From Methylomarinovum tepidoasis (GTDB taxonomy: Bacteria > Pseudomonadota > Gammaproteobacteria > Methylococcales > Methylothermaceae), in the NCBI RefSeq assembly GCF_030294985.1, contig NZ_AP024718.1, positions 620,001-684,000 of the forward strand: DNA of 64,000 bases, in the 5' to 3' direction. The notes under the pieces are model-generated. The model saw only the letters and a list, made by a program, of their open reading frames with translations, made no database searches and was not told where the DNA came from. Below, in pieces: positions 1-64,000 of this stretch. A program made the position numbers and the translations under genes. Numbering within the stretch: the stretch's first letter is position 1; each line of letters begins with the position of its first letter.

Positions 1-29
1 GTTCCTGACGAGCGCCGGGATCTGGAGAA

Positions 30-653
30 TCAGCGCCGCCGGGTGCGTTTGGTCTTGTTGGCGCGCTGGCGGTTCAGATGGCTCAATTGCGCTTCGGCCT
101 CCTCGGCCAGCTCCTCGATCACTTCTTCTTCCGCCTCGGCTGCAGCGGCTTCGGCCTCCGGATCGGCAGCCGCCTCCGTCTCGCCTTCTTCAAGGGCTTC
201 TTCCGCCTCGACCGGCGCTTCGCCAGCCTGCGCTTCCTCGCGCCGCGACCACCAGAAAGCCAGGGCGATGGCCCCCAGGGCGATCAACAGGGCGGTGTAA
301 GGCGGGGAAACGTCGCCCGGCGTGCCCTGGGGACGGGGCGTGCGCTGCGCTACCCGTTCCCCGGAGGCTTTAGGTGCTGCGGGTGTCACCGGCGCCGCCG
401 GGGTTTCCTGCACCATCTGAGGTCCGACCTTTTCGATCAACTCCGGGTCCTGATAGATCACTTGCGGCGTGAACGTGGCCGCCGGATAGTCGGGATCGGC
501 TTCGGTGGCGGGGGCAACGGGCCCGGCCGCGGCCGTTTCCGCCTGGTAGATCACTTCGGGTTCGAAATGGGCCGCTGGGTATTCCCCTTCGGCCGCCATC
601 GACGGCGAACCTGCGACGAGCAGGGCCGCCAAACACAGGATCTCGTGACGCAT
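30..653 (-). CDS. Secreted/membrane-anchored repeat protein, unknown function
   Basis: I do not recognise a named family. The 207-residue product starts with a signal peptide (about residues 1-20, ending Ala-Ala-Glu). It then has two near-identical repeats, YPAAHFEPEVIYQ (about 25-37) and YPAATFTPQVIYQ (about 56-68), and a Pro/Ala-rich linker. One membrane helix follows (about 118-135, ending Trp-Trp-Ser-Arg-Arg), then a very acidic Ala/Glu-rich tail closing with a basic Lys/Arg cluster. The start is supported by AAGGAG nine bases upstream. It is divergent from the PAS gene. The repeats suggest a cell-envelope motif exported to the periplasm with a charged cytoplasmic tail, but this is inference. 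Gene call confident, function unknown. Confidence 0.75.
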   Translation of the reverse strand: MRHEILCLAALLVAGSPSMAAEGEYPAAHFEPEVIYQAETAAAGPVAPATEADPDYPAATFTPQVIYQDPELIEKVGPQMVQETPAAPVTPAAPKASGERVAQRTPRPQGTPGDVSPPYTALLIALGAIALAFWWSRREEAQAGEAPVEAEEALEEGETEAAADPEAEAAAAEAEEEVIEELAEEAEAQLSHLNRQRANKTKRTRRR

Positions 654-796
654 GAATTCGTTCTCCTTGTGTCTTGGTCTTTATCGTTATCGACATCCCA
701 AGGATAAGCTCCCCAACGCCCGGACGCAACGCCGGCAGGCGGCGGATTTTGGACTACACTTGCCAGTAAACGCCTTTTCAAGGGAGAGCAATCACG

Positions 797-1324
797 ATGC
801 GCGAACGACCGACCCCCAAAAACCACGAGATCAAACTCGGGGAAGAGGAATTCATCGTCAGCAAGACCGATACCAGCGGCAAGATCACCTACGCCAACCG
901 GGTGTTCATGGAGATCTGCGGCTATAGCGAGCGGGAGCTTTTGGGGGTGCAGCACAACATCATCCGCCACCCCGACATGCCGCGGGCGGTGTTCCGGCTG
1001 CTGTGGGACACCCTCAAGGAAAAGAAGGAGTTCTTCGGCTTCGTCAAGAATCTGTGCAAAGACGGTTCCTACTACTGGGTGTTCGCCAACGTCACCCCCG
1101 ACATCGATAACAACGGCCAAGTGGTGGGTTACTACTCGGTGCGGCGTCAGCCGCCGATTTCCGCCATCCGCACCGTCGAGCCCATCTATCAGGAAATGCT
1201 GCGGATCGAGAAAAGCGCCGGCGGCATCAAGCAGGGTATCGTCAAGGCCCAGGCCTATCTGCAAGACCTGCTTGCCGCCAAGGACACCGATTATGAAAAA
1301 TTCGCTCTGGAACTCTACGGTTGA
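797..1324 (+). CDS. PAS domain sensor protein (Aer N-terminal-like)
   Basis: A 175-residue stand-alone PAS protein. Residues about 15-115 form one PAS domain with the Aer-type signature: [17 protein letters not shown], then a GYSERELLG segment, [10 protein letters not shown], and [10 protein letters not shown]. In Aer this fold binds FAD and senses redox or energy state. No membrane helix or kinase/MCP domain follows; the last 50 residues are helical. The gene ends 10 bp before a chemoreceptor gene with no sensor domain of its own, so the two probably work as a split Aer-like receptor (inference). A GGGAG ribosome site precedes the start. FAD binding cannot be confirmed from sequence alone. 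Confidence 0.85.
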
Positions 1325-1334
1325 AGGAAAAGCC

Positions 1335-2855
1335 ATGACCGACAAAAGCCAACGTTACCAATACCAACCGTTTCTGCGGACCCAGATCGCCTTGCTGAGT
1401 GCGGCCGTCGTGCTGCTGCCGCTCGTCTTTGCGATCTGGCAGGGATTCAGCCGGGGCTGGGACTGGACACTGGCGCTGCTGCCGCTCGCCATGGCGGCCG
1501 TCGCCTGGTTCTGCCATCGCACCATCAAACGTTATCTAGATGCCATCATTCAAGTTCATCAGATATTGAAGCGCTGCCGTCGGGGTGAATTTCATCACCG
1601 CGTCACTCACGTCCATGCCCTGGGAGAGGTGGGGCAGATGGCCTGGGAACTGAACGAGTTCCTCGACCTGTGCGAGGCCTATTTCCGCGAGATGACCACC
1701 GTGTTCACCCGTGCCGGCAACGGCGATTTCCACCGCCGCGCCTTCGGCCACGGGCTGCCGGGACAGATGCGCCGGAGCCTGAAGTACGCCAACCTGGCGC
1801 TGGAGACGATGCAGAAGAACCACGAGCACCAGCTGGCCACCCGCCTGTCCCATAATCTCCACGACCTCAACACCGGCAATCTGGTCAGCAACCTCAAACT
1901 GTGTCAGAACGACATGGTCCAGGTCACCCAGATCCTCGAAGACGTGGTGAAGATCGCCGACGAGAACGCCACCGCCGCTTCCGAGAGCAAGGCGGGGGTG
2001 GACGAGGTGCGCGAAGCGGTGGGCAACATTGCCGGCAAGGTGGCCTCCGCCGCCCGCATCATCAACGACCTGAGCGAGAACAGCAAACAGGTGATCAACT
2101 CCCTGTCGATCATCACCGAAATCGCCGACCAGACCAGCCTGCTGGCCCTCAACGCCTCCATCGAAGCCGCCCGCGCCGGCGAATACGGCCGCGGTTTCGC
2201 CGTCGTCGCCGACGAGGTCAAGGCGCTGTCCAACCGCACCAAAGAAGCGGCAGTGGAGATTTCCAAGATCCTGCAGAGCTTCGGCACCAGCGTGGAGGCG
2301 ATTTCTAGGGAAGCGAGCGAGTCGGTCTCCCTGGCCGAACGAATGCAGCCCTTGGTGGAGGCTTTCAGCACCCGCTTCGGCGAGTTCGAACAAGCCTCGC
2401 ACCGCACCATCATCCAGGCCACCAACGCCCAGGAAACCGCTTTCAGCACTCTGGTGAAGGTGGACCACATCATCTACAAGCAGAACGCCTACCTTGCCGT
2501 CTCCGATCCGGAAACCAACGTCAACGAGTGCAAGGCCATCGCCGTGGACAATCACTCCTGCCGCCTCGGCAAATGGTACTACGAGGGAGTCGGCAAGGAG
2601 CGTTTCAGCAGCCTGCCGAGCTACAAGAAGTTGGAAGCGCCCCACGAAGGCGTGCATACCTCCGCCCACCGGGCGCTGGCGCTGGCCCGCCAGGACTGGA
2701 AGGCCAATCCTCACCTCATCGACGAGATCACTGCCATGATGGAGAAGATGGAAAAGAGCAGTCTGGGCGTGGTGGAAGTGCTCAATCAGATGAACGCCGA
2801 ATCCATCGCCCGCCGCGAACAGCAGGAACAACGCCTGCAACAGGAGGCAGCCTGA
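1335..2855 (+). CDS. Methyl-accepting chemotaxis protein with C-terminal CZB domain
   Basis: A 506-residue chemoreceptor. Two membrane helices lie at about 17-37 and 46-64 with only a short loop between, so there is no periplasmic ligand domain. A HAMP-like region follows, then the MCP signalling hairpin with the conserved tip ([20 protein letters not shown]). The C-terminus is a CZB zinc-binding domain ([10 protein letters not shown], then the PHEGVH segment), a domain known to sense zinc or HOCl. I chose the ATG at 1335 because AAGGAAAA precedes it; the 21 extra upstream codons overlap the PAS gene. Co-transcription with the PAS gene (10 bp apart) suggests signal input comes from that protein, from CZB, or from both. 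Confidence 0.9.
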
Positions 2856-2889
2856 AGCTCAGGCCGGGCAGGCTGACGCGAATGGGACC

Positions 2890-3426
2890 TCAAAATTCGA
2901 TCCCCTGCTCGGCCTCGATTCCCTGACGGTAGGCATGCTTGACCAGCCGCATCTCGGTGACGGTATCGGCCACCTCAATCACCTCGGGAGGGGCGTTGCG
3001 GCCGGTGAGGATCAGATGCAGCCAGGCGGGCTTGCGCTCGTGGATGAAGGCGGCGATCTCCTGACCGGAAATCCAGCCGTAACCGCAGCAGTAGTTGATC
3101 TCGTCGAGGACGACGAGATCGTATTTTTCGCTGAGGATCTTTTCTTGGGCGAAGTCCCAGGCCGCCCGGGCGACGTCCCGGTCGCGTTGCGGGTTCTTGG
3201 TGTCCCAGGTGAAGCCCTCGCCCCTGACGTGCCATTCGATGTTGTCGAAGCGGGCCGCGGCGCGCTGTTCGCCGGTCTGCCAGCGGCCTTTGATGAACTG
3301 GATCACGCAGACCTGCATCCCCCAGCCAGCGGCGCGGAACGCCACCCCGAAGGCGCCGGAAGACTTGCCCTTACCCTCGCCGGTGTGTACCAGCACCCGG
3401 CCGTGACGACGGTAGCGGGGTTTCAT
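2890..3426 (-). CDS. cobO: Cob(I)yrinic acid a,c-diamide adenosyltransferase
   Basis: A 178-residue CobO/BtuR-type corrinoid adenosyltransferase, which transfers the adenosyl group of ATP to cobalt in making adenosylcobalamin. The diagnostic P-loop HTGEGKGKSSGAFG is at about residues 14-27, followed by VCVIQFIKG. The LDEINYCCGYGWIS segment and LILTGRNAPPEVIEVAD near the C-terminus are also family-typical. Length matches the family (about 180-200). The start overlaps the dsbC stop by 4 bp, so it is the last gene of the rseP-dsbC-cobO run. No other cobalamin genes are in this window, so it may serve salvage. Confidence 0.93.
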   Translation of the reverse strand: MKPRYRRHGRVLVHTGEGKGKSSGAFGVAFRAAGWGMQVCVIQFIKGRWQTGEQRAAARFDNIEWHVRGEGFTWDTKNPQRDRDVARAAWDFAQEKILSEKYDLVVLDEINYCCGYGWISGQEIAAFIHERKPAWLHLILTGRNAPPEVIEVADTVTEMRLVKHAYRQGIEAEQGIEF

Positions 3427-4133
3427 TGCCCCCCGGCTTCCTCCAGATGCCGCGCCAAGGTGTTCGGTGGCACGTAGCCCGGCAGGATCTCGCCGGTTTC
3501 GGTGACGATCATGGGCGTGCCGGTGATCCCGAACTGCTGGGCCAGGGCCATATGCTGATCCACCGGATGGTCACAGGTTTTGAGTTCGATTTCCCTGCCC
3601 TGCTTGGCCTCCGTCAGTGCCTTGCGGCGGTCCTTGGCGCACCAGACCGCGATGGCCTTGTCGTAGGAATGGGATCCCTTGCCGGCGCGGGGGAAGAACA
3701 GGTAGCGCACCCGGATGCCCCTGGCCAGATACTGGTCGATCTGGGAATGGAGGCGGCGGCAGTAGCCGCAGTCAACATCGGTGAACACGGTGATGGTGTG
3801 CTTCGGGTGCTCGGGAGCGAAGATGATCATCCTGTCCTCACCCAACGCTTCCAGCGCTTTCAGGCGGGCCTTGGCCTGCTTGGCCTCGGTCAGGTCGGTG
3901 CGGGTTTCGAGGTCGATCAGATGGCCGCGCAGGAGATAGCGGCCGTCTTTGGAAACGTAATAAATGTGCGGGCCGATGACCACCTCGTAAAGGCCGGGCA
4001 CCGGGGTTTCCCGGATGGCGTCGATGGTCGCTCCCGGCAGTTGCCGGCCCAGGGCCTGGCGCAGGGTGTCCGGCGGGGTCTCGGCGCCGGCGGTGACGGC
4101 CAACAACAGCAGGGGCAGGAGGATTTTCTTCAT
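3423..4133 (-). CDS. dsbC: Thiol:disulfide interchange protein DsbC-like
   Basis: A 236-residue periplasmic disulfide isomerase of the DsbC/DsbG family. A signal peptide (1-18, AGA-E) is followed by the N-terminal dimerisation domain (about 20-75) and then a thioredoxin fold with the active-site CGYC (Cys122, Cys125). The cis-Pro loop GTPMIV is at about residue 208. Length equals that of E. coli DsbC. It lies 7 bp downstream of rseP and overlaps cobO by 4 bp, so it is in the same transcript. It would be kept reduced by DsbD, which is not in this window. Confidence 0.92.
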   Translation of the reverse strand: MKKILLPLLLLAVTAGAETPPDTLRQALGRQLPGATIDAIRETPVPGLYEVVIGPHIYYVSKDGRYLLRGHLIDLETRTDLTEAKQAKARLKALEALGEDRMIIFAPEHPKHTITVFTDVDCGYCRRLHSQIDQYLARGIRVRYLFFPRAGKGSHSYDKAIAVWCAKDRRKALTEAKQGREIELKTCDHPVDQHMALAQQFGITGTPMIVTETGEILPGYVPPNTLARHLEEAGGQ

Positions 4134-4140
4134 GGGAACC

Positions 4141-5502
4141 TCAGTGGAACAGGCGTTGGATGTCGAGGAAGATCGCCAGGGTCATCAGCGCCAGCAGAAT
4201 GGCTATACCGATCTGCTGAGCCATCGCCATGGCCTCGTCGGACAGGGGCCGGCCGCGCACCGCTTCGATCAGGTAGAACAGCAGGTGGCCACCGTCGAGC
4301 ACCGGGATCGGCAGCAGGTTCAACACCCCCAGGCTGATGCTGACGATGGCGATGAACTTGAGGAAGGCGTCCATCCCCAACGCCGCCGACTGGCCCGCAT
4401 ACTGAGCGATGCTGATGGGGCCGGACAGATTCTTGACCGAAGCCTGGCCCACCAGCATCTTGCCGATCATCTTCAGGGTCAGCCAGGCGTATTCGAAGGT
4501 CTTGCCGACGGCGGCCGGAATCGCCGCCAGCGGCCCGAGGCGATAGGTGACCTTGAGGCGCTCGAAGGCTTCGGCGGGGATTTTGACCCCGGCGCCGATC
4601 CTGCCGAGCTGCTTGCCATCCGCTCCCGGCGTCGATTCGGGAATGACCGTGACCTCGACCTCCAGACCGGCGCGCTCGAGCGTCAGGGTCAAGGGTTTTC
4701 CGGGGCTGTCGCGCACGAGCTCGACCAGCTCGCGCCAGTCGTCGATGGGCCGGCCGTTGACGGCCACGATCCGGTCCCCCGGCTGGAGGCCGGCCTGGTC
4801 CGCCGGGCTGCCCGGCTGGACGGTGGCGATGACCGGCGGAATCGGCGGCTGCCAGGGAACCAGGCCGAGCTTTCCGCCGAGTTGATTGGGATTCTGCGCC
4901 AGTTCCTCGGGAATCTCCAGAATGCGGATCTCGCGGTCGCCGCCGGGACGGCGCACCTCGATGCGCAGCTTGCGCTTTTCCAGCATCTCCGCCGTCAGCT
5001 TGCTGATGACCAGGCTCCAGGTGGGCGTGCGTTCGCCCTCCACGGCGATGATCTCGTCCCCGGGCTCGAAGCCGGCGGCAGCCGCCAGGGTGTCGGGGGG
5101 CACCTCGCCCACGACGGGTTTGAGGCCGGTCTCCCCGGTCACCAGCACCACCCAGTAGAGAAGCACCGCCAGCAGCAGATTGAACAGCGGCCCGGCGGCG
5201 ACGATGGCGATCCGCTTGGCGAGCGGCTGCCGGTTGAAGGCGCGGGGCAGATCTTCCGGTTTCACCTCACCCTCGCGCTCGTCCACCATCTTGACGTACC
5301 CCCCCAGGGGCAGGGCGCAGATGACGAACTCGGTGTCCTCCGGGGAACGTCGCCAGCGCCACAGCGGGGGGCCGAAGCCCACGGCGAAGCGGATCACCTT
5401 GACCCCCACGCGGCGGGCGACCCAGAAGTGGCCGAATTCGTGGAAGGTGATCAGGACCCCGATGGCGACGATGAAGAAGAAAATGTTATGGGCGATGTCC
5501 AT
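4141..5502 (-). CDS. rseP: Site-2 zinc metalloprotease RseP
   Basis: A 453-residue inner-membrane site-2 protease. The zinc-binding HEFGH is at residues 21-25 in the first membrane helix, two PDZ domains lie at about 110-190 and 205-290, and the second active-site motif VLDGGH is near residue 400 between C-terminal helices. In gammaproteobacteria it cleaves anti-sigma factor RseA in the envelope-stress response. It follows dxr by 21 bp in the classic uppS-cdsA-dxr-rseP order. The usual next genes, bamA and skp, are absent. Confidence 0.96.
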   Translation of the reverse strand: MDIAHNIFFFIVAIGVLITFHEFGHFWVARRVGVKVIRFAVGFGPPLWRWRRSPEDTEFVICALPLGGYVKMVDEREGEVKPEDLPRAFNRQPLAKRIAIVAAGPLFNLLLAVLLYWVVLVTGETGLKPVVGEVPPDTLAAAAGFEPGDEIIAVEGERTPTWSLVISKLTAEMLEKRKLRIEVRRPGGDREIRILEIPEELAQNPNQLGGKLGLVPWQPPIPPVIATVQPGSPADQAGLQPGDRIVAVNGRPIDDWRELVELVRDSPGKPLTLTLERAGLEVEVTVIPESTPGADGKQLGRIGAGVKIPAEAFERLKVTYRLGPLAAIPAAVGKTFEYAWLTLKMIGKMLVGQASVKNLSGPISIAQYAGQSAALGMDAFLKFIAIVSISLGVLNLLPIPVLDGGHLLFYLIEAVRGRPLSDEAMAMAQQIGIAILLALMTLAIFLDIQRLFH

Positions 5503-5523
5503 GATCCACCTCGGCGGATTGGG

Positions 5524-6696
5524 TTAGCGGGCGATCAGGCTTTCCGCATGACGGCGCGCCTCGGCGTCGGCCGCCAGGACGCTGTCGAGATCGGTGGCGG
5601 TGCTGGCGGGGATGGCGTCCAGGGTGTCGGCGATGACCTCGGCGATGGCGGTGAAAGGGATGCGGCGCTCCAGGAAGGCGGCCACCGCCACCTCGTTGGC
5701 GGCGTTGAGCAGGGCCGGGGCGGTGCCGCCGGCGCGGGCGGCCTCGAAGGCCAGTCTGAGACAGGGGAAACGGCCGAAATCCGGCTCGCGGAAGTCCAGC
5801 CGCGCCACCTCGAACAGATCCAGCGGCTCGACCCCGGAATCGATCCGCTCCGGCCAGGCCAAACCGTAGGCGATGGGGATGCGCATGTCGGGGTTGCCCA
5901 GCTCGGCCAGCACCGAGCCGTCGTCGTAATCCACCAGGGAGTGGATCACGCTCTGGGGGTGGATCACCACCTGGATGCGCTCCGGGGGCAGGTCGAAAAG
6001 CAGACAGGCCTCGATGACCTCCAGGCCCTTGTTCATCATGGTGGCCGAATCCACCGAGATTTTCCTGCCCATGTCCCACTTGGGATGGGCCACCGCCTGT
6101 TCCGGGGTGACGTGGGCCAGGCGCTCCAGCGGGGTGTCGAGGAACGGCCCGCCCGAAGCGGTCAGCAGGATCCGGCGCACCGCCGCCGGGGGATGTCCGG
6201 CGCGGTAGCCAGCGGGCATGCACTGGAAGATGGCGTTGTGCTCGCTGTCGATGGGCAGCAGCTCCGCGTCCGCCTCCCGCACCGCCTCCATGAACACCGG
6301 CCCGGAAACCACCAGCGCCTCCTTGTTGGCCAGCAGAACGCGCTTGCCGGCCCGGGCCGCCGCCAGCGTCGGCAGCAAGCCAGCGGCGCCGACGATGGCG
6401 GCCATGACGTAATCGACCTCGGGCAGGGTGGCCACGGCGGTCAGCCCCACCTGACCGTGCAACACTTGGGTGTCCAGCCCGGCCTCACCTAAACGCTGCC
6501 GCAGCGCGGCGGCATCGTCTTCCTCGCCTACCACGGCATAGGCGGGGCGGTGCTGCAGGCACTGGTGGTAAAGGTCTTCGACACGGCGGTGGCCGGTCAA
6601 CGCCACCACCCGGTAACGCTCCGGATGGCGTGCCACCACGTCGAGGGTGCTGACCCCGATCGAGCCGGTGGCGCCAAGGATGCACAACCCTTTCAC
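5524..6696 (-). CDS. dxr: 1-deoxy-D-xylulose 5-phosphate reductoisomerase
   Basis: A 390-residue enzyme of the MEP isoprenoid pathway that converts DXP to 2-C-methyl-D-erythritol 4-phosphate with NADPH. The N-terminal dinucleotide motif GATGSIG is at residues 8-14. The metal/substrate segment [13 protein letters not shown] and the loop [21 protein letters not shown]-type region are intact. Length is typical. The start overlaps the cdsA stop by 4 bp. Its product feeds undecaprenyl phosphate synthesis, matching the nearby uppS. Confidence 0.97.
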
Positions 6697-7607
6697 CAGA
6701 ACATCTCCCGTCCGTAGAAACCGGCATAGAGTACACAGCCGGCCGCCAGCAGGCTGTCGATGCGGTCGAGCAACCCACCGTGTCCCGGCAGCAACCGGCC
6801 GGAATCCTTGACCCCGGCCCAGCGCTTGTACAGGCTCACCAGCAGGTCACCGCAGATGGAAACCAGCACCACGATCAGCGCCAGCAGGGTGAAGTCGAGC
6901 ACATCCTTGATGGAAAACTCTAGGAAGAAATAGCCGATCCCGGCGGCGAACAGGGCGCAGGCCAACAGGGCGCCATAGACGCCTTCCAGGGTCTTGCCCG
7001 GGCTGATGGCCGGGGCCAGCGCCGTCCGCCCCCACTTGCGGCCGGCGAAATAGGCGGCGCTGTCGGCGATCCACACCAGCAGCAGCAGATAGAGGATGGA
7101 CGCGTTGCCGAAATTGGCCCGCAGGCGCGCCATGATCAGCCAGGCGGTACAGAGGACGAACCAGGCGACGAAGACCCGCAGCCCACGGGACCAGACCTGT
7201 TTCACCAGCCGCTCCGGCCAGGTGCGCAGATAGAAACCGAACCCGAGCCAGAACAGCAGCGTCGGCCAGACGATGTGATCGAGGGCCAGCACCGCCTTCA
7301 TCAGCCACGGCTGCCCCGTGGTCGCCGCCAGCCAGCCGACCAGTCTGGGCCAGTACCAGGCCAATATCTGGAACGCCAGCACCAAGGCGACGAAAACGAT
7401 CCTTCCCGGAACTTTGCGGATTCCCGCCAGGGCGCTCCATTCCCAAGCGGCGGCGAGGATGACCACGCCCCAGGCGATGAGAAAGCCTTTGACCGGCAGA
7501 TAGTAGACCGCCCCCAGCACTAGGGGAATCAGCACCGCGGCGGTGGCGAGCCGCAACGTCAGATTGCGGTTCCAGAGGGGGGATGGGGAGGTGGTGGTTT
7601 CAGCCAT
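6693..7607 (-). CDS. cdsA: Phosphatidate cytidylyltransferase
   Basis: A 304-residue polytopic membrane enzyme making CDP-diacylglycerol from phosphatidate and CTP. About eight hydrophobic segments are visible. The family signature is present near the C-terminus: [13 protein letters not shown] followed by [14 protein letters not shown], including the metal-binding Asp. It sits between uppS (34 bp upstream) and dxr (4-bp overlap), as in most gammaproteobacteria. Confidence 0.96.
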
Positions 7608-7641
7608 GGGCTCGTATCTTGGTTTTCGTTATCGTTGTGGT

Positions 7642-8403
7642 TCAGGCGCTCGATGCCGACAGCCTGCGCGCCAGTTGTTCGCTGGTGTGACCGAAACGGC
7701 GCTCGCGGCGGGCGTATTCGGCCAGGGCCTTGTCCAGTTCGGCCTCGTCGAAGTCCGGCCACAGCACCTTGGTGAAGTACAGTTCGGTGTAGGCCAGCTG
7801 CCACAGCAGGAAATTGCTGATCCGCAGCTCGCCCCCGGTGCGGATGAACAGGTCCGGCTCCGGCAGACCGGCGAAGGACAGATGGGCGGCCAGCTTCTCC
7901 TCGTCGATCTCGTCGGGCGCGAGCCGACCTGCCGCCACCTCGCGGGCCAGCTTCCGGGCCGCCTGGGCGATGTCCCAGCGGCCGCCGTAGTTAGCGGCGA
8001 TGAGCAGGGTCATGCGGTCGTTGCCTGCAGTCAGCGCCTCGGCCTCGGCGATCTTCGCCTGCAGCGCGGGGGAAAAGGCGCTACGGTCACCGATGATGCG
8101 CAGGCGGATGCCGTTCTCGTCGAGCTTGCGGGCCTCGCGGGCCAGGGTCATTTCGAACAGCCGCATCAGGACGCTGACCTCCTCCGCAGGCCGGCGCCAG
8201 TTCTCGCTGCTGAAGGCGAACAGGGTCAGGGCTTGGATGCCGCGCCTGGCGCAATACTCCACCGTCTTGCGGACCGCAGTCACCCCTGCTTGGTGGCCGG
8301 CGGTCCGGGGCAGATGGCGGCGGCGCGCCCAGCGGCCGTTGCCATCCATGATGATGGCGACATGGCGGGGCAGCGTGGATTCCTCTGGCAGGGGTTGGGT
8401 CAT
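7642..8403 (-). CDS. uppS: Undecaprenyl diphosphate synthase
   Basis: A 253-residue cis-prenyltransferase producing the C55 lipid carrier for peptidoglycan. The catalytic Asp lies in [13 protein letters not shown] (about residues 17-29). [20 protein letters not shown] and the following WPDF near the C-terminus are the isopentenyl diphosphate-binding signature. Length is typical. It lies 9 bp downstream of frr in the same operon. Confidence 0.97.
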
Positions 8404-8412
8404 GCAGAATGG

Positions 8413-8970
8413 CTACAGCGACAGCAGGTCTTTTTCCTTCTCCGCCAGGATGGCGTCGATCTTCTTGATGTAGTCGTCGGTCAGCTTCTGGATCTGCTCT
8501 TCGGCGCGGCGCGCCTCGTCCTCGGTGACGAGCTTTTCCTTGAGCGCTTCTTTCAGTTCCTGATTGGCCTCGCGGCGGATGTTGCGGATGGCGATGCGGC
8601 CCTGTTCGGCCTCGTGTCGGGCGACCTTGACCAGCTCCTTGCGGCGCTCCTCGGTCAGCGCCGGCAGCGGCACCCGGATGACGGTTCCGGCGGTCATGGG
8701 GTTGATACCCAGATCCGATTCCATGATCGCCTTCTCGATCACCGCCACCATGTTGCGCTCCCATGGCGTGATGGTCAGGGTGCGGGCATCCTCCACGGCG
8801 ACGTTGGCCACCTGGCTGATGGGCACCTCGCTGCCGTAGTAGCTCACCTTGATGTGATCGAGCAGGCTGGGATGGGCGCGGCCGGTGCGGATCTTGGCCA
8901 GCTCCTGCTTGATGGCCGCGACGGTCTTCTCCATCTTGGCCTTGGCTTCTTTGCGTATGTCCTCAATCAT
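8413..8970 (-). CDS. frr: Ribosome recycling factor
   Basis: The 185-residue factor that, with EF-G, splits terminated ribosomes. It begins [15 protein letters not shown] and contains [17 protein letters not shown], both family hallmarks. I place the start at 8970, not at the upstream in-frame codon at 9084, because the extra 38 residues only read through pyrH and the resulting 185 aa is the universal RRF length. The ATG shares one base with the pyrH stop (TGATG), indicating translational coupling. Confidence 0.97.
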
Positions 8971-9692
8971 CAATGCCTCCCCGTATCGATGAGTGAACCG
9001 ATGTCCTCGCCTTGGACCAGCCGCAGGATCGCCCCCGGTTCGAACACGTTCATCACCCGCAGGGGCAGGTCGTGATCGCGGCACAGCACCAGCGCGGTGG
9101 TGTCCATCACCGCCAGCCGGCGCTGGAGAGCCTCGTCGTAGGTCAGATAGGGAATCTTCTCCGCGGCCGGATCCTTGAAAGGATCGGCGCTATAGACGCC
9201 GTCCACCTTGGTGGCCTTGATCAGCAGATCGGCGTCGATCTCGATGGCCCGCAGGCTGGCGGCAGAATCGGTGGTGAAGAAGGGATTGCCGAGTCCGGCG
9301 GCGAAGATCACCACCCGCCCTTTTTCCAGATGGCGCACGGCGCGGCGGCGGATGTAGTCCTCGCACACCTGGTTGATCTTCAGGGCCGACATCACCCGCA
9401 CCGGCTGCCCCAGATGCTCGATGGCGTCCTGCATCGCCAGGGCGTTGATGACCGTAGCCAGCATGCCCATGTGGTCGCCGGTGACCCGATCGAGCCCCTC
9501 GGAGGCCAGCTGGGCGCCGCGGATGATGTTGCCGCCGCCGATCACCAGGCCGATTTCGACGCCGATGCCGCGCAGCTGCACGATTTCCCTGGCCAGACGG
9601 TGGACGGGGCCGGCATCGAGGCCGGACTCCCGTTCCCCCATCAGCGCTTCACCGCTGAGCTTCAGTAAGATCCGGCGGTAGCGCGGTTCCAT
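8970..9692 (-). CDS. pyrH: UMP kinase
   Basis: A 240-residue hexameric amino-acid-kinase-fold enzyme phosphorylating UMP to UDP. It begins [31 protein letters not shown] is the phosphate-binding glycine loop, and [27 protein letters not shown] is conserved. It sits one base from tsf and is coupled to frr, the standard rpsB-tsf-pyrH-frr order. Confidence 0.97.
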
Positions 9693-9693
9693 G

Positions 9694-10581
9694 TCAGTCG
9701 CCGCGAACCTGGGCCATCACTTCCTCGGCGAAGTCGGCCTGCTGCTTCTCGATGCCTTCGCCGACCTCGAAGCGGACGAAACGGACCACCCTGGCACCCT
9801 TCTGCTTCAGAAGCTGGGCGACGCTCAGATCCGTGTCCTTGACGAAAGGCTGGCCCAACAGGGTGATTTCCTTGAGGAACTTGCGCAGGCGGCCTTCCAC
9901 CATCTTCTCGACGATGTTGGCCGGCTTGCCACTGGCCTCGGCTTGGGCGGTGAAGATTTCCTTTTCCTTCTCCAGGGTTTCGGCCGGCACGTCCTGCTCT
10001 TCCACGCACACCGGCTTGCTGGCGGCGATGTGCATGGCGATGTCCTTGGCCAATTCGTCGTCGCCGCCTTCCATCTCCACTACTACGCCGATGCGGTTGC
10101 CGTGGAGATAGCAGGCCAGCTTGCCGGCCTCGGTCTCGAACTTCATCAGGCGGCGGATGGCGATGTTCTCGCCCAGCTTGGCCACTAGCTCGCGACGGGA
10201 CTCCTCGATGGTGGGACCGCCTTCCTCGATCGGGGTTTCGAGCAGTTGCTCGACGGTTTCGACGCCGGTTTCCAGGGCGCGCTGGGCAACCTTGTCGACG
10301 AACTTGAGGAAATCCTCGTTCTTGGCGACGAAATCGGTTTCGCTGTTGACCTCCAGGATCACGGCGCGCTTGCCGTCGTCGGACACCTTGATGGCGATCT
10401 TGCCTTCGGCGGCGGTGCGGCCGGCCTTCTTGTCGGCCTTGGCCAACCCGGCCTTGCGCATGTGTTCGATGGCGGCCTCGATGTCGCCGCCGGTTTCCAC
10501 CAGGGCCTTCTTGCATTCCATCATGCCGGCGCCGGTACGCTCACGCAGCGCCTTGACCATGGCAGCGGTAATATTGCTCAT
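9694..10581 (-). CDS. tsf: Translation elongation factor Ts
   Basis: A 295-residue nucleotide-exchange factor for EF-Tu. The N-terminal UBA-like module ([24 protein letters not shown]) and the core contact [10 protein letters not shown] (about residues 80-90) are intact. Length matches the E. coli protein (283) closely. It follows rpsB by 27 bp in the same operon. Confidence 0.98.
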
Positions 10582-10608
10582 CTCTCGCTTCTACCTCTTG
10601 CTTGGATT

Positions 10609-11370
10609 TCAGTCCTGAGCGGCGGTTTCCGCCGCGTTTTCTTCCGGCGCCTCGACGAACTCGTCGGCGGCTGCGACCATCTCCACCTGACTGGCCTTGC
10701 CTTCCAGGATCGCCGTCGCCGCCAGACGGCAGTACAGCTGAAGGGCGCGGATGGAGTCGTCGTTGCCGGGAATGATGTAATCGATGCCGGTGGGATCGTT
10801 GTTGGTGTCCACCACGCCGACCACCGGAATGCCCAGCTTCTTCGCCTCCTTGACGGCGATGTACTCCTGGCCGACGTCGAGGACGAACAGCACGTCGGGC
10901 AGGTCGTTCATGTCCTTGATGCCGCCGAGGCTGCGCTCGAGCTTCTCCAGCTCCCGCATCAGCTCCAGGGCCTCACGTTTGCTGAAGCGCTGCAGACTGC
11001 CGTCGTCACGCATGGCCTCCAGCTCTTTCAGGCGCTTGACCGACTGGCGAATGGTCTTGAAATTGGTCAGGGTGCCGCCGAGCCAGCGGTGGTTCACGTA
11101 GGGCATGCCGCAGCGCGTCGCCTCTTCCTGCACCGCCTTCTGGGCGGTCTTCTTGGTGCCCACGAACAGCACCACGCCCTTGTTGGCGGCGGTGTCCTCG
11201 AGGAAGTTCATCGCCTGCCTGAGCAGCGGCAGGGTCTTTTCCAGGTTGATGATGTGGATGCCGGCGCGGACCCCATAGATGTAGGGGGCCATTTTGGGGT
11301 TCCAATAGCGCTTTTGATGGCCGAAATGCACGCCTGCCTCGAGCAGCTCGCGCATGGTGACGTCTACCAT
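10609..11370 (-). CDS. rpsB: 30S ribosomal protein S2
   Basis: A 253-residue S2 protein. It begins [27 protein letters not shown]-type and contains [15 protein letters not shown]-like sequence (here [19 protein letters not shown]). The acidic Ala-rich C-terminal tail is typical. It is the first gene of the minus-strand operon, and its 5' region is shared divergently with map. Confidence 0.98.
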
Positions 11371-11537
11371 GGATTCACTCCTGATTGTCGGTTGGGGTTA
11401 AGCCTCCACCCATCCCGCCCGGCGACCCGTCCCGTCTGTCGGAACGAGCACCCCGCCGGCCGTGTCGATAGGTGTGTGGATTGCTGTTAAAATAGCCGAA
11501 GTTTATATCACGAAACCCGATCTCACGACAACGCCTT
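11371..11537. promoter_or_regulatory. Divergent rpsB / map intergenic promoter region
   Basis: A 167-bp non-coding gap between divergent start codons. On the plus strand, TAAAAT near 11488 is a plausible -10 for map. On the minus strand, TTGTCG followed 17 bp later by ATATAA is a plausible -35/-10 pair for rpsB. That would leave an rpsB leader of roughly 120 nt. In gammaproteobacteria S2 autoregulates through such a leader, but I could not verify its secondary structure. The promoter assignments are by eye. Confidence 0.4.
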
Positions 11538-12356
11538 ATGCAACACGGACCCCTGCGCCGCCGGCGCCGCGACTTTCACCTCAAGACCCCGGAAGAGCTG
11601 GAAAAGATGCGCGTCGCGGGCCGACTCGCCGCCGAGGTGCTCGATTTCATCGCCCCCTACGTCAAACCCGGGGTGACCACGGAGAAACTGGACCGGCTGT
11701 GCCACGAATACATCGTCGAAGCGCAGAAAGCGATCCCGGCGCCGCTCAACTACCGCGGCTTTCCCAAGTCCATCTGCACCTCGGTGAACCACCAGGTGTG
11801 CCACGGCATCCCCGGCAACAAACGGCTCAAGAACGGCGACATCGTCAATATCGACATCACCGTCATCAAGGACGGCTGGCACGGGGACACCAGCAAGATG
11901 TTCTTCGTCGGCGAGCCCTCGCTGAAGGCCAGAAGACTGGTGAACGTGGCCCAGGAGGCGCTGTACCGCGGCATCCGCGAGGTCCGTCCCGGCGTGGACC
12001 TGGGCCAGATCGGCCACGTGATCCAGAAATACGTCGAGTCCCAGGGCTATTCGGTGGTGCGGGAGTTCTGCGGCCACGGCATCGGCCGCGAGTTCCACGA
12101 GGAGCCCCAGGTGCTCCACTACGGCAAGCCGGATACCGGCATCATCCTGGAGCCGGGCATGACCTTCACCATCGAACCGATGGTCAACGCCGGCAAGCGC
12201 CAGGTGAAGGTGCTGCCCGACGGCTGGACCGTGGTGACCAAGGACCGCAGCCTCTCGGCCCAGTGGGAGCACACTCTGGCGGTGACCGAAGACGGGGTCG
12301 AGGTCCTGACCCTGCGCGACGAGGAGGACTTCCCCCGCACCCTACGCGGCGAATGA
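11538..12356 (+). CDS. map: Methionine aminopeptidase, type I
   Basis: A 272-residue cytosolic enzyme removing N-terminal Met from nascent proteins. The conserved start KTPEELEKMRVAGRLAAEVL follows a basic extension of about 14 residues. Metal ligands are in NIDITVIKDGWHGDTSKMF (two Asp), CGHGIGREFHEEPQV (His), TIEPMV (Glu) and QWEHTLAV (Glu). No strong Shine-Dalgarno precedes the ATG, so the N-terminus is slightly uncertain. The stop overlaps the glnD start (ATGA). Confidence 0.95.
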   Translation: MQHGPLRRRRRDFHLKTPEELEKMRVAGRLAAEVLDFIAPYVKPGVTTEKLDRLCHEYIVEAQKAIPAPLNYRGFPKSICTSVNHQVCHGIPGNKRLKNGDIVNIDITVIKDGWHGDTSKMFFVGEPSLKARRLVNVAQEALYRGIREVRPGVDLGQIGHVIQKYVESQGYSVVREFCGHGIGREFHEEPQVLHYGKPDTGIILEPGMTFTIEPMVNAGKRQVKVLPDGWTVVTKDRSLSAQWEHTLAVTEDGVEVLTLRDEEDFPRTLRGE

Positions 12357-14926
12357 CCGATCTGGCCGCGCTGAAACATGCCCTGCAGGCCTTTCACGAC
12401 GAGCTGGCCCAGCGCTTCCGGGCCGGCGCCCCCATCGAATCCCTGATCCACGCCCGCGCCGATTTCGTCGATGCCCTGCTGCGCGGCTGCTGGCGGCGTC
12501 TGGGCGATCATGCTGCCACCGCCGCCCTGGTGGCGGTGGGCGGCTATGGGCGCCGGGAACTCCATCCGCATTCGGACATCGACCTGCTGGTGCTGGTGCC
12601 GGAGGCGCCGCCGCCGGCGCTGACGGAAAAGCTCGGCCGCCTGTTCACCCTGCTGTGGGACATCGGCCTCAAACCAGGCCACAGCGTGCGCACCGTGCCC
12701 CAGTGCCTGGAAGCGGCCGCCACCGACCAGACCGTGGTCACCAATCTGATGGACGCCCGCCGTCTCGACGGCGACCCCGACTTGTTCGCCGCCATGAAAG
12801 CAGGCATCGCCCCGCAACGTCTGTGGCCTTCTGACGCTTTCTTCCGTGCCAAGCTCGCCGAACAGGAAGCCCGCTACGCCAAGTACCACGACACCGCCTA
12901 CAACCTCGAACCCAACCTCAAGGAAGGCCCCGGCGGCCTGCGCGACATCCAGACCGTCGCCTGGGTCATCAAGCGCCATTTCGACACCGCCACCCTGCGG
13001 GAGCTGGTGGCGCGCGGTTTCCTCGACGAGGCCGAATACGCCGAACTGCGACGCGCCCTGCATCATCTTTGGCGGGTCCGCTTCGCCCTCCATCTGCTCG
13101 CCGGCCGCTGCGAGGACCGGCTGCTGTTCGACTACCAGCGTGATCTGGCCCGTCAGTTCGGCCACCGGGGCGACGGCAACGCGCCGGTAGAAGCGTTCAT
13201 GCAGGATTACTTCCGCACCGCCCGCAGCGTCCAGTGTCTCAACGAGATCCTGCTGCAGCGGCTGGGCGAGGCGCTGAACCCCGGTTTCCGGGCCGAAGCG
13301 CAAATCCTCGACGACCGTTTCCAGATCGTCAACGGCTATCTGGAGATCCGCCGTCCCGAGCTTTTCCGGCAAGACCCCCTGACACTGCTGGAAGTCTTCC
13401 TGCAGCTGCAGCGCCACCCCGAGCTCAAGGGCATCCGTGCCGATACCGTCCGCGCCATCCGCCGCCACCTGCATCTGATCGACGACCGTTTCCGCGCCGA
13501 TCCCAAAGCCTGCCGTTTGTTTCTGGAAATCTTCCGCCAGCCCGCCGGGGTCACCCACCAACTGCGGCGCATGAACCGCTACGGCGTGCTGGCGGCCTAT
13601 CTGCCGGAATTCGCTCGCATCGTCGGCAGGATGCAGTACGATCTGTTCCACAGTTATACCGTGGATGCGCACATCCTCTTCACCGTCCGCAATCTGCGCC
13701 GCCTGGGGCTGCCCCGGCACCGCGACGAGGTGCCCTTCGCCGCCGCCGTGTTTCCCCAGCTTTCCAGGCCGGAGATCCTCTATCTGGCCGGACTGTACCA
13801 CGATATGGGCAAGGGCTGGGGAGGCGATCATTCCGTGATCGGCGAGCGGCTGGCGCGCGCCTTCTGCCGCCGCCACGGGTTGGATGAACACGACACCGAG
13901 CTGATCTGCTGGCTGGTGCGCCATCATCTGCTGATGTCGGTCACCGCCCAGCGCAAGGACATCCAGGATCCGGACGTGGTGGCGGAATTCGCCTGCCAGG
14001 TGGGCAACGAGGAACGTCTCGACCACCTGTACCTGCTGACCGTGGCCGACATCCGTGCCACCAATCCCACCCTGTGGAACTCGTGGCGCGACAGTCTGTT
14101 GCAGGAGCTTTACCTAGCCACCCGCCGAGTCCTGCGCCAGGGAAAACAGCCAATCGACGCACGGGCCCGCATCGACGGACGGCGGGAAGCCGCCATCGAG
14201 CAGCTGCGACAGCTGGGATTGGATACCGAAGCCGTGCGGCCTGTCTGGAACACCTTCAGCCACGACTATTTCCTCCGCTGCCACCCGGACGAGTGCGTCT
14301 GGCACACCGTCGCCATCGCCGCCACTGCGGATGACGATCTGCCTCTGGTGATGATCCGCCCCCACGACCACCGCGGCAGCACCGACGTCTTCATCTACAT
14401 GCGTGACCGGGACGGCATCTTCGCTCACACCGTCGCCCTGCTCGACCGCCTGGGGCTCACCATTCTCACCGCCCGCCTCGACACCACCGACGACGGCTAC
14501 GCGGTCAACAGCTTTCGGGTGCTGGAACGGGACGGCACCCCCATCACCGAGCTGGCGCGGGAACAACAGATCGCGCAGCAGCTGAAACGCTGCCTCAAGA
14601 CCCCTACCCCCCATTGTTTCCGGATCACCCGCAGGCCGGGGCGCCAGTTGCGTCATTTCAGCCTGCCCACCCAGGTCCGCTTCAGCGAGGACGCCAAGGG
14701 ACATACGGTGATGGAACTGGTCGCCGCCGACCGTCCCGGCCTGCTGGCGGCGGTGGCCAAGGTATTCGACGAATTCGGCCTGCGCCTGCACGAGGCCCGG
14801 ATCTCGACCCTGGGACAGCGGGCCGAAGACGTCTTCCATCTGACCGACCGCTGCAACCTGCCCCTGGCCGAAGACCGTCGCCGGCAACTGGCGGCGCGCC
14901 TGACTGCAGCGTTAGGGGGGAGTTGA
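12353..14926 (+). CDS. glnD: Bifunctional uridylyltransferase/uridylyl-removing enzyme GlnD
   Basis: An 857-residue nitrogen sensor that uridylylates and deuridylylates PII proteins in response to glutamine. The nucleotidyltransferase motif GGYGRRELHPHSDIDLLVL is at about 63-81 (Asp75, Asp77). The HD hydrolase motif LYHDMGKGWGGDHS is near 483, and two ACT domains lie at about 690-770 and 790-850 (MELVAADRPGLLAAVAKVFDEFG). E. coli GlnD is 890 residues. The start is the ATG overlapping the map stop; the much longer open frame back to 11462 runs through map out of frame. It overlaps the convergent PilZ gene by 15 bp. Confidence 0.96.
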   Translation: MTDLAALKHALQAFHDELAQRFRAGAPIESLIHARADFVDALLRGCWRRLGDHAATAALVAVGGYGRRELHPHSDIDLLVLVPEAPPPALTEKLGRLFTLLWDIGLKPGHSVRTVPQCLEAAATDQTVVTNLMDARRLDGDPDLFAAMKAGIAPQRLWPSDAFFRAKLAEQEARYAKYHDTAYNLEPNLKEGPGGLRDIQTVAWVIKRHFDTATLRELVARGFLDEAEYAELRRALHHLWRVRFALHLLAGRCEDRLLFDYQRDLARQFGHRGDGNAPVEAFMQDYFRTARSVQCLNEILLQRLGEALNPGFRAEAQILDDRFQIVNGYLEIRRPELFRQDPLTLLEVFLQLQRHPELKGIRADTVRAIRRHLHLIDDRFRADPKACRLFLEIFRQPAGVTHQLRRMNRYGVLAAYLPEFARIVGRMQYDLFHSYTVDAHILFTVRNLRRLGLPRHRDEVPFAAAVFPQLSRPEILYLAGLYHDMGKGWGGDHSVIGERLARAFCRRHGLDEHDTELICWLVRHHLLMSVTAQRKDIQDPDVVAEFACQVGNEERLDHLYLLTVADIRATNPTLWNSWRDSLLQELYLATRRVLRQGKQPIDARARIDGRREAAIEQLRQLGLDTEAVRPVWNTFSHDYFLRCHPDECVWHTVAIAATADDDLPLVMIRPHDHRGSTDVFIYMRDRDGIFAHTVALLDRLGLTILTARLDTTDDGYAVNSFRVLERDGTPITELAREQQIAQQLKRCLKTPTPHCFRITRRPGRQLRHFSLPTQVRFSEDAKGHTVMELVAADRPGLLAAVAKVFDEFGLRLHEARISTLGQRAEDVFHLTDRCNLPLAEDRRRQLAARLTAALGGS

Positions 14927-15295
14927 GGGTCTGGCGGCGGTGTTGAGGAGCACGCGCTCGACCTCGACCACGTCGCTCTGCAGCGGATCGGCGTAGCTGA
15001 GACCGATACAGTAGCGGTCGCGCGAGAGACGGCGCACGAAGACGATGCGGCAGCGAAGCTGCAGCGGCTGGCTTTCCGGCTGAAAGCAGACATCCACCTC
15101 GATCGGACGCCCGTGGCGGTCGAGACAGTCCCCGCCTGGGGCGATGATCTCGCTGTCCAGGGCGTCGCAGTGGATTTGTAACCCCCCGCCGGAGACGTCG
15201 AACACCCGTACCGGCAGCTCCATCCCCGAGGCCAGCTTGACGGTTCCGGGCAAATCGACGTGAATGCGAAGAAAACGCCTGCGATCCATAACCAT
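14912..15295 (-). CDS. PilZ domain protein
   Basis: A 127-residue single-domain PilZ protein, a likely cyclic-di-GMP receptor. The N-terminal RRRFLRI (RxxxR) and the DVSGGGLQI (D/NxSxxG) motifs that bind c-di-GMP are both present. It lies immediately after the lysR stop with no gap, so it is probably the last gene of the leuA-udg-lysR-pilZ run. Its target is unknown. Confidence 0.88.
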   Translation of the reverse strand: MVMDRRRFLRIHVDLPGTVKLASGMELPVRVFDVSGGGLQIHCDALDSEIIAPGGDCLDRHGRPIEVDVCFQPESQPLQLRCRIVFVRRLSRDRYCIGLSYADPLQSDVVEVERVLLNTAARPSTPP

Positions 15296-16213
15296 TCAGG
15301 CCGCGCGCCACTTTTCCCAATAGGGCACAGGGTGCAACCGTTCGGCGAGAAAATCAAGAAAAGTGCGCACCTTGGCCGACAGATGGCGGCGGTGAGGATA
15401 GACCGCGTAGATATCCATCGGCGCCATTTCGTAATCTTCCAATACCGTCTCCAAGCGCTTCTTCTCCAGATCCTGGCCGACGATGTAGGTGGGCAGCACT
15501 ACCAGCCCCAGGCCGTGGATCGCCGCCAGGCGCAGAGGATCGGCGGTATTGGCTTGAAGATTGCCGGCGACCTTGACGGTGATGGTTTCACCGTCAGGAT
15601 CGGTGAAACGCCAATAGTCGTGAGGCTCGAAACCCCAGTTGACGAGGCAGTTGTGCTGTCTGAGGTCATGGGGATGACGCGGCCAACCGTGTTTTTTGAA
15701 GTATTCCGGAGCGCCGCACACCACCCGCGGCGAACTGGCGAGCCGCCGGGCGATGAGACTGGAATCAGGCTGCTCCCCCAGCCGGATCGCCAGATCCAGT
15801 CCTTCCGCCACCACGTCCACCAGGCCACCGCGCACCACCAGATCGACCCGCACCTTGGGATACTGTTTCAGGTAGGCGGCGATGGTGGGGGCTAGATGGA
15901 AGGTGCCGAAAAAAGGCGGCGTGGAGATGCGCAGCAGGCCCTGGGGCTCGGTGTGGAGCTGGCTCACCGCCAGCTCGGTTTCCTCGATGTCCTCGAGAAT
16001 CTGCTGGCAGCGTTCCAGATAGGCGGCACCCGCCTCGGTGAGGCTGATCTTGCGGGTGGTGCGGTTGAGCAACCGCACCCCCAAGCTGTTTTCCAGGTGC
16101 ATCACATGCTTGGTGGCCATCGCCCGGGAGATGCCCAGTTCCTTGGCGGCGGCGGCGAAGCTGCCGTGCTTGGCCACCCTGGCGAACACCTTCATGCTGG
16201 TGAGTTTATCCAT
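15296..16213 (-). CDS. LysR-family transcriptional regulator
   Basis: A 305-residue LysR regulator. The winged HTH is at residues 1-60 (FARVAKHGSFAAAAKELGIS, then LLNRTTRKISLTEAG), and a periplasmic-binding-protein-like effector domain spans about 90-290. The sequence resembles the CrgA/AaeR-like subgroup (RISTPPFFGTFHLAP, EGLDLAIRLGEQPDSSL). Its target and inducer are unknown. It overlaps the udg stop by 8 bp, unlike the usual divergent arrangement of LysR genes, so its regulon is not obvious from context. Confidence 0.9.
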   Translation of the reverse strand: MDKLTSMKVFARVAKHGSFAAAAKELGISRAMATKHVMHLENSLGVRLLNRTTRKISLTEAGAAYLERCQQILEDIEETELAVSQLHTEPQGLLRISTPPFFGTFHLAPTIAAYLKQYPKVRVDLVVRGGLVDVVAEGLDLAIRLGEQPDSSLIARRLASSPRVVCGAPEYFKKHGWPRHPHDLRQHNCLVNWGFEPHDYWRFTDPDGETITVKVAGNLQANTADPLRLAAIHGLGLVVLPTYIVGQDLEKKRLETVLEDYEMAPMDIYAVYPHRRHLSAKVRTFLDFLAERLHPVPYWEKWRAA

Positions 16214-16880
16214 CGGTCTCCTGGAGTCGTTGGTGATAGACCCGCCAAGCGAATTTCAGATCCTCCCACGCCTGGCGCTTGGCCGCCGGGTTGCGCAGCA
16301 GATAGGCCGGATGATAGATCACGATCAGGGGAATGCCGTCGTAATCGTGCACCTTGCCCCTGAGACGCGCCAGCGGTGCCTTGGTCCTGAGCAGGGCCTG
16401 GGCGGCGATCCGCCCCACCGCCAGGATGATTCTGGGCCGGACCAAGGCGATCTGGCGCTGCAGGAACGGCTCACAGGCGGCCACCTCCTCCGGCCTGGGA
16501 TCGCGGTTGCCGGGAGGGCGGCATTTCACGACATTACAGAGATACACCTGCTCGCGCCGGTAACCCAGAGCCCGGATCATCTCGTCGAGCAGCTTGCCGG
16601 CGCGGCCGACGAAGGGCTCGCCCTTCAGGTCTTCCTGCTCTCCCGGCCCCTCACCGATGAGCATCCAGTCGGCGTGGCGGTCGCCGGTGCCGGGGACGGT
16701 GTGGGTGCGGGTCTTGTGCAGGTCGCAGGCGGTGCAGCGGGCGATCTCGTCGATCAACCGACGCCACAGTTCGTCCTCGTCCGCCGGGGCGGCGTTCGAA
16801 TCGGCCTCGCCCACGGGCTGGCGCAACTCCCATGCCTCGATGCCCATCGCCTGCAGGTATCTGAGCCGCACCGGGTCCAC
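16206..16880 (-). CDS. udg: Family 4 (Fe-S) uracil-DNA glycosylase
   Basis: A 224-residue family 4 uracil-DNA glycosylase, which excises uracil from DNA. The core is at about 60-215: GEGPGEQEDLKGEPFVGRAG is the active-site loop and IIVYHPAYLLRN-like VIYHPAYLLRNP is motif 2. Cluster cysteines are visible at CTACDLHKTR, at CNVVKCRPPGNRDP and at ACEPFL. It lies 7 bp downstream of leuA. The N-terminus (LRYLQAMGIEAWELR) is the typical bacterial extension. Confidence 0.92.
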   Translation of the reverse strand: MDPVRLRYLQAMGIEAWELRQPVGEADSNAAPADEDELWRRLIDEIARCTACDLHKTRTHTVPGTGDRHADWMLIGEGPGEQEDLKGEPFVGRAGKLLDEMIRALGYRREQVYLCNVVKCRPPGNRDPRPEEVAACEPFLQRQIALVRPRIILAVGRIAAQALLRTKAPLARLRGKVHDYDGIPLIVIYHPAYLLRNPAAKRQAWEDLKFAWRVYHQRLQETDG

Positions 16881-16887
16881 CGCCGTC

Positions 16888-18435
16888 TCAGACGTCCGCC
16901 GCCTGCGGATGTTTGCGGGCCTCGGGGCTCAGCAGACGGTTGACCGCATGGACGTAGGCCTTGGCCGAGGCGATGACGATGTCGGTGTCGGCCCCCTGGC
17001 CGTTGACGATACGGCCGGCCTTCTCCAGACGCACGGTCACCTCCCCCTGGGCGTCGGTGCCGGTGGTGATGGCGTTGACCGAATACAGCAGCAAGGTCGC
17101 GCCGGTGTTCAGAACCGACTCGATCGCCTTGAAGGTGGCGTCCACCACCCCGCTGCCCTCGGCCTCACCGGTCTTTTCCTCACCGTCGACCTTGAGGACC
17201 ACCTTCGCCCTGGGGGTTTCCCCGGTGTCGGCGCAGACGTGCAGGGCGATCAGCTTCACCCGTTCCGCCTCGGCGTCGAGGATCTGTTCGGAGATCAGCG
17301 CCTGTAGGTCCTCGTCGAAGATCTCGTGTTTCTTGTCCGCCAGATCCTTGAAGCGGGCGAAGGCTTCATTGAGGGCTTCCTCGGTGTCGAATTCGATGCC
17401 CAGCTCCTTCATGCGGGTGCGGAAGGCGTTGCGTCCCGAATGCTTGCCCAGCACCATGCGGTTGGCTTTCCAACCCACGTCCTCGGCGCGCATGATCTCG
17501 TAGGTCTCGCGGTGCTTGAGGACACCGTCCTGATGGATGCCGGACTCGTGGGCGAAGGCATTGGCGCCGACGATGGCCTTGTTGGGCTGCACCGGAAAAC
17601 CGGTGATCGAGGCCACCAGCTTGGAACAGGGCACGATTTCACGAGTGTTGATGCGGGTGTCGCAGGGGAACACGTCCTGGCGGGTGCGCACCGCCATCAC
17701 CACCTCCTCCAGCGCCGCATTGCCGGCCCGTTCCCCCAGGCCGTTGATGGTGCATTCCACCTGACGGGCGCCCCCCAGAACCGCCGCCAGGGAATTGGCC
17801 ACCGCCAGCCCCAGGTCGTTGTGGCAGTGGACCGAAAAGACGGCCCGGTCGGCATTGGGGATGCGCTCGATCAAGCGGGCGATCAGAGCGCCGAACTCGT
17901 GCGGCAGGGTATAACCGACGGTATCGGGGATGTTGATGGTGGTAGCCCCGGCGGCGATCACCGCCTCGATGACGCGGCAGAGAAAATCCTCCTCGCTGCG
18001 GCCGGCGTCCTCGGGGGAAAATTCCACGTCGTCGGTGTAGCGGCGGGCGTGTTTGACCGCCGCCACCGCCCGTTCCACCACCTGGTCCGGGGTCATGCGC
18101 AGCTTGCGCTCCATGTGGATCGGCGAGGTGGCGATGAAGGTATGGATGCGCGGCTGCCTGGCAGCCTTCAGGGCTTCGCCGGCGCGGTCGATGTCCTGCT
18201 CCAGCGCCCGGGCCAAACCGCAAACGCGACAGTCGTCCACGGCGCTTGCCACCGCCTGCACCGCCTCGAAATCGCCGGGGCTGGCGGCGGGGAAACCGGC
18301 TTCGATCACGTCCACCCGCAGGCGCTCGAGGGCCTTGGCGATGCGGACCTTCTCCTCACGGTTCATGGAAGCGCCCGGACTCTGCTCGCCGTCGCGCAGG
18401 GTGGTGTCGAAGATTATCAACGGGTCTTTGTTCAT
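16888..18435 (-). CDS. leuA: 2-isopropylmalate synthase
   Basis: A 515-residue first enzyme of leucine synthesis, condensing 2-oxoisovalerate with acetyl-CoA. The catalytic TIM barrel begins [22 protein letters not shown] (about 9-30), with the metal-binding His pair in [37 protein letters not shown] is the linker motif. The C-terminal leucine-feedback domain (about 390-510) is present, so the enzyme should be leucine-sensitive. CAGGAG nine bases upstream supports the start. Two small ORFs precede it (see leader). Confidence 0.97.
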
Positions 18436-18497
18436 GCTGCTGGCTCCTGAAAAGTGTCGCGGTGACTGCGGGTACGGAATGGAGGATGATGGTTCAT
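18432..18497 (-). CDS. Candidate 21-residue ORF translationally coupled to leuA
   Basis: This small ORF begins [17 protein letters not shown] and its TGA shares bases with the leuA ATG (ATGA), an arrangement typical of translational coupling. It has no recognisable domain. Its start lies directly after the leader hairpin, so ribosome access could depend on that hairpin. The leuA ribosome site lies inside it. It may be chance: 21 codons is short and no conservation can be tested here. Confidence 0.25.
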
Positions 18498-18600
18498 GCC
18501 CCTAACGGGGCAGACGCAGTACCGCTAGCCGGCAGGAACGGAAACCGGGGGACGGGAAGGGAATGGTCTTGGATTTTCTATCTTGAATGTTCATGGCCTT
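18436..18600 (-). promoter_or_regulatory. leuA leader region with two tiny ORFs (candidate attenuator)
   Basis: The 165 bp before leuA hold two small ORFs on the leuA strand. ORF-L1 (18594 to 18502) encodes 30 residues ending in CRLAVLRLPR, with three Leu and four Arg among the last ten. Its stop lies inside a perfect GCCCC/GGGGC hairpin at 18498-18511. ORF-L2 (18497 to 18432) encodes 21 residues and its TGA overlaps the leuA ATG as ATGA. This looks like a leucine-responsive leader peptide or a coupling ORF. There is no U-tract after the hairpin, so classic attenuation is not proven, and the Shine-Dalgarno of both ORFs is weak. Confidence 0.35.
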
Positions 18601-18669
18601 GAAACAATCCGTTCCGACGGGGAAATATACCCTGAGACGGCGCAATTGCCAAGCTGCAGGCTAGGACGA

Positions 18670-18760
18670 TCAGCCACGCCAGGGATCGATCACCGGTACC
18701 GGCAATCCCCGGAAGTCTCTGGCATTCCAGGTGACGACCGTCAGTCCGGGCATGATGGCA
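18670..18760 (-). pseudogene. VapC-like PIN toxin, C-terminal remnant
   Basis: Only the last 27 or so codons remain: PGLTVVTWNARDFRGLPVPV followed by IDPWRG and a TGA at 18672-18670. The pattern TWNxRDF...GLxVPVIDPW is the usual C-terminus of VapC/FitB-type PIN-domain ribonuclease toxins. The reading frame is cut precisely at the left end of the IS3-like remnant (18761). No N-terminal PIN acidic residues and no antitoxin gene are present, so it is nonfunctional. Length is too short for certainty, but the motif match is close. Confidence 0.65.
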
Positions 18761-19062
18761 GTGGAGTTGCCCCGTTCGTTTTCGCGGACACCTGAAGATT
18801 CGAGAGGAGGTGTCTGGAAATGGGCAAGATGAGAAAACCGTATCCGCCGGAGTTCCGGCAACAGATGGTCGAGCTGGTGCGGGCTGGACGGACGCCGGAG
18901 TCGCTGGCCCGCCAATTTGAACCGACGGCGGAAAACATCCGCAACTGGGTCAGGCAGGCTGATCGCAACGAGGCCGGCCGGCGCCGGACCTGGTGAAGCA
19001 GGATTTACCACCGAGCCCCCGAACCGAATGTGGAACTGTCCACTGAAGCGGGGTAACTCCAC
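18761..19062 (+). mobile_element. IS3-like element remnant with terminal inverted repeats
   Basis: The 302-bp segment is bounded by imperfect inverted repeats. The left end reads GTGGAGTTGCCCCGTT at 18761-18776; the right end read inward reads GTGGAGTTACCCCGCT from 19062 (14 of 16 identical). A second matching block (GCGGACA/GTGGACA) lies further in. It contains a short OrfA-like gene and no OrfB with DDE residues, so it is an internally deleted, non-autonomous copy. It separates remnants of an hsdM and a vapC gene. Confidence 0.7.
18820..18996 (+). pseudogene. Truncated IS3-family OrfA (HTH) transposase fragment
   Basis: A 58-codon ORF with start at 18820. It encodes MGKMRKPYPPEFRQQMVELV and continues RAGRTPESLARQFEP, then an IRNWVRQAD segment, which is the N-terminal helix-turn-helix of IS3-family OrfA proteins. 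Full OrfA is about 90-110 residues; this copy ends after GRRRTW. A GAGAGGAGG ribosome site lies about 12 bases upstream. It lacks the leucine zipper and frameshift window, and no OrfB follows. Confidence 0.7.
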
Positions 19063-19115
19063 TCCCACAGCTTACTTTCGAAGCCCAGGTTGGCGCCGTT
19101 GTTGGTTTTCGCCAT
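19063..19115 (-). pseudogene. hsdM: hsdM (type I R-M methyltransferase) N-terminal stub
   Basis: An intact start signal (GGGAGG six bases before ATG at 19115) is followed by MAKTNNGANLGFESKLWE, the characteristic beginning of type I restriction-modification HsdM subunits. After this the frame enters the inverted repeat of the IS3-like remnant at 19062 and stops at 19005. The rest of hsdM and any hsdS/hsdR are missing. The stub lies 25 bp downstream of ruvB. Confidence 0.65.
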
Positions 19116-19139
19116 GTTGCCTCCCGAGACAGGTCATTT

Positions 19140-20171
19140 TCAGGGGGTGTCGAACAAATCCGGCGTCGTGTTTTCCGGCGGCGTCAGGCCGAAATGCAGA
19201 TACGCCCGGGGGGTCGCCATGCGCCCGCGGGGGGTGCGCATCAGGTAACCCTGCTGGATCAGGTAGGGTTCGAGCACGTCCTCGATGGTGCCGCGTTCCT
19301 CGCCGATGGCGGCGGCGAGGCTGTCGAGGCCGACGGGGCCGCCGTCGAACTTGCCGATCAGGGTCTTGAGGAGCTGGCGGTCGAGGGGATCGAAGCCGCA
19401 GGGATCGACCTTGAGCATTTCCAGGGCGGCGGCGGCGATCTCGCGGCTGACCCGGCCGTCGCTTTTCACCTGGGCGTAGTCGCGCACCCGCCGCAGCAGG
19501 CGGTTGGCGATGCGGGGCGTGCCGCGGGCACGGCGGGCGATCTCCTCGGCGCCGCCCGCGTCGATCTCCAACCCCAGGATGCGGGCGGAACGGGTGACGA
19601 TTCTGCCCAGATCGGCGACCGAATAGAACTCCAGACGCTGGACGATGCCGAAGCGGTCGCGCAGGGGCGAGGTCAGCAATCCGGCGCGAGTGGTGGCGCC
19701 CACCAGGGTGAAGGGCGGCAGATCCAGCTTGATGGAACGGGCCGCCGGGCCCTCGCCGATGACGATGTCGAGCTGGAAGTCCTCCATCGCCGGATACAGC
19801 ACTTCCTCCACCACCGGGCTGAGGCGGTGGATCTCGTCGATGAACAGCACGTCGTGGGATTCCAGGTTGGTGAGAATGGCGGCCAGATCGCCGGGTTTCT
19901 CCAGCACCGGCCCGGAGGTCTGGCGCAGGTTGACCCCCATCTCGGCGGCGATGATGTGGGCCAGGGTGGTCTTGCCCAGCCCCGGCGGGCCGAAGATCAG
20001 CACGTGGTCGAGGGCCTCGCCGCGCCCCCGGGCGGCCTCGATGAAGATCGCCAGCTGCTCCTTGAGCTGGGGCTGGCCGATGTAGTCTTCCAGCCGGCGG
20101 GGGCGGATGGCACGGTCGAGGGCAGCCTCGTCGCGGCTTTGGACGGGGGTGACGAGGCGCTCCGCGGTCAT
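19140..20171 (-). CDS. ruvB: Holliday junction branch migration helicase RuvB
   Basis: A 343-residue AAA+ motor driving branch migration with RuvA. It begins [30 protein letters not shown]-type; Walker [16 protein letters not shown] is at about 61-75 and Walker [11 protein letters not shown] at about 114-123. The sensor [19 protein letters not shown] and the C-terminal winged helix ([21 protein letters not shown]) are present. The start overlaps the ruvA stop by 4 bp. Confidence 0.98.
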
Positions 20172-20758
20172 CGGCTCCCCACCTGCTTCAACGCCAACCG
20201 GATCAGTTCCTCCACCGAATCGGCCTCGCCTGCCACCTGCTTCAGCAACCGCCCGGCTTCGGCAGGTTTGAAGCCGAGGGCCACCAGCGCCTCGATGGCC
20301 TCGGCCACCGGATCGGCGGCTGTGCCGGCGGGCAGGGTGACGATGGCGTCGGACGGTTGCGGGAGGCGGTCGCGCATTTCGACGATGAGGCGCTCGGCGG
20401 TCTTCTTGCCGATGCCGGGAAGGCGCTGGAGGGTGGCGGCGTCGCCGAATTCGATGCAGCGGTGGAAGTCCTCGCAGCTCAAACCGGAGAGGATCGCCAG
20501 GGCCATCTTGGCACCCACGCCGTTGACCCGGATCAGGGCGCGGAACAGGGCACGTTCGGCCTCGGTGGCGAAACCGAACAGGGTGTGGGCCTCCTCGCGC
20601 ACCACCAGATGGGTGTAGAGCATCACCTCTTCGCCGGTTTCCGGCAACTGGTAGAAAGTGGACATGGGGGCGTCCACCTCGTAACCCACGCCGCCCACGT
20701 CGAGCAGCAGGGAGGGCGGTTGCTTGAGGGCCAGACGGCCACGGAGGAAACCGATCAT
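20168..20758 (-). CDS. ruvA: Holliday junction DNA-binding protein RuvA
   Basis: A 196-residue tetrameric Holliday-junction binder. It starts [20 protein letters not shown]; two helix-hairpin-helix motifs occur at about 70-90 ([17 protein letters not shown]) and 105-125 ([20 protein letters not shown]). The C-terminal RuvB-interacting domain is at about 150-196 ([20 protein letters not shown]). I place the start at 20758, with GGAG nine bases upstream, rather than a TTG five codons earlier. Confidence 0.97.
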
Positions 20759-20773
20759 GGGGATGGGCTCCAA

Positions 20774-20888
20774 AAAAGGCGGAGGGGATGTCCAGCTGCA
20801 GGGCGTACCCGGCCTGGATGGCCGGGTATCGAGCTTACAGGGACGTACTGGCAGCGTCCCGGAAGCTGGACATTCCCTCCGCCTTTCC
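20774..20888. repeat. REP/palindromic element between ruvC and ruvA
   Basis: A large imperfect palindrome fills the ruvC-ruvA gap. Left arm AAAGGCGGAGGGGATGTCC (from about 20776) pairs with right arm GGACATTCCCTCCGCCTTT (to about 20886). Inside are two smaller hairpins: ACCCGGCC...GGCCGGGT (about 20807-20827) and GGGACG...CGTCCC (about 20840-20860). It shares the GGAGGGGA...TCCCCTCC-type ends and internal hairpin layout with the element inside czcA. It may also act as a transcription attenuator between the two genes. Confidence 0.7.
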
Positions 20889-21386
20889 TCATCGTTCCGA
20901 CACCGCCAGCCGCTGCCGGGTCTGTTGATAATGGGCGTGGCACAGAGCCACGGCCAGAGCGTCGCTGGCGTCCAGGGCCAGTTCGCCGCGGAAGTTGAGC
21001 AGCAGCTTCACCATGTACTGCACCTGCTGCTTGTCCGCCCCGCCCCTGCCCACCACCGCCTGCTTGACCTGGCGGGTGGCGTATTCGTGCACCGGCAGGC
21101 TCCTTGCCAGACCGGCGCAAATGGCCGCCCCGCGGGCCTGGCCCAGCTTCAGGGCGGAATCGGCGTTCTTGTGCATGAAGACCTGCTCCACCGCCACCAC
21201 CTCCGGCCGCCAGGTCTCCACCACCTCCAGGATGCCGTCGTAGATCGCCTTGAGGCGGGCGGGAAAATGCCTGGCTGCTGTGGTCACACAGCCGGCCGCC
21301 ACCAATCGCAGCCGGGCGCCTTCGGCGTCGACGATGCCGTAGCCGGTGATCCGGGAGCCGGGATCGACGCCGAGAATCCGTACCAT
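20889..21386 (-). CDS. ruvC: Holliday junction resolvase RuvC
   Basis: A 165-residue endonuclease resolving Holliday junctions. It begins [20 protein letters not shown], with the catalytic Asp8. Glu at about 69 (VVAVEQVF), then [19 protein letters not shown], and Asp residues in [17 protein letters not shown] complete the RNase-H-like site. It directly follows yebC (adjacent bases), the standard yebC-ruvC order. Confidence 0.97.
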
Positions 21387-22133
21387 CTAGGCGATCTTTT
21401 CCAGCACGTCCTCGCTGATGTCGGCGTTGGAATAGACCTGCTGCACGTCGTCCAGATCCTCCAGCCGCTCCAGCAGGCGGATCATCTTCTCCGCATCCCC
21501 GGCATCGAGGTGAACGGTGGTGCTGGCGCGCATGGTCACTTCCGCCGACTCCGGCTTCAGACCGGCGTTTTCCAAGGCTTTTTTGACCGCCTCGAAGTCT
21601 TCCGGCGCGGTCAACACTTCGATGCTACCATCGTCGTGGGTGATGACATCCTCGGCCCCGGCCTCCAGCGCCGCTTCCATGATGGCGTCCTCGTCGCTGC
21701 CGGCGGGAAAGTTGATCACCCCGGCCTTGCTGAACAGATAAGCCACCGAACCGTCGGTGCCCAGATTGCCGCCCGCCTTGGTAAAGGCGTGGCGCACCTC
21801 GGCCACGGTGCGGTTGCGGTTGTCGGTCAGGCAATCGACCATCACCGCCACCCCGCCGGGCCCGTAACCCTCGTAGCGGACCTCTTCGTAGTTGCTGTCG
21901 TCACCGGCGCCGGTGCCCTTGTTGATGGCCCGCTGGATGGTGTCCTTGGGCATGTTGTGGGACAGGGCCTTGTCGATGGCGGCGCGAAGGCGCGGATTGT
22001 TGGCCGGATCGCCCCCGCCCATGCGGGCGGCCACGGTCAGCTCGCGGATCAGCTTGGTGAAGATCTTGCCGCGCTTGGCGTCCTGCGCGCTCTTGCGATG
22101 GCGAATGTTCGCCCATTTGCTGTGTCCTGCCAT
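21387..22133 (-). CDS. yebC: YebC/PmpR family transcriptional/translational regulator
   Basis: A 248-residue TACO1/YebC family protein. It begins [22 protein letters not shown] and contains [21 protein letters not shown], the family signature. Proposed roles are DNA-binding regulation and relief of ribosome stalling; the specific role here is unknown. Upstream of ruvCAB as in most bacteria. Confidence 0.95.
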
Positions 22134-22175
22134 AGTCTCTCGTCACGGTTGGTCAAATCGCTTCATTATACCCAC

Positions 22176-23255
22176 TCAGCCGAGCCAGTGACCGAAGCGG
22201 TCGCGCCAGCGCGTCAGCCACCGGGCCAGATTGCGAGGCCAGAGGCGGATGGCGGCGGGACCGTCGCGCACCACCAGATCACCGCCGTACAACGGCCCCT
22301 GATGCCGCCCCAGATAGGCTTCCAGGGACCACAGCAGCTGATCCTTCTCGCGCCCGGAAAGGCCGCCGAGGGGATCGGGGCGATCTTCCGCCTGAGCGGT
22401 TTCGGGATCGCGCATCGCCGCCACCTCGGCCTCCCGCCGTGCCTCGGCCGCTTCTCTGAGACGGGCCTGACGGGCCAGACGTTCCTGCTCCAGTTCCGCC
22501 TCCCGGCGCTGGCGCTCGGCCCGCAGGGCCAGTTCCGCCTCCCAGGCGCGGCGGCTGTCCTCGGTTTCGGCCGCGGTCCGCGCCTGTTCCGCCTCCCGCC
22601 GCAGCTGCCACACGTTTCGTTCGTGCTCCAGACGCGCCTCTTCCAGAGCCTGGCGCCGGGCGTCGTGTTGCCGCTGGGCGGCCAGACGGCGCTGATGCAG
22701 TATCTGGCAGACCCGCTCGTACAGCATTCCCGTCTGAGCCGGCACGTCCTCGGTGAACCGCAGTTGCAGGCGGCACAGGGCGCGGCACTGAAGATGATGG
22801 CGGGTCAGGGTTTCGTTGACGGCGGCGGCGATGGCTCCGGCGGCCTTGCCCGGCGCCTCCCCCAGCCATTCCTGCGCCTCCAGGGCGAAAACCTCACGCT
22901 CGACCACGTCGGTGACGAGCGTCATCAGCTGCTCCGGGACATGGGCATCCGGCGCCGCCAGAAATTCGGGATGACGGCGCACGTATTCGAGCGTGACCTG
23001 ATAATGCAGCGTCAGCCGCACCCCCAGGCGGCACAAACCGTCGTACAGCGCATGTTCGAACGCGGTGGACCAGCGGCATACCGGCAGCGGCTGAAGGCGG
23101 TGATAGAAGCGCGGGCGGAATCCGGGCGGCCGCAGATACAGCCGCTCCCAGGGACCGACCCGCACCCGGACCAGACAACGGCCGGGTTCGAAATCCGGCT
23201 CCCATACCGCCGGCTCCGGGTCTTCCCGCGTCAGCTGATCGAACCAATCGCTCAT
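22176..23255 (-). CDS. Unknown protein with long charged coiled coil
   Basis: A 359-residue protein I do not recognise. Residues about 1-180 form a globular domain rich in Arg, Trp and Tyr. Residues about 185-290 are a highly charged Glu/Arg/Ala coiled coil (for example RREAELEQERLARQARLREA). The last 60 residues return to a folded segment ending WRDRFGHWLG. I use the start at 23255 (MSDWFDQLTRED), where the ATG overlaps the upstream gene's stop by 4 bp; the longer frame to 23657 only reads antisense-like sequence of that gene. It is translationally coupled to a membrane protein and probably works with it. Confidence 0.7.
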   Translation of the reverse strand: MSDWFDQLTREDPEPAVWEPDFEPGRCLVRVRVGPWERLYLRPPGFRPRFYHRLQPLPVCRWSTAFEHALYDGLCRLGVRLTLHYQVTLEYVRRHPEFLAAPDAHVPEQLMTLVTDVVEREVFALEAQEWLGEAPGKAAGAIAAAVNETLTRHHLQCRALCRLQLRFTEDVPAQTGMLYERVCQILHQRRLAAQRQHDARRQALEEARLEHERNVWQLRREAEQARTAAETEDSRRAWEAELALRAERQRREAELEQERLARQARLREAAEARREAEVAAMRDPETAQAEDRPDPLGGLSGREKDQLLWSLEAYLGRHQGPLYGGDLVVRDGPAAIRLWPRNLARWLTRWRDRFGHWLG

Positions 23256-24478
23256 GAAGGCTCCCCGGTATCCGCTTTCTCCTTGTGGCGGTGTTTCTTC
23301 AGGTGGCGGGACAGCTCTTCCGCCAGCAGCGAATACAGCCCCGGAGCGAACTCCACCCGCTGACGGTCCACTCGCCGCAGCAGTCCGCGCTGGAGCAGCA
23401 GGCCGATGGCGAACAGCCGCGGGCCGTCGTCGATCCGGCGCGCCCGGGCGACCGGATCCTGGCGCAGATCCAGCTCCAGCTCCCCGTTGCGGTTGATTCG
23501 AAAGCCGCGGAACTGGGTCAGGAGGCGCAGCGCCAGATGCTTCTCGTCCTCGCTCATGGGCGCCGGCACGCTCAATTCCAGCCGGTAGGACAACAGCACG
23601 GTGAACAGGTCCACCATCGCCGCGCACAGAAACGCGAACCAGGAAAACGACTGCCACATCGCCAGCGACGGCTGCGGCTTCTCCGTGATGCGGCTGAAGG
23701 GCGGCAGATGCGGTTCGGCCAGGGTCCGGCCGCCGAAACGGGCGGAGACGGCGTTGAACCGCACCTGCAACTGGTGCAGCCGGTCCATCACCTGGCGGTA
23801 AACATTCCGGTCGGGACGGTCACCGTCGAGCCGGCCGAGCAGCGTCTGTAACCGGACGATGGCAGCCTGAACCGGCTCCAGCGCCTGCTGCAACGATTGC
23901 AGCCGCGCCTGCTGGCGGTCGGCCGCCGCCTGATACTGACGCCAGAACGGTCCCTTGCCGACGAGCCCCCGGTAGCGCGGCGGGATCACCGGGTGGGTGC
24001 CGAAATAGGCCGCCCGCGCTTCCTCCTCCGCCCGGGCCACGGCCTGGCGCTGTTTCTCCAGCAGGGCTCCCGAAGCCTGCTGCAATCCCGCCAGCCAGTC
24101 CTCCACCTGGCGCCGCACCTGATCGAGGCGTTCGGTGCGGAGACGGCTCTGATGGGCGATCTCGTAAAATTTGAAGTAGGAGAAGGAAACCGACACCGCC
24201 AGGGCGATAAGCAGCGACAGGCCGATCGCCAGGGCCCGCAGGGGATCGGCGCGCCAATGCACCGAGGCCAGCTCCAGGGAACAGATGACGACGATGGACT
24301 GCACCGCCACGGTGATGATGAAGGCGATCCAGGGGGTGATGAACCCCGCCATGCCGTAATAGGTGGTGAACCCGGATGCCAGACTCAGCCCCAGAACGAT
24401 GGGGATGGTCCACAGGCGCAGCAGGCTGACGAACACCGTCTGGGTCTGATCGATCTTGTGGGCGAGCCAGCCGGTCAT
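23252..24478 (-). CDS. Unknown multi-pass membrane protein with central coiled coil
   Basis: A 408-residue membrane protein. Three hydrophobic helices lie at about 17-105 (FVSLLRLWTIPIVLGLSLAS; FITPWIAFIITVAVQSIVVI; LAIGLSLLIALAVSVSFSYF). A Gln/Arg-rich coiled coil follows at about 120-235, then one more helix at about 275-300 (FSWFAFLCAAMVDLFTVLLS), and a C-terminal soluble domain with a winged-helix-like pattern (LLLQRGLLRRVDRQRVEFAPG). No known family is evident. The start at 24478 is the first ATG after a stop-free but non-conserved stretch. The layout suggests a scaffold or mechanosensing-like complex, but this is speculation. Confidence 0.7.
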   Translation of the reverse strand: MTGWLAHKIDQTQTVFVSLLRLWTIPIVLGLSLASGFTTYYGMAGFITPWIAFIITVAVQSIVVICSLELASVHWRADPLRALAIGLSLLIALAVSVSFSYFKFYEIAHQSRLRTERLDQVRRQVEDWLAGLQQASGALLEKQRQAVARAEEEARAAYFGTHPVIPPRYRGLVGKGPFWRQYQAAADRQQARLQSLQQALEPVQAAIVRLQTLLGRLDGDRPDRNVYRQVMDRLHQLQVRFNAVSARFGGRTLAEPHLPPFSRITEKPQPSLAMWQSFSWFAFLCAAMVDLFTVLLSYRLELSVPAPMSEDEKHLALRLLTQFRGFRINRNGELELDLRQDPVARARRIDDGPRLFAIGLLLQRGLLRRVDRQRVEFAPGLYSLLAEELSRHLKKHRHKEKADTGEPS

Positions 24479-24602
24479 GATGCAACCGTGAGGCAATGAA
24501 ACGGAAATCCATTCTACCCCGCACCGATTGCGCTTGCATGTCACCTGCCGATGGGCTATCAATCCCGAAACCGAAGCCAATTTCCGACTGAAGGAGTCCG
24601 TT

Positions 24603-25370
24603 ATGCGCATCTGGCCATTGTTCCTGTTGCTGCTCGCCGTGCTGAGCCCGGCGCTGCCGGCCGCCGATCTGACCCGCCAGCAGGTCATCGCCCTGCTGCG
24701 CCAGGCCACGCCCGACAGACCGGCGGACCTGCGGCGCAAGGATCTGAAGAATGTCGATCTTTCCAGCCTGGATCTACGCCATGCCGATCTGTGGGGGGCC
24801 GATCTGCGTTACGCCGATCTGTCCCACGCCAACCTCCAGGGCCAGAACCTGGATCTGACGGTGATGCGCGGGACCAAGCTGGTGGGCGCCAATCTGGAGG
24901 GGGCGAGCATCTTCGGCGTCATCATGATCGACGCCGATCTTACCGGGGCCAACCTGAGGAACACCCGGGTCGTGGCCACCCTGGACCGGGCCAAGCTGGT
25001 GGAGGCGGACCTCGAAAACGCCTACTGGGGTGCCGACATGAAAAACCAGAGCATGGGCCTGATGCGCGCCAGCTGCAACAAGGCGGATTTCACCGGCGCC
25101 AATCTCAAAAACGCCGACTTCAACCGCGTCCTGCTGCGCTTCGCCAGACTCGACAAGGCCGGAATGGAAAACATCGATCTATTCCGCGCCGATCTTTCCG
25201 GCGCCAGCCTGCGCCAGGCCCGCCTCCAAAATGCCGACCTGCGCGAGGCCCACCTGGACAACGCCGACTTCACCGGGGCGGATCTGCACGGCGCCAGACT
25301 CGACGGCGCCCTGGGGCTGGACAGCGCCGCCGGCCTGAAACGGCCGTTTCCGAAAATCGTGATTCACTGA
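24603..25370 (+). CDS. Secreted pentapeptide-repeat protein
   Basis: A 255-residue protein with a signal peptide (1-20, ending PAADL) and then about 30 tandem A(D/N)LXX pentapeptides (residues about 50-240; for example ADLWGADLRYADLSHANLQG). They should fold as a right-handed quadrilateral beta helix. The short N-terminal segment LTRQQVIALLRQATPDRPAD precedes the repeats. AAGGAG precedes the ATG at 24603. Export to the periplasm makes a gyrase-protecting (Qnr-like) role unlikely. It overlaps the convergent ppk stop by 7 bp. Function unknown. Confidence 0.85.
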   Translation: MRIWPLFLLLLAVLSPALPAADLTRQQVIALLRQATPDRPADLRRKDLKNVDLSSLDLRHADLWGADLRYADLSHANLQGQNLDLTVMRGTKLVGANLEGASIFGVIMIDADLTGANLRNTRVVATLDRAKLVEADLENAYWGADMKNQSMGLMRASCNKADFTGANLKNADFNRVLLRFARLDKAGMENIDLFRADLSGASLRQARLQNADLREAHLDNADFTGADLHGARLDGALGLDSAAGLKRPFPKIVIH

Positions 25371-27418
25371 CCCTGCCGATCCGCCAGCAGCTGCGCCTGG
25401 GCTGAGAACGGCCTGCCCCGGCGCCGCACCCGGCGGTATTCGCCATCGGAACGCAGCTCCCAGGCGCCGGCGGTGTCACGCAGGTAATAGCGCAGCGCCT
25501 CGCGGATCGCCTGGCGCTTGAGGGGGCGGGGCTGGATGGGGAAGGCAACCTCGACCCGGCGGTGCAGGTTGCGGATCAGCCAGTCGGCGCTGGAGCCGTA
25601 CACCACCGGATCGCCGTCGTTGCCGAAGTAAAACACCCGGCTGTGCTCCAGGAAGCGGCCGAGGACCGAGCGCACCCGGATGTTCTCCGACAGTCCCTCG
25701 ACGCCGGGCCGCAGGCAACAGATGCCACGGACGATGAGGTCGATGCGCACCCCCGCCTGAGAGGCGGCGTAGAGGGCGTCGATGAGCTCCGGGTCCTCCA
25801 GACCGTTCATGCGCGCGATGATGCGCCCCTTGCGGCCTTGGCGCGCCAGATCCGTTTCCTGTTGGATGCGGTCGAGGAGGAAGCGGTGGAGGCCGAAAGG
25901 CGCCTGGACCAGCTTGTTGAGCGCCACCGCGTGGCCCAGACCGGTGAGCTGGAGAAACACCCGCTGCACGTCCTCGGCCAGCACCGGATCGGCGCTGAGC
26001 AGGCCGATGTCGGTGTAGAAACGGGCGGTGATCTCGTGATAGTTGCCGGTGCCCAAATGGATGTAACGGCGTACCCCCTCCCCTTCGCGGCGCACGATCA
26101 GCAGCATCTTGGCGTGGGTCTTGTAACCCACCACTCCGTAAACCACGTGGACACCGGCCTGATACAGGCGTTCGGCGAGACGGATGTTGTCGGCCTCGTC
26201 GAAGCGGGCCCGCAGCTCGATCACCGCGGTCACCTCCTTGCCGTTCCCGGCCGCCTGCACCAGGGCGTCGGCGATGGCCGAGCGTGAGGCGGTGCGGTAC
26301 AGGGTCTGGCGGATGGCGAGCACGTCCGGATCGGCGGCGGCCTGGCGCAGCAGATCCACCACTGGGGTGAAGGCGTCGTAAGGATGGTGCAGCAGCACCT
26401 CGCCGCGGCGCAGGACGGCGAAATAATCCTCCTCGTCTTCCAATCGCGCCGGCAGCGCCGGGGTGAAATCGGGAAACTTGAGATCGGGACGGGGAACCTC
26501 GTCATAGACCGATTCGAGCCGGTGCAGATTGACCGGCCCGTTGACCCGGTACAGGTCTTCCGCTTCCACCTGCAGCTGACGGCACAGGTATTCCGCCACG
26601 GCCTCGGGGCAGTTGTCCGCCACCTCCAGGCGCACCGCACGGCCGAAGCGGCGCTGCTGTTCCAGCCGTCCCTGGAGCTCGCGCTTGAGGTCCTCCATTT
26701 CCTCCTCGTCGATGTAAAGCTCGGTGTCGCGGGTGACGCGGAACTGATAGCAGCCTTCCACCGTCAGCCCTGGAAACAGCTCGCCGACGAAGGCGTGGAT
26801 CACCGAGGACAGGAACACGAAGGCGATGCCCTCTTCGGCCACCTCGTCAGGCAGCTTCACCAGCCGCGGCAGGGTGCGGGGAATGGGAATCAAAGCGTAG
26901 CGGTGGCTGCGCCCGAAGGCGTCCTTGCCGTGGAGGCTGACGATGAAATGCAGGTTCTTGTTGGCGATGCGCGGGAACGGATGGGCCGGATCGATGCTCA
27001 GGGGCGTCACCACCGGCAGCACCCACTGGCGCATGTAATCGGCCAGCCAGGCGCGCTGCCGCTCGTTCCAGTGGTCCCGGCGGAGGAAGTAAATGTCCTC
27101 GCCGGCCAGGGCTGGAATCAAATCCGCATTGAGTAGGCGATACTGGTCGTCGATCATCGCCCGCACCCGGGAGCGCAATGCTTGCAGCAAGGCGACCGGA
27201 TCGGCCTTGTCCACCCCGGTTTCGCGCACCTTGAGCGCGATCTTCTGCTTCACCGCGGCCACCCGCACCTCGAAGAACTCGTCCAGATTGGAGCTGGAGA
27301 TACACAGAAAGCGCAGCCGCTCCAGCAGCGGCAGGGACTCATCCTCGGCCATCGCCAGCACCCGGCGATGGAAGGCCAGCAGGCTCAGCTCACGGTTGAG
27401 ATAGCGGGGTTCGGACAT
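25364..27418 (-). CDS. ppk: Polyphosphate kinase 1
   Basis: A 684-residue PPK1 that makes polyphosphate reversibly from ATP. The N-terminal domain begins YLNRELSLLAFHRRVLAMAED. LLHHPYDAF is the HPYDAF motif of the catalytic core. KTHAKMLLIVRREG contains the phospho-acceptor His, and YIHLGTGNYHEITARFYTDIGL and ARMNGLEDPELIDALY are further signatures. Length is typical. It appears monocistronic; no ppx follows. Confidence 0.97.
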   Translation of the reverse strand: MSEPRYLNRELSLLAFHRRVLAMAEDESLPLLERLRFLCISSSNLDEFFEVRVAAVKQKIALKVRETGVDKADPVALLQALRSRVRAMIDDQYRLLNADLIPALAGEDIYFLRRDHWNERQRAWLADYMRQWVLPVVTPLSIDPAHPFPRIANKNLHFIVSLHGKDAFGRSHRYALIPIPRTLPRLVKLPDEVAEEGIAFVFLSSVIHAFVGELFPGLTVEGCYQFRVTRDTELYIDEEEMEDLKRELQGRLEQQRRFGRAVRLEVADNCPEAVAEYLCRQLQVEAEDLYRVNGPVNLHRLESVYDEVPRPDLKFPDFTPALPARLEDEEDYFAVLRRGEVLLHHPYDAFTPVVDLLRQAAADPDVLAIRQTLYRTASRSAIADALVQAAGNGKEVTAVIELRARFDEADNIRLAERLYQAGVHVVYGVVGYKTHAKMLLIVRREGEGVRRYIHLGTGNYHEITARFYTDIGLLSADPVLAEDVQRVFLQLTGLGHAVALNKLVQAPFGLHRFLLDRIQQETDLARQGRKGRIIARMNGLEDPELIDALYAASQAGVRIDLIVRGICCLRPGVEGLSENIRVRSVLGRFLEHSRVFYFGNDGDPVVYGSSADWLIRNLHRRVEVAFPIQPRPLKRQAIREALRYYLRDTAGAWELRSDGEYRRVRRRGRPFSAQAQLLADRQGQ

Positions 27419-27576
27419 CGGGGCTCCTGGTTGCGGTGGACGGCGCCAAGTTTAACCGATGTTGGCGAACCTCTCCGTTTCCTGGTTTGCCAGACGGGTG
27501 TCATAGTAACGACTTGTCCATGAGTGACGACAATCCGCGCTGGATACAGAACCTTCCCTACAAATCAACCTACAAA

Positions 27577-28236
27577 TCAATGCTTTATGTGTTTAAGTTG
27601 GTGCTTATACGGCACGAATCCCCACAGGGAAAGACGAAAGCGGTTTTCCAATACTGGGTCCATACAGAATCCAGCATGAACGCTTTTGACCGGTGGAGAA
27701 ACATCAGCCTGGATTTGGGAACGAAACAGATCTATGGCTTCCTGGAGGGAAAAACCGGCACCCACTGTATCCAAAACCGTTGTAAACAGTTCGACGTCAA
27801 GGCCAGCAATATCGGTTGAAATCACATAATAGGCAGATTGAAATGCGGCGACATCATAACCACAGTCTTTAATATGGGGCAAAACGGTGGTTTCCCAAAA
27901 ATCCGGAAAAGATTGCCCTACTTCACTGAGACAAGAAACATAAGCCAATCCGAAAGGCATGGAAGGGATTCCATCAAAGAAGAAATCCGGATTTGAATTT
28001 AGGAAATATGTTCCCAGAGTCACCGGTTCATATTGGACCTTCACCATATCGAGCAGCGTTTGCATCAGCTCGGTAGGGCGTTCGTACTGTCCTGACAATT
28101 CGAAACCGACCTTGGGTTCCGAGTCATCCGACTTAGAATCAAGGTCGGCCAGAAAACAATAAATAGCACTAAGCAGATGTTCTATATGCGACTTGAATGT
28201 GTTAGGATCTCTTGTAAGAGGTTTTTTATTTTTCAT
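27577..28236 (-). CDS. Hypothetical protein in AT-rich island
   Basis: A 219-residue acidic protein that I do not recognise, with no signal peptide or membrane helix. The sequence is rich in Phe, Tyr and Asp (for example FLNSNPDFFFDGIPSMPFG). Base composition is clearly lower in GC than the flanking ppk and jet genes, which indicates transfer. It lies 47 bp downstream of the HhH-GPD-like gene on the same strand, so the two may form one unit. The intervening bases are strongly AT-rich. Confidence 0.6.
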   Translation of the reverse strand: MKNKKPLTRDPNTFKSHIEHLLSAIYCFLADLDSKSDDSEPKVGFELSGQYERPTELMQTLLDMVKVQYEPVTLGTYFLNSNPDFFFDGIPSMPFGLAYVSCLSEVGQSFPDFWETTVLPHIKDCGYDVAAFQSAYYVISTDIAGLDVELFTTVLDTVGAGFSLQEAIDLFRSQIQADVSPPVKSVHAGFCMDPVLENRFRLSLWGFVPYKHQLKHIKH

Positions 28237-28283
28237 GCGATCTTTACATAATTTATTTTATGGTTTTTGCATTCCCTCTTTAT

Positions 28284-28919
28284 TCAATTGTTTATTATTT
28301 TCAACCCTTTATCAGCAGAAAACCGCCAAATAATAATATCCACCACATGTCTTGAAAGATTATATCTTTCACTTAAAAAACCCACTAATTCATTTACTGT
28401 CGTATCACAATTTCTAGCTGCGCGCTCCAACCAAACATCCGGTTTTGCAGAATCCAATAGACCTATATTTTTAGCCAAATGGTACTTGGTTATCTTTCCT
28501 ATGCCAGGAAGATGTTCTAAGATATCAACACCTTCTTCCTTTAGACGCTTCTTAAAATTAGAAAATCCCTCTTCATATACCATCTTAGCCCCGGATAAAA
28601 AATTTCTTGCCTTTCTCTCATTATTAAAAACTCGCAGTACTGGCTTAATAGAACGCATCCTATATAATCTATCGGGGTCAAAATTCTTGAAAGCGCGAGC
28701 TAAGCTTTCAAACCTACCGTCCAGAACGTCTGCACTAAAACCACTCGTATAAACAACCCAACAATACTCAGATAAAAATCTTTTGAATCTCAAGTTTCTA
28801 AATGTTTGACTATCTATTGAAGAAGCCCACTCAATTAAATCTGGGTATTTATCTTCACAGTATGCTCTTGCCACTTCAAACAACTCTATAGCTTTATCCT
28901 GGCGCATTAGCTTCCCCAT
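28284..28919 (-). CDS. HhH-GPD DNA glycosylase-like protein in AT-rich island
   Basis: A 211-residue protein with a helix-hairpin-helix at about 135-150 (EHLPGIGKITKYHLAKNIGL) followed by KPDVWLERAA. That pairing matches the LPGxGxxTA...vDxHvxR arrangement of HhH-GPD base-excision glycosylases and keeps the catalytic Asp. The N-terminal half (about 1-110) is divergent. It has no Fe-S cysteine set. The gene is AT-rich and its start lies about 14 bp from the IS481 inverted repeat, so its own promoter may have been displaced. A role in phage or plasmid defence is inferred from location only. Confidence 0.6.
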   Translation of the reverse strand: MGKLMRQDKAIELFEVARAYCEDKYPDLIEWASSIDSQTFRNLRFKRFLSEYCWVVYTSGFSADVLDGRFESLARAFKNFDPDRLYRMRSIKPVLRVFNNERKARNFLSGAKMVYEEGFSNFKKRLKEEGVDILEHLPGIGKITKYHLAKNIGLLDSAKPDVWLERAARNCDTTVNELVGFLSERYNLSRHVVDIIIWRFSADKGLKIINN

Positions 28920-28932
28920 AGATAATCCTGAT

Positions 28933-30155
28933 CATCAAGCCCCGTGAGTTATATAAAATTTCTTTGGAAACTCCTGGATAGGAGTCATATAACCCACATC
29001 CACACGATACTATCTATCTGCAATCATAGAATCTCTACCTGTTGGGTCCCGTGTGATCATATCCCCAAAAGGAGCTATCCTTTGTTCCGTGCCTGGGATG
29101 TTCTGAACGAGCTGATGGCAGAGGCTCAGGCCGGAAAGAAGGTTCAAGTTTGACGGAGAAGGAGGAAGCCATGGTCATCCGTCTTCACAAGAAAGCCCGC
29201 ACCACCCCTGAGATCCGCCGGGAGATCCAGAATTCCGATCTGCCGGCCACGGTCCTGGCCAAGAAATACGGCGTTCATCGTCACACCATCCGCAAGTGGC
29301 GCCAGCGCGATTCGGTCGAGGACGCCTCGCACCGGCCCCATCGCATCCATGCCACCCTGACCCCGCAGCAGGAAGCGATCGTCGTCTGTCTGCGCGAAAC
29401 CCTGCTGTTGCCCCTGGATGACCTGCTGGCGGTCGTTCATCGCTTCATCTATCCCGAGATGTCCCGCTCGGCTCTGGACCGGCTGCTGCGCCGCCATGGG
29501 GTCTCCAATCTCAAGGCCCTGATCGCCGCCCGGGAAGGGGAAGATGCCCCCTCCAAGGGCAAAAAGAAGGGTTTCAAGGACTACGAGCCCGGGTTTGTCC
29601 ACATCGACATCAAGTACCTGCCCAAGATGCCCGATGAGAGCCGGGGCCGTTACCTCTTCGTCGCCATCGACCGGGCCAGTCGTTGGGTCTACCTGGAGAT
29701 CCATCCCACCAAGGAAGCCAAGGTCGCTGCCGGCTTCCTGAACCGCCTGATCGCCAAGGCTCCCTTCAAAATCACCAAGGTCCTGACCGACAACGGCAAA
29801 GAGTTCACCGACCGCTTCTGCGCCACCGGGGAGCGCGAACCGACCGGCCGTCACCTTTTCGACCAGGGCTGCCAACGCCATGGCATCGAGCACCGCCTCA
29901 TCCCACCCAAACGCCCGCAGACCAACGGCATGGTCGAACGTTTCAACGGTCGGATCGCCGAGATCCTCAAAACCACCCGCTTCCAAAGCAGCCAGGATCT
30001 GGAACGGACCTTGATGCAGTATGCCAGTGTCTACAACCATCAGATCCCCCAGAAGGCCCTGGGACACATCTCACCAGTACAGGCCCTCAAAGACTGGCAG
30101 AAGAAACGACCGGAACTCTTCAAAAAACGTGTACATAATCTCACGGGGCTTGACA
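28933..30155 (+). mobile_element. IS481-family insertion sequence
   Basis: About 1.22 kb bounded by inverted repeats. The left end reads ATCAAGCCCCGTGAG(T)TAT at about 28934-28951; the right end read inward from 30155 reads TGTCAAGCCCCGTGAGATTA. They match over the TCAAGCCCCGTGAG core. It holds one IS481-type transposase gene. Its right end is 27 bp from the jetD stop and its left end 14 bp from the glycosylase-like gene start. I see no convincing target duplication at either side. About 215 bp between the left repeat and the transposase carry nothing recognisable. Confidence 0.85.
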
Positions 30156-30178
30156 TCTACCGGGCAGATTCAACCTAG
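29150..30178 (+). CDS. IS481-family transposase
   Basis: A transposase of 342 residues from TTG 29150, or 335 from ATG 29171, which has AGGAGG just upstream. An N-terminal HTH (about 30-60, LAKKYGVHRHTIRKWRQRDS) is followed by the rve integrase core. DDE residues are visible: Asp in HIDIKYLP, Asp in LTDNGKEFTD, and Glu in NGMVERFNGR. The frame is intact, so it may be active. The last eight codons run past the right inverted repeat into flanking DNA, a slightly longer tail than usual. Confidence 0.92.
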   Translation: MTEKEEAMVIRLHKKARTTPEIRREIQNSDLPATVLAKKYGVHRHTIRKWRQRDSVEDASHRPHRIHATLTPQQEAIVVCLRETLLLPLDDLLAVVHRFIYPEMSRSALDRLLRRHGVSNLKALIAAREGEDAPSKGKKKGFKDYEPGFVHIDIKYLPKMPDESRGRYLFVAIDRASRWVYLEIHPTKEAKVAAGFLNRLIAKAPFKITKVLTDNGKEFTDRFCATGEREPTGRHLFDQGCQRHGIEHRLIPPKRPQTNGMVERFNGRIAEILKTTRFQSSQDLERTLMQYASVYNHQIPQKALGHISPVQALKDWQKKRPELFKKRVHNLTGLDIYRADST

Positions 30179-30181
30179 CCG

Positions 30182-31348
30182 TCAGAGTCCTTCAAGATAA
30201 CGCCGAACCCAACCGTACCCCACCCGCTCCTGCTCCAGCCGCACCCGTTTGCCGAGGCGGTCGCGGCGCAGATCTTCGTAAAGGGCGCATTCCTCCGGCG
30301 TCAGCCGCGCCAGCGCCGCTGCCGTCGGGCTCAGTTCTTCCACCCAGGCGTGGCGGTAGGCCAGCAGGGTGGCGCGATCCATGAGCAGGCTGTGGACCTG
30401 GGGCAGGTGGGCGCGCAGCCGGTTGAGGATGGCAAAACCGTGGGTGTCAATGTCGCCCCAGTAGAAGAGGTCCCGCCGCCGCAGCCAGGGGATTTCCCCC
30501 AGCACCGCGACGTTGAAGCCGCGACCAAAGATCACCAGCCCCCGCGCGACCGGCGGGAAGGCGAGGAAGTTGACCTCGTTCTCGGTGACGAATATCCGTT
30601 CCGCCCGAAGTTCCAGCCGGGCGAATTCCGCCAGGGGCACGGACAGATCGGACAGGCCGTGCAAATACAAAGCCGGATCCAGCAACCGGAAACGGAGCAG
30701 GACCGGCTTGGGACGCAGGCCGTAACGGGCCTCGAAGGCGGCGGCGCCGCGATGGCGCTCGTCGATGGCTTCCGACAGCAGCACCTGGTCGAGCAGGTCC
30801 ATGAACAGCTTCCTGCGGGATTCGATGAACTTGGTGTCCGCTCCGGCGATGTCGAGCTGGCGCAGGTACAGGCCGCTACGGGGATGGCTCTTGAACCAGT
30901 CGAGGACGGCGAGCACTTTGTCCCAGTGCGCCGCCTCTTTGAGGACGGTGAACGGATGGCGCTGGAGCCAGTCGGCCAGCTCGGGGAAACGCGCCAGGGT
31001 TTCGGCCCTCAAAGCCTCGAAACGGCGGGTGTCCTGCTCCGCCTGCCGCCCCAGGAAACGGAGCAGCCGCACCCGGTCGGCGAACACCACCGCCGTCGGC
31101 AGCCTTTGGCTTCCGATGGCGGCACGGACGCTGCGCCATTCCAGTTCCAGGCGCCCTTCCTGCGCCTGCCAAGCCCGCACCCAGGCGCGCACCGCCTCGA
31201 ACTGTCCGGTCACCGCCGCCGCCGGCGGCCCTTTCAGGGGCAGGCGCAGGGGGAAGGCTACCGCGCCGGCGAGAAAATCCCCCCGCCGCCAGCGTTTTTG
31301 CAGGCGCTGGCGCAGATTGGCGGGGGTGGTCCAGGATGCTGCCGTCAT
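30182..31348 (-). CDS. jetD: Wadjet JetD, Toprim-type nuclease subunit (DUF3322/DUF2220)
   Basis: A 388-residue JetD. The N-terminal DUF3322 region (about 1-180) is followed by a C-terminal DUF2220 Toprim-like domain. Its acidic residues are visible in FVTENEVNFLAFPPV and in LFYWGDIDTHGFAILNRLR. In type I Wadjet, JetD is the endonuclease that cleaves DNA after JetABC loop extrusion, restricting small plasmids. It overlaps the jetC stop/start by 4 bp (ATGA). An IS481 element ends 27 bp downstream. Assignment rests on domain pattern plus the neighbouring jetC. Confidence 0.9.
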   Translation of the reverse strand: MTAASWTTPANLRQRLQKRWRRGDFLAGAVAFPLRLPLKGPPAAAVTGQFEAVRAWVRAWQAQEGRLELEWRSVRAAIGSQRLPTAVVFADRVRLLRFLGRQAEQDTRRFEALRAETLARFPELADWLQRHPFTVLKEAAHWDKVLAVLDWFKSHPRSGLYLRQLDIAGADTKFIESRRKLFMDLLDQVLLSEAIDERHRGAAAFEARYGLRPKPVLLRFRLLDPALYLHGLSDLSVPLAEFARLELRAERIFVTENEVNFLAFPPVARGLVIFGRGFNVAVLGEIPWLRRRDLFYWGDIDTHGFAILNRLRAHLPQVHSLLMDRATLLAYRHAWVEELSPTAAALARLTPEECALYEDLRRDRLGKRVRLEQERVGYGWVRRYLEGL

Positions 31349-34300
31349 TCTCCTATCGATTGCCGAGCGTCACGCTCGGCCCGGTAGGCCTCCACCGTCA
31401 GCTGGCGCAGCAGCGACTGGCGGCCCTCGCGGTTGAAGACGAAACCCACCGCCGCCACGTAGGGTTCGATGACGTGGATCTTCTGCAGCGGGGTGACGAT
31501 CAAAAGCTGCAGCCCGAGGCGCTGGAACAGCGCCAGGCCGTAGCGGGCCGACTCGTCGGAGCCGCGGCCGAAGGCCTCGTCGATGACCACCAGGCGGAAA
31601 CTGCGGGGGCGGTGGGGATCGGTGGCCAAGCCGAACTGATAGGCGAGGCTGGCGGCGAGGACGGTGTAGGCGAGCTTCTCCTTCTGGCCGCCGGACTTGC
31701 CGCTGGAGTCGGCGTAGTGCTCGTGTTCGCTGTCGTCCTCGCGCCAGCGCTCGGAGGCGGCGAACACGAACCAGTTGCGCACGTCGGTGACCTGGGCGGT
31801 CCAACGGCGGTCGCTCTCGGCGCTGCCCTCACGCCCACGGAAGCGCTCGATCAGGGCCTTGACCCGCAGGAAACGCGCCTCGGCCTCGGCGGGATCATCG
31901 CCGGCGGTGAGGGCCCCTTCGGTGCACAGGCGCAGCTCGCGGCGGAAATCGCGAATGTCGGGATCGACATTGTCGCGGGCCTCGAGGCGGATGTAGCGGC
32001 CGGGATTGTAGTCGATGCCGTGGAGGGCCTGGTTGATGGCGTCGATGCGCTCGCGGATGGCCTGGCGCTCCTTGTATAGATGGGCCTGGAAGTTGGCCAC
32101 CTCGCGCAGGGTGTTCTCGTTGAGCAGGGCGCGGAAGCGGGCCTCGAAGCGCGGCAGGTCGTCCCGCTCCAGGGTTTCCAGCATGGCCCGGTAGTCGGCG
32201 GCGGCGGCCGGGTCGGCGTCCACCTCCCGGGTGTCGGCGGGATAGGCGTGGCGGTAGTCGGTCATGGCGCGGACGATGCGCTCGCGCAGGCGGCCGATCC
32301 GCTTGTCGAGGCGGTCGATGGCGGCCCCGAGCCAGGCGCGGTAGTCGCGCTCGCGGGCATCGCAGGTTTCCAGGATCAGGCGGGCGTCCCCAAGGGCCTC
32401 GGCCTGCCACTGGCGCAGGTCGGCCAGGGCGGCCTCGGTTTCCGCAGGACAGTCGGCCAGCAGCGTCTCGCACTCGGCCAGCTGCGCCCGGCACTGGTCG
32501 ATCTGCACCGCCTTGGCCTGGATGTCGCCAAGGCAGTCGTCGCGCTGCTTCTCCACCGCCTTCAGTTCCGCCTCCAGCGCTTCCAGCTGGGCCTGGAGGG
32601 TGCGGAGCACGTCCGAGGCGGCCTTCAAGGCCTCGAACTGGCGTTGCAGCGCTTCGAGCTCCAGGGCCAGGGGCTGCCAGTCCAGAAGCTGGAAGTCGTC
32701 AAACTGGGCCAGCCGGGTCAAGGCATCCTGGCGCGTCTCCAGATCACGCCGTTCCCGCTCCAGGGCGGCGATATTGTCGGCGGTCTGCTGGATCTGGGTT
32801 TCCAGGGCCTCACGGTCCTGACGCAGGGCGGCGAGCTTGGCGGCGTTGCTCCAGCCCAGGACGTAGTGGCGGCGGTCGCCGATGCGGTGGCGGTCGTCCT
32901 TCTCGTGGCGGTCGCCGCCGCTTTTGATCTGGCCGCTGACCGTAACGGCGCGGTCGGCGCGGCGGAAGTCCGCCAGATCGTCGCAGCAGCGGTAGTCGAA
33001 GCGGTGGGACAGTTCCCGCTCCAGCCAGGGGTAGAAGGCCGAGTCGGGCTTGATCTCCAGCTTGTCCACCAGGCTGTCGGGCTGGGTCCGTTTGCGGGGG
33101 CCGACCTGCTCCCGCACCCGGTAATAGACCAGACGCCCGTCCAGGTGGGTGCGGTCCACCCAGGCGCTGACCGCCGCATAATGGGCGTCGGGCACCAGCA
33201 GGGAAAGGCCGAACTGGTGCAGCAGTCGCTCGGCGGCGCCCTCCCAGGCGCGCTCGTCCTCGCGCACCTGGAGCAGCTCGCCGGCGAAGGGCAGTTCGTC
33301 CTCGGCCAGTTCCAGTGCCTGGCACAACGCCTGACGCAGCCGCTGCATCCGCGCCGGGATGTTGGAGCGGCGCTGTTCCAGGGATTCGATCTCCGCGCTC
33401 AGCTCCCGGTGTCGTTCGTTGAGACGGCGGAATTCGACGCTGGCGTCGGTATAGCGGTTCTGCAATTCGGCGCGGCGGTCCTCCAGCGCTTCGCGTTCGG
33501 CCGCGACGGCTTTGCGGTTGGCGACGAAAGTAGCCGCATCCAGCCGGGACGGCAGCCCTAGGGCGGCGGCCAGCTTGGCGTAGTTTTCGGACTGCCTGCG
33601 GCGCTGTTGGCATTCCCGCTCTTTCTGACCGATGTCGTGTTCCAGGCGCGCCAGCCGGTCGCCGCCCTGCGCGGCAATGGCTTGGCGCAGTTCGTCGCGG
33701 CGGGCCTGCAATTCGCCGCGGCGGCGGTCGAACTCCGCCAGCTGCAGCTGGCACCGGTCGCGTTCACCCGCCAGTTTCTCCAGGCGCTTCGCCAGTAGCT
33801 CGCGCTTGAGGGCGGCGAAATGGAAACCCAACGCCTCGCGGGCCTGGCGCAGCCGGTCGGCCTCAACTTCCAGCTGCTGGTGGCGGTCGCAGTCGGCCAC
33901 CAGGGGCTTGAGGCGCCCGATCTGGTCCCGGGCCTTGAGGATGGCCTGGTGGGCGCGGGTGAGGTCGTCGAAGTGGGCGACCAAAGCTTCGATGCGGCGC
34001 TGCACCTGGGGCGGTTCCAGCATGTGGCGACGGACGAAGCCGGTCAGGTTGCCCACCGATTTCATCGACACGGTCTGGTGGAACAGCTCCAGGGCCAGCT
34101 CCGAGGGGATGCCGAGGCGGCGGCGGAAGGCCCCGGCATAGGCGCTGAAGCTGTCGAACAGCTCGCAGCCGGACTGGCGCAGGCGCTTTTTGAGACGGCC
34201 GATCTCGCCGCCGAATCCGCCGAAATGTTCGGCGATGGCGAGCGCCCGCTCGGCCAGGACGTAGAAACGCGCCGGCTGGCCCGCCGGATCGCGGAACCAG

Positions 34301-34725
34301 AACACCTGCGCCAGGGTGAGATCCTGGTCCAGATCCTCGCTGCGGAAGTGGGCGAGAATGACGCTGTAGCAGCTGGCGTCGCGCAGCGAAACCGGTTTGG
34401 CCCCTCTGGCCCCGGTCTCCTCCTCGCTGCGGGCCGACTTGTAGTAGCCGAGCACGTAGCTTCTGAAATCGCGCTCCCTGGCCTCGGCCCCGGCGGCACG
34501 GTTGTAGGCCAGCTTCTGGGGCGGCACCAGCAGGGTGGTCAGGGCGTCCACCAGGGTGGACTTGCCGGAACCGATATCGCCGGTGAGCAGCAGATCGGCC
34601 CCGGCCGGTTCCAGTTTCCAGACCTTGTCGTGGAAGGTGCCCCAGTTGCACACCTCCAGGCGGTGGAGCCGGAAACCGGGGCGGTCGCCGGCGGCGAAGG
34701 GAAGGAGTTCGATTTGAGCGGCCAT
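31345..34725 (-). CDS. jetC: Wadjet JetC, SMC-like (MukB-type) ATPase
   Basis: A 1126-residue SMC-family protein. Walker A LLTGDIGSGKSTLVDALTTL is at about 50-70. Long coiled-coil arms (about 250-480 and 650-950) flank a hinge-like centre. The C-terminal ATPase half has the ABC signature SGKSGGQKEKLAYTV (about 1000-1015) and Walker B FRLVVIDEAFGRGSDE. It is the loop-extruding motor of JetABC. Its normal partner jetB is not upstream; instead the MITE, a protease gene and R-M genes intervene. Its own promoter must lie in the 260-bp gap at 34726-34985. Confidence 0.93.
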   Translation of the reverse strand: MAAQIELLPFAAGDRPGFRLHRLEVCNWGTFHDKVWKLEPAGADLLLTGDIGSGKSTLVDALTTLLVPPQKLAYNRAAGAEARERDFRSYVLGYYKSARSEEETGARGAKPVSLRDASCYSVILAHFRSEDLDQDLTLAQVFWFRDPAGQPARFYVLAERALAIAEHFGGFGGEIGRLKKRLRQSGCELFDSFSAYAGAFRRRLGIPSELALELFHQTVSMKSVGNLTGFVRRHMLEPPQVQRRIEALVAHFDDLTRAHQAILKARDQIGRLKPLVADCDRHQQLEVEADRLRQAREALGFHFAALKRELLAKRLEKLAGERDRCQLQLAEFDRRRGELQARRDELRQAIAAQGGDRLARLEHDIGQKERECQQRRRQSENYAKLAAALGLPSRLDAATFVANRKAVAAEREALEDRRAELQNRYTDASVEFRRLNERHRELSAEIESLEQRRSNIPARMQRLRQALCQALELAEDELPFAGELLQVREDERAWEGAAERLLHQFGLSLLVPDAHYAAVSAWVDRTHLDGRLVYYRVREQVGPRKRTQPDSLVDKLEIKPDSAFYPWLERELSHRFDYRCCDDLADFRRADRAVTVSGQIKSGGDRHEKDDRHRIGDRRHYVLGWSNAAKLAALRQDREALETQIQQTADNIAALERERRDLETRQDALTRLAQFDDFQLLDWQPLALELEALQRQFEALKAASDVLRTLQAQLEALEAELKAVEKQRDDCLGDIQAKAVQIDQCRAQLAECETLLADCPAETEAALADLRQWQAEALGDARLILETCDARERDYRAWLGAAIDRLDKRIGRLRERIVRAMTDYRHAYPADTREVDADPAAAADYRAMLETLERDDLPRFEARFRALLNENTLREVANFQAHLYKERQAIRERIDAINQALHGIDYNPGRYIRLEARDNVDPDIRDFRRELRLCTEGALTAGDDPAEAEARFLRVKALIERFRGREGSAESDRRWTAQVTDVRNWFVFAASERWREDDSEHEHYADSSGKSGGQKEKLAYTVLAASLAYQFGLATDPHRPRSFRLVVIDEAFGRGSDESARYGLALFQRLGLQLLIVTPLQKIHVIEPYVAAVGFVFNREGRQSLLRQLTVEAYRAERDARQSIGE

Positions 34726-34985
34726 GGTGGTTTTGCCTCGCTCAAGGAAAATTGAAGTATCTGCAAATCATCATATTCTGGATAATTATGTGGATCACTG
34801 ATGGTACGCGGCTGCCGACAGATGCGCACGGACTTACACAATCCCTGGCTGTCATTTCGACCGCAGGGAGAAATCTTCATGTCTTGGTTTCGATCGGGCT
34901 CAATCGCAAGATTTCTCGCTACGCCCGAAATGACAAGGGCAGCGGTTTGAAATGACAGTGCGTAACATCAGTGGATCACATATAT
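34726..34985. other. Intergenic gap between jetC and the protease gene
   Basis: A 260-bp AT-richer gap with no ORF. It holds the MITE-like element (34850-34935). Between it and the jetC start (34726-34849) lies ordinary AT-rich sequence that could carry a jetC promoter; I cannot point to a convincing -35/-10 pair. This is the boundary of the 10.8-kb insert inside the Wadjet operon. Confidence 0.5.
34850..34935. mobile_element. MITE-like element with terminal inverted repeats
   Basis: An 86-bp element with long terminal inverted repeats. The left end TGTCATTTCGACCGCAGGGA continues GAAATCTT; the right end, read inward, is TGTCATTTCGGGCGTAGCGA followed by GAAATCTT. That is 24 of 28 positions identical. 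The TGTCATTTCG...GAGAAATCTT type end is a widely seen non-autonomous repeat in many bacterial genomes. It encodes no protein and lies exactly at the jetC-side junction of the insert. Confidence 0.8.
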
Positions 34986-37484
34986 TCAGGTCTCAACGGC
35001 GATCTTGATCTGGCTCTCAATGGGGGTATAGAGGTCAATATTAACTTGTGGTGCGCGAATGGAAACCAGCAGCGAATAAGGTGCCCGCTGCTTGTATCGC
35101 TCCAAGCTTGGCCGAGTCTTCCACCAGCCACTCACCGGATAGACCGCCAACACGCCCCGGCTGGCCAGATCAGCGGCAGGGCCTTTCCAAATGTCAGAAT
35201 GCACGCTGCCCCGGTGGCGATTTTGGGTACCCAAGACCCAGTGTGGATCGTTACCGGTATGGGCACTGGTGCCCTCTTCTGCGTCTCTGGCGGCGAGATT
35301 TACTCGATGACGAAACTCCTCATCCGACTCGTGCGGGCGTTTCACATCGAAACGCAACCCGTGTGACTCATAGCGATAACGGGATTTGACACCGCGCGCA
35401 GAGGGATTCGGCTCGATGAAGTAGGACAGCGTGACCCGCATTTCCACCTCGGTCTCACCCAGCGTTTCCAGTTCCTCCAGGGGCCAGGGCAATCGATGCA
35501 GGTTCATATCACGGAGCTTTGGCTCTTTACCCTGCTCCCGCATGAACGGCTGCAGACTGTCCTCGCAGATCAGGGTCAGCGAGTTCTCGACACTCCATAA
35601 TGCTCGGGAAAGATCCGGCTGCCCAAAGCCGCAGTGACGGACCAGACACGCCACCTCGCTCTTGCTGGGATTGGCCGGATTGGAAAGAAACTGCTGTTTC
35701 ATGGCCGGCGTCCACTCTGCGGAATGGACCATCAGGCCGCGGATCGTCTCCGACCGCAGCTCTGGATAGGCAGCCATCAGCTGCGCCGTCATGCGGGCGG
35801 CCAGTGCAGAGGCGGCACTGGTGGCATTGGTTGTCGTGAACAGCCGACTGGTTATGTCCGCATTTGTTGTCAGCAGACTGAGACTGGGCATCCACACCGC
35901 ACCTGTCTCATCCTTAGCGGCATTGCCCCCTTCAAAAACCACATCAGGCTTGAATGGCCAATGGCCTTGCCAAGTTTGCGACGTCGTGCTGAAAGGACTT
36001 AAGCCACCAGCCGGAGCGACAGGTTGATAATCACCTGTATCCGGTTCGGTGATATGCACCAGCTCCGTGCTGGCACCCACAGTCAGCACATTCCATGCCT
36101 GGCCTGGATCATGGATTCCATCCGAGGTATTACTGGCAGGATACTCCGCCCAGGCATTGGGGTCATCGACATTGCCCGCAGCGACCACAAACAACCTTGG
36201 CGTTTCACCCTGGTTTTCGTAATCGACCGCCAATCGATCCAGCGTGGCCGACCAGGCGGAAGGCCTGCCCCGGTCCCTGGCATCCCGCGCCGTGATCGCC
36301 ATGCTGAACACCCGTCGACGTTCGGGCGCGGTGATCTCTGGGTGGCTCACCGCCTGAATGGTGAGATAGCCGTGGTGCTCAGGATCGCTAGTGTTCCCGT
36401 GATTGCGGTGCAGCAGTTTCACCGACTCCAAACGGTGACCCACCGCGACAGGTCCTGAACCATCGAGAAGGGACGTCAGGTTGCCCAATAGCGCCAGCCC
36501 CGCCATTTCGGTGCCGTGCCCTTCCTGGTCATTGGTTCCCCAGACCGGATCCACCGTGTGGGTGTCCTTTGCCCGAATGGCCGGAGCAAGCAGCGGATGC
36601 GCAATGTTGACGCCGGTGTCCAACAAGCAGACGTGCGGCACTGCCGTCCCTTCGTTTGGTAGTGTCATGCGCTGAAGCAGTTCATCTGCCCATTCCGGCT
36701 GCTCCTCCGGCGGCAGCGAATCGAAGAAATCGGCGGTTTCCTTTGCACGTCGCAGTTCGGCGATGCTGTTCAAGGTCAGCACCGAACGCTGCATCTGATC
36801 CAGGGTGCCGTAGACCAACAGAACCGTGCGTTCCGGGAATTCGATCCAACCTTCGGCCACGCGAAAATCCAGCCCTTTGGCCATTTGCCTGAACTGCTCG
36901 ACCACTTTCAACCGGTCGCCGCGCACCGGCAGCCACACTTCCCACCAGAAGGCCTCGTTGGGTTCGGAGGGAAAGACTTCGGGGTCGTCGGTCCAAAGGG
37001 AACGGATACTGGCCACCCGTATGCTGCGGATGGCATCGATCAGCTTCTGGTGTTTTGGTTCACCCTTGGGTGTGTCCTTTTCCAGATAAGCCTTGATCTT
37101 ATTTTCAAGGATATGCAGTTTACCGTCGGGTACAAACACAGAAGCCAAGGTCTTGTTCTCTTCATGCCGCACATTCAGCAGCTCGATACCTGAGCGCTCC
37201 GCGGCCAGTGATTCGAAGGCCAGCTCGATGTCTGGAAAGCTTTCGAATTCGATCTGCAAGCCGAACCCTTCTTCCATTCCGTTTTGTTGCTGAATGGTCT
37301 TGGCCTGTTCCAGGTCTGACTTCAGCCCTTCGACCTGTTGCAGTAGTGCGCTGCCATGCGCTTGCCGGTTTCGGTGTGGCACTGCCTGGCCACCGCCGCC
37401 AGCGCCCGGGCGTCGAAACGGCTCCGGGGTGGCCGTGTCGCTGAGAATGAAGTGTCGTTTGGGCTGAGAGACTTCTTCTGCCAT
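34986..37484 (-). CDS. ietS: Subtilisin-like serine protease, IetS-type
   Basis: An 832-residue S8 subtilase. The N-terminal 250 residues are non-catalytic (alpha/beta and coiled, EGLKSDLEQAKTIQQQNGME). The catalytic triad is visible: Asp in HVCLLDTGVNIAHPLL (about 280), His in GHGTEMAGLALLG (about 317), Ser in TTNATSAASALAARM (about 560), with an oxyanion Asn in VVAAGNVDDPNAWAEYP. There is no signal peptide, so it acts in the cytoplasm. It follows an AAA ATPase gene by 6 bp. Such AAA/subtilase pairs are the IetAS system, first described in plasmid incompatibility and later reported as anti-phage. Confidence 0.82.
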   Translation of the reverse strand: MAEEVSQPKRHFILSDTATPEPFRRPGAGGGGQAVPHRNRQAHGSALLQQVEGLKSDLEQAKTIQQQNGMEEGFGLQIEFESFPDIELAFESLAAERSGIELLNVRHEENKTLASVFVPDGKLHILENKIKAYLEKDTPKGEPKHQKLIDAIRSIRVASIRSLWTDDPEVFPSEPNEAFWWEVWLPVRGDRLKVVEQFRQMAKGLDFRVAEGWIEFPERTVLLVYGTLDQMQRSVLTLNSIAELRRAKETADFFDSLPPEEQPEWADELLQRMTLPNEGTAVPHVCLLDTGVNIAHPLLAPAIRAKDTHTVDPVWGTNDQEGHGTEMAGLALLGNLTSLLDGSGPVAVGHRLESVKLLHRNHGNTSDPEHHGYLTIQAVSHPEITAPERRRVFSMAITARDARDRGRPSAWSATLDRLAVDYENQGETPRLFVVAAGNVDDPNAWAEYPASNTSDGIHDPGQAWNVLTVGASTELVHITEPDTGDYQPVAPAGGLSPFSTTSQTWQGHWPFKPDVVFEGGNAAKDETGAVWMPSLSLLTTNADITSRLFTTTNATSAASALAARMTAQLMAAYPELRSETIRGLMVHSAEWTPAMKQQFLSNPANPSKSEVACLVRHCGFGQPDLSRALWSVENSLTLICEDSLQPFMREQGKEPKLRDMNLHRLPWPLEELETLGETEVEMRVTLSYFIEPNPSARGVKSRYRYESHGLRFDVKRPHESDEEFRHRVNLAARDAEEGTSAHTGNDPHWVLGTQNRHRGSVHSDIWKGPAADLASRGVLAVYPVSGWWKTRPSLERYKQRAPYSLLVSIRAPQVNIDLYTPIESQIKIAVET

Positions 37485-37490
37485 GAGTGA

Positions 37491-38501
37491 TCAGGCCCTG
37501 CCAGCTCGTTTATCGAAATGCGCCTTGGCGTAGGCGCGTTCTTCTATGGCGCGCCGAATATCGGATTCGCCGAGAGACTCCTTTTGATCGATCACCGCCT
37601 CTTTCAGGGCCTCGTCACAGACACGCACGATCTCGGCATAACTCAGTCCGTTTGCTTTCGCGGCCAGCCGCTTCCAGGACACCCCTTTGCGCGCCTTGCG
37701 ACCCAGGCGGGCCTTCAGCAAGGCGGCGATCTGCACCTCATCAGGCAGACCATAGTGCAGGATGTCATCGAAGCGGCGGAACAGAGCCTGGTCGAGTATC
37801 TCGGGGTGATTGGTGGCCGCCACGATCAGGCTATGGGACTCGTCCTGCTCGATCATCTGCAGGAAGCTGTTGAGAATGCGCCGCACCTCGCCCACGTCGT
37901 TGGCCAAGCCGCGCTGCGAACCGATGGCATCGAACTCGTCGAAGAAATAGACGCCCCTTGTGCGCTCGGTAGCTTCGAACACTTGGCGCAGCTTGGCGGC
38001 GGTCTCGCCCATGTACTTGGTGATCAGGCCGTCCAGCCGCACCTGAAACAGCGGCAGCCCCAGTTCACCGGCCAGCACCGCTGCCGTCAGGGTCTTGCCG
38101 GTGCCCGGCGGCCCCACCAGCAGCAGCTTACGCCGGGGAGCAAGGCCATGAGAGAGCAAGCGCCCGGCTTGGCGTTGCTCCCGAATCACCCGCTTGAGCT
38201 GATACTCGAGGTTCCCATCCAGCACCATCTCGCCCAACCGGTTCTTGGGGAAAGAGCCTCCCAGCAGCTCGGCCAGCTCGCCCCGTGGCCGCCCAATGGG
38301 CACGGCCTTTTCGGTATCCTTGGGCGGCAGCCCGCGCCGTGCTTTGGCCTGGCCCACCAGCGCCCGCAGCTCCTCCGCCAATTTGCCGTGGCCGATCTTT
38401 GCTTCGTGGGCAGCCAGCTGCATGGCGACGGAGTAGAACCGCTCATCATCCCCTTCTAGATGGGATTTCAATAAGGCGATCAACTGGTTAGCGCTGGCCA
38501 T
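37491..38501 (-). CDS. ietA: AAA+ ATPase, IetA-type partner of the subtilase
   Basis: A 336-residue single-domain AAA ATPase. An N-terminal helical region of about 110 residues precedes Walker A LLVGPPGTGKTLTAAVLAGE (about 131-150) and Walker B GVYFFDEFDAIGS (about 192-204). Sensor-1 SLIVAATNHPEILD and arginine-finger RRFDDILHYGLP are present. It resembles FtsH/Spastin-like remodelling ATPases without the protease domain. It is directly upstream of the subtilase gene, so the two likely act as an unfoldase or regulator plus protease. It lies 21 bp downstream of mod. Confidence 0.82.
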   Translation of the reverse strand: MASANQLIALLKSHLEGDDERFYSVAMQLAAHEAKIGHGKLAEELRALVGQAKARRGLPPKDTEKAVPIGRPRGELAELLGGSFPKNRLGEMVLDGNLEYQLKRVIREQRQAGRLLSHGLAPRRKLLLVGPPGTGKTLTAAVLAGELGLPLFQVRLDGLITKYMGETAAKLRQVFEATERTRGVYFFDEFDAIGSQRGLANDVGEVRRILNSFLQMIEQDESHSLIVAATNHPEILDQALFRRFDDILHYGLPDEVQIAALLKARLGRKARKGVSWKRLAAKANGLSYAEIVRVCDEALKEAVIDQKESLGESDIRRAIEERAYAKAHFDKRAGRA

Positions 38502-38522
38502 AGTGGTCTCCTCCGGCGCTCA

Positions 38523-41396
38523 TCATACCCTGAACACCTTCATCACCTCATCCCCCAGGTGGTTGATGACCTTCACGGCAATGCGACCGGAGGCGGGCTT
38601 GGGGAAGGGGCGGGAGACATTGCTGTTGAGGCTGGCCCAGGCTTCTTCGTCGATCTCGGCTTTGAGGGTGGTCTTGAGGGCTTTGTAAGGATCGCCGGCG
38701 CCGAGGAAGTAGGCGTGGCGGACGAAGAAGGATTCCTGATTGTAGTCGGTGTCGATGAACCAGCAGGCGATGCCCTCGGGGCCGTCGGAGCGGACTTCGC
38801 CGGTCTGGGGGTGGAAGACGTCCACGCCGTTGATCCTGACCTGAATCCTGCCGTCGCCGGTTTCGAGGATGTCGATGTCGGGCTCGCCGAAGATGACGAA
38901 CAGGTTGCCCTTGCCGGTGTTCTTGAGGTCGGCAGCCATGTGCAGGTCGGCGTTCATCCGCGCCTGGAGTATGGGCAGCCTGCCCAGCTTGTTCAGCCCG
39001 CCGCACTGGGCGTCGTAGCTGAAGGCGCAGGCGATGAGCACGTCGAAGCCGGCATCGGCGGCCTCGCGGGCGGCTTCGACCAGATCGGGGCGGGAGACGG
39101 TGCCGAACTCGGGGCCGACGAAGATGGCGGCGCGGACTTCCTTGCCGGCCTCGTCCTCGTACTTGCCCTCGGCGCAGATGAGATCGCCGGGCCAGGGCAC
39201 GAGGGAGACGAAGTCGATCTTGTCCTCCTTGTGGGCCTGCTGCACGCCGGCGGTGCGCAGATGATCGAGGATCATCTCGACGAAGCCCACCTCCTCGCCG
39301 TAGGCGCCGCGCCCTTCGCAGGTCTGATCCACCAACTCGTCGTTTTCGTCCACCGTCAGCACCCGGTGGGGCGAGAGGCTCTCCACGGTGAAAGGCCCGG
39401 CCACGCGCACCCTGGACTTGTCCTCGTAGGGTTTGTCGTAGAGGTACTCGAAATCGGCCTTGGCGGCGATGGAGGCGTCGATCTCCTTCTGGCGGGCGAT
39501 GCGCAGTTCCCAGAACTGCTCGTGCAACGCCCTGGCTGCTTCCGACCAGCTCTCGGGGAACTCGCGCGGGATTTCCCACTCCTGAATCTCCGGCGGCACT
39601 TCCACGTCGTACTGCTGCCTCTTGCGGTAGTCGGCCAGCCAGCCGTCGGGCAGGTGCCGGGTCAGTTCCTCGCGCAGGGGCTTGAGCTGCGCCTCGAAGC
39701 GCTCCCAGATGACGTCGATCTCGGCGTTGTTGGCGATGGATTTGAGGGTGATATGGGGAACGCGCTGATAGACGAAGCCGTGGCGGATGTCGCCGTGGGT
39801 GGGCTTGCTGGAGGGCGCGCTGCGGGTGATCTCCGCCTCCTTCCGCTGCCCCTCGGGGCTGTCGGCCAGCAGGTAGTAGGGATAGCGGGCGCCCATGATG
39901 CGGGCGCGGGCCAGGGCCAGGGCGACGCGGGAGGTGTCGATGGTGATCCAGCGTCGACCCCACTGCTCGGCCACGTAGGCGGTGGTGCCGGACCCGCAGG
40001 TGGGGTCCAGGACCAGGTCGCCGGGGTCGGTGGTCATGAGCAGGCATCTTTCGATGACCCGTCTTGCAGTTTGAACGACATAGACCTTATATTCACTCCA
40101 ACCAGCAATTGCGGTGTCATCCCAATAGTTACCCAGCGGGATTGCAGGGTAATCTTTCAGAAATCGAACATAATTCAGAGACGTGCGGCGAATATAGAGG
40201 CGATCCGCCTTTTCCAACCGCTCCATGCCAACTCGATTCGTCTTCCAACCACCAGATCCCGGCCAAAACCGACGGCCTTGATGCTCGTAACGGAAACGTG
40301 TCGTTTCACCACCAGACTGTGATGTCAGATTATCGATCCGCAAAGTGGCATTGGTTTTCTTCTCGTCAGACAAATCCGTCTTCGTAAGCCTAAACACATC
40401 TCCTGGAAACCTTCGAGTATACATATACTCTCCAGCTCCCTGAGTCTGATGAGACTTCTCTCGCATGAGCTGTCTGTACTTTAGAGAGCTTTGATTCCTG
40501 GCGTACCAAAGTACGATGTCATAAATGCTTGGGATGTACGCAGAGGTCGCGCTTGATGTTTTCGCAAATGCGATTTCGCCAATAAAATTCTCATCCCCAA
40601 ACACCTCATCCATCAGCGCCCGCACTCGGTGCACATTCTCATCCCCGATCTGCACGAAGATGGAACCGGAGTCGGTCAGTAAGTCGCGGCACACGGTGAG
40701 CCTGTCACGCAAGTAGGTCAAATAAGAATGAATACCGTCGCGCCAGGTGTCGCGGAAGGCTTTGACCTGCTCCGGCTCGCGGGTGATGTGTTCGGGCTTG
40801 CCGTCCTTGACGTCGCGGCTGGTGGTGGACCACTGGAAGTTGGAGTTGAACTTGATGCCGTAGGGCGGGTCGAGGTAGATGCACTGCACCTTGCCGCGCA
40901 GCCCCTCGCGCTCGGCCAGACTGGCCATCACCTGTAATGAATCGCCCAGGATCAGGCGGTTGGTCCAGTGGGCCTCGTGCTGGTAGAACTCGGTTTTGGC
41001 CGCTTCGTTGTCGATGCCGTTGAAGTCGGCGAACAGGTCAGGCTGCGGATCGGCTGACTGCTCCCTGGCCTCGGTGCGGCGCATCAGATCGTCGATCAAC
41101 GCCTTGGGGTGAATCTTCTCCTGGATGTAGAGCGGCGGGGCCTGCACCACCAGGTCGGACCAGTCCTGCTCGTCCTTGCCGCGCCACACCAGTTGCGGGT
41201 CGAGATCACGGTTGCGGTTGGCTTTTTCTTCCTCCAGGCCGCTCACGCCGCGCGGGTAGCGCACCGCCTTGGGCTTCTCCACCTCCTCCGGCACCACCGA
41301 CTGATACTCGGCGGTGGGGATGTTCTTGCGCGTGGCCTCGTCGTGGGTGAAGGTTTCAATGCGCTTGTGAATGGACTTTTTGGTGCGTTTAGCCAT
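38523..41396 (-). CDS. Type III-like R-M DNA methyltransferase (Mod)
   Basis: A 957-residue beta-class N6-adenine methyltransferase. Motif IV DPPY is at 176-179 (CIYLDPPYGIKFNS) and the SAM motif LDPTCGSGTTAYVAEQWGRR at about 460-480. The target-recognition region lies between them (about 250-445) and is coded by noticeably less GC-rich DNA than the rest of the gene. A long C-terminal extension (about 500-957) is unusual in length for Mod. It overlaps the res stop by 8 bp. It should protect host DNA from the partner Res enzyme; its recognition site is unknown. Confidence 0.88.
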   Translation of the reverse strand: MAKRTKKSIHKRIETFTHDEATRKNIPTAEYQSVVPEEVEKPKAVRYPRGVSGLEEEKANRNRDLDPQLVWRGKDEQDWSDLVVQAPPLYIQEKIHPKALIDDLMRRTEAREQSADPQPDLFADFNGIDNEAAKTEFYQHEAHWTNRLILGDSLQVMASLAEREGLRGKVQCIYLDPPYGIKFNSNFQWSTTSRDVKDGKPEHITREPEQVKAFRDTWRDGIHSYLTYLRDRLTVCRDLLTDSGSIFVQIGDENVHRVRALMDEVFGDENFIGEIAFAKTSSATSAYIPSIYDIVLWYARNQSSLKYRQLMREKSHQTQGAGEYMYTRRFPGDVFRLTKTDLSDEKKTNATLRIDNLTSQSGGETTRFRYEHQGRRFWPGSGGWKTNRVGMERLEKADRLYIRRTSLNYVRFLKDYPAIPLGNYWDDTAIAGWSEYKVYVVQTARRVIERCLLMTTDPGDLVLDPTCGSGTTAYVAEQWGRRWITIDTSRVALALARARIMGARYPYYLLADSPEGQRKEAEITRSAPSSKPTHGDIRHGFVYQRVPHITLKSIANNAEIDVIWERFEAQLKPLREELTRHLPDGWLADYRKRQQYDVEVPPEIQEWEIPREFPESWSEAARALHEQFWELRIARQKEIDASIAAKADFEYLYDKPYEDKSRVRVAGPFTVESLSPHRVLTVDENDELVDQTCEGRGAYGEEVGFVEMILDHLRTAGVQQAHKEDKIDFVSLVPWPGDLICAEGKYEDEAGKEVRAAIFVGPEFGTVSRPDLVEAAREAADAGFDVLIACAFSYDAQCGGLNKLGRLPILQARMNADLHMAADLKNTGKGNLFVIFGEPDIDILETGDGRIQVRINGVDVFHPQTGEVRSDGPEGIACWFIDTDYNQESFFVRHAYFLGAGDPYKALKTTLKAEIDEEAWASLNSNVSRPFPKPASGRIAVKVINHLGDEVMKVFRV

Positions 41397-44300
41397 GCCG
41401 TTTCTCCATTGCTTCCACCGCGCCCGTTACCGCATCGAGCATCCTGTTGAACGCCTCTTCCACTTTTTCTTCGAAGTCGTCCTGCATTTCATACACGTCG
41501 GTGAACTCGGCAAAGGCCCAGCGGCCATACTGGCCGTGGTTGTTGACGCCGGGCACCCAGTAGTTCTCCATGGTGGCTTTCTTTTCTTTGGCGTCTTCGC
41601 GGCGGTAGCCCTTGATTTCTACGATCAGATTGAGGGGATCGTCCGGGCCGCGGCCATCGTCGATTCTCACGATGAAGTCCGGGAGGTAGGTGCGGGTTTC
41701 GGATCCATAGCGATAAGGCACCTCCAGCCCCAGGCCGTGGTTCTTCACGTAGGCGAGCACCTGCGGGTGGCACTCGGCCACGCGGCAGAATTCGGCCTCC
41801 CAGCCGGAATCGAGGATCACCCAGTTGATATGGCATTTCTCGGGATCGGTCTCCCAGCGGAGGGTCTTCGAGGTGGTGAAGTTGACATGGGCGGTGGAGC
41901 CCACCGGGTTGTAGGGGTCGAACACCGCCTTGACCGGACGCTCGCCCACCAGGGCGCGGGTGATGGCGGCGGTGATACGCTCGCAGGCCATGTCGGCCAG
42001 CTCTGGGTACATGAGCTGGGCGGGCCAGGTGCCGCCCTTGCAGACCAGGCACTCGTCCAGCCACTTCCGGGTGATGCGCTTGAGCTGGCCGAACAGGTGC
42101 AGGGGCGGATCGGCGCCGGGGTCGCGCCATTTGGTGTAGAGCAGGCGCTGGGTGAGCTGGAAAACCAGCGAGGCGCGGCGCATGTCCTTGAGGTGTTCCA
42201 GGCTCAGGTCCACCCCTTCGCCGATGATGCCCTGATTCCGGGTGATGGAGGGGCCGACCAGCTCGGGGGTGAGCTCCAGCACCGAATCCTCGTTGAACCG
42301 GGCGGTGAGGCGCTCCTGCGGCAGCTCCACCCGATAGCCGGCGACGCGGGGGAAGCGGATCTCCAGATGGTCGCGCTCGGGGCGCACGGCCTTGACCTGC
42401 ACCGTCTCGCGCGGCGGCTGGGGCGGCGAGACCACCGGCTTGGCGGTGAAGTCGAAGGGGATGCCGAGCACGTCGGCGTATTCGACGTTGAACAGGCCTT
42501 CCTCGTTGAGATCGTAGGACTGGCGGCGCAGGGCGCGACCGATCACCTGTTCGCAGAGCAGTTGGGTGCCGAAGGCGCGGACGCCCAGCACGTGGGTGAC
42601 GGTGTTGGCGTCCCAGCCTTCGGTGAGCATGGAGACCGAGACCACGCAGCGCACCGACTCGCCTAGCGTTCCGGGCTTGCCGACGGTGTTCATCACCTCG
42701 CGTAGCAGGGTGGCGTCGTCGATCTCCTTGCCGGCGCGGATTTGGTCGGCCAGCGCGCCGCCGCGTTCGAGGGCTTCGCGCTTGAAGCGCTCGATCTCGT
42801 CGGCGGCCATTTCGCGGAAATTCTTGTCCAGGGCCTCGCCGGATTCCAGCTGCTCGCTGTCGATCAGCAGGGTGCGCGGGCGGGGCAAGGGGTCGCCGTG
42901 GTCGTCGAAATTGCGAAACAGCGGCAGGCGGCCGTTTATCAGGGTGGTGGAACCGTCCTCGTTCTCGCGGTGGAAACCGGAGATGTAGTCGTAAACCAGT
43001 TTGGAGGTGGCGGTGTTGTTGCAGACCACGATGAAGCAGGGCGGAATGCGCAGGCCCGCCTGCTTCCACAGTTCGAAGGTCTTTTCGTAGTGGCCGTAGA
43101 GGGCTTCGAGGGCGGTCTTGAGGGGGGCGGGCAGCGCCAGCGGGTCGAGGGTCTTGGCCTTGCCCCGCCCCTTCTTAGGCATGTCCTTGCGGATGTGCTC
43201 CCAGAGATTGCGGAACATGGGCATTTCGTTGCCGGGGATGTTGTCGGCCACCGGCACGCGCGGCAGCTTGACGATGCCGCACTCGATGGCGTCCATCAGC
43301 GAAAAGTCGCTCATGGTCCAGGGAAACAGGGTGCCCTCGGCGTAGCCTGAGCCGCTGAGGAAAAAAGGCGTGGCGGAAAGGTCGATCACCCGTGCCACGC
43401 CCAGCTTGCGGTTGGCCGCCTCCAGGCCGGAGATCCATAGCCGGGCCGCCTCCCGGTTCTTCTCGGCCTCTTTTCTGTCGTCGCCGGTCTTTTTCTCTTC
43501 GTCCGGCTCGCCAGGCTTTTCCCGGTAGCAGTGGTGGGCCTCGTCGTTGATGACCAGAATGCGCTTCATGCCCATCAGCTCGGGCATCACCCGCTGCAGC
43601 ATCTGGCCCTCGGATTCGGTAGTCTGCAGCGGCTCGCCATGGCCTTGCAGCAGGGCGCGCCCGCCCTTGGAAAGCTCCAGGCGCTCGCGCCGCTTGAAGG
43701 CGTGGTAGTTGGTGATGACGATCTTGGCCCGCTCCAGGTCTGGAAGCATGTCGGCAGGCGCCAGCTCGCGGCTCTGGTAGTAGCTGTCGGGATCGTTGGG
43801 CTGCAGCACCCGCAGGCGGTCGCGGATGGTGAGGCCGGGCGTCACGACCAAAAAGCCCCGGGTGAAACGCTTGCTCTGGGGATGACGGACGGCGTTGACG
43901 GTCTGCCAGGCGATGAGCATCGCCATGACGGTGGTCTTGCCCGCGCCGGTGGCGAGCTTGAGGGCAAGGCGCATCAGCTCCGGGTTGGCCTCGGCGTTGG
44001 CGTTGGCCAGGTGGTCCAGATATTTCTGGCCGGTCTTGCCCAGCTGCGGGGCGACCTCGGTCAGCCAGATGGCGGTCTCGACCGCTTCGACCTGACAAAA
44101 GAACGGGCGGATGCCGCTGAAATCGTGGCAGCGCCAGTGTCGCAGCAGCCGAGCGGTCTCCGGCGTGACCCGCCATTGGGATTGGGGAAGCGCCCGCCAC
44201 CGAGTCACTTCCTCGCGCACGCCGTTGATGATGGAAGCGTGGTATTGCTGCGCCTGAGTGGATAGATCGTCGAACAACAGCGCGTCCTGCGTGGGCGCGC

Positions 44301-44463
44301 CTTTGCGCTGTTTGGGTCTGGGGATGGGGGTGAGGAACTGGGCCGGTCTGCGCGATTCGACGATCTTCCCGGTCGGCTGGCCGTTTTCGTCCAGTTCCCA
44401 ATGGCGCGCCGGATAGGCGTAAGGAGAATTGAGGATCGGGCGGTCGAAAAAGGGGTTGGCCAT
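41389..44463 (-). CDS. Type III-like restriction helicase-nuclease (Res)
   Basis: A 1024-residue SF2 helicase with a C-terminal nuclease. It begins NPFFDRPILNSPYAYPARHW. Walker A ATGAGKTTVM is at 171-180 and the DEAH box ILVINDEAHHC near 304. Helicase motifs V-VI are in GWDANTVTHVLGVRAFGTQL followed by CEQVIGRALRRQS. The C-terminal PD-(D/E)xK nuclease has LPDFIVRIDDG and LIVEIKGYR. All motifs look intact, so the enzyme may be active. It is upstream of mod with an 8-bp overlap. Its start is 57 bp from a divergent small gene, which may share the promoter. Confidence 0.88.
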   Translation of the reverse strand: MANPFFDRPILNSPYAYPARHWELDENGQPTGKIVESRRPAQFLTPIPRPKQRKGAPTQDALLFDDLSTQAQQYHASIINGVREEVTRWRALPQSQWRVTPETARLLRHWRCHDFSGIRPFFCQVEAVETAIWLTEVAPQLGKTGQKYLDHLANANAEANPELMRLALKLATGAGKTTVMAMLIAWQTVNAVRHPQSKRFTRGFLVVTPGLTIRDRLRVLQPNDPDSYYQSRELAPADMLPDLERAKIVITNYHAFKRRERLELSKGGRALLQGHGEPLQTTESEGQMLQRVMPELMGMKRILVINDEAHHCYREKPGEPDEEKKTGDDRKEAEKNREAARLWISGLEAANRKLGVARVIDLSATPFFLSGSGYAEGTLFPWTMSDFSLMDAIECGIVKLPRVPVADNIPGNEMPMFRNLWEHIRKDMPKKGRGKAKTLDPLALPAPLKTALEALYGHYEKTFELWKQAGLRIPPCFIVVCNNTATSKLVYDYISGFHRENEDGSTTLINGRLPLFRNFDDHGDPLPRPRTLLIDSEQLESGEALDKNFREMAADEIERFKREALERGGALADQIRAGKEIDDATLLREVMNTVGKPGTLGESVRCVVSVSMLTEGWDANTVTHVLGVRAFGTQLLCEQVIGRALRRQSYDLNEEGLFNVEYADVLGIPFDFTAKPVVSPPQPPRETVQVKAVRPERDHLEIRFPRVAGYRVELPQERLTARFNEDSVLELTPELVGPSITRNQGIIGEGVDLSLEHLKDMRRASLVFQLTQRLLYTKWRDPGADPPLHLFGQLKRITRKWLDECLVCKGGTWPAQLMYPELADMACERITAAITRALVGERPVKAVFDPYNPVGSTAHVNFTTSKTLRWETDPEKCHINWVILDSGWEAEFCRVAECHPQVLAYVKNHGLGLEVPYRYGSETRTYLPDFIVRIDDGRGPDDPLNLIVEIKGYRREDAKEKKATMENYWVPGVNNHGQYGRWAFAEFTDVYEMQDDFEEKVEEAFNRMLDAVTGAVEAMEKRHG

Positions 44464-44519
44464 GGGCGTCGTTTTCGCTAGGGAATTTGCGATTTATGAT
44501 AACGGTTCAGAGGCCGATA
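44464..44519. promoter_or_regulatory. Divergent promoter gap, res / small gene
   Basis: A 56-bp gap between the res start and the divergent small gene. It is AT-rich for this region (GATTTATGATAAC) and could hold back-to-back promoters. No operator or clear -35/-10 pair could be assigned. Confidence 0.3.
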
Positions 44520-44753
44520 ATGGTGAAATCCATGCCCGAGAATGCGCCCTGTCCGCCCTTAGGCAGTTGGCCCGAGGAAAAGCCGGTGCCGCTCGATCAT
44601 CCCGAACTGCCCGGGCCGGTGCGGGAAGCGGTCCAAGCGCTCTGGCAGCCCGGCGACTCGCTGCACCGCGTCCCTTGCCGAAGGGTAGTCGAATGGTGGC
44701 TGCTCGACGTCGATGGCAACTTGGTGGAGGCGTTCTGGCTTGAAGACCGCTGA
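44520..44753 (+). CDS. Small unknown protein next to a frameshifted gene
   Basis: A 77-residue ORF from the ATG at 44520 (MVKSMPENAPCPPLGSWPEE). It has no known domain. It contains a Pro-rich start, then PGPVREAVQALWQPGD, and ends VEWWLLDVDGNLVEAFWLED. The codon usage and the uninterrupted frame make it plausible. Its end overlaps the start region of the next gene. It is divergent from res and lies inside the insert that splits the Wadjet operon. Confidence 0.55.
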   Translation: MVKSMPENAPCPPLGSWPEEKPVPLDHPELPGPVREAVQALWQPGDSLHRVPCRRVVEWWLLDVDGNLVEAFWLEDR

Positions 44754-45520
44754 GCTGCTCCCGCTCCCCCTGCAGGAGGAACGTTACGCCTTTGCCTCGT
44801 GGCCGGCGGGGCTGCATTGCTTCCGTATCGTGGGGGAGGACCGTCCGCCGCGGCGGGTGTGTTTCTCCAAACTGCTGCTCGACCCCAAGCCGCCCCACGG
44901 GCTGTCGTCGATTCTCGAAACCGTGCTTGAAATCGCGGGCGACCAGCAGGACATCCGTCGTCAGATCGCCCGCCGCGACCGCATCCCACCGCCTCCGGCG
45001 GTGGATTATGCGGCGCTGATCGAAGCGTGGCATGCGTGGGCGGACGGCATTCCCGCATCCTGCCGCCATCTCGCCGCCGTTTTGCCCAAGCGTTACCAAT
45101 ACGCCGCCCTGGAAAGCATGCGCCACGTGCCGGAATTTCGTGAATTTCTGGCCCAGGAGCAGGACAGCGGCGGTTTGTGGTTTCCGGTGATCCTTTGGGC
45201 CTTGGGGCGGGTGACACAGCGTTCTTTTGCAGAACGGCTGGAACTGAGCCGGCGCTGTTGCGGCACCTGCGGCGCTTCGCCCTGGAAGACCTCGACAGCG
45301 AGGTCTTCTGGATGCTGGTGGAGGTGCTCGCCCATCCCCCGGGGCCGACGGCGCTAGCCACTGTGGAACGGCTGGATCCGCCGTTGCTGCGCGCGCTGCA
45401 CGCATTGCCCGCGTGGCTGTTTTCTACCGGTCTTGCCTGCGCGCTGGCGCAGATCATCGACAAGGACACCCCCCCTGCAAGTGGGAGATCGAAATCTTCG
45501 TCGCCCGCGACGCTCCCTGA
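44740..45520 (+). pseudogene. Frameshifted unknown gene between the R-M genes and jetB
   Basis: Reading frame 1 (TTG 44740, or ATG 44713) codes sensibly up to about 45240 (FPVILWALGRVTQRSFAERL). From there coding continues in another frame as EPALLRHLRRFALEDLDSEV and FWMLVEVLAHPPGPTALATV to about 45470. At the run of seven C bases (45470-45476) it shifts again to CKWEIEIFVARDAP and stops at 45520. Both changes are consistent with loss of one base. Restoring both would give a protein of about 260 residues. No domain is recognised. The stop lies 17 bp from the convergent jetB stop. Either a decayed gene or two sequencing errors. Confidence 0.6.
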
Positions 45521-45536
45521 GCGCTTTCCTTATCTT

Positions 45537-46115
45537 TCAAGCGCCGCCGTCTTCCTCCAAATGCTTGCGGTACGCCGCCAGCCGTTCATTGAACTCCCCC
45601 AGCCACTGGGCATCGACGAAGCTCTTGAGAATCCGCTGCACCTCGAACAGGTGCTCCTGCCCCTTGAGGCGGCGCAGGAAGCCCAGTTCCTCGATGCGCT
45701 TGAGGTCGCGGTCGAGGCGGTCGAGCAGTTTGGCCTCGTTGCTGGATTCGGGCAGGAACACCCGCACCATTTCGGCGATGTCGTCGCGGTGCAGCACCAG
45801 GCGGGTGTCGCCGCCGCTCTGGTCGAATTCCAGCAGGCGGCGGCGCAGCAGTGCCAACAGCAGGCTCACCAGAAAGCTCAGGGGCCGGCGCGGCACCAAG
45901 CGCGGCAGCGGCGTTTCCTCCGCGGCGAATTCCCGCTGGCGCAGGAAGGCGTGGCCCTCGGCCTCGTCGATGATCAGCTCCAGGCCCATGAGGGCCGCCA
46001 CCTCGCGGATCCTCGCCTGGAGATCCAAAAGCTTCTGCCAGCGGGGCGGGTCGGCTTCGGCATAGATCACCCCCTTGAGCAGCGGGATCAGCACCTGGGG
46101 CAACGGGTCTTCCAT
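45537..46115 (-). CDS. jetB: Wadjet JetB (DUF4194, MukE-like kleisin-associated subunit)
   Basis: A 192-residue JetB/DUF4194 protein, the small winged-helix partner in the JetABC complex. It begins MEDPLPQVLIPLLKGVIYAE; core patterns RPLSFLVSLLLALLRRRLLE and LDRDLKRIEELGFLRRLKGQ are typical. The start at 46115 lies 8 bp after the jetA stop, so I discard the in-frame extension into jetA. Downstream, where jetC should follow, lies a convergent frameshifted gene and the R-M cassette. jetC is 10.8 kb away. Confidence 0.85.
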   Translation of the reverse strand: MEDPLPQVLIPLLKGVIYAEADPPRWQKLLDLQARIREVAALMGLELIIDEAEGHAFLRQREFAAEETPLPRLVPRRPLSFLVSLLLALLRRRLLEFDQSGGDTRLVLHRDDIAEMVRVFLPESSNEAKLLDRLDRDLKRIEELGFLRRLKGQEHLFEVQRILKSFVDAQWLGEFNERLAAYRKHLEEDGGA

Positions 46116-46123
46116 TCGCTTCC

Positions 46124-47584
46124 TCAGCGGCAGTACAGAATCAAAGGTACACGGGCGCGGCGGACGACGCCGTCGCTGCCGGTCCATTCGATGGTTTCGC
46201 TGCGGGCATCGTCCACCACCGCCCTGGGATCGGCCTCGGCCAGTTCCAGATAGGTCAGCAGTTCCGCCAATCCTTCCGCCAGGGGACGGGCCGCCACCAC
46301 CCGCGCCAGGGAGACCTGGGGCTGGGACCGGAGCAGGTGGCGGATGTGGTCCGCCAGCGCCTCGCGATCGACGAAGCGCTGCTTGAACAGGGCCTCGTCG
46401 AGGGTTTTGGCCTCCCCTTCCACCACCACCCGGTCCTCGATGCGGATGCGGGCGGAAGGCTGGAACAGGGGGCGCTCCATCACCAGTTCGATGGCCGGGG
46501 CGGTGGCGTCCACGGTCATGAAATCCCCCGGGGGCAGGCGGTCGCGGACGGCGATGGCGTGCTGCTCGATGTCGCGCAGCAGGGCCATGATGCGGCGGTT
46601 CTCCAGCCAGGTCTGGTCGTCGAGCCAGCGGCGCAGCTGCTGGGACAGCCGGGCGACGGTACGCTGGGTGGCCTCGCCGGCTTCGAGCCAGTCGTAGTGG
46701 ATGCGGCGCAGGCGCGGGTCGGGGCGAAGCTGGCGGACCGGTTCCAGCGCCAGGATCTTTTCCAGCAGGCCGGTCAGCTCCTCCTGGCGCCGCGGGTCCA
46801 TGAGGAAATCCCAGAAGGCGCGGAAGCTGCGGCCCTCGTCGGAATCGGCGATAGCGTCGGTGTGGCCAAACACTTCCGCCAACAGCTCCCCCTTGCCGCC
46901 CTCCCAGGTGGCGATGCGCTCGCGCACCCGGCGGTCGAGGTCGCGGAAGTTCTGTTCCACGGCACGGAAATCGGCCAGCAGGCGGCGGGCGGTGTCCTGC
47001 ATCTGCAGGAAGCGGTCGCGCAGGCGGGTCGGGTCCATCAGTTCCAATTCGCCGCCGCGGATGCGCGCGATCTCAGCATCGATTTCGCCCCGGCGGCGTT
47101 CCAGCTCGGCGATGCGGGCCTCCGGGTCGGTCTCGCTGCCCTCGGCCATCTGCCGCAGCAGCTCGAAGACCAGCAGCAGACGCGATTCGGTGCCGACGAA
47201 CTCGCGCCGCTGCAACCCGGTCACCCACTCCAGCGCCTGCACCGCCGCCGGGGTCAGATCGTAGTGGGGCTCATCGCTGTCCTCCGGATAGTACTTGCGC
47301 AGCCAGCCCTTATCGTCGCCGGCCCAGTCGTCCAGATAGGCGGCCGCCGGTTTGGGAAAGGCGTCCCCGCCCTCCTGCTGGCGCAGGTCGAAAAGCAGGT
47401 CGTCGAGGATGGCGATCAACTGCTGGCGGGGCAGGGCGCGGCGGTTGGGGGCGATGAAGACGGCGTGCAGCAGGGTGAGCACCAGGGGCGCGTGGGCGGC
47501 GGCCAGCAGGCGCCAGGCCGGATGCTGCTGGCGCAGCAGAACCAGGTCGTGGTAATCGGGAAAACGGCTGAAATCGGGTGACAA
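46124..47584 (-). CDS. jetA: Wadjet JetA (DUF3375, MukF-like kleisin)
   Basis: A 486-residue DUF3375 protein, the kleisin-like subunit of type I Wadjet. The N-terminal winged helix (about 10-110, HDLVLLRQQHPAWRLLAAAH) is followed by a long helical and coiled region (about 160-330) and a C-terminal helical domain. The start codon is a TTG at 47584 with no strong Shine-Dalgarno; no better in-frame ATG lies near. It is first in the jetA-jetB half, divergent from the coiled-coil gene at 47699. Confidence 0.88.
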   Translation of the reverse strand: MSPDFSRFPDYHDLVLLRQQHPAWRLLAAAHAPLVLTLLHAVFIAPNRRALPRQQLIAILDDLLFDLRQQEGGDAFPKPAAAYLDDWAGDDKGWLRKYYPEDSDEPHYDLTPAAVQALEWVTGLQRREFVGTESRLLLVFELLRQMAEGSETDPEARIAELERRRGEIDAEIARIRGGELELMDPTRLRDRFLQMQDTARRLLADFRAVEQNFRDLDRRVRERIATWEGGKGELLAEVFGHTDAIADSDEGRSFRAFWDFLMDPRRQEELTGLLEKILALEPVRQLRPDPRLRRIHYDWLEAGEATQRTVARLSQQLRRWLDDQTWLENRRIMALLRDIEQHAIAVRDRLPPGDFMTVDATAPAIELVMERPLFQPSARIRIEDRVVVEGEAKTLDEALFKQRFVDREALADHIRHLLRSQPQVSLARVVAARPLAEGLAELLTYLELAEADPRAVVDDARSETIEWTGSDGVVRRARVPLILYCR

Positions 47585-47698
47585 AGGCGGAAGACTGAAA
47601 CCGGTGAAATCGGCATTCTACCCGAATCCCCTAGCGGGCGACAGCTCACCCTTGTGCTACCATACGGAGTCGAATCTCTAAAAATAGCAGCGGCCGTC
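47585..47698. promoter_or_regulatory. Divergent promoter region, jetA / coiled-coil gene
   Basis: A 114-bp gap between divergent genes. TGCTACCAT at about 47655 could be an extended -10 for the plus-strand gene. Nothing clear is visible for jetA. There is no operator-like palindrome that I trust. Confidence 0.3.
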
Positions 47699-48289
47699 AT
47701 GCCTTCCGTCATCGATCTTTACGAGCGCCTTTCCAGCGCGCCGGACGACAAAACCCGCGCCAAGATCATCGCCGAGGCGTTCGAGGCGCTGGAGGAACGC
47801 TATCCCAACCTGGGGGACATGGCCACCCGCCAGGATCTGCGGGAAACCGAATTGAAGCTGATCAAGGAAATCGAGCAGGTCAAGGCGGAGCTCCGAGTGG
47901 AAATCGAACAAGTCCGCACCGACCTCACCAAAGAGATCGAGAAAGTCCGCGCCGATCTCACCAAGGAAATCGAACAAGTCCGGGCCGATCTCAAAGTGGA
48001 GATTGAACAGGTCCGCGCCGATCTCACCAAGGAAATCGAGCAAGTTCGGGCCGATCTCAAGGTGGAAATCGAACAGGTGCGGGCCGATCTCACCAAGGAA
48101 ATCGAAAAAGTCCGGTTGGAGACCGAAAAGGTGAGGTCCGAGCTCAAAGTGGAAATCGCCCGGCTGCGGGTGGATTTGAATTCCGACATCTCCCGGGCTC
48201 AGCTCACCTGGCTCAAATGGAGCTTTGTGTTCTGGATCTCCCAGCTCGGCGCCATTTTGCTGCTGCTGTGGCGGGTGTGGCCGAGATGA
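47699..48289 (+). CDS. Hendecad-repeat coiled-coil membrane protein (DUF1640-like)
   Basis: A 196-residue protein. The N-terminal region MPSVIDLYERLSSAPDD is followed by eight near-identical 11-residue repeats (EIEQVRADLTK/KV) at residues 57-144, then further coiled coil and one C-terminal membrane helix (WLKWSFVFWISQLGAILLLL, about 172-193). The design matches DUF1640/CCDC90-like small coiled-coil membrane proteins. The start at 47699 begins the conserved-looking part; upstream residues are not conserved-like. The 4-bp overlap with the next gene suggests co-transcription. Confidence 0.8.
   Translation: MPSVIDLYERLSSAPDDKTRAKIIAEAFEALEERYPNLGDMATRQDLRETELKLIKEIEQVKAELRVEIEQVRTDLTKEIEKVRADLTKEIEQVRADLKVEIEQVRADLTKEIEQVRADLKVEIEQVRADLTKEIEKVRLETEKVRSELKVEIARLRVDLNSDISRAQLTWLKWSFVFWISQLGAILLLLWRVWPR
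47867..48130 (+). repeat. 33-bp tandem repeats coding hendecads
   Basis: Eight copies of a 33-bp unit in frame, encoding EIEQVRADLTK variants. The copies differ at silent and a few replacement positions, and they alternate between LTK and LKV endings. Such in-frame repeats can expand or contract without breaking the gene, changing coiled-coil length. Confidence 0.85.
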
Positions 48290-48861
48290 AGACCGAAGCC
48301 TTCGTCCTCGCGGTCACCGCCAGAGACCGTCCCGGCATCATCGCCGCCATCACCGAAGCGGTGTTCGCGCTGGGCGGCAACGTCACCGAGCTGAGCCAGA
48401 CGGTAATGGGCGGCTACTTCACCCTGATCCTGCGCGCCGACCTGCCGGCGGGGCTGGACCCGGCCCGAATCAAGCAGGCCGTGGAACAGGCAAGGCCGGA
48501 ACTGGGACTTGCGGTCCACGTGCGCCGCTATCGGCCCGAACCGCTGTTCCGGCCGGCAGAGGGCGCCCAAGTCTACTTCCTCACCGTCCAGGGACCGGAC
48601 CGGCCGGGGCTGATCGCCGCGGTCACCCGGTTTCTGGCCGAGCATGACGTCAACATCGAGGATCTCTACACCCGCAGCGAGACTGGGAACATCACCATGA
48701 TCTTCCAGATCCATCCCCGCGATGCCGGTGCCCTCGAGGGCCTGCGCGCCGGGTTGCCGGCACTGGCGGAACGGCTCGGTGTCGATCTCCACCTGCTCCA
48801 CCGGGACATCCTCCGCACCACCAGCGAGGTGGGCGCCATCCGCCGCCTGGTGCAGCCATGA
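48286..48861 (+). CDS. Tandem ACT-domain protein (GcvR-like)
   Basis: A 191-residue protein of two ACT domains: the first from FVLAVTARDRPGIIAAITEA (about 6-25), the second from YFLTVQGPDRPGLIAAVTRF (about 99-118). This resembles GcvR, the glycine-cleavage regulator. It is coupled to the UPF0210 gene by a 4-bp overlap, a pairing seen widely, so it likely senses an amino acid for that partner. The ligand is unknown. Confidence 0.85.
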   Translation: MKTEAFVLAVTARDRPGIIAAITEAVFALGGNVTELSQTVMGGYFTLILRADLPAGLDPARIKQAVEQARPELGLAVHVRRYRPEPLFRPAEGAQVYFLTVQGPDRPGLIAAVTRFLAEHDVNIEDLYTRSETGNITMIFQIHPRDAGALEGLRAGLPALAERLGVDLHLLHRDILRTTSEVGAIRRLVQP

Positions 48862-50225
48862 TGCGCATCGAGGACATCCTCATGACCCTGCGCATGTTCC
48901 AGGACGAGAACTGCGACGTGCGCACCGTGACCTTGGGGATCAACCTGATGGACTGCGCCGATCCGGACGTGGCCGCCTGCTGCGGCAAGGTCCGGGACAA
49001 GCTCCAGCGCCTCGCCGGCCGGCTGGTGACGGAGGGACGGGCGGTCTCGGCCCGCTACGGCATCCCCATCGTCAACTACCGCATCGCCGTCACCCCGGTG
49101 GCCTGGTGGGCCGCCGGTCACGACCACAACGGGCTGGTGCGCATCGCCCGGACGCTGGACCAGGTGGCGGCGGACATCGGCGTCGATTTCATCGGCGGCT
49201 TCTCCGCCCTGGTGGAAAAGGGGGAAACCGAGGCCGACCGCCGCCTCATCGCCGCCCTTCCCGAGGCCCTGGGGACCACCTCGCGGGTGTGCGGCTCGGT
49301 CAACGTGGCCTCCTCGCGCGCCGGCATCAACATGGATGCGATCCTGGCGGTCAGCCGTTCGCTTCTGGAACTGGCCCGGCGCACCGCCGAGGCCGACGGC
49401 TTCGGCTGCGCCAAGCTGGTGGTGTTCGCCAACGTCCCCGACGACAATCCTTTCATGGCCGGGGCCTTGCACGGGGCCGGAGAGCCGGAATGCGTCGTCA
49501 ACGTCGGCGTCTCCGGTCCCGGCGTGGTCAAGCGGGCGGTGGAGCGGTTGCGGGCGCATACCGCGCACCCCGATCTGGGGGAAATCGCCGAGGAGATCAA
49601 GCACACCGCCTTCCGCATCACCCGCATCGGCGAGCTCATCGGCACCGCCCTGGCCCAGCGCCTGGAGGTGTCTTTCGGCATCGTCGATCTGTCCCTGGCG
49701 CCGACCCCCAAGATCGGCGACTCGGTGGGGGAGATTCTCCAGGCCATGGGAATCGAAAACATCGGCGCCGCCGGCTCCACCGCCGCCCTGGCCCTGCTCA
49801 CCGACGCGGTCAAGAAGGGCGGGGCCTTCGCCTCCTCGTCGGTGGGCGGGCTGTCGGGGGCCTTCATTCCGGTGAGCGAGGACACGGTGCTGGCCCAGGC
49901 GGCCGCCGCCGGTCATCTCTCCATCGAGAAGCTGGAGGCCATAACCGCCATCTGCTCGGTGGGGCTGGACATGGTGTGCATCCCCGGCGACACCGCCGCC
50001 GAAACCCTCGCCGGCGTCATCGCCGACGAATGCGCCATCGGGGTCATGAACCACAAGACCACCGCCTGCCGCCTGATCCCCGTCCCCGGCAAGGGGCCGG
50101 GGGAGGTGGCGGTGTTCGGCGGCCTGTTCGGCGAGGCGCCGGTGATGCCGGTGCGCGCTGGCGGCGAGGGCTTCATCCGCCTCGGCGGGCGCATCCCGGC
50201 GCCGATCCACGCCCTGCGCAACTGA
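48858..50225 (+). CDS. UPF0210 / DUF711 family protein
   Basis: A 455-residue member of the UPF0210 (PFL) family. It begins MRIEDILMTLRMFQDENCDV and contains GGFSALVEKGETEADRRLIA and DLSLAPTPKIGDSVGEIL. The family is structurally known but its reaction is not assigned; its constant pairing with an ACT protein suggests an amino-acid-linked role. It shares one base with the next gene (TGATG). Confidence 0.9.
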   Translation: MMRIEDILMTLRMFQDENCDVRTVTLGINLMDCADPDVAACCGKVRDKLQRLAGRLVTEGRAVSARYGIPIVNYRIAVTPVAWWAAGHDHNGLVRIARTLDQVAADIGVDFIGGFSALVEKGETEADRRLIAALPEALGTTSRVCGSVNVASSRAGINMDAILAVSRSLLELARRTAEADGFGCAKLVVFANVPDDNPFMAGALHGAGEPECVVNVGVSGPGVVKRAVERLRAHTAHPDLGEIAEEIKHTAFRITRIGELIGTALAQRLEVSFGIVDLSLAPTPKIGDSVGEILQAMGIENIGAAGSTAALALLTDAVKKGGAFASSSVGGLSGAFIPVSEDTVLAQAAAAGHLSIEKLEAITAICSVGLDMVCIPGDTAAETLAGVIADECAIGVMNHKTTACRLIPVPGKGPGEVAVFGGLFGEAPVMPVRAGGEGFIRLGGRIPAPIHALRN

Positions 50226-51157
50226 TGCCGCGGACCGCGCTGCGCGCCATTCCCACCAATCTGGTCATGGGATTTCTGGGAGTGGGCAAGACCACCGCCA
50301 TCCTGCACCTTCTGGCCCACAAACCGGAAAACGAGCGCTGGGCGGTACTGGTGAACGAGTTCGGTGCCGTGGGGATCGATGGCGCCATCCTCGGCGGATG
50401 CGGGGCCGTGGTCCGGGAGGTGCCCGGCGGGTGCATGTGTTGTGCCGCAGGCGTCCCCCTGCAGGTAGCGGTAAACCGGCTGCTGCGGTCAGCCCGGCCG
50501 GACCGGTTGCTGATCGAGCCTTCCGGGCTGGGCCATCCGCGCCGGGTACTGGCCACGCTAGCAGGCGAGCATTTCCGCACCGTCCTCGATCTACGCGCCG
50601 CCTTGTGCCTGGTCGATCCCCGCAAGCTGGCCGATCCCCGTTACCGGGAGCACGAACATTTCGTGGATCAGATCCAGCTGGCGGACGTGCTGGTCGCCAA
50701 CAAGACCGACCTGGCCGACGCCGAGGATTTGCGGCGTTTCGCGCGTTGGGCCAACCGCTGCACGCCCGCCAAGGCCGTGGTCGCCCACGTCACCCACGGG
50801 CGGGTCGATCCCGCCTGGATCGATCTGCCCCGCCATCCCCACCGCCCCCCCGTCACCACGGCGGCGCCCGAAGACAGCGGCTATCACAGTCAGGGCTGGA
50901 CCTTTCCGGCCGCTGCCGTCTTCGACCACAGCCGCCTGTGCGCCTGGATCGGGGAAACGGCGCCGCAGCGGCTCAAGGGGGTGGTCCGGACCGAGCAGGG
51001 CTGGTTCGTGTTCAATTACAGCGACGGCCGTCTGCACGTCACCGCAACCCGACCCCGGGACGACAGCCGGCTCGAGCGGCTAGACCGCACGGAACCCGCC
51101 GCCTCCTTCGAGGCAGGACTGCTGGCGTGCCGTCGAGACGCTCCCGGCACCGACTAG
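50225..51157 (+). CDS. CobW/YjiA-type G3E GTPase (metal chaperone family)
   Basis: A 310-residue G3E GTPase. Walker A GFLGVGKTT is at about 16-24. The metal-binding CxCC motif is in EVPGGCMCCAAG (about 66-77), the switch IEPSGLGHPRR follows, and NKTD gives guanine specificity. A C-terminal CobW domain (about 215-300) is present. Such proteins deliver zinc or other metals. I chose ATG 50225 because it shares a base with the UPF0210 stop. The client here is unknown. It overlaps the convergent aminotransferase stop by 4 bp. Confidence 0.87.
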   Translation: MPRTALRAIPTNLVMGFLGVGKTTAILHLLAHKPENERWAVLVNEFGAVGIDGAILGGCGAVVREVPGGCMCCAAGVPLQVAVNRLLRSARPDRLLIEPSGLGHPRRVLATLAGEHFRTVLDLRAALCLVDPRKLADPRYREHEHFVDQIQLADVLVANKTDLADAEDLRRFARWANRCTPAKAVVAHVTHGRVDPAWIDLPRHPHRPPVTTAAPEDSGYHSQGWTFPAAAVFDHSRLCAWIGETAPQRLKGVVRTEQGWFVFNYSDGRLHVTATRPRDDSRLERLDRTEPAASFEAGLLACRRDAPGTD

Positions 51158-52338
51158 GCTGCGACGCCGGCGATCCGCTCCAGCGCCTTTTCCAGATTCT
51201 CCATGCTGGTGGCGATGGAAATGCGCACGTGCCCCGGCGCCCCGAAGGCCGAGCCGGGCACCAGGGCCACACCCGCCTGCTCGATCAGGTATTCCGCCAG
51301 GGCCACGTCGTCCTCGACGCCGTCGAGAGCGGCGATCATGCCTTCCACATTGGGGAAGACGTAGAAGGTGCCGTCGGTGGCCAGACAGTCGATGCCGGGG
51401 ATGCGGTTGAGTCGTTCCACCACGAAGTCGTGGCGCTGTTTGAAGGCCTTAAGCATTTCCGCGATGCAGGACTGATCGCCCTCCAGGGCCGCCTGGGCGG
51501 CGGCCTGGGAGATGGAGGTGGGATTGGAGGTGCTCTGGGACTGGATCTTCTTCATCGCCTGGATGACTTCCTTAGGTCCCCCGGCGTAGCCGATGCGCCA
51601 GCCGGTCATGGAATAAGCCTTGGAGACGCCATTGAGCACCAGGGTACGGTCGTACAGCTCGGGGCAGACGTTGAGGATGTTACAGAAGCTGCCCTCCTCC
51701 CAGACGATGTGCTCGTACATATCGTCGCTGGCGATGACCACCTGGGGATGCCGCAGCAGCACTTCGGCCAGCCCCTTAAGCTCCTCGCGGCTGTAGGCCT
51801 GGCCTGTGGGATTGGAGGGGCTGTTGAGGACGAACAGGCAGGTTTTCGGGGTGATGGCCGCCTCCAGCTGGGCGGGGGTGATCTTGAACTTCTGGTCCTG
51901 TCCTGCGGCGACGATCACCGGCTTGGCGTCGGCCAGCAGCACCATGTCGGGATAGGACACCCAATAGGGGGCGGGGATGATCACCTCGTCGCCCGCATCC
52001 AGCAGCGCCTGGGCCAGGTTGTAGAAGCTCTGCTTGCCGCCGCAGGACACCAGAATCTGATCCGGCTGGTATTCCAGGCCGTTGTTGCGGCGGAACTTGG
52101 CGATCACCGCCTGTTTCAAAGAGGGAATCCCGTCCACGGGAGTATACTTGGTCATCCCCGCCCTGATGGCCTCGATGGCCGCCCGCTTGATATGCTCGGG
52201 GGTGTCGAAATCCGGCTCCCCGGCCCCGAGGCCGATGACGTCTCTGCCTGCGGCGCGCATGGCCGCAGCGCGGGCGGTGACGGCGAGAGTGGGTGACGGC
52301 TTGATCCGCTGGACACGCTGGGACAGTGGGATGGTCAT
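51154..52338 (-). CDS. aspC: Aspartate/aromatic aminotransferase (class I)
   Basis: A 394-residue PLP-dependent aminotransferase of fold type I, subgroup I-gamma (AspAT like those of Thermus and Rhizobium). It starts MTIPLSQRVQRIKPSPTLAV; LNSPSNPTGQAYSREEL is the cofactor/substrate motif, SDDMYEHIVWE is typical, and LVLNGVSKAYSMTGWRIGYA carries the PLP Lys. It is divergent from uvrB with a 35-bp gap to the chosen uvrB start. Confidence 0.93.
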   Translation of the reverse strand: MTIPLSQRVQRIKPSPTLAVTARAAAMRAAGRDVIGLGAGEPDFDTPEHIKRAAIEAIRAGMTKYTPVDGIPSLKQAVIAKFRRNNGLEYQPDQILVSCGGKQSFYNLAQALLDAGDEVIIPAPYWVSYPDMVLLADAKPVIVAAGQDQKFKITPAQLEAAITPKTCLFVLNSPSNPTGQAYSREELKGLAEVLLRHPQVVIASDDMYEHIVWEEGSFCNILNVCPELYDRTLVLNGVSKAYSMTGWRIGYAGGPKEVIQAMKKIQSQSTSNPTSISQAAAQAALEGDQSCIAEMLKAFKQRHDFVVERLNRIPGIDCLATDGTFYVFPNVEGMIAALDGVEDDVALAEYLIEQAGVALVPGSAFGAPGHVRISIATSMENLEKALERIAGVAA

Positions 52339-52373
52339 AGGCTTGGCCCTGAATCGTGACTGGAGTTGAACAG

Positions 52374-54494
52374 ATGAAATCCCCGGAAATCGGTTCCCGC
52401 CGCTCGGTTTACCGCAAGGTACTGGATAAAACGCGGGAACAAAGCGACAACATGATACCCGATGACGCTCGGGTGCTGAATCCCAAAACCGGCAAGTCCT
52501 TCAAACTCCACAGTCCCTACCAGCCGGCTGGCGATCAGCCCGAGGCGATCCGCCGGCTGGTGGCGGGACTGCGCCACGGCGAGCTGCATCAGACCCTGTT
52601 AGGAGTCACGGGATCGGGGAAAACGCACACCATGGCCAGAGTCATCGCCGAGATGCAGCGCCCGGCCCTGATCCTGGCCCCCAACAAGACCCTGGCGGCC
52701 CAGCTCTACGGGGAGATGAAGCAGTTCTTCCCGGAGAACGCGGTGGAGTACTTCGTCTCCTACTACGACTACTACCAGCCGGAGGCGTATCTGCCGGCCT
52801 CGGACACCTACATCGAAAAGGACGCCTCCCTCAACGAGCACATCGAGCAGATGCGCCTGTCGGCCACCAAGGCGCTGCTGGAGCGGCGCGACGTGGTCAT
52901 CGTCGCCACCGTCTCCTCCATCTACGGCCTGGGGGAACCGGCGGCCTACTTCGAGATGGTGCTGCACCTGCGCCGCGGCGACCTCATCGACCAGCGTTCG
53001 ATCCTGCGCCGCCTGGCGGAAATGCAGTACACCCGCAATGACACGGAGCTTAGGCGCGGCACCTTCCGGGTCCGCGGCGACGTCATCGACATCTTCCCGG
53101 CCGAATCCGAAACCGAAGCCCTGCGGGTGGAGCTGTTCGACGACGAGGTCGAACGCCTGAGCCTGTTCGATCCTTTGACCGGCGAGGTGCTGAGTCCGGT
53201 GGCGCGCTACACCGTCTATCCCAAGACCCACTACGTCACCCCGCGCCAGACCCTGCTCAAGGCCGTGGACGCCATCAAGGCCGAACTGCACCAGCGCCTC
53301 GAGGAACTGCGCCGCGACGGCAAGCTGGTGGAGGCCCAGCGCCTGGAGCAGCGCACCCGCTTCGACCTGGAGATGATCCTGGAGGTGGGCTACTGCTCCG
53401 GGATCGAGAACTACTCCCGTCACCTGTCCGGGCGCAAACCCGGCGAGCCGCCCCCCACCCTGTTCGACTACCTGCCCGACGACGGCATCGTCTTCATCGA
53501 CGAAAGCCATGTCACCATTCCCCAGCTGCGCGCCATGTACCGCGGCGACCGCTCCCGCAAGGAGACCCTGGTAAGCTACGGCTTCCGCCTGCCCTCGGCC
53601 CTGGACAACCGCCCCCTCACCTTCGAGGAGTTCGAGGCCCGCGCCCCCCAGCGCATCTACGTCTCCGCCACCCCCGGCCCTTACGAGCAGGAACATTCAG
53701 GCACCGTGGTCGAACAGGTGGTGCGCCCCACCGGCCTGGTGGACCCGGAGGTGGAAGTGCGCCCGGCCCTGACCCAGGTGGACGACCTGCTGTCGGAGAT
53801 CAACCGGCGGGCGGCGCGGGACGAGCGCATCCTGGTCACCACCCTCACCAAACGCATGGCCGAGGATCTCACCGACTACCTGATGGAGCACGGCGTGCGG
53901 GTGCGCTATCTGCACTCGGACATCGACACCGTCGAGCGGGTGGAGATCATCCAGGACCTGCGCAGGGGGGCGTTCGACGTACTGGTGGGCATCAACCTGC
54001 TGCGCGAGGGGCTGGACATGCCGGAGGTGTCGCTGGTGGCGATCCTAGACGCCGACAAGGAGGGCTTCCTGCGTTCCACCGTGTCCCTGATCCAGACCAT
54101 CGGCCGCGCCGCCCGCAACGTCCACGGCAAGGCCATCCTCTATGCCGACACCGTCACCGAGGCTATGCGCCGCGCCATCGAGGAGACCGGGCGCCGCCGC
54201 GCCAAGCAGATCGCCTACAACGAGAAGCACGGCATCACCCCCAGGAGCGCGGTCCGCTCCCTGGGCGATATCCTGGAGCTGCCGGTTCCCGGCGCCGGCG
54301 GTAAAAGATCCCGCAAGGTGGCCGAATCCCAGGGGGACTACGAGGCGCTGCCCAGATCCCCCAAGGAAACCGCCCGCCTCATCAAGCAACTGGAGGAACA
54401 GATGTACCGCCACGCCCGGAATCTGGAGTTCGAGGAGGCCGCCAGAGTGCGCGACCGCATCGCGGCCCTGAAAGCCAGCCTGACGGCAGGCTGA
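52374..54494 (+). CDS. uvrB: Excinuclease ABC subunit B
   Basis: A 706-residue UvrB, the damage-verifying helicase of nucleotide excision repair. Walker A GVTGSGKT is in the usual place, the beta-hairpin [20 protein letters not shown] follows, then [12 protein letters not shown] (DESH box), and a C-terminal UVR motif ([20 protein letters not shown]). The core [17 protein letters not shown] begins about 42 residues in. I chose ATG 52374, with GGAG eight bases upstream; ATG 52452 would give 680 residues, closer to the usual 673. The start is therefore uncertain. Confidence 0.95.
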
Positions 54495-54557
54495 CGCTGA
54501 TCCAAAAACCAGACCTGTGCTAGACTTCGGTTCCAATTCCCTTTCCATCCGACTGAC

Positions 54558-54896
54558 ATGGCCCTGGCCGAAGAAGACCTGGAACAGATCCGCCGCCTGA
54601 TCCGCAAGGAAGTGGCTGCCCAGACCGCACCCTCAGTGGGACTGGTGCGCTACGATCTGGAGCTGCGCGAGCGCATCGTGCGGGTGGAGGAGGAGCTCAA
54701 ACACCAGCGTGAGCTCATGGAGCAGGGCTTTCGCCTAATGGACAAGCGCTTCGAGCAGGTGGATAAACGCTTCGAACAAGTGGACAAACATCTGGAGGCA
54801 CTGACCAACCGCCTCGACCGTTTCATGCGCTGGTCCTTCGCCGTCACCCTGACCGTCGGGGGGCTGGTGGTGACTGCGATCAAGTATTTGCCTTAA
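54558..54896 (+). CDS. Small coiled-coil membrane protein
   Basis: A 112-residue protein. Residues about 1-80 form a coiled coil with heptad-like repeats (MDKRFEQVDKRFEQVDKHLE), and the C-terminus has one membrane helix (FAVTLTVGGLVVTAIKY). It resembles, on a smaller scale, the DUF1640-like protein at 47.7 kb. An extended -10-like TGTGCTAGACT lies about 35 bp upstream. The function is unknown. Confidence 0.7.
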   Translation: MALAEEDLEQIRRLIRKEVAAQTAPSVGLVRYDLELRERIVRVEEELKHQRELMEQGFRLMDKRFEQVDKRFEQVDKHLEALTNRLDRFMRWSFAVTLTVGGLVVTAIKYLP

Positions 54897-54961
54897 GATT
54901 ACTGGAAACCGAAGCCGATCCAAGGTTAAATCGCCCCTACCAACCATCAACTTAGTCCACC

Positions 54962-55597
54962 ATGCACAAAAACATCCGCTGGCACAACGCCACCGTCACC
55001 CGGCGCGACCGCGAACGCCTCAACGGCCACCGAAGTTTCATCCTATGGTTCACCGGGCTTTCCGGCGCCGGCAAATCCACCTTGGCCCACCGAGTCGAGG
55101 AACTGCTGTTCCTGCGCGGCTGCCGCACCTACGTCTTCGACGGCGACAACGTCCGCCACGGCCTCTGCAGCGATTTGGGCTTTAGCGCCGAGGACCGTCA
55201 CGAGAACATCCGCCGCATCGGCGAGATGAGCAAGCTGTTCGTGGACGCCGGGGTCATCGCCCTGACCGCCTTCATCTCCCCCTTCCGCCGGGACCGGGAG
55301 ATGGTGCGCAGGCTGGTGGAGCCGGGCGACTTCATCGAGATCTACTGCAACACCCCGCTGGAGATCTGCGAGCAGCGTGACGTCAAGGGGCTGTACCAGA
55401 AGGCCCGCCGCGGCGAAATCAAGGATTTCACCGGCATCTCCTCTCCTTACGAGCCGCCGGAAAATCCGGAAATCGTGGTCAACACCGGCAACGATCCCCT
55501 CGACGAGTGCGCCCGCCAGATCCTCGATTACCTGGAAAAAAACGGCAAGATCGCCGCCATCCCCGAAGAACTCAAACAATGGGAGAAATGTCCGTGA
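54962..55597 (+). CDS. cysC: Adenylylsulfate kinase
   Basis: A 211-residue APS kinase forming PAPS from APS and ATP in sulfate assimilation. It begins [20 protein letters not shown], the typical N-terminus. P-loop [12 protein letters not shown] is at about 32-43, then [20 protein letters not shown], and [20 protein letters not shown]. Its stop overlaps the galU GTG start by 4 bp. The other sulfate genes (cysND) are not in this window. Confidence 0.95.
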
Positions 55598-56466
55598 AGC
55601 TCAGGAAAGCCGTCTTCCCCGTCGCCGGCCTCGGCACCCGTTTCCTGCCGGCCACCAAGGCCAGCCCCAAGGAAATGCTGCCGGTGGTGGACAAACCCCT
55701 GATCCAGTACAGCGTCGAGGAGGCCCATGAAGCTGGCGCGGATCTGATGGTGTTCGTCACCGGCCGCAACAAGCGCAACATCCCCGATCACTTCGACAAA
55801 GCCTTCGAGCTGGAAATCGAGCTGGAACGGCGCGGCAAGGCCCGTCTTTTGGAAATGGTGCGCAGCATCCCGCCGGCCGGCGTCCGCTGCGCCTACACCC
55901 GCCAACCGGAGGCGCTGGGACTGGGCCATGCGGTCCTCTGCGCTCACCCCCTGGTGGGGGACGAGCCCTTCGCGGTGCTGCTGGCCGACGATCTCATCGC
56001 CAACAACGGCGGTCCCGGTTGCCTGAAACAGATGGCGGACATCTACGACCGCCACAAGGGGTCGGTGCTGGCGGTGCAGGAGGTCCCCCGGGAGGCTACC
56101 GCCAGTTACGGCATCGTCGCCATCGAACCGGTGGACGACCGTCTCGGCCGCATCACCCACATCGTGGAAAAACCCAAGCCGGAAGACGCTCCCTCCAACC
56201 TGGCCGTGGTCGGCCGCTACATCCTCACCCCTCGGATCTTCGAACTGCTGGAAACCACCCCCCGTGGCGCCGGCGGCGAGATCCAGCTGACCGACGCCAT
56301 CGCCCGGCTGCTGGAGAAGGAGCCGGTCTATGCCTACCGGTTCGAAGGCAAGCGTTACGACTGCGGCTCCAAGGTGGGGTATCTGGAAGCTACAGTAGAC
56401 TATGCCCTGCATCATCCCGAGGTGGCCGGGGCATTCAGAAACTATCTTGCCAAATTGAAATTCTAG
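55594..56466 (+). CDS. galU: UTP-glucose-1-phosphate uridylyltransferase
   Basis: A 290-residue GalU that makes UDP-glucose. It starts [20 protein letters not shown]; the nucleotide loop is [19 protein letters not shown] and [16 protein letters not shown] is conserved. I place the start at GTG 55594, eight bases after GGGAG and overlapping the cysC stop by 4 bp; two ATGs just upstream are worse placed. It ends 72 bp before a convergent gene. Confidence 0.94.
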
Positions 56467-56538
56467 AGCCAGCAGACGGTGACGAAGCGGGTGGATAACG
56501 ACCTCATGACTTCATGATGCCAGATGGCCCGCGGCGCT

Positions 56539-56898
56539 TCACGCCGCAGCGTAATGAGCGATCATCCGCACCACTTGTCCCCGCTCATCCAGACGCATGA
56601 ATTCGGCCGCATGGACGGCGTCCTGGTTGACATAGCCGAGCACCAGACTGGCGTCACCCCAAAACACGTGCTCCAGGCGGAAATGCAGGTTGGGATAATG
56701 CGCCAGTCCTATCCGGAAATAGGCGGCCAGCGCCGGCTTGCCGTGGACATCCGCCCGCCCGGTCAGATGGGCGGCGACCGGGGAGGTGACGTGCACGTCC
56801 TCGGCGTAATGGCACAGGATGCGCGCCAGATCGCGGGCGTTCCAAGCAGCGATCCAGTCACGGGCGAAAGCGGTGGCGGTTTCAGGAGTGAGCGTCAT
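56539..56898 (-). CDS. SnoaL/NTF2-like fold protein
   Basis: A 119-residue single-domain protein of the SnoaL/NTF2 fold. It opens ATAFARDWIAAWNARDLARI and then LCHYAEDVHVTSP, the common start of this superfamily. No catalytic assignment is possible. Its start overlaps the CDF transporter's end by 17 bp, so the two are co-transcribed. Its stop lies inside a GCGGCG...CGCCGC hairpin (56531-56547) that may help terminate transcription. Confidence 0.82.
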   Translation of the reverse strand: MTLTPETATAFARDWIAAWNARDLARILCHYAEDVHVTSPVAAHLTGRADVHGKPALAAYFRIGLAHYPNLHFRLEHVFWGDASLVLGYVNQDAVHAAEFMRLDERGQVVRMIAHYAAA

Positions 56899-58066
56899 GG
56901 GGGCGCCTCCTGCCTGTCCACCAGGCGGCCAGAACGGCGATCAGGGCCAGGCTGTAGGCCGTCCATTCGTGATGGGACCATCGCCGCGGGGTCTTCAGGT
57001 CCGCCAGCCAGGTCTGCCAGTCGCCGCTGAGATGATAGCGCCACGCCAGTCCTGCCGTCAGCGCCAGCAGCGCCAAGACCCATCCCAGCACCGCCCAGGG
57101 GAAATGCGCCCGAGTGTGGCCGTGATCCCGAACATGGTTGGGTTGACCGCAGGCTTCGTGATTGGCCAGACAGGCCGATACCGTCTCCGGCGTCGCCAGC
57201 TCGAACTCCAGGGTGGAATGGCCGATGTGGTAACGTTCCTCCAGTCGCCGTTTGAGCCGCTGCTTGATCGCCTCGATGTGGGCGGCGTCGTCGGGATCGA
57301 TGACCACGTGGGCCTCCAGGGAGCGGCGGTGCTCATCGATTTCCCAGACGTGGACGTGGTGCACGCCGCAGACGCCTTCCACGCTCTCCAGGGTATGGAT
57401 CAGTTCCGCCAGATCGATGTCGGCCGGGGTGCTCTGCATCAGGATGCGGATGGTGTGTTTCATCTCCACCCAGCCGTGGCGCAGCACGTAAGCGGCGATC
57501 AGCACGGTACAGAGGGGATCGGCCAGATGCCAGCCGTAGCGGATCACCAGGGTGCCGGCGACGATCACCGCCACAGAGCCCAGCGCGTCGGCGACGTTGT
57601 GCAGAAAAGCGGCGCGGATGTTGGCGCTGTATCTGGAGCCTGCATAGGTGAGCAGGGCCGTGGCCACGTCCACCACCAGAGCGAAGGCGCCCACGTACAC
57701 CACCGTCCAGCCCTCGATGGGCTGGGGATTGACGAAGCGCAGCAGCGCCTCGTAGATCAGATACAGACCGATGAGCAGCAGTGTGGTCAGATTGATGAGC
57801 GCCCCGATCAGCTCGGCGCGCTGATAACCGAAGGTACGCCACTGATCCGCCGGCCGCCTGGCGATCCGCCGCGCCACCAGCGCCACTGCCAGAGAACCGG
57901 CGTCCGACAGGTTGTGCAGGGCGTCGGCCACCAGCGCCAGGCTGCCCGAGAGCACGCCCCCCACCACCTGCACCGCCGTGAGCAGCACGTTGACCAGCAG
58001 CGCCCAGATCAGGCGGGTTTCGTGGACGTCGCCGTGGTGGTGATGGTGAGCGTGATGATGTGCCAT
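56882..58066 (-). CDS. Cation diffusion facilitator (Zn/Cd/Co efflux), CzcD-like
   Basis: A 394-residue CDF transporter. It opens with a His-rich tail (MAHHHAHHHHHGDVHETRL), then six membrane helices at about 20-200, including NLSDAGSLAVALVARRIA and HNVADALGSVAVIVAGTLVI with the metal-site His/Asp pairs. The cytoplasmic domain (about 205-285) is present. Unusually, about 100 further residues follow with two more predicted helices (AVLGWVLALLALTAGLAWRY and WTAYSLALIAVLAAWW). It should export zinc or related metals in the same cluster as the P-type ATPase and RND pump. Confidence 0.9.
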   Translation of the reverse strand: MAHHHAHHHHHGDVHETRLIWALLVNVLLTAVQVVGGVLSGSLALVADALHNLSDAGSLAVALVARRIARRPADQWRTFGYQRAELIGALINLTTLLLIGLYLIYEALLRFVNPQPIEGWTVVYVGAFALVVDVATALLTYAGSRYSANIRAAFLHNVADALGSVAVIVAGTLVIRYGWHLADPLCTVLIAAYVLRHGWVEMKHTIRILMQSTPADIDLAELIHTLESVEGVCGVHHVHVWEIDEHRRSLEAHVVIDPDDAAHIEAIKQRLKRRLEERYHIGHSTLEFELATPETVSACLANHEACGQPNHVRDHGHTRAHFPWAVLGWVLALLALTAGLAWRYHLSGDWQTWLADLKTPRRWSHHEWTAYSLALIAVLAAWWTGRRRPHDAHS

Positions 58067-58212
58067 TTCAACTCTGCGCGGGCCGTCTTGGGAACGACGA
58101 TTTGACTTTAACCATCAGAACCACTTTACCACCGCCGCATGCGCCGGCAAACCTCGGCACGGCGAGGTCAAGGCGGCATGTCCAGAAGGTGTCTGGCCTG
58201 ATCCGTGCGTCA
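58067..58212. promoter_or_regulatory. Gap between P-type ATPase and CDF genes with a hairpin
   Basis: A 146-bp gap between same-strand genes. A perfect 6-bp stem ACCTCG/CGAGGT (58151-58168) could be a weak terminator of the ATPase gene; no U-run follows. The rest probably holds the CDF promoter, but no clear boxes or metal-regulator operator are identifiable. Confidence 0.3.
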
Positions 58213-60405
58213 TCACCGCCGCAACAATCGCAAGCCGTTGGCCACCACCAGCAGCGATGCGCCCATGTCGGCCGCCACCGCCATCCACAAGGTCGCCTGT
58301 CCCAGCATCGCCAGCAACGCGAACACGGCCTTCACGCCCAGGGCGAAGGTGATGTTCTCGCGCACGATCCACAGGGTGCGACGGGCGTGGCGCACCAGCC
58401 AGGGCAGATGACGCAGATCGTCGCTCATGAGGGCGATGTCGGCGGCCTCGATGGCGGCATCGGAGCCGATGGCCCCCATGGCGATGCCGACATCCGCGCG
58501 CGCCAGAGCCGGGGCGTCGTTGATGCCGTCGCCGACCATGGCGACGCTTCGATATTCCCGGGCCAGTTGTTCGACGACCCGGACCTTGTCCTCCGGCAGC
58601 AGCTCGGCATGGACTTCCTCGATACCGAGATCGCGGGCGATATGCTCGGCGACGCAGCGATGGTCCCCGGTGAGCATGGCGCAGCGGATGCCGAGGCGAT
58701 GGAGCGCATCGACGACCTGCACGGCTTCGGGGCGCGGGCGGTCGCTGAGGACGACCAGCCCCAGCAGCCGGTCCTCCCGGCCAAGCGCAACGACGGTACC
58801 GGCCTCGGCCTGGGGCGGCAACGTCAGCTCCTGCGGCCAGCGGGTCACCCGCTCCCGCGCCAGCCGCAGGGAACCGAGCCAGTAAGCCCGGCCGTCAATG
58901 CTCCCGCTAATGCCACGCCCCGGCAGCACCTGGAGTCTCTCGACGGGCAGAGGAGAAATTCGCCGCGCCTCGGCATAACGGCAGATCGCCTGGGCCAGCG
59001 GATGGGTGCTGCCGGATTCCAGCGCTGCCGCCAAGGCCAGCAATTCCGCATCATCGATGGCCAGGGGAATGACCTGCACCACCTGGGGTTCACCCAGGGT
59101 CAGAGTGCCGGTCTTGTCGAAAGCCATCAGCGCCACGCCGGCCGACCGTTCCAGAAAGACGCCTCCCTTGACCAGCACCCCTTCCCGGGCAGCCCGGGCC
59201 AGGGCAGCGACCAAACTGACCGGGGTGGAAATCACCAGGGCGCAGGGACAGGCGATCACCAGCAGCACCAAAGCACGGTAGAACCAAGGCGTCCAGGGCA
59301 TCCCCAGCGCCAACGGCGGCACGGTCCAAACCAGCAGCGCCGCAAGAAACACCGCCGGGGTGTAGCGGCGGGCAAAGCGCTCCACCCACTGCTCCACACC
59401 GGCCTTGCGTTCCTGGGCTTCGGCCACCAGGCGGATGATCCGAGCCAGAGTCGTGTCCCCAGCCGGTTTTTCCACCGCCACTTCCAGAAGACCCTCGCCG
59501 TTGAGAGTACCGGCGAACACCTCGTCTCCAGGCGCCTTGGGCACCGGCAGGCTCTCACCGGTAATGGGCGCCTGATTGACGCTGCTGTGGCCGGCAACCA
59601 CCCGGCCGTCCACCGGGATCTTCTCTCCCGGCGGCACCACCACCCGCATGCCGACCTGGACTTCCTCCACCGGTATCACCTGGATGCGCCCATCCGCCGC
59701 CCTGACCCGGGCGGTCTCCGGCGCCGTTTCCAGCAGAGCGGTGACCGCCCGCCGTGCCCGCTCGACGCTCCAGCGTTCCAGAGTGAGGGCCAAAGCGAAC
59801 AGAAACGTCACCGTGGCCGCTTCGAACCATTCCCCAAGCACCAGGGCACCGGCGACCGCCATCGTCATCAGCAGGTTCATGTCCGGCCGCAGACGGAGCA
59901 GGGCATAACCGGCCCTCACCGCGACCCAGGGGATGCCAAAGGCAATGGCCAGGCCGAAGGCGATGCGTTCGTCCAGGGGAACCCCCTCCACATGGCCGGC
60001 GAACAGGGACAGCAGCGCCTGCGGGCCGCCGGCATGCCAAAGGTGCAGCCCCATGCCCGCCAGCAGCGCCACACCGGACAACAGCGTGAAAAGTCCCTGC
60101 CAGCGCCGTCCTGCTCTCTCCGTCATGCCGGCCCGCCAGGGAACGGCCTTGAGCCCGGTACGAGCCACCGCCTGCTGAATTTCCCGGTCGCTCACCGGCC
60201 TGGCCCCCGGCAGGATGCGCATCCGCCCGCGCAACAGGTCGAAGGCCAGATAGTCCTCGCCGCCCACCAGGGGACCGACAGCCTGTTTCAGCAGAGACAC
60301 TTCTTCGGCGCAATCGAGCCCTTCGATCTGAAAAACCCGACCGTCGCCGTTTTTTCCACCGCCACCGGATGACGGGCTGCTTCCGCCTTCGCAACCACAC
60401 CCCAT
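58213..60405 (-). CDS. Zn/Cd-type P1B ATPase (ZntA/CadA-like)
   Basis: A 730-residue heavy-metal-transporting ATPase. A Gly/Cys start (MGCGCEGG) leads to one heavy-metal-binding domain with GLDCAEEV (Cys32), typical of Zn/Cd enzymes. The membrane metal site is CPC in LVIACPCALVISTPVSLV. The phosphorylation loop is FDKTGTLTLG, followed by HP in GSTHPLAQAI and GDGINDAPALARADVGIAMG. It exports zinc, cadmium or lead. It lies immediately next to the czcA gene (a single base apart). Confidence 0.93.
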   Translation of the reverse strand: MGCGCEGGSSPSSGGGGKNGDGRVFQIEGLDCAEEVSLLKQAVGPLVGGEDYLAFDLLRGRMRILPGARPVSDREIQQAVARTGLKAVPWRAGMTERAGRRWQGLFTLLSGVALLAGMGLHLWHAGGPQALLSLFAGHVEGVPLDERIAFGLAIAFGIPWVAVRAGYALLRLRPDMNLLMTMAVAGALVLGEWFEAATVTFLFALALTLERWSVERARRAVTALLETAPETARVRAADGRIQVIPVEEVQVGMRVVVPPGEKIPVDGRVVAGHSSVNQAPITGESLPVPKAPGDEVFAGTLNGEGLLEVAVEKPAGDTTLARIIRLVAEAQERKAGVEQWVERFARRYTPAVFLAALLVWTVPPLALGMPWTPWFYRALVLLVIACPCALVISTPVSLVAALARAAREGVLVKGGVFLERSAGVALMAFDKTGTLTLGEPQVVQVIPLAIDDAELLALAAALESGSTHPLAQAICRYAEARRISPLPVERLQVLPGRGISGSIDGRAYWLGSLRLARERVTRWPQELTLPPQAEAGTVVALGREDRLLGLVVLSDRPRPEAVQVVDALHRLGIRCAMLTGDHRCVAEHIARDLGIEEVHAELLPEDKVRVVEQLAREYRSVAMVGDGINDAPALARADVGIAMGAIGSDAAIEAADIALMSDDLRHLPWLVRHARRTLWIVRENITFALGVKAVFALLAMLGQATLWMAVAADMGASLLVVANGLRLLRR

Positions 60406-60406
60406 G

Positions 60407-63400
60407 TCAATGACTCTCTTCTGCTTCGATGGCGAACCAGCGGTACAACGCTGGCAGCACCAGCAGCGTCAGCACCGTGGAAGTGACCAGACCGCCGATC
60501 ACCACCGTCGCCAGGGGGCGCTGCACCTCGGAACCGGTGCCGCTGGAAACCAGCAGCGGGATCAGACCCAGAGCGGTGGTGACCGCGGTCATCAGCACCG
60601 GCCGCAGGCGCAGGCAGGCGCCACGGACCGAAGCCTCTGTCAGGGACAATCCCTCGCGCACCAACTGGTTCAGATAGGTCACCAGCACCATGCCGTTCTC
60701 CAGGGCGATGCCGAACAGGGCGATGAAGCCCACCGAAGACGGCACCGACAGATGCTGGCCGGTCAGTCCCAGGGCCAGCACGCCACCCACCAGGGCCAGG
60801 GGGATGTTGAGCAGGATCAGGGCGGTGTTTTTGACCGAGCCGAAGCTGCTGTAGAGCAGCAACGCCACCCCCAGCAGAGTGATCGGCACCACCACCGCCA
60901 GGCGCTTGTTGGCCTCCTGCTGGAGACGGAACTGACCGCCCCAGGTCACCAGATAGCCCGGCGGCAGCTTGATTCGGGCATCGATGGCTTCCTGGGCCTC
61001 GGCGACGAAGGAGCCGATGTCGCGGCCCACCACATTGGCCTGGATGGTGATGAAGCGCTGATTGTTCTCCCGGGTGATCTGGCGCGGGCCGACCACGGGA
61101 CGGATTTCGGCCACCTGGGACAGGGGCACGCGGATGCCGCCGGGCCCCGGCACCAGCAGCTCGGCGATGGCCGCCGGGGTGTCGCGGGCGTCCTTGCGGT
61201 AGCGCACGTAGATGTCGAAGCGGCGGATGCCTTCGAACACCTGACCGGCGGTTTCGCCGCCCACGGCGGTCCGCAACGTGGCCTGCACGTCCTCGATGTT
61301 AAGGCCATAGCGGGCCACTTTCTCCCGGTCCGGGCGGATCAGGAGCTGCGGCGTGCCACTCACCTGGGCCACCTGCACGTCGGCGGCGCCCTGGACCTGG
61401 CGCACCACGGCGGCGATCTCATCAGCCTTGGCCTTGAGGACGTCGAGGTTATCGCCGAACAGCTTGATCGCAAGCTCGGCCCGCACCCCTTCGAGCAGTT
61501 CGTCCACGGTCATCTCGATGGGCTGGGTCAGGTTGACCAGAATGCCGGGCATCCCCTGGAGCTTCTTTCGCACTTCGGCCTCGACGAATTCCTGGTCCCC
61601 GGGCCGGCGCCACTGGTCCTTGGGTTTGAGCAGCACGTACATCTCCGCCGAGTTGACCGGATCGGTGTGGGCCCCTACTTCGCCGCGGCCGATGCGGCTG
61701 GTGACCCCGACCACTTCGGGAATGCCCATCAGCCGCCGTTCGGCGATCAGGGTCAGGCGTTTGCTTTCCTCCAGCGCAATGGAGGGCGCCATGGTCAGAC
61801 GCACCACCAGGGTGCCCTCACGCAGCTTGGGGGTGAACTCGGAACCGAGAAAGGGAAACACCGCCGATCCTACCACGAACAGACCCAGCGCCAGTCCGAT
61901 CGCCGCCTTGGGATGGTGGACGAACCAGGCGACCCAGGGGCGGTAGAAAGCCAGCAGCTTGCGGACCAGCCAGACTTCCTGGGAAGCGGAGGGGACAGAC
62001 TCGCCGGGAGACGCCGTGAACCCTTCCCTGGGGGCTTGAGGATGGCCGTCCGGGCCATCCACACTCCCGGCAAGCCTGTCCCCTCCACTTTGGGCACGCT
62101 TGCGCCGCAACAACAGATCACTCACCATCGGCGCCGCCAACAGGGCGTAGATCAGCGACCCCAGCATCGCCAGAGCCACGGTGTAGGCCAAGGGACGGAA
62201 GGTCTTGCCTTCCACGCCCTGCAAGGTGAACAGGGGCAGGAACACCACGATGATGATGGCGATGGCGAAGACGATGGGCCGGCCCACCTCCAGACAGGCA
62301 CGCCGCACCACGTGCCAGCGGGGTTCGTCGGCGGGCGCCAGGGCCAGATGGCGGTCCACGTTCTCCACCATGACGATGGTGCCGTCCACCATCATGCCGA
62401 TGGCGATGGCCAGTCCGCCCAGGGACATCAGGTTGGCCGACATGCCGAGCCACTTCATGGCGATGAAAGCGAACAGCACCGAAAACGGGATCGCCACCGC
62501 CACCACCAGACTGGGGCGGAAACCGCCCATGAAAACCAGCAGCACCAGAGCCACCAGGACGATGCCCTGGACCAGGGCCGAAGTGACGGTGTGCACCGCT
62601 GCCTCGACGATGTCCTTCTGTTGGTAGTACGGCTTGATCCGGACCCCTTCCGGCAGGGCGCGGTTGATCTCGGCGATTTTCTTCTCCACCCGCTCGATCA
62701 CGGTGGAGGCGTTGCTGCCGTAGAGCTTGATCACCATGCCGGCGACCACCTCGCCTTCGCCATTGCGGGTCTGAAGCCCGTAGCGGATCGCCCCGCCAAT
62801 GCGGATGTCGGCCACTTGGCGCAGATAGACCGGGCGGCCATCCACGGTCTTGACCACGATGTTGCCCAGATCGTCGATGCCCTTGGCCAATCCGACGGAA
62901 CGGACGATGAGCTGTTCTCCCCCCATCACCAGATACTGGGCGCCGACGTTGAGATTGTTGGCTTCGATGCGGTGGACCAGTTCCGCCAGGGTGAGATCGT
63001 AGCTCAACAGGGCGTCGGGATCGACCACCACCTGGTACTGCTTCTCGAAGCCGCCGATGCCGAGCACTTCGGTGACCCCGGGCACGGTCTGGAGGTTGAA
63101 CTTGACCACCCAGTCCTGCAGGGTGCGCAGCTCTTCCAGGGAATAACGTCCGGTGCTGTCCTCCAGATAGTAGAACAACACCAGCCCCATACCGGTGGAA
63201 ATGGGCCCCATCTGCGGATTGCCGAAGCCGGGCGGGATCTGCTCGCGGGCCTCCTGCAGACGCTCGTTGACCAGCTGGCGGGCGAAGTAGATGTCCATGT
63301 CGTCCTTGAAATAGACGTTCACCACCGACAGACCGAAGTTGGACACCGAGCGGATCTTCTCGATGCCCGGCAAGCCGGTCATGGCTGCCTCCACCGGATA

Positions 63401-63598
63401 GGTGACGTACATCTCCACCTCGTTGGGGGCCAGTCCCTCGGTGAGGGTGAACACCTGGACCAGGTTGGGCGAGACGTCGGGAAAGGCGTCTACCGGCAGT
63501 TGCCGATAGCTGTGGAATCCGGCCGCCATCACCAATACCAGCAGCACACCGATCAGCAGGCGGTTTTTGAGGGAAAATTCGATGAGTCGTTCGATCAT
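60407..63598 (-). CDS. czcA: CzcA-type heavy-metal RND efflux pump
   Basis: A 1063-residue HME-RND transporter with 12 predicted helices. The proton-relay motif of CzcA, GLAIAIGMMVDGTIVMVENV, places Asp/Asp/Glu near 402-415. The C-terminal half repeats the fold (LPGYLVTWGGQFRLQQEANK; PLALVGGVLALGLTGQHLSV). Residues 504-538 are encoded by an inserted palindromic element and lie in the linker between the two halves. It pumps Zn, Cd or Co together with the CzcB gene 11 bp upstream. Confidence 0.93.
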   Translation of the reverse strand: MIERLIEFSLKNRLLIGVLLVLVMAAGFHSYRQLPVDAFPDVSPNLVQVFTLTEGLAPNEVEMYVTYPVEAAMTGLPGIEKIRSVSNFGLSVVNVYFKDDMDIYFARQLVNERLQEAREQIPPGFGNPQMGPISTGMGLVLFYYLEDSTGRYSLEELRTLQDWVVKFNLQTVPGVTEVLGIGGFEKQYQVVVDPDALLSYDLTLAELVHRIEANNLNVGAQYLVMGGEQLIVRSVGLAKGIDDLGNIVVKTVDGRPVYLRQVADIRIGGAIRYGLQTRNGEGEVVAGMVIKLYGSNASTVIERVEKKIAEINRALPEGVRIKPYYQQKDIVEAAVHTVTSALVQGIVLVALVLLVFMGGFRPSLVVAVAIPFSVLFAFIAMKWLGMSANLMSLGGLAIAIGMMVDGTIVMVENVDRHLALAPADEPRWHVVRRACLEVGRPIVFAIAIIIVVFLPLFTLQGVEGKTFRPLAYTVALAMLGSLIYALLAAPMVSDLLLRRKRAQSGGDRLAGSVDGPDGHPQAPREGFTASPGESVPSASQEVWLVRKLLAFYRPWVAWFVHHPKAAIGLALGLFVVGSAVFPFLGSEFTPKLREGTLVVRLTMAPSIALEESKRLTLIAERRLMGIPEVVGVTSRIGRGEVGAHTDPVNSAEMYVLLKPKDQWRRPGDQEFVEAEVRKKLQGMPGILVNLTQPIEMTVDELLEGVRAELAIKLFGDNLDVLKAKADEIAAVVRQVQGAADVQVAQVSGTPQLLIRPDREKVARYGLNIEDVQATLRTAVGGETAGQVFEGIRRFDIYVRYRKDARDTPAAIAELLVPGPGGIRVPLSQVAEIRPVVGPRQITRENNQRFITIQANVVGRDIGSFVAEAQEAIDARIKLPPGYLVTWGGQFRLQQEANKRLAVVVPITLLGVALLLYSSFGSVKNTALILLNIPLALVGGVLALGLTGQHLSVPSSVGFIALFGIALENGMVLVTYLNQLVREGLSLTEASVRGACLRLRPVLMTAVTTALGLIPLLVSSGTGSEVQRPLATVVIGGLVTSTVLTLLVLPALYRWFAIEAEESH
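61985..62089. repeat. Palindromic element inserted in frame in czcA
   Basis: A 105-bp palindrome (35 codons). Left arm AGCGGAGGGGACAGACTCGC (from 61985) pairs with the right end, which read inward from 62089 gives AGTGGAGGGGACAGGCTTGC, 22 of 25 positions over the full arms. An internal perfect hairpin GGATGGCC/GGCCATCC lies at 62040-62060. It starts and ends exactly on codon boundaries and encodes residues 504-538 of CzcA. It is related in arm and hairpin design to the ruvC-ruvA element. Confidence 0.8.
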
Positions 63599-63609
63599 GT
63601 CTGCCTCCC

Positions 63610-64000
63610 TCAGTGGTGATGACCGGCGTCCATTTCGCCCTTGCCGAGTTCGGCCTTGAGCAGAAAGGCGTGACGGGCCACGTAGGTCTCACCGGGCCGC
63701 AGACCGGAAAGAATTTCCACCTGCCAGGGGTTGCGCCGGCCCAGCCGGACCGGACGCGGCTCGAAACGGTCGTCCTCGCGCACGAACACCATCGGCTGCA
63801 TCTCGATCGCCACCACCGCTTCGGCCGGGACCACCAGTCCCTCGACCTCAGCCACGGTCACCTCGGCCCCCACGAACATCCCCGGCCGCCACAGCCGCCC
63901 GGGATTGTCCAGAATCACCCGAGCCTGGGCGGTGCGGGTGGCTTCGTCGAGCACGGGGCTGACGTAGTCGATCGTACCTTCGGCTGGCTCGAACCCTTCC
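63610..64000 (-). CDS. czcB: CzcB-type membrane fusion (adaptor) protein, partial
   Basis: The last 130 codons of a gene that continues beyond the window edge. The beta-barrel and membrane-proximal part is present (RVILDNPGRLWRPGMFVGAE; GLVVPAEAVVAIEMQPMVFV; VEILSGLRPGETYVARHAFL). It ends in a short His tail (GHHH), typical of CzcB. It would link the CzcA pump to an outer-membrane CzcC channel. The N-terminal lipoyl and hairpin parts lie outside this window. Confidence 0.9.
   Translation of the reverse strand, partial: EGFEPAEGTIDYVSPVLDEATRTAQARVILDNPGRLWRPGMFVGAEVTVAEVEGLVVPAEAVVAIEMQPMVFVREDDRFEPRPVRLGRRNPWQVEILSGLRPGETYVARHAFLLKAELGKGEMDAGHHH

Follow-up and report, generated by a model that had tools for sequence, protein, structure and literature searches.

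A type I Wadjet operon of Methylomarinovum tepidoasis split between jetB and jetC by a 10.8-kb block of defence genes

Organization of the split operon

The four genes of a type I Wadjet system, and a block of about 10.8 kb lodged between jetB and jetC, are found in the window, the stretch of 64,000 nucleotides of Methylomarinovum tepidoasis DNA analysed here. Nine ORFs of the region were compared with the models of Pfam, PADLOC and NCBIfam. The features of the locus are:

30182..31348, minus strand: jetD, nuclease (PADLOC JetD1, 471.1 bits)
31345..34725, minus strand: jetC, SMC ATPase (PADLOC JetC1, 1565.5 bits)
34727..45548, no strand assigned: inserted block of ~10.8 kb, absent from the congeneric genome G003 (blastn to L061, the G003 locus)
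34760..34985, minus strand: palindromic spacer between ietS and jetC (MFE -87.7 kcal/mol, z -6.27)
34986..37484, minus strand: ietS-like subtilase (Pfam Peptidase_S8, 191.9 bits; PADLOC IetS, 120.4 bits)
37491..38501, minus strand: ietA-like AAA ATPase (PADLOC IetA, 256 bits; NCBIfam IteA, 214.5 bits, cut-off 510)
38523..41396, minus strand: mod, type III methyltransferase (PADLOC MTase_III PDLC03632, 1398.9 bits; DPPY motif)
41389..44463, minus strand: res, BPTD_3080-family restriction endonuclease (NCBIfam NF046055, 1383.1 bits, cut-off 800; GAGKTT and DEAH motifs)
44487..44753 and 44713..45357, plus strand: two small ORFs that belong to no known family and look frameshifted
45537..46115, minus strand: jetB, KITE-like, DUF4194 (PADLOC JetB1, 284.6 bits, ORF scanned as 45537-46187)
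46124..47584, minus strand: jetA, kleisin-like, DUF3375 (Pfam PF11855, 528.7 bits; PADLOC JetA1, 712.6 bits)

All four jet genes are open, reside on the minus strand and follow the order A-B-C-D; jetD and jetC overlap by 4 nt, and the overlap is unaffected by the insertion. JetC matches solved JetC chains (E 5.7e-79), and its Walker A, signature and Walker B motifs are all kept. JetD matches solved MksG/JetD chains; E-N and D-x-D are aligned in the MksG pair, and MksG has the same residues opposite E256 and the D-x-D at 299-301, which we take to be Toprim residues. The full JetABCD set, required by the PADLOC definition of Wadjet as given in PMC9252829, is found together with the SMC ATPase motifs and the acidic residues of JetD. 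The locus corresponds to type I Wadjet in the four proteins, their order and strand, and the jetC-jetD overlap, but differs in that jetB and jetC are 10.8 kb apart rather than adjacent. The jet genes are usually contiguous, and Wadjet, an anti-plasmid SMC system that has received much study, is regarded as a tight operon. The initial annotation had described intact jetA-jetB and jetC-jetD halves, on the same strand, in canonical order and 10.8 kb apart; family scans and coordinates agree with this description.

Content of the inserted block

In res and mod, a Res helicase-nuclease adjoins a Mod methyltransferase, as in type III restriction-modification of the BPTD_3080 group; the PADLOC REase_III model matches res weakly (16.7 bits). 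The second pair associates an AAA ATPase with an S8 protease, in which D/H/S-like segments were identified by eye, as in Iet (IetAS) systems. The NCBIfam IteS model scores 83.9 bits on the subtilase, against a cut-off of 900, and because both proteins score below the NCBI equivalog cut-offs the pair is named Iet-like. Gene pairs and families are those of known Iet and BPTD_3080/type III systems; the difference is that the window joins both in one cassette inside Wadjet. res and mod overlap, gaps of 21 and 6 nt separate mod from ietA and ietA from ietS, and the four genes are on the same strand as jetABCD.

An insert made of a subtilase/AAA pair, a Mod/Res pair and a divergent unit had been proposed. 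Both pairs were confirmed by the family scans; the divergent unit is to be corrected to the plus-strand pair of small ORFs, in which no family was found by Pfam. Plus-strand coding carries on downstream in another frame, as judged by eye, so that the unit looks frameshifted. Matches to the larger ORF in 369 genomes are limited to itself and one marginal stretch of 33% identity (E 9e-4), and its first 174 residues have no match in a plasmid collection. A minus-strand ORF of 303 aa (44494-45405) was discarded as a gene, as it belongs to no family in Pfam, PADLOC or NCBIfam and looks spurious.

The spacer preceding jetC has 47% GC and folds as a long hairpin. It was rejected as a member of a repeat family: its own genome gives one match, itself, and a hairpin-derived pattern was searched in 239 fetched loci, of which the 3 that carry it all represent the window sequence itself. 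No integrase or transposase was found among the scanned ORFs of the insert, no target duplication was seen by eye at its junctions, and the palindromic spacer lies at one end only, a picture unlike that of a transposon or integrative element.

The empty site

In a search of 101 related genomes, relatives of JetA and JetC were found in 32 and 29, respectively. G003, a genome of the same genus, carries an uninterrupted jetABCD operon at the same chromosomal place, with only jetB between jetA and jetC. The flanks are 93-94% identical to those of the window and extend past the operon on both sides, and a polyphosphate kinase gene follows jetD in both. The blastn alignment ends at 45549, within the end of jetB, and restarts at 34726, one base before the ATG of jetC. 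Three nucleotides of G003, the jetB stop codon, are swapped for 10.8 kb in the window, and the last three codons and the new stop of the window jetB come from inserted DNA. A second defence system between the genes of a first one, and a relative with the empty site, as expected of embedded defence, are both found here. The proposal that a Wadjet operon had served as landing site is borne out by the uninterrupted junction at the same place in G003, and by other lineages carrying other cargo; the comparison of insert ends with uninterrupted relatives, suggested earlier as a check, gives adjoining jetB and jetC in G003 and exact boundaries. We also looked for a more diverged donor patch next to the junction and rejected it, as 100-nt steps nearby are as alike as elsewhere.

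Other differences mark the surroundings. A second insertion relative to G003 (27483-30177) lies directly downstream of jetD; it holds an rve-type transposase ORF (29150-30178, plus strand), and positions 28001-29000, at 38% GC, are part of a low-GC stretch holding two ORFs without a Pfam family. About 0.9 kb (50231-51173) inside an ORF with a CobW-type GTPase domain (48722-51157) is unaligned to G003. The region upstream of jetA (47863-48114) is repeat-like, and gives extra overlapping alignments to one G003 stretch.

Origin of the cassette

Homologs of res were searched in 369 genomes; 50 gave hits at E ≤ 0.001, many of which are partial. Stretches were fetched around 14 matches; several stop early at contig ends. 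In one of the 14 (L224, genome G455) res, mod, ietA and ietS are found in the same order, with protein identities of 85, 77, 95 and 87%, and a toxin-antitoxin-like pair, recognized by eye, lies between res and mod. No jet genes were found in this 19.9-kb stretch. At the remaining 13 loci mod adjoins res in 11, and neither mod nor iet genes are present in 2. DNA similarity between the window and L224 covers parts of 35015-44457 and nothing outside, which argues for another origin of the plus-strand unit and the spacer. On these comparisons the insert is made of at least two pieces, the larger being a portable res-mod-ietA-ietS cassette. BPTD_3080-type res/mod junctions are themselves often opened: in 9 of 12 loci with both genes, among L224 to L235, ~0.6-1.9 kb separate the tblastn matches.

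Frequency and distribution of split operons

HMMs of the four Jet proteins were built from fetched loci, gaps were measured in 153 non-redundant loci, and gaps of 500 bp or more between jet genes were counted as splits. In this set, enriched for splits because Methylomonas and Accumulibacter were targeted once splits had been noticed, jetA/jetB is split in 15 of 129 loci, jetB/jetC in 4 of 135 (the window; G371, 2.9 kb; L117, 1.5 kb; G039, 0.6 kb) and jetC/jetD in 1 of 126. The latter is a Methylomonas locus (L199, genome G473) in which jetD itself is broken up; its jetD matches (10196-13044) fall in two pieces ~1.7 kb apart.

Two samples not picked for splits were also analyzed. For a class sample, 33 of 47 JetA places were fetched, short matches and places already in the set being left out; splits were found at jetA/jetB in 1 of 30, at jetB/jetC in 1 of 28 and at jetC/jetD in none of 21. 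A second sample comprised 80 named loci from a profile search of genome contigs, the best 80 of 521 candidates; the query alignment had 17 rows, 3 of them taken from Methylomonas operons with a split and 1 from the window. Here the figures are 4/71, 1/76 and 0/77 for the three junctions in the same order. Pooled counts (5/101, 2/104 and 0/98) are low: a minority of Wadjet operons are split.

A JetA tree was obtained by a quick method from 114 rows and has many weak forks; 23 of 137 rows, below 40% identity to the window, were left out. Changes were counted on 102 rows with measured gaps, 14 of them split, after dropping 9 contig-separated and 3 untestable rows. At least 7 changes are needed for jetA/jetB and at least 4 for jetB/jetC, the splits in the window, G371, G039 and L117 being a separate change each. 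Interrupted jet order, which was to be looked for in other genomes, hence recurs, at jetB/jetC in G371, G039 and L117, and the cargo differs. Two loci lack a detectable jetB: no JetB match was obtained in genome G068, and a Chlorobiaceae locus (L159, 9759-9917) has jetC-jetD with a short jetA match only.

Cargo of other split operons

An all-against-all comparison of 139 ORFs gave no match between the cargo proteins of the window and those of other inserts. In Methylomonas, jetA/jetB is occupied by PD-Lambda-5 genes with PIN and ParE toxins (G065), a PifA-like KAP NTPase with a Phd-like (below the Pfam cut-off)/PIN pair (G089), a GmrSD-like protein (G468), a nucleotidyltransferase toxin-antitoxin-like pair with DUF488 genes and an IS110 transposase (G059), or an AAA-DUF4143 protein (PDC-S01) with a 1350-aa protein of no assigned family (G029). 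In G483, where the locus is cut by a contig end, a nucleotidyltransferase pair and a ParA-like ATPase were found. The genome of Methylomonas sp. LW13, listed as complete, has an N-acetylmuramidase and an SH3 protein at jetA/jetB, which do not form a recognised defence pair; cargo alike by sequence resides in G467 and G481. The N-acetylmuramidase and SH3 genes (L197, 3412-5126; also L194 and L202) are 96-99% alike in three Methylomonas genomes.

In Accumulibacter, jetA/jetB hosts a Dsr1-like SIR2 protein and a BrnT toxin in G493, with G499 and G504 alike by sequence, a Uma2 nuclease in G506, and an insert of 0.5 kb in G520. Both junctions are occupied in L117, from a Pseudomonas-labelled MAG, by YhcG (jetA/jetB) and a Schlafen-type protein (jetB/jetC). 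G371 has a Uma2-type protein on the opposite strand at jetB/jetC, and a PIN/Phd pair occupies jetA/jetB in G004, a genome of the same genus as the window. Single genes scanned in L192, G039 and G245 have no Pfam family. Several genes carried as cargo by other split operons have matches among the PDC or HEC families. According to PMC12988326, PDC families are themselves defined by embedding, and for this reason matching one does not prove a defence role independently.

Some loci depart from this scheme. Three Accumulibacter genomes with jetB on another contig run against the cargo pattern: after jetA come ordinary genes (Na/H exchanger, cobalamin genes) in G494 and G505, and two genes of no family, then a sulfate permease, in G519. 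These are larger rearrangements or contig-separated distances. In G492 (Methylomonas SURF-2) jetA precedes NUDIX and NAMPT genes and a type I restriction-modification system, with jetBCD on another contig. The cytidylyltransferase-NUDIX protein and the NAMPT beside jetA (L195, 3458-5936) may form an NAD+ rebuilding pair near the restriction-modification genes.

Boundaries and exchange

The Methylomonas operons of G059 and G029 match at 96% identity as far as the jetA stop; the cargo that follows is for the most part unrelated, and identity is high again (98% and 96%) from ~1.7 kb before jetB to beyond jetD. G065 and G089 are 96% identical on the jetA side, PIN gene included, and 91-97% identical on the jetB side, while the middle differs. 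Alignments between Accumulibacter G506 and G493 (82-86% identity) end at the jetA end and restart at the jetB start. Judging from where the alignments end, jet gene ends delimit the cargo on both sides in the window and in the Accumulibacter pairs, and on the jetA side in G059-G029. We infer that the pattern fits recombination through jet flanks, with selection against jet-damaging products.

Selection on split jet genes

Between the window and G003, dN/dS is 0.14 for jetA, 0.10 for jetB, 0.17 for jetC and 0.37 for jetD, the gene under the loosest constraint of the four. On the window branch, with G004 as outgroup, 25 silent and 7 replacement changes were counted in jetA, 8 and 1 in jetB; as the date of the insertion cannot be fixed, this purifying selection may precede the split. 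In five split Methylomonas operons (ten pairs, dS ~0.2-1.2) dN/dS is 0.085-0.111 for jetA, 0.082-0.221 for jetB, 0.079-0.149 for jetC and 0.121-0.255 for jetD. In four split Accumulibacter operons (six pairs) values are 0.054-0.131 for jetA and 0.185-0.396 for jetB, the latter higher than in Methylomonas. One clade of the JetA tree has 9 Methylomonas rows, 5 split and 4 contig-separated, and much of the Methylomonas divergence has therefore probably accumulated after the split; G079, with a contiguous jet operon, and G481, with a broken jetA, are outside the tree. By these ratios the split Methylomonas jet genes look selected, the junction concerned being jetA/jetB, not jetB/jetC.

Among alignment columns that at least 97% of relatives conserve, the window differs at 2 of 101 in JetA, 0 of 36 in JetB, 16 of 308 in JetC and 1 of 59 in JetD. 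G003, which is unsplit, shares every one of these differences, and the split operon has none of its own. Broken jet genes were found in some split operons, jetA in G481 (L202), jetB and jetC in G089 (L069). In a promoter scan, sites were no more numerous than in its shuffles, and no promoter-like site was found upstream of jetC.

Discussion

The locus is best explained, with a probability of roughly 70%, by the nested insertion of a foreign defence block into a canonical jetABCD operon, with a Wadjet system that probably still works. A canonical operon, in the state kept in G003, would have taken up foreign defence genes between the coding end of jetB and the start codon of jetC. Most of the block is a ready-made res-mod-ietA-ietS cassette, which also exists apart from Wadjet. 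Recombination, with only boundary-exact products surviving, seems the likeliest route. The insertion spares every jet frame: jetB runs on for three codons to a new stop, and jetC acquires a new leader with a Shine-Dalgarno-like stretch. Wadjet would assemble from the two halves and cut small circular DNA, and the cassette would add restriction and an Iet-like activity. jetCD may be expressed by read-through, which the spacer hairpin could hinder, or from a putative promoter in the spacer. The exact boundaries, the intact frames and motifs, the empty-site relative, the cassette at a second place and the recurrence of splits are features of the DNA itself; function of the split Wadjet, as judged from its genes, is likely.

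Alternatively, the insertion may have cut jetCD from their promoter, leaving a dead Wadjet whose genes have not yet decayed. The lack of a promoter-like site upstream of jetC, the strong hairpin in the spacer, the dN/dS of jetD and the jet genes broken in G481 and G089 agree with this explanation. It is nevertheless unlikely: the four genes retain open frames and the motifs that were checked, the window shares each of its conserved-column departures with G003, and split Methylomonas operons hold dN/dS near 0.1, though at another junction. Still less probable is a composite system, in which Wadjet, restriction-modification and Iet act together under shared regulation, nesting having been selected for that. 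The eight genes on one strand and the tight spacing of the cassette would suit such a unit, but the cassette resides in G455 without jet genes beside it, Wadjet in G003 without the cassette, and the window cargo proteins are unmatched among those of other inserts. An assembly chimera, suggested by the odd gene order and nothing else, is very improbable, and chance unlikely, since the window lies inside a single 2.42-Mb contig, one of two in its genome, G003 forms one contig of 2.69 Mb, the cassette order recurs in G455, and the genome of LW13, listed as complete, is split at jetA/jetB.

Insertion of defence genes into type I restriction-modification, BREX and Hma operons has been published (PMC11411939, PMC12629846, PMC12255303). 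These papers describe TgvAB inside a type I operon of Vibrio cholerae VPI-2 (PMC11411939), DarTG2 between hsdS and hsdR in EPEC (PMC12255303), and type I operons hosting second systems or PrrC (PMC12629846). The locus resembles the embedded type I cases reported there in having one defence system nested in another, with cargo varying by genome, and differs in that the host is an SMC-nuclease Wadjet and the cargo a two-system cassette. The principle of guilt by embedding (Payne et al. 2024, as cited in PMC12988326 and others) applies in general terms, and PDC and HEC matches occur among the cargo of other split operons. The PADLOC authors (PMC9252829) note that intervening genes, such as insertions of mobile elements, can fragment multi-gene systems. 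Among the matches listed in the search, in which subscription literature was mostly not covered, no report has Wadjet as the embedding host. The split locus is not a new class of system, and the idea of a nested module not usually described holds at most for the Wadjet host, embedding in type I, BREX and Hma operons being in print.

A wider interpretation can be put forward tentatively. Wadjet junctions, chiefly jetA/jetB, would be standing exchange sites, where defence cassettes are swapped in and out by recombination via alike jet flanks and Wadjet is kept working; jetC/jetD would escape insertion because coupling between the nuclease and its SMC partner has to be preserved. If so, one anti-plasmid operon would be a chassis for changing anti-phage cargo, often beside toxin-antitoxin genes. 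If the junctions accept other defence genes while Wadjet remains functional, searches demanding adjacency would miss or break such systems, the cargo would be a source of new candidate defence genes, and one could test directly whether anti-plasmid and anti-phage functions are expressed together.
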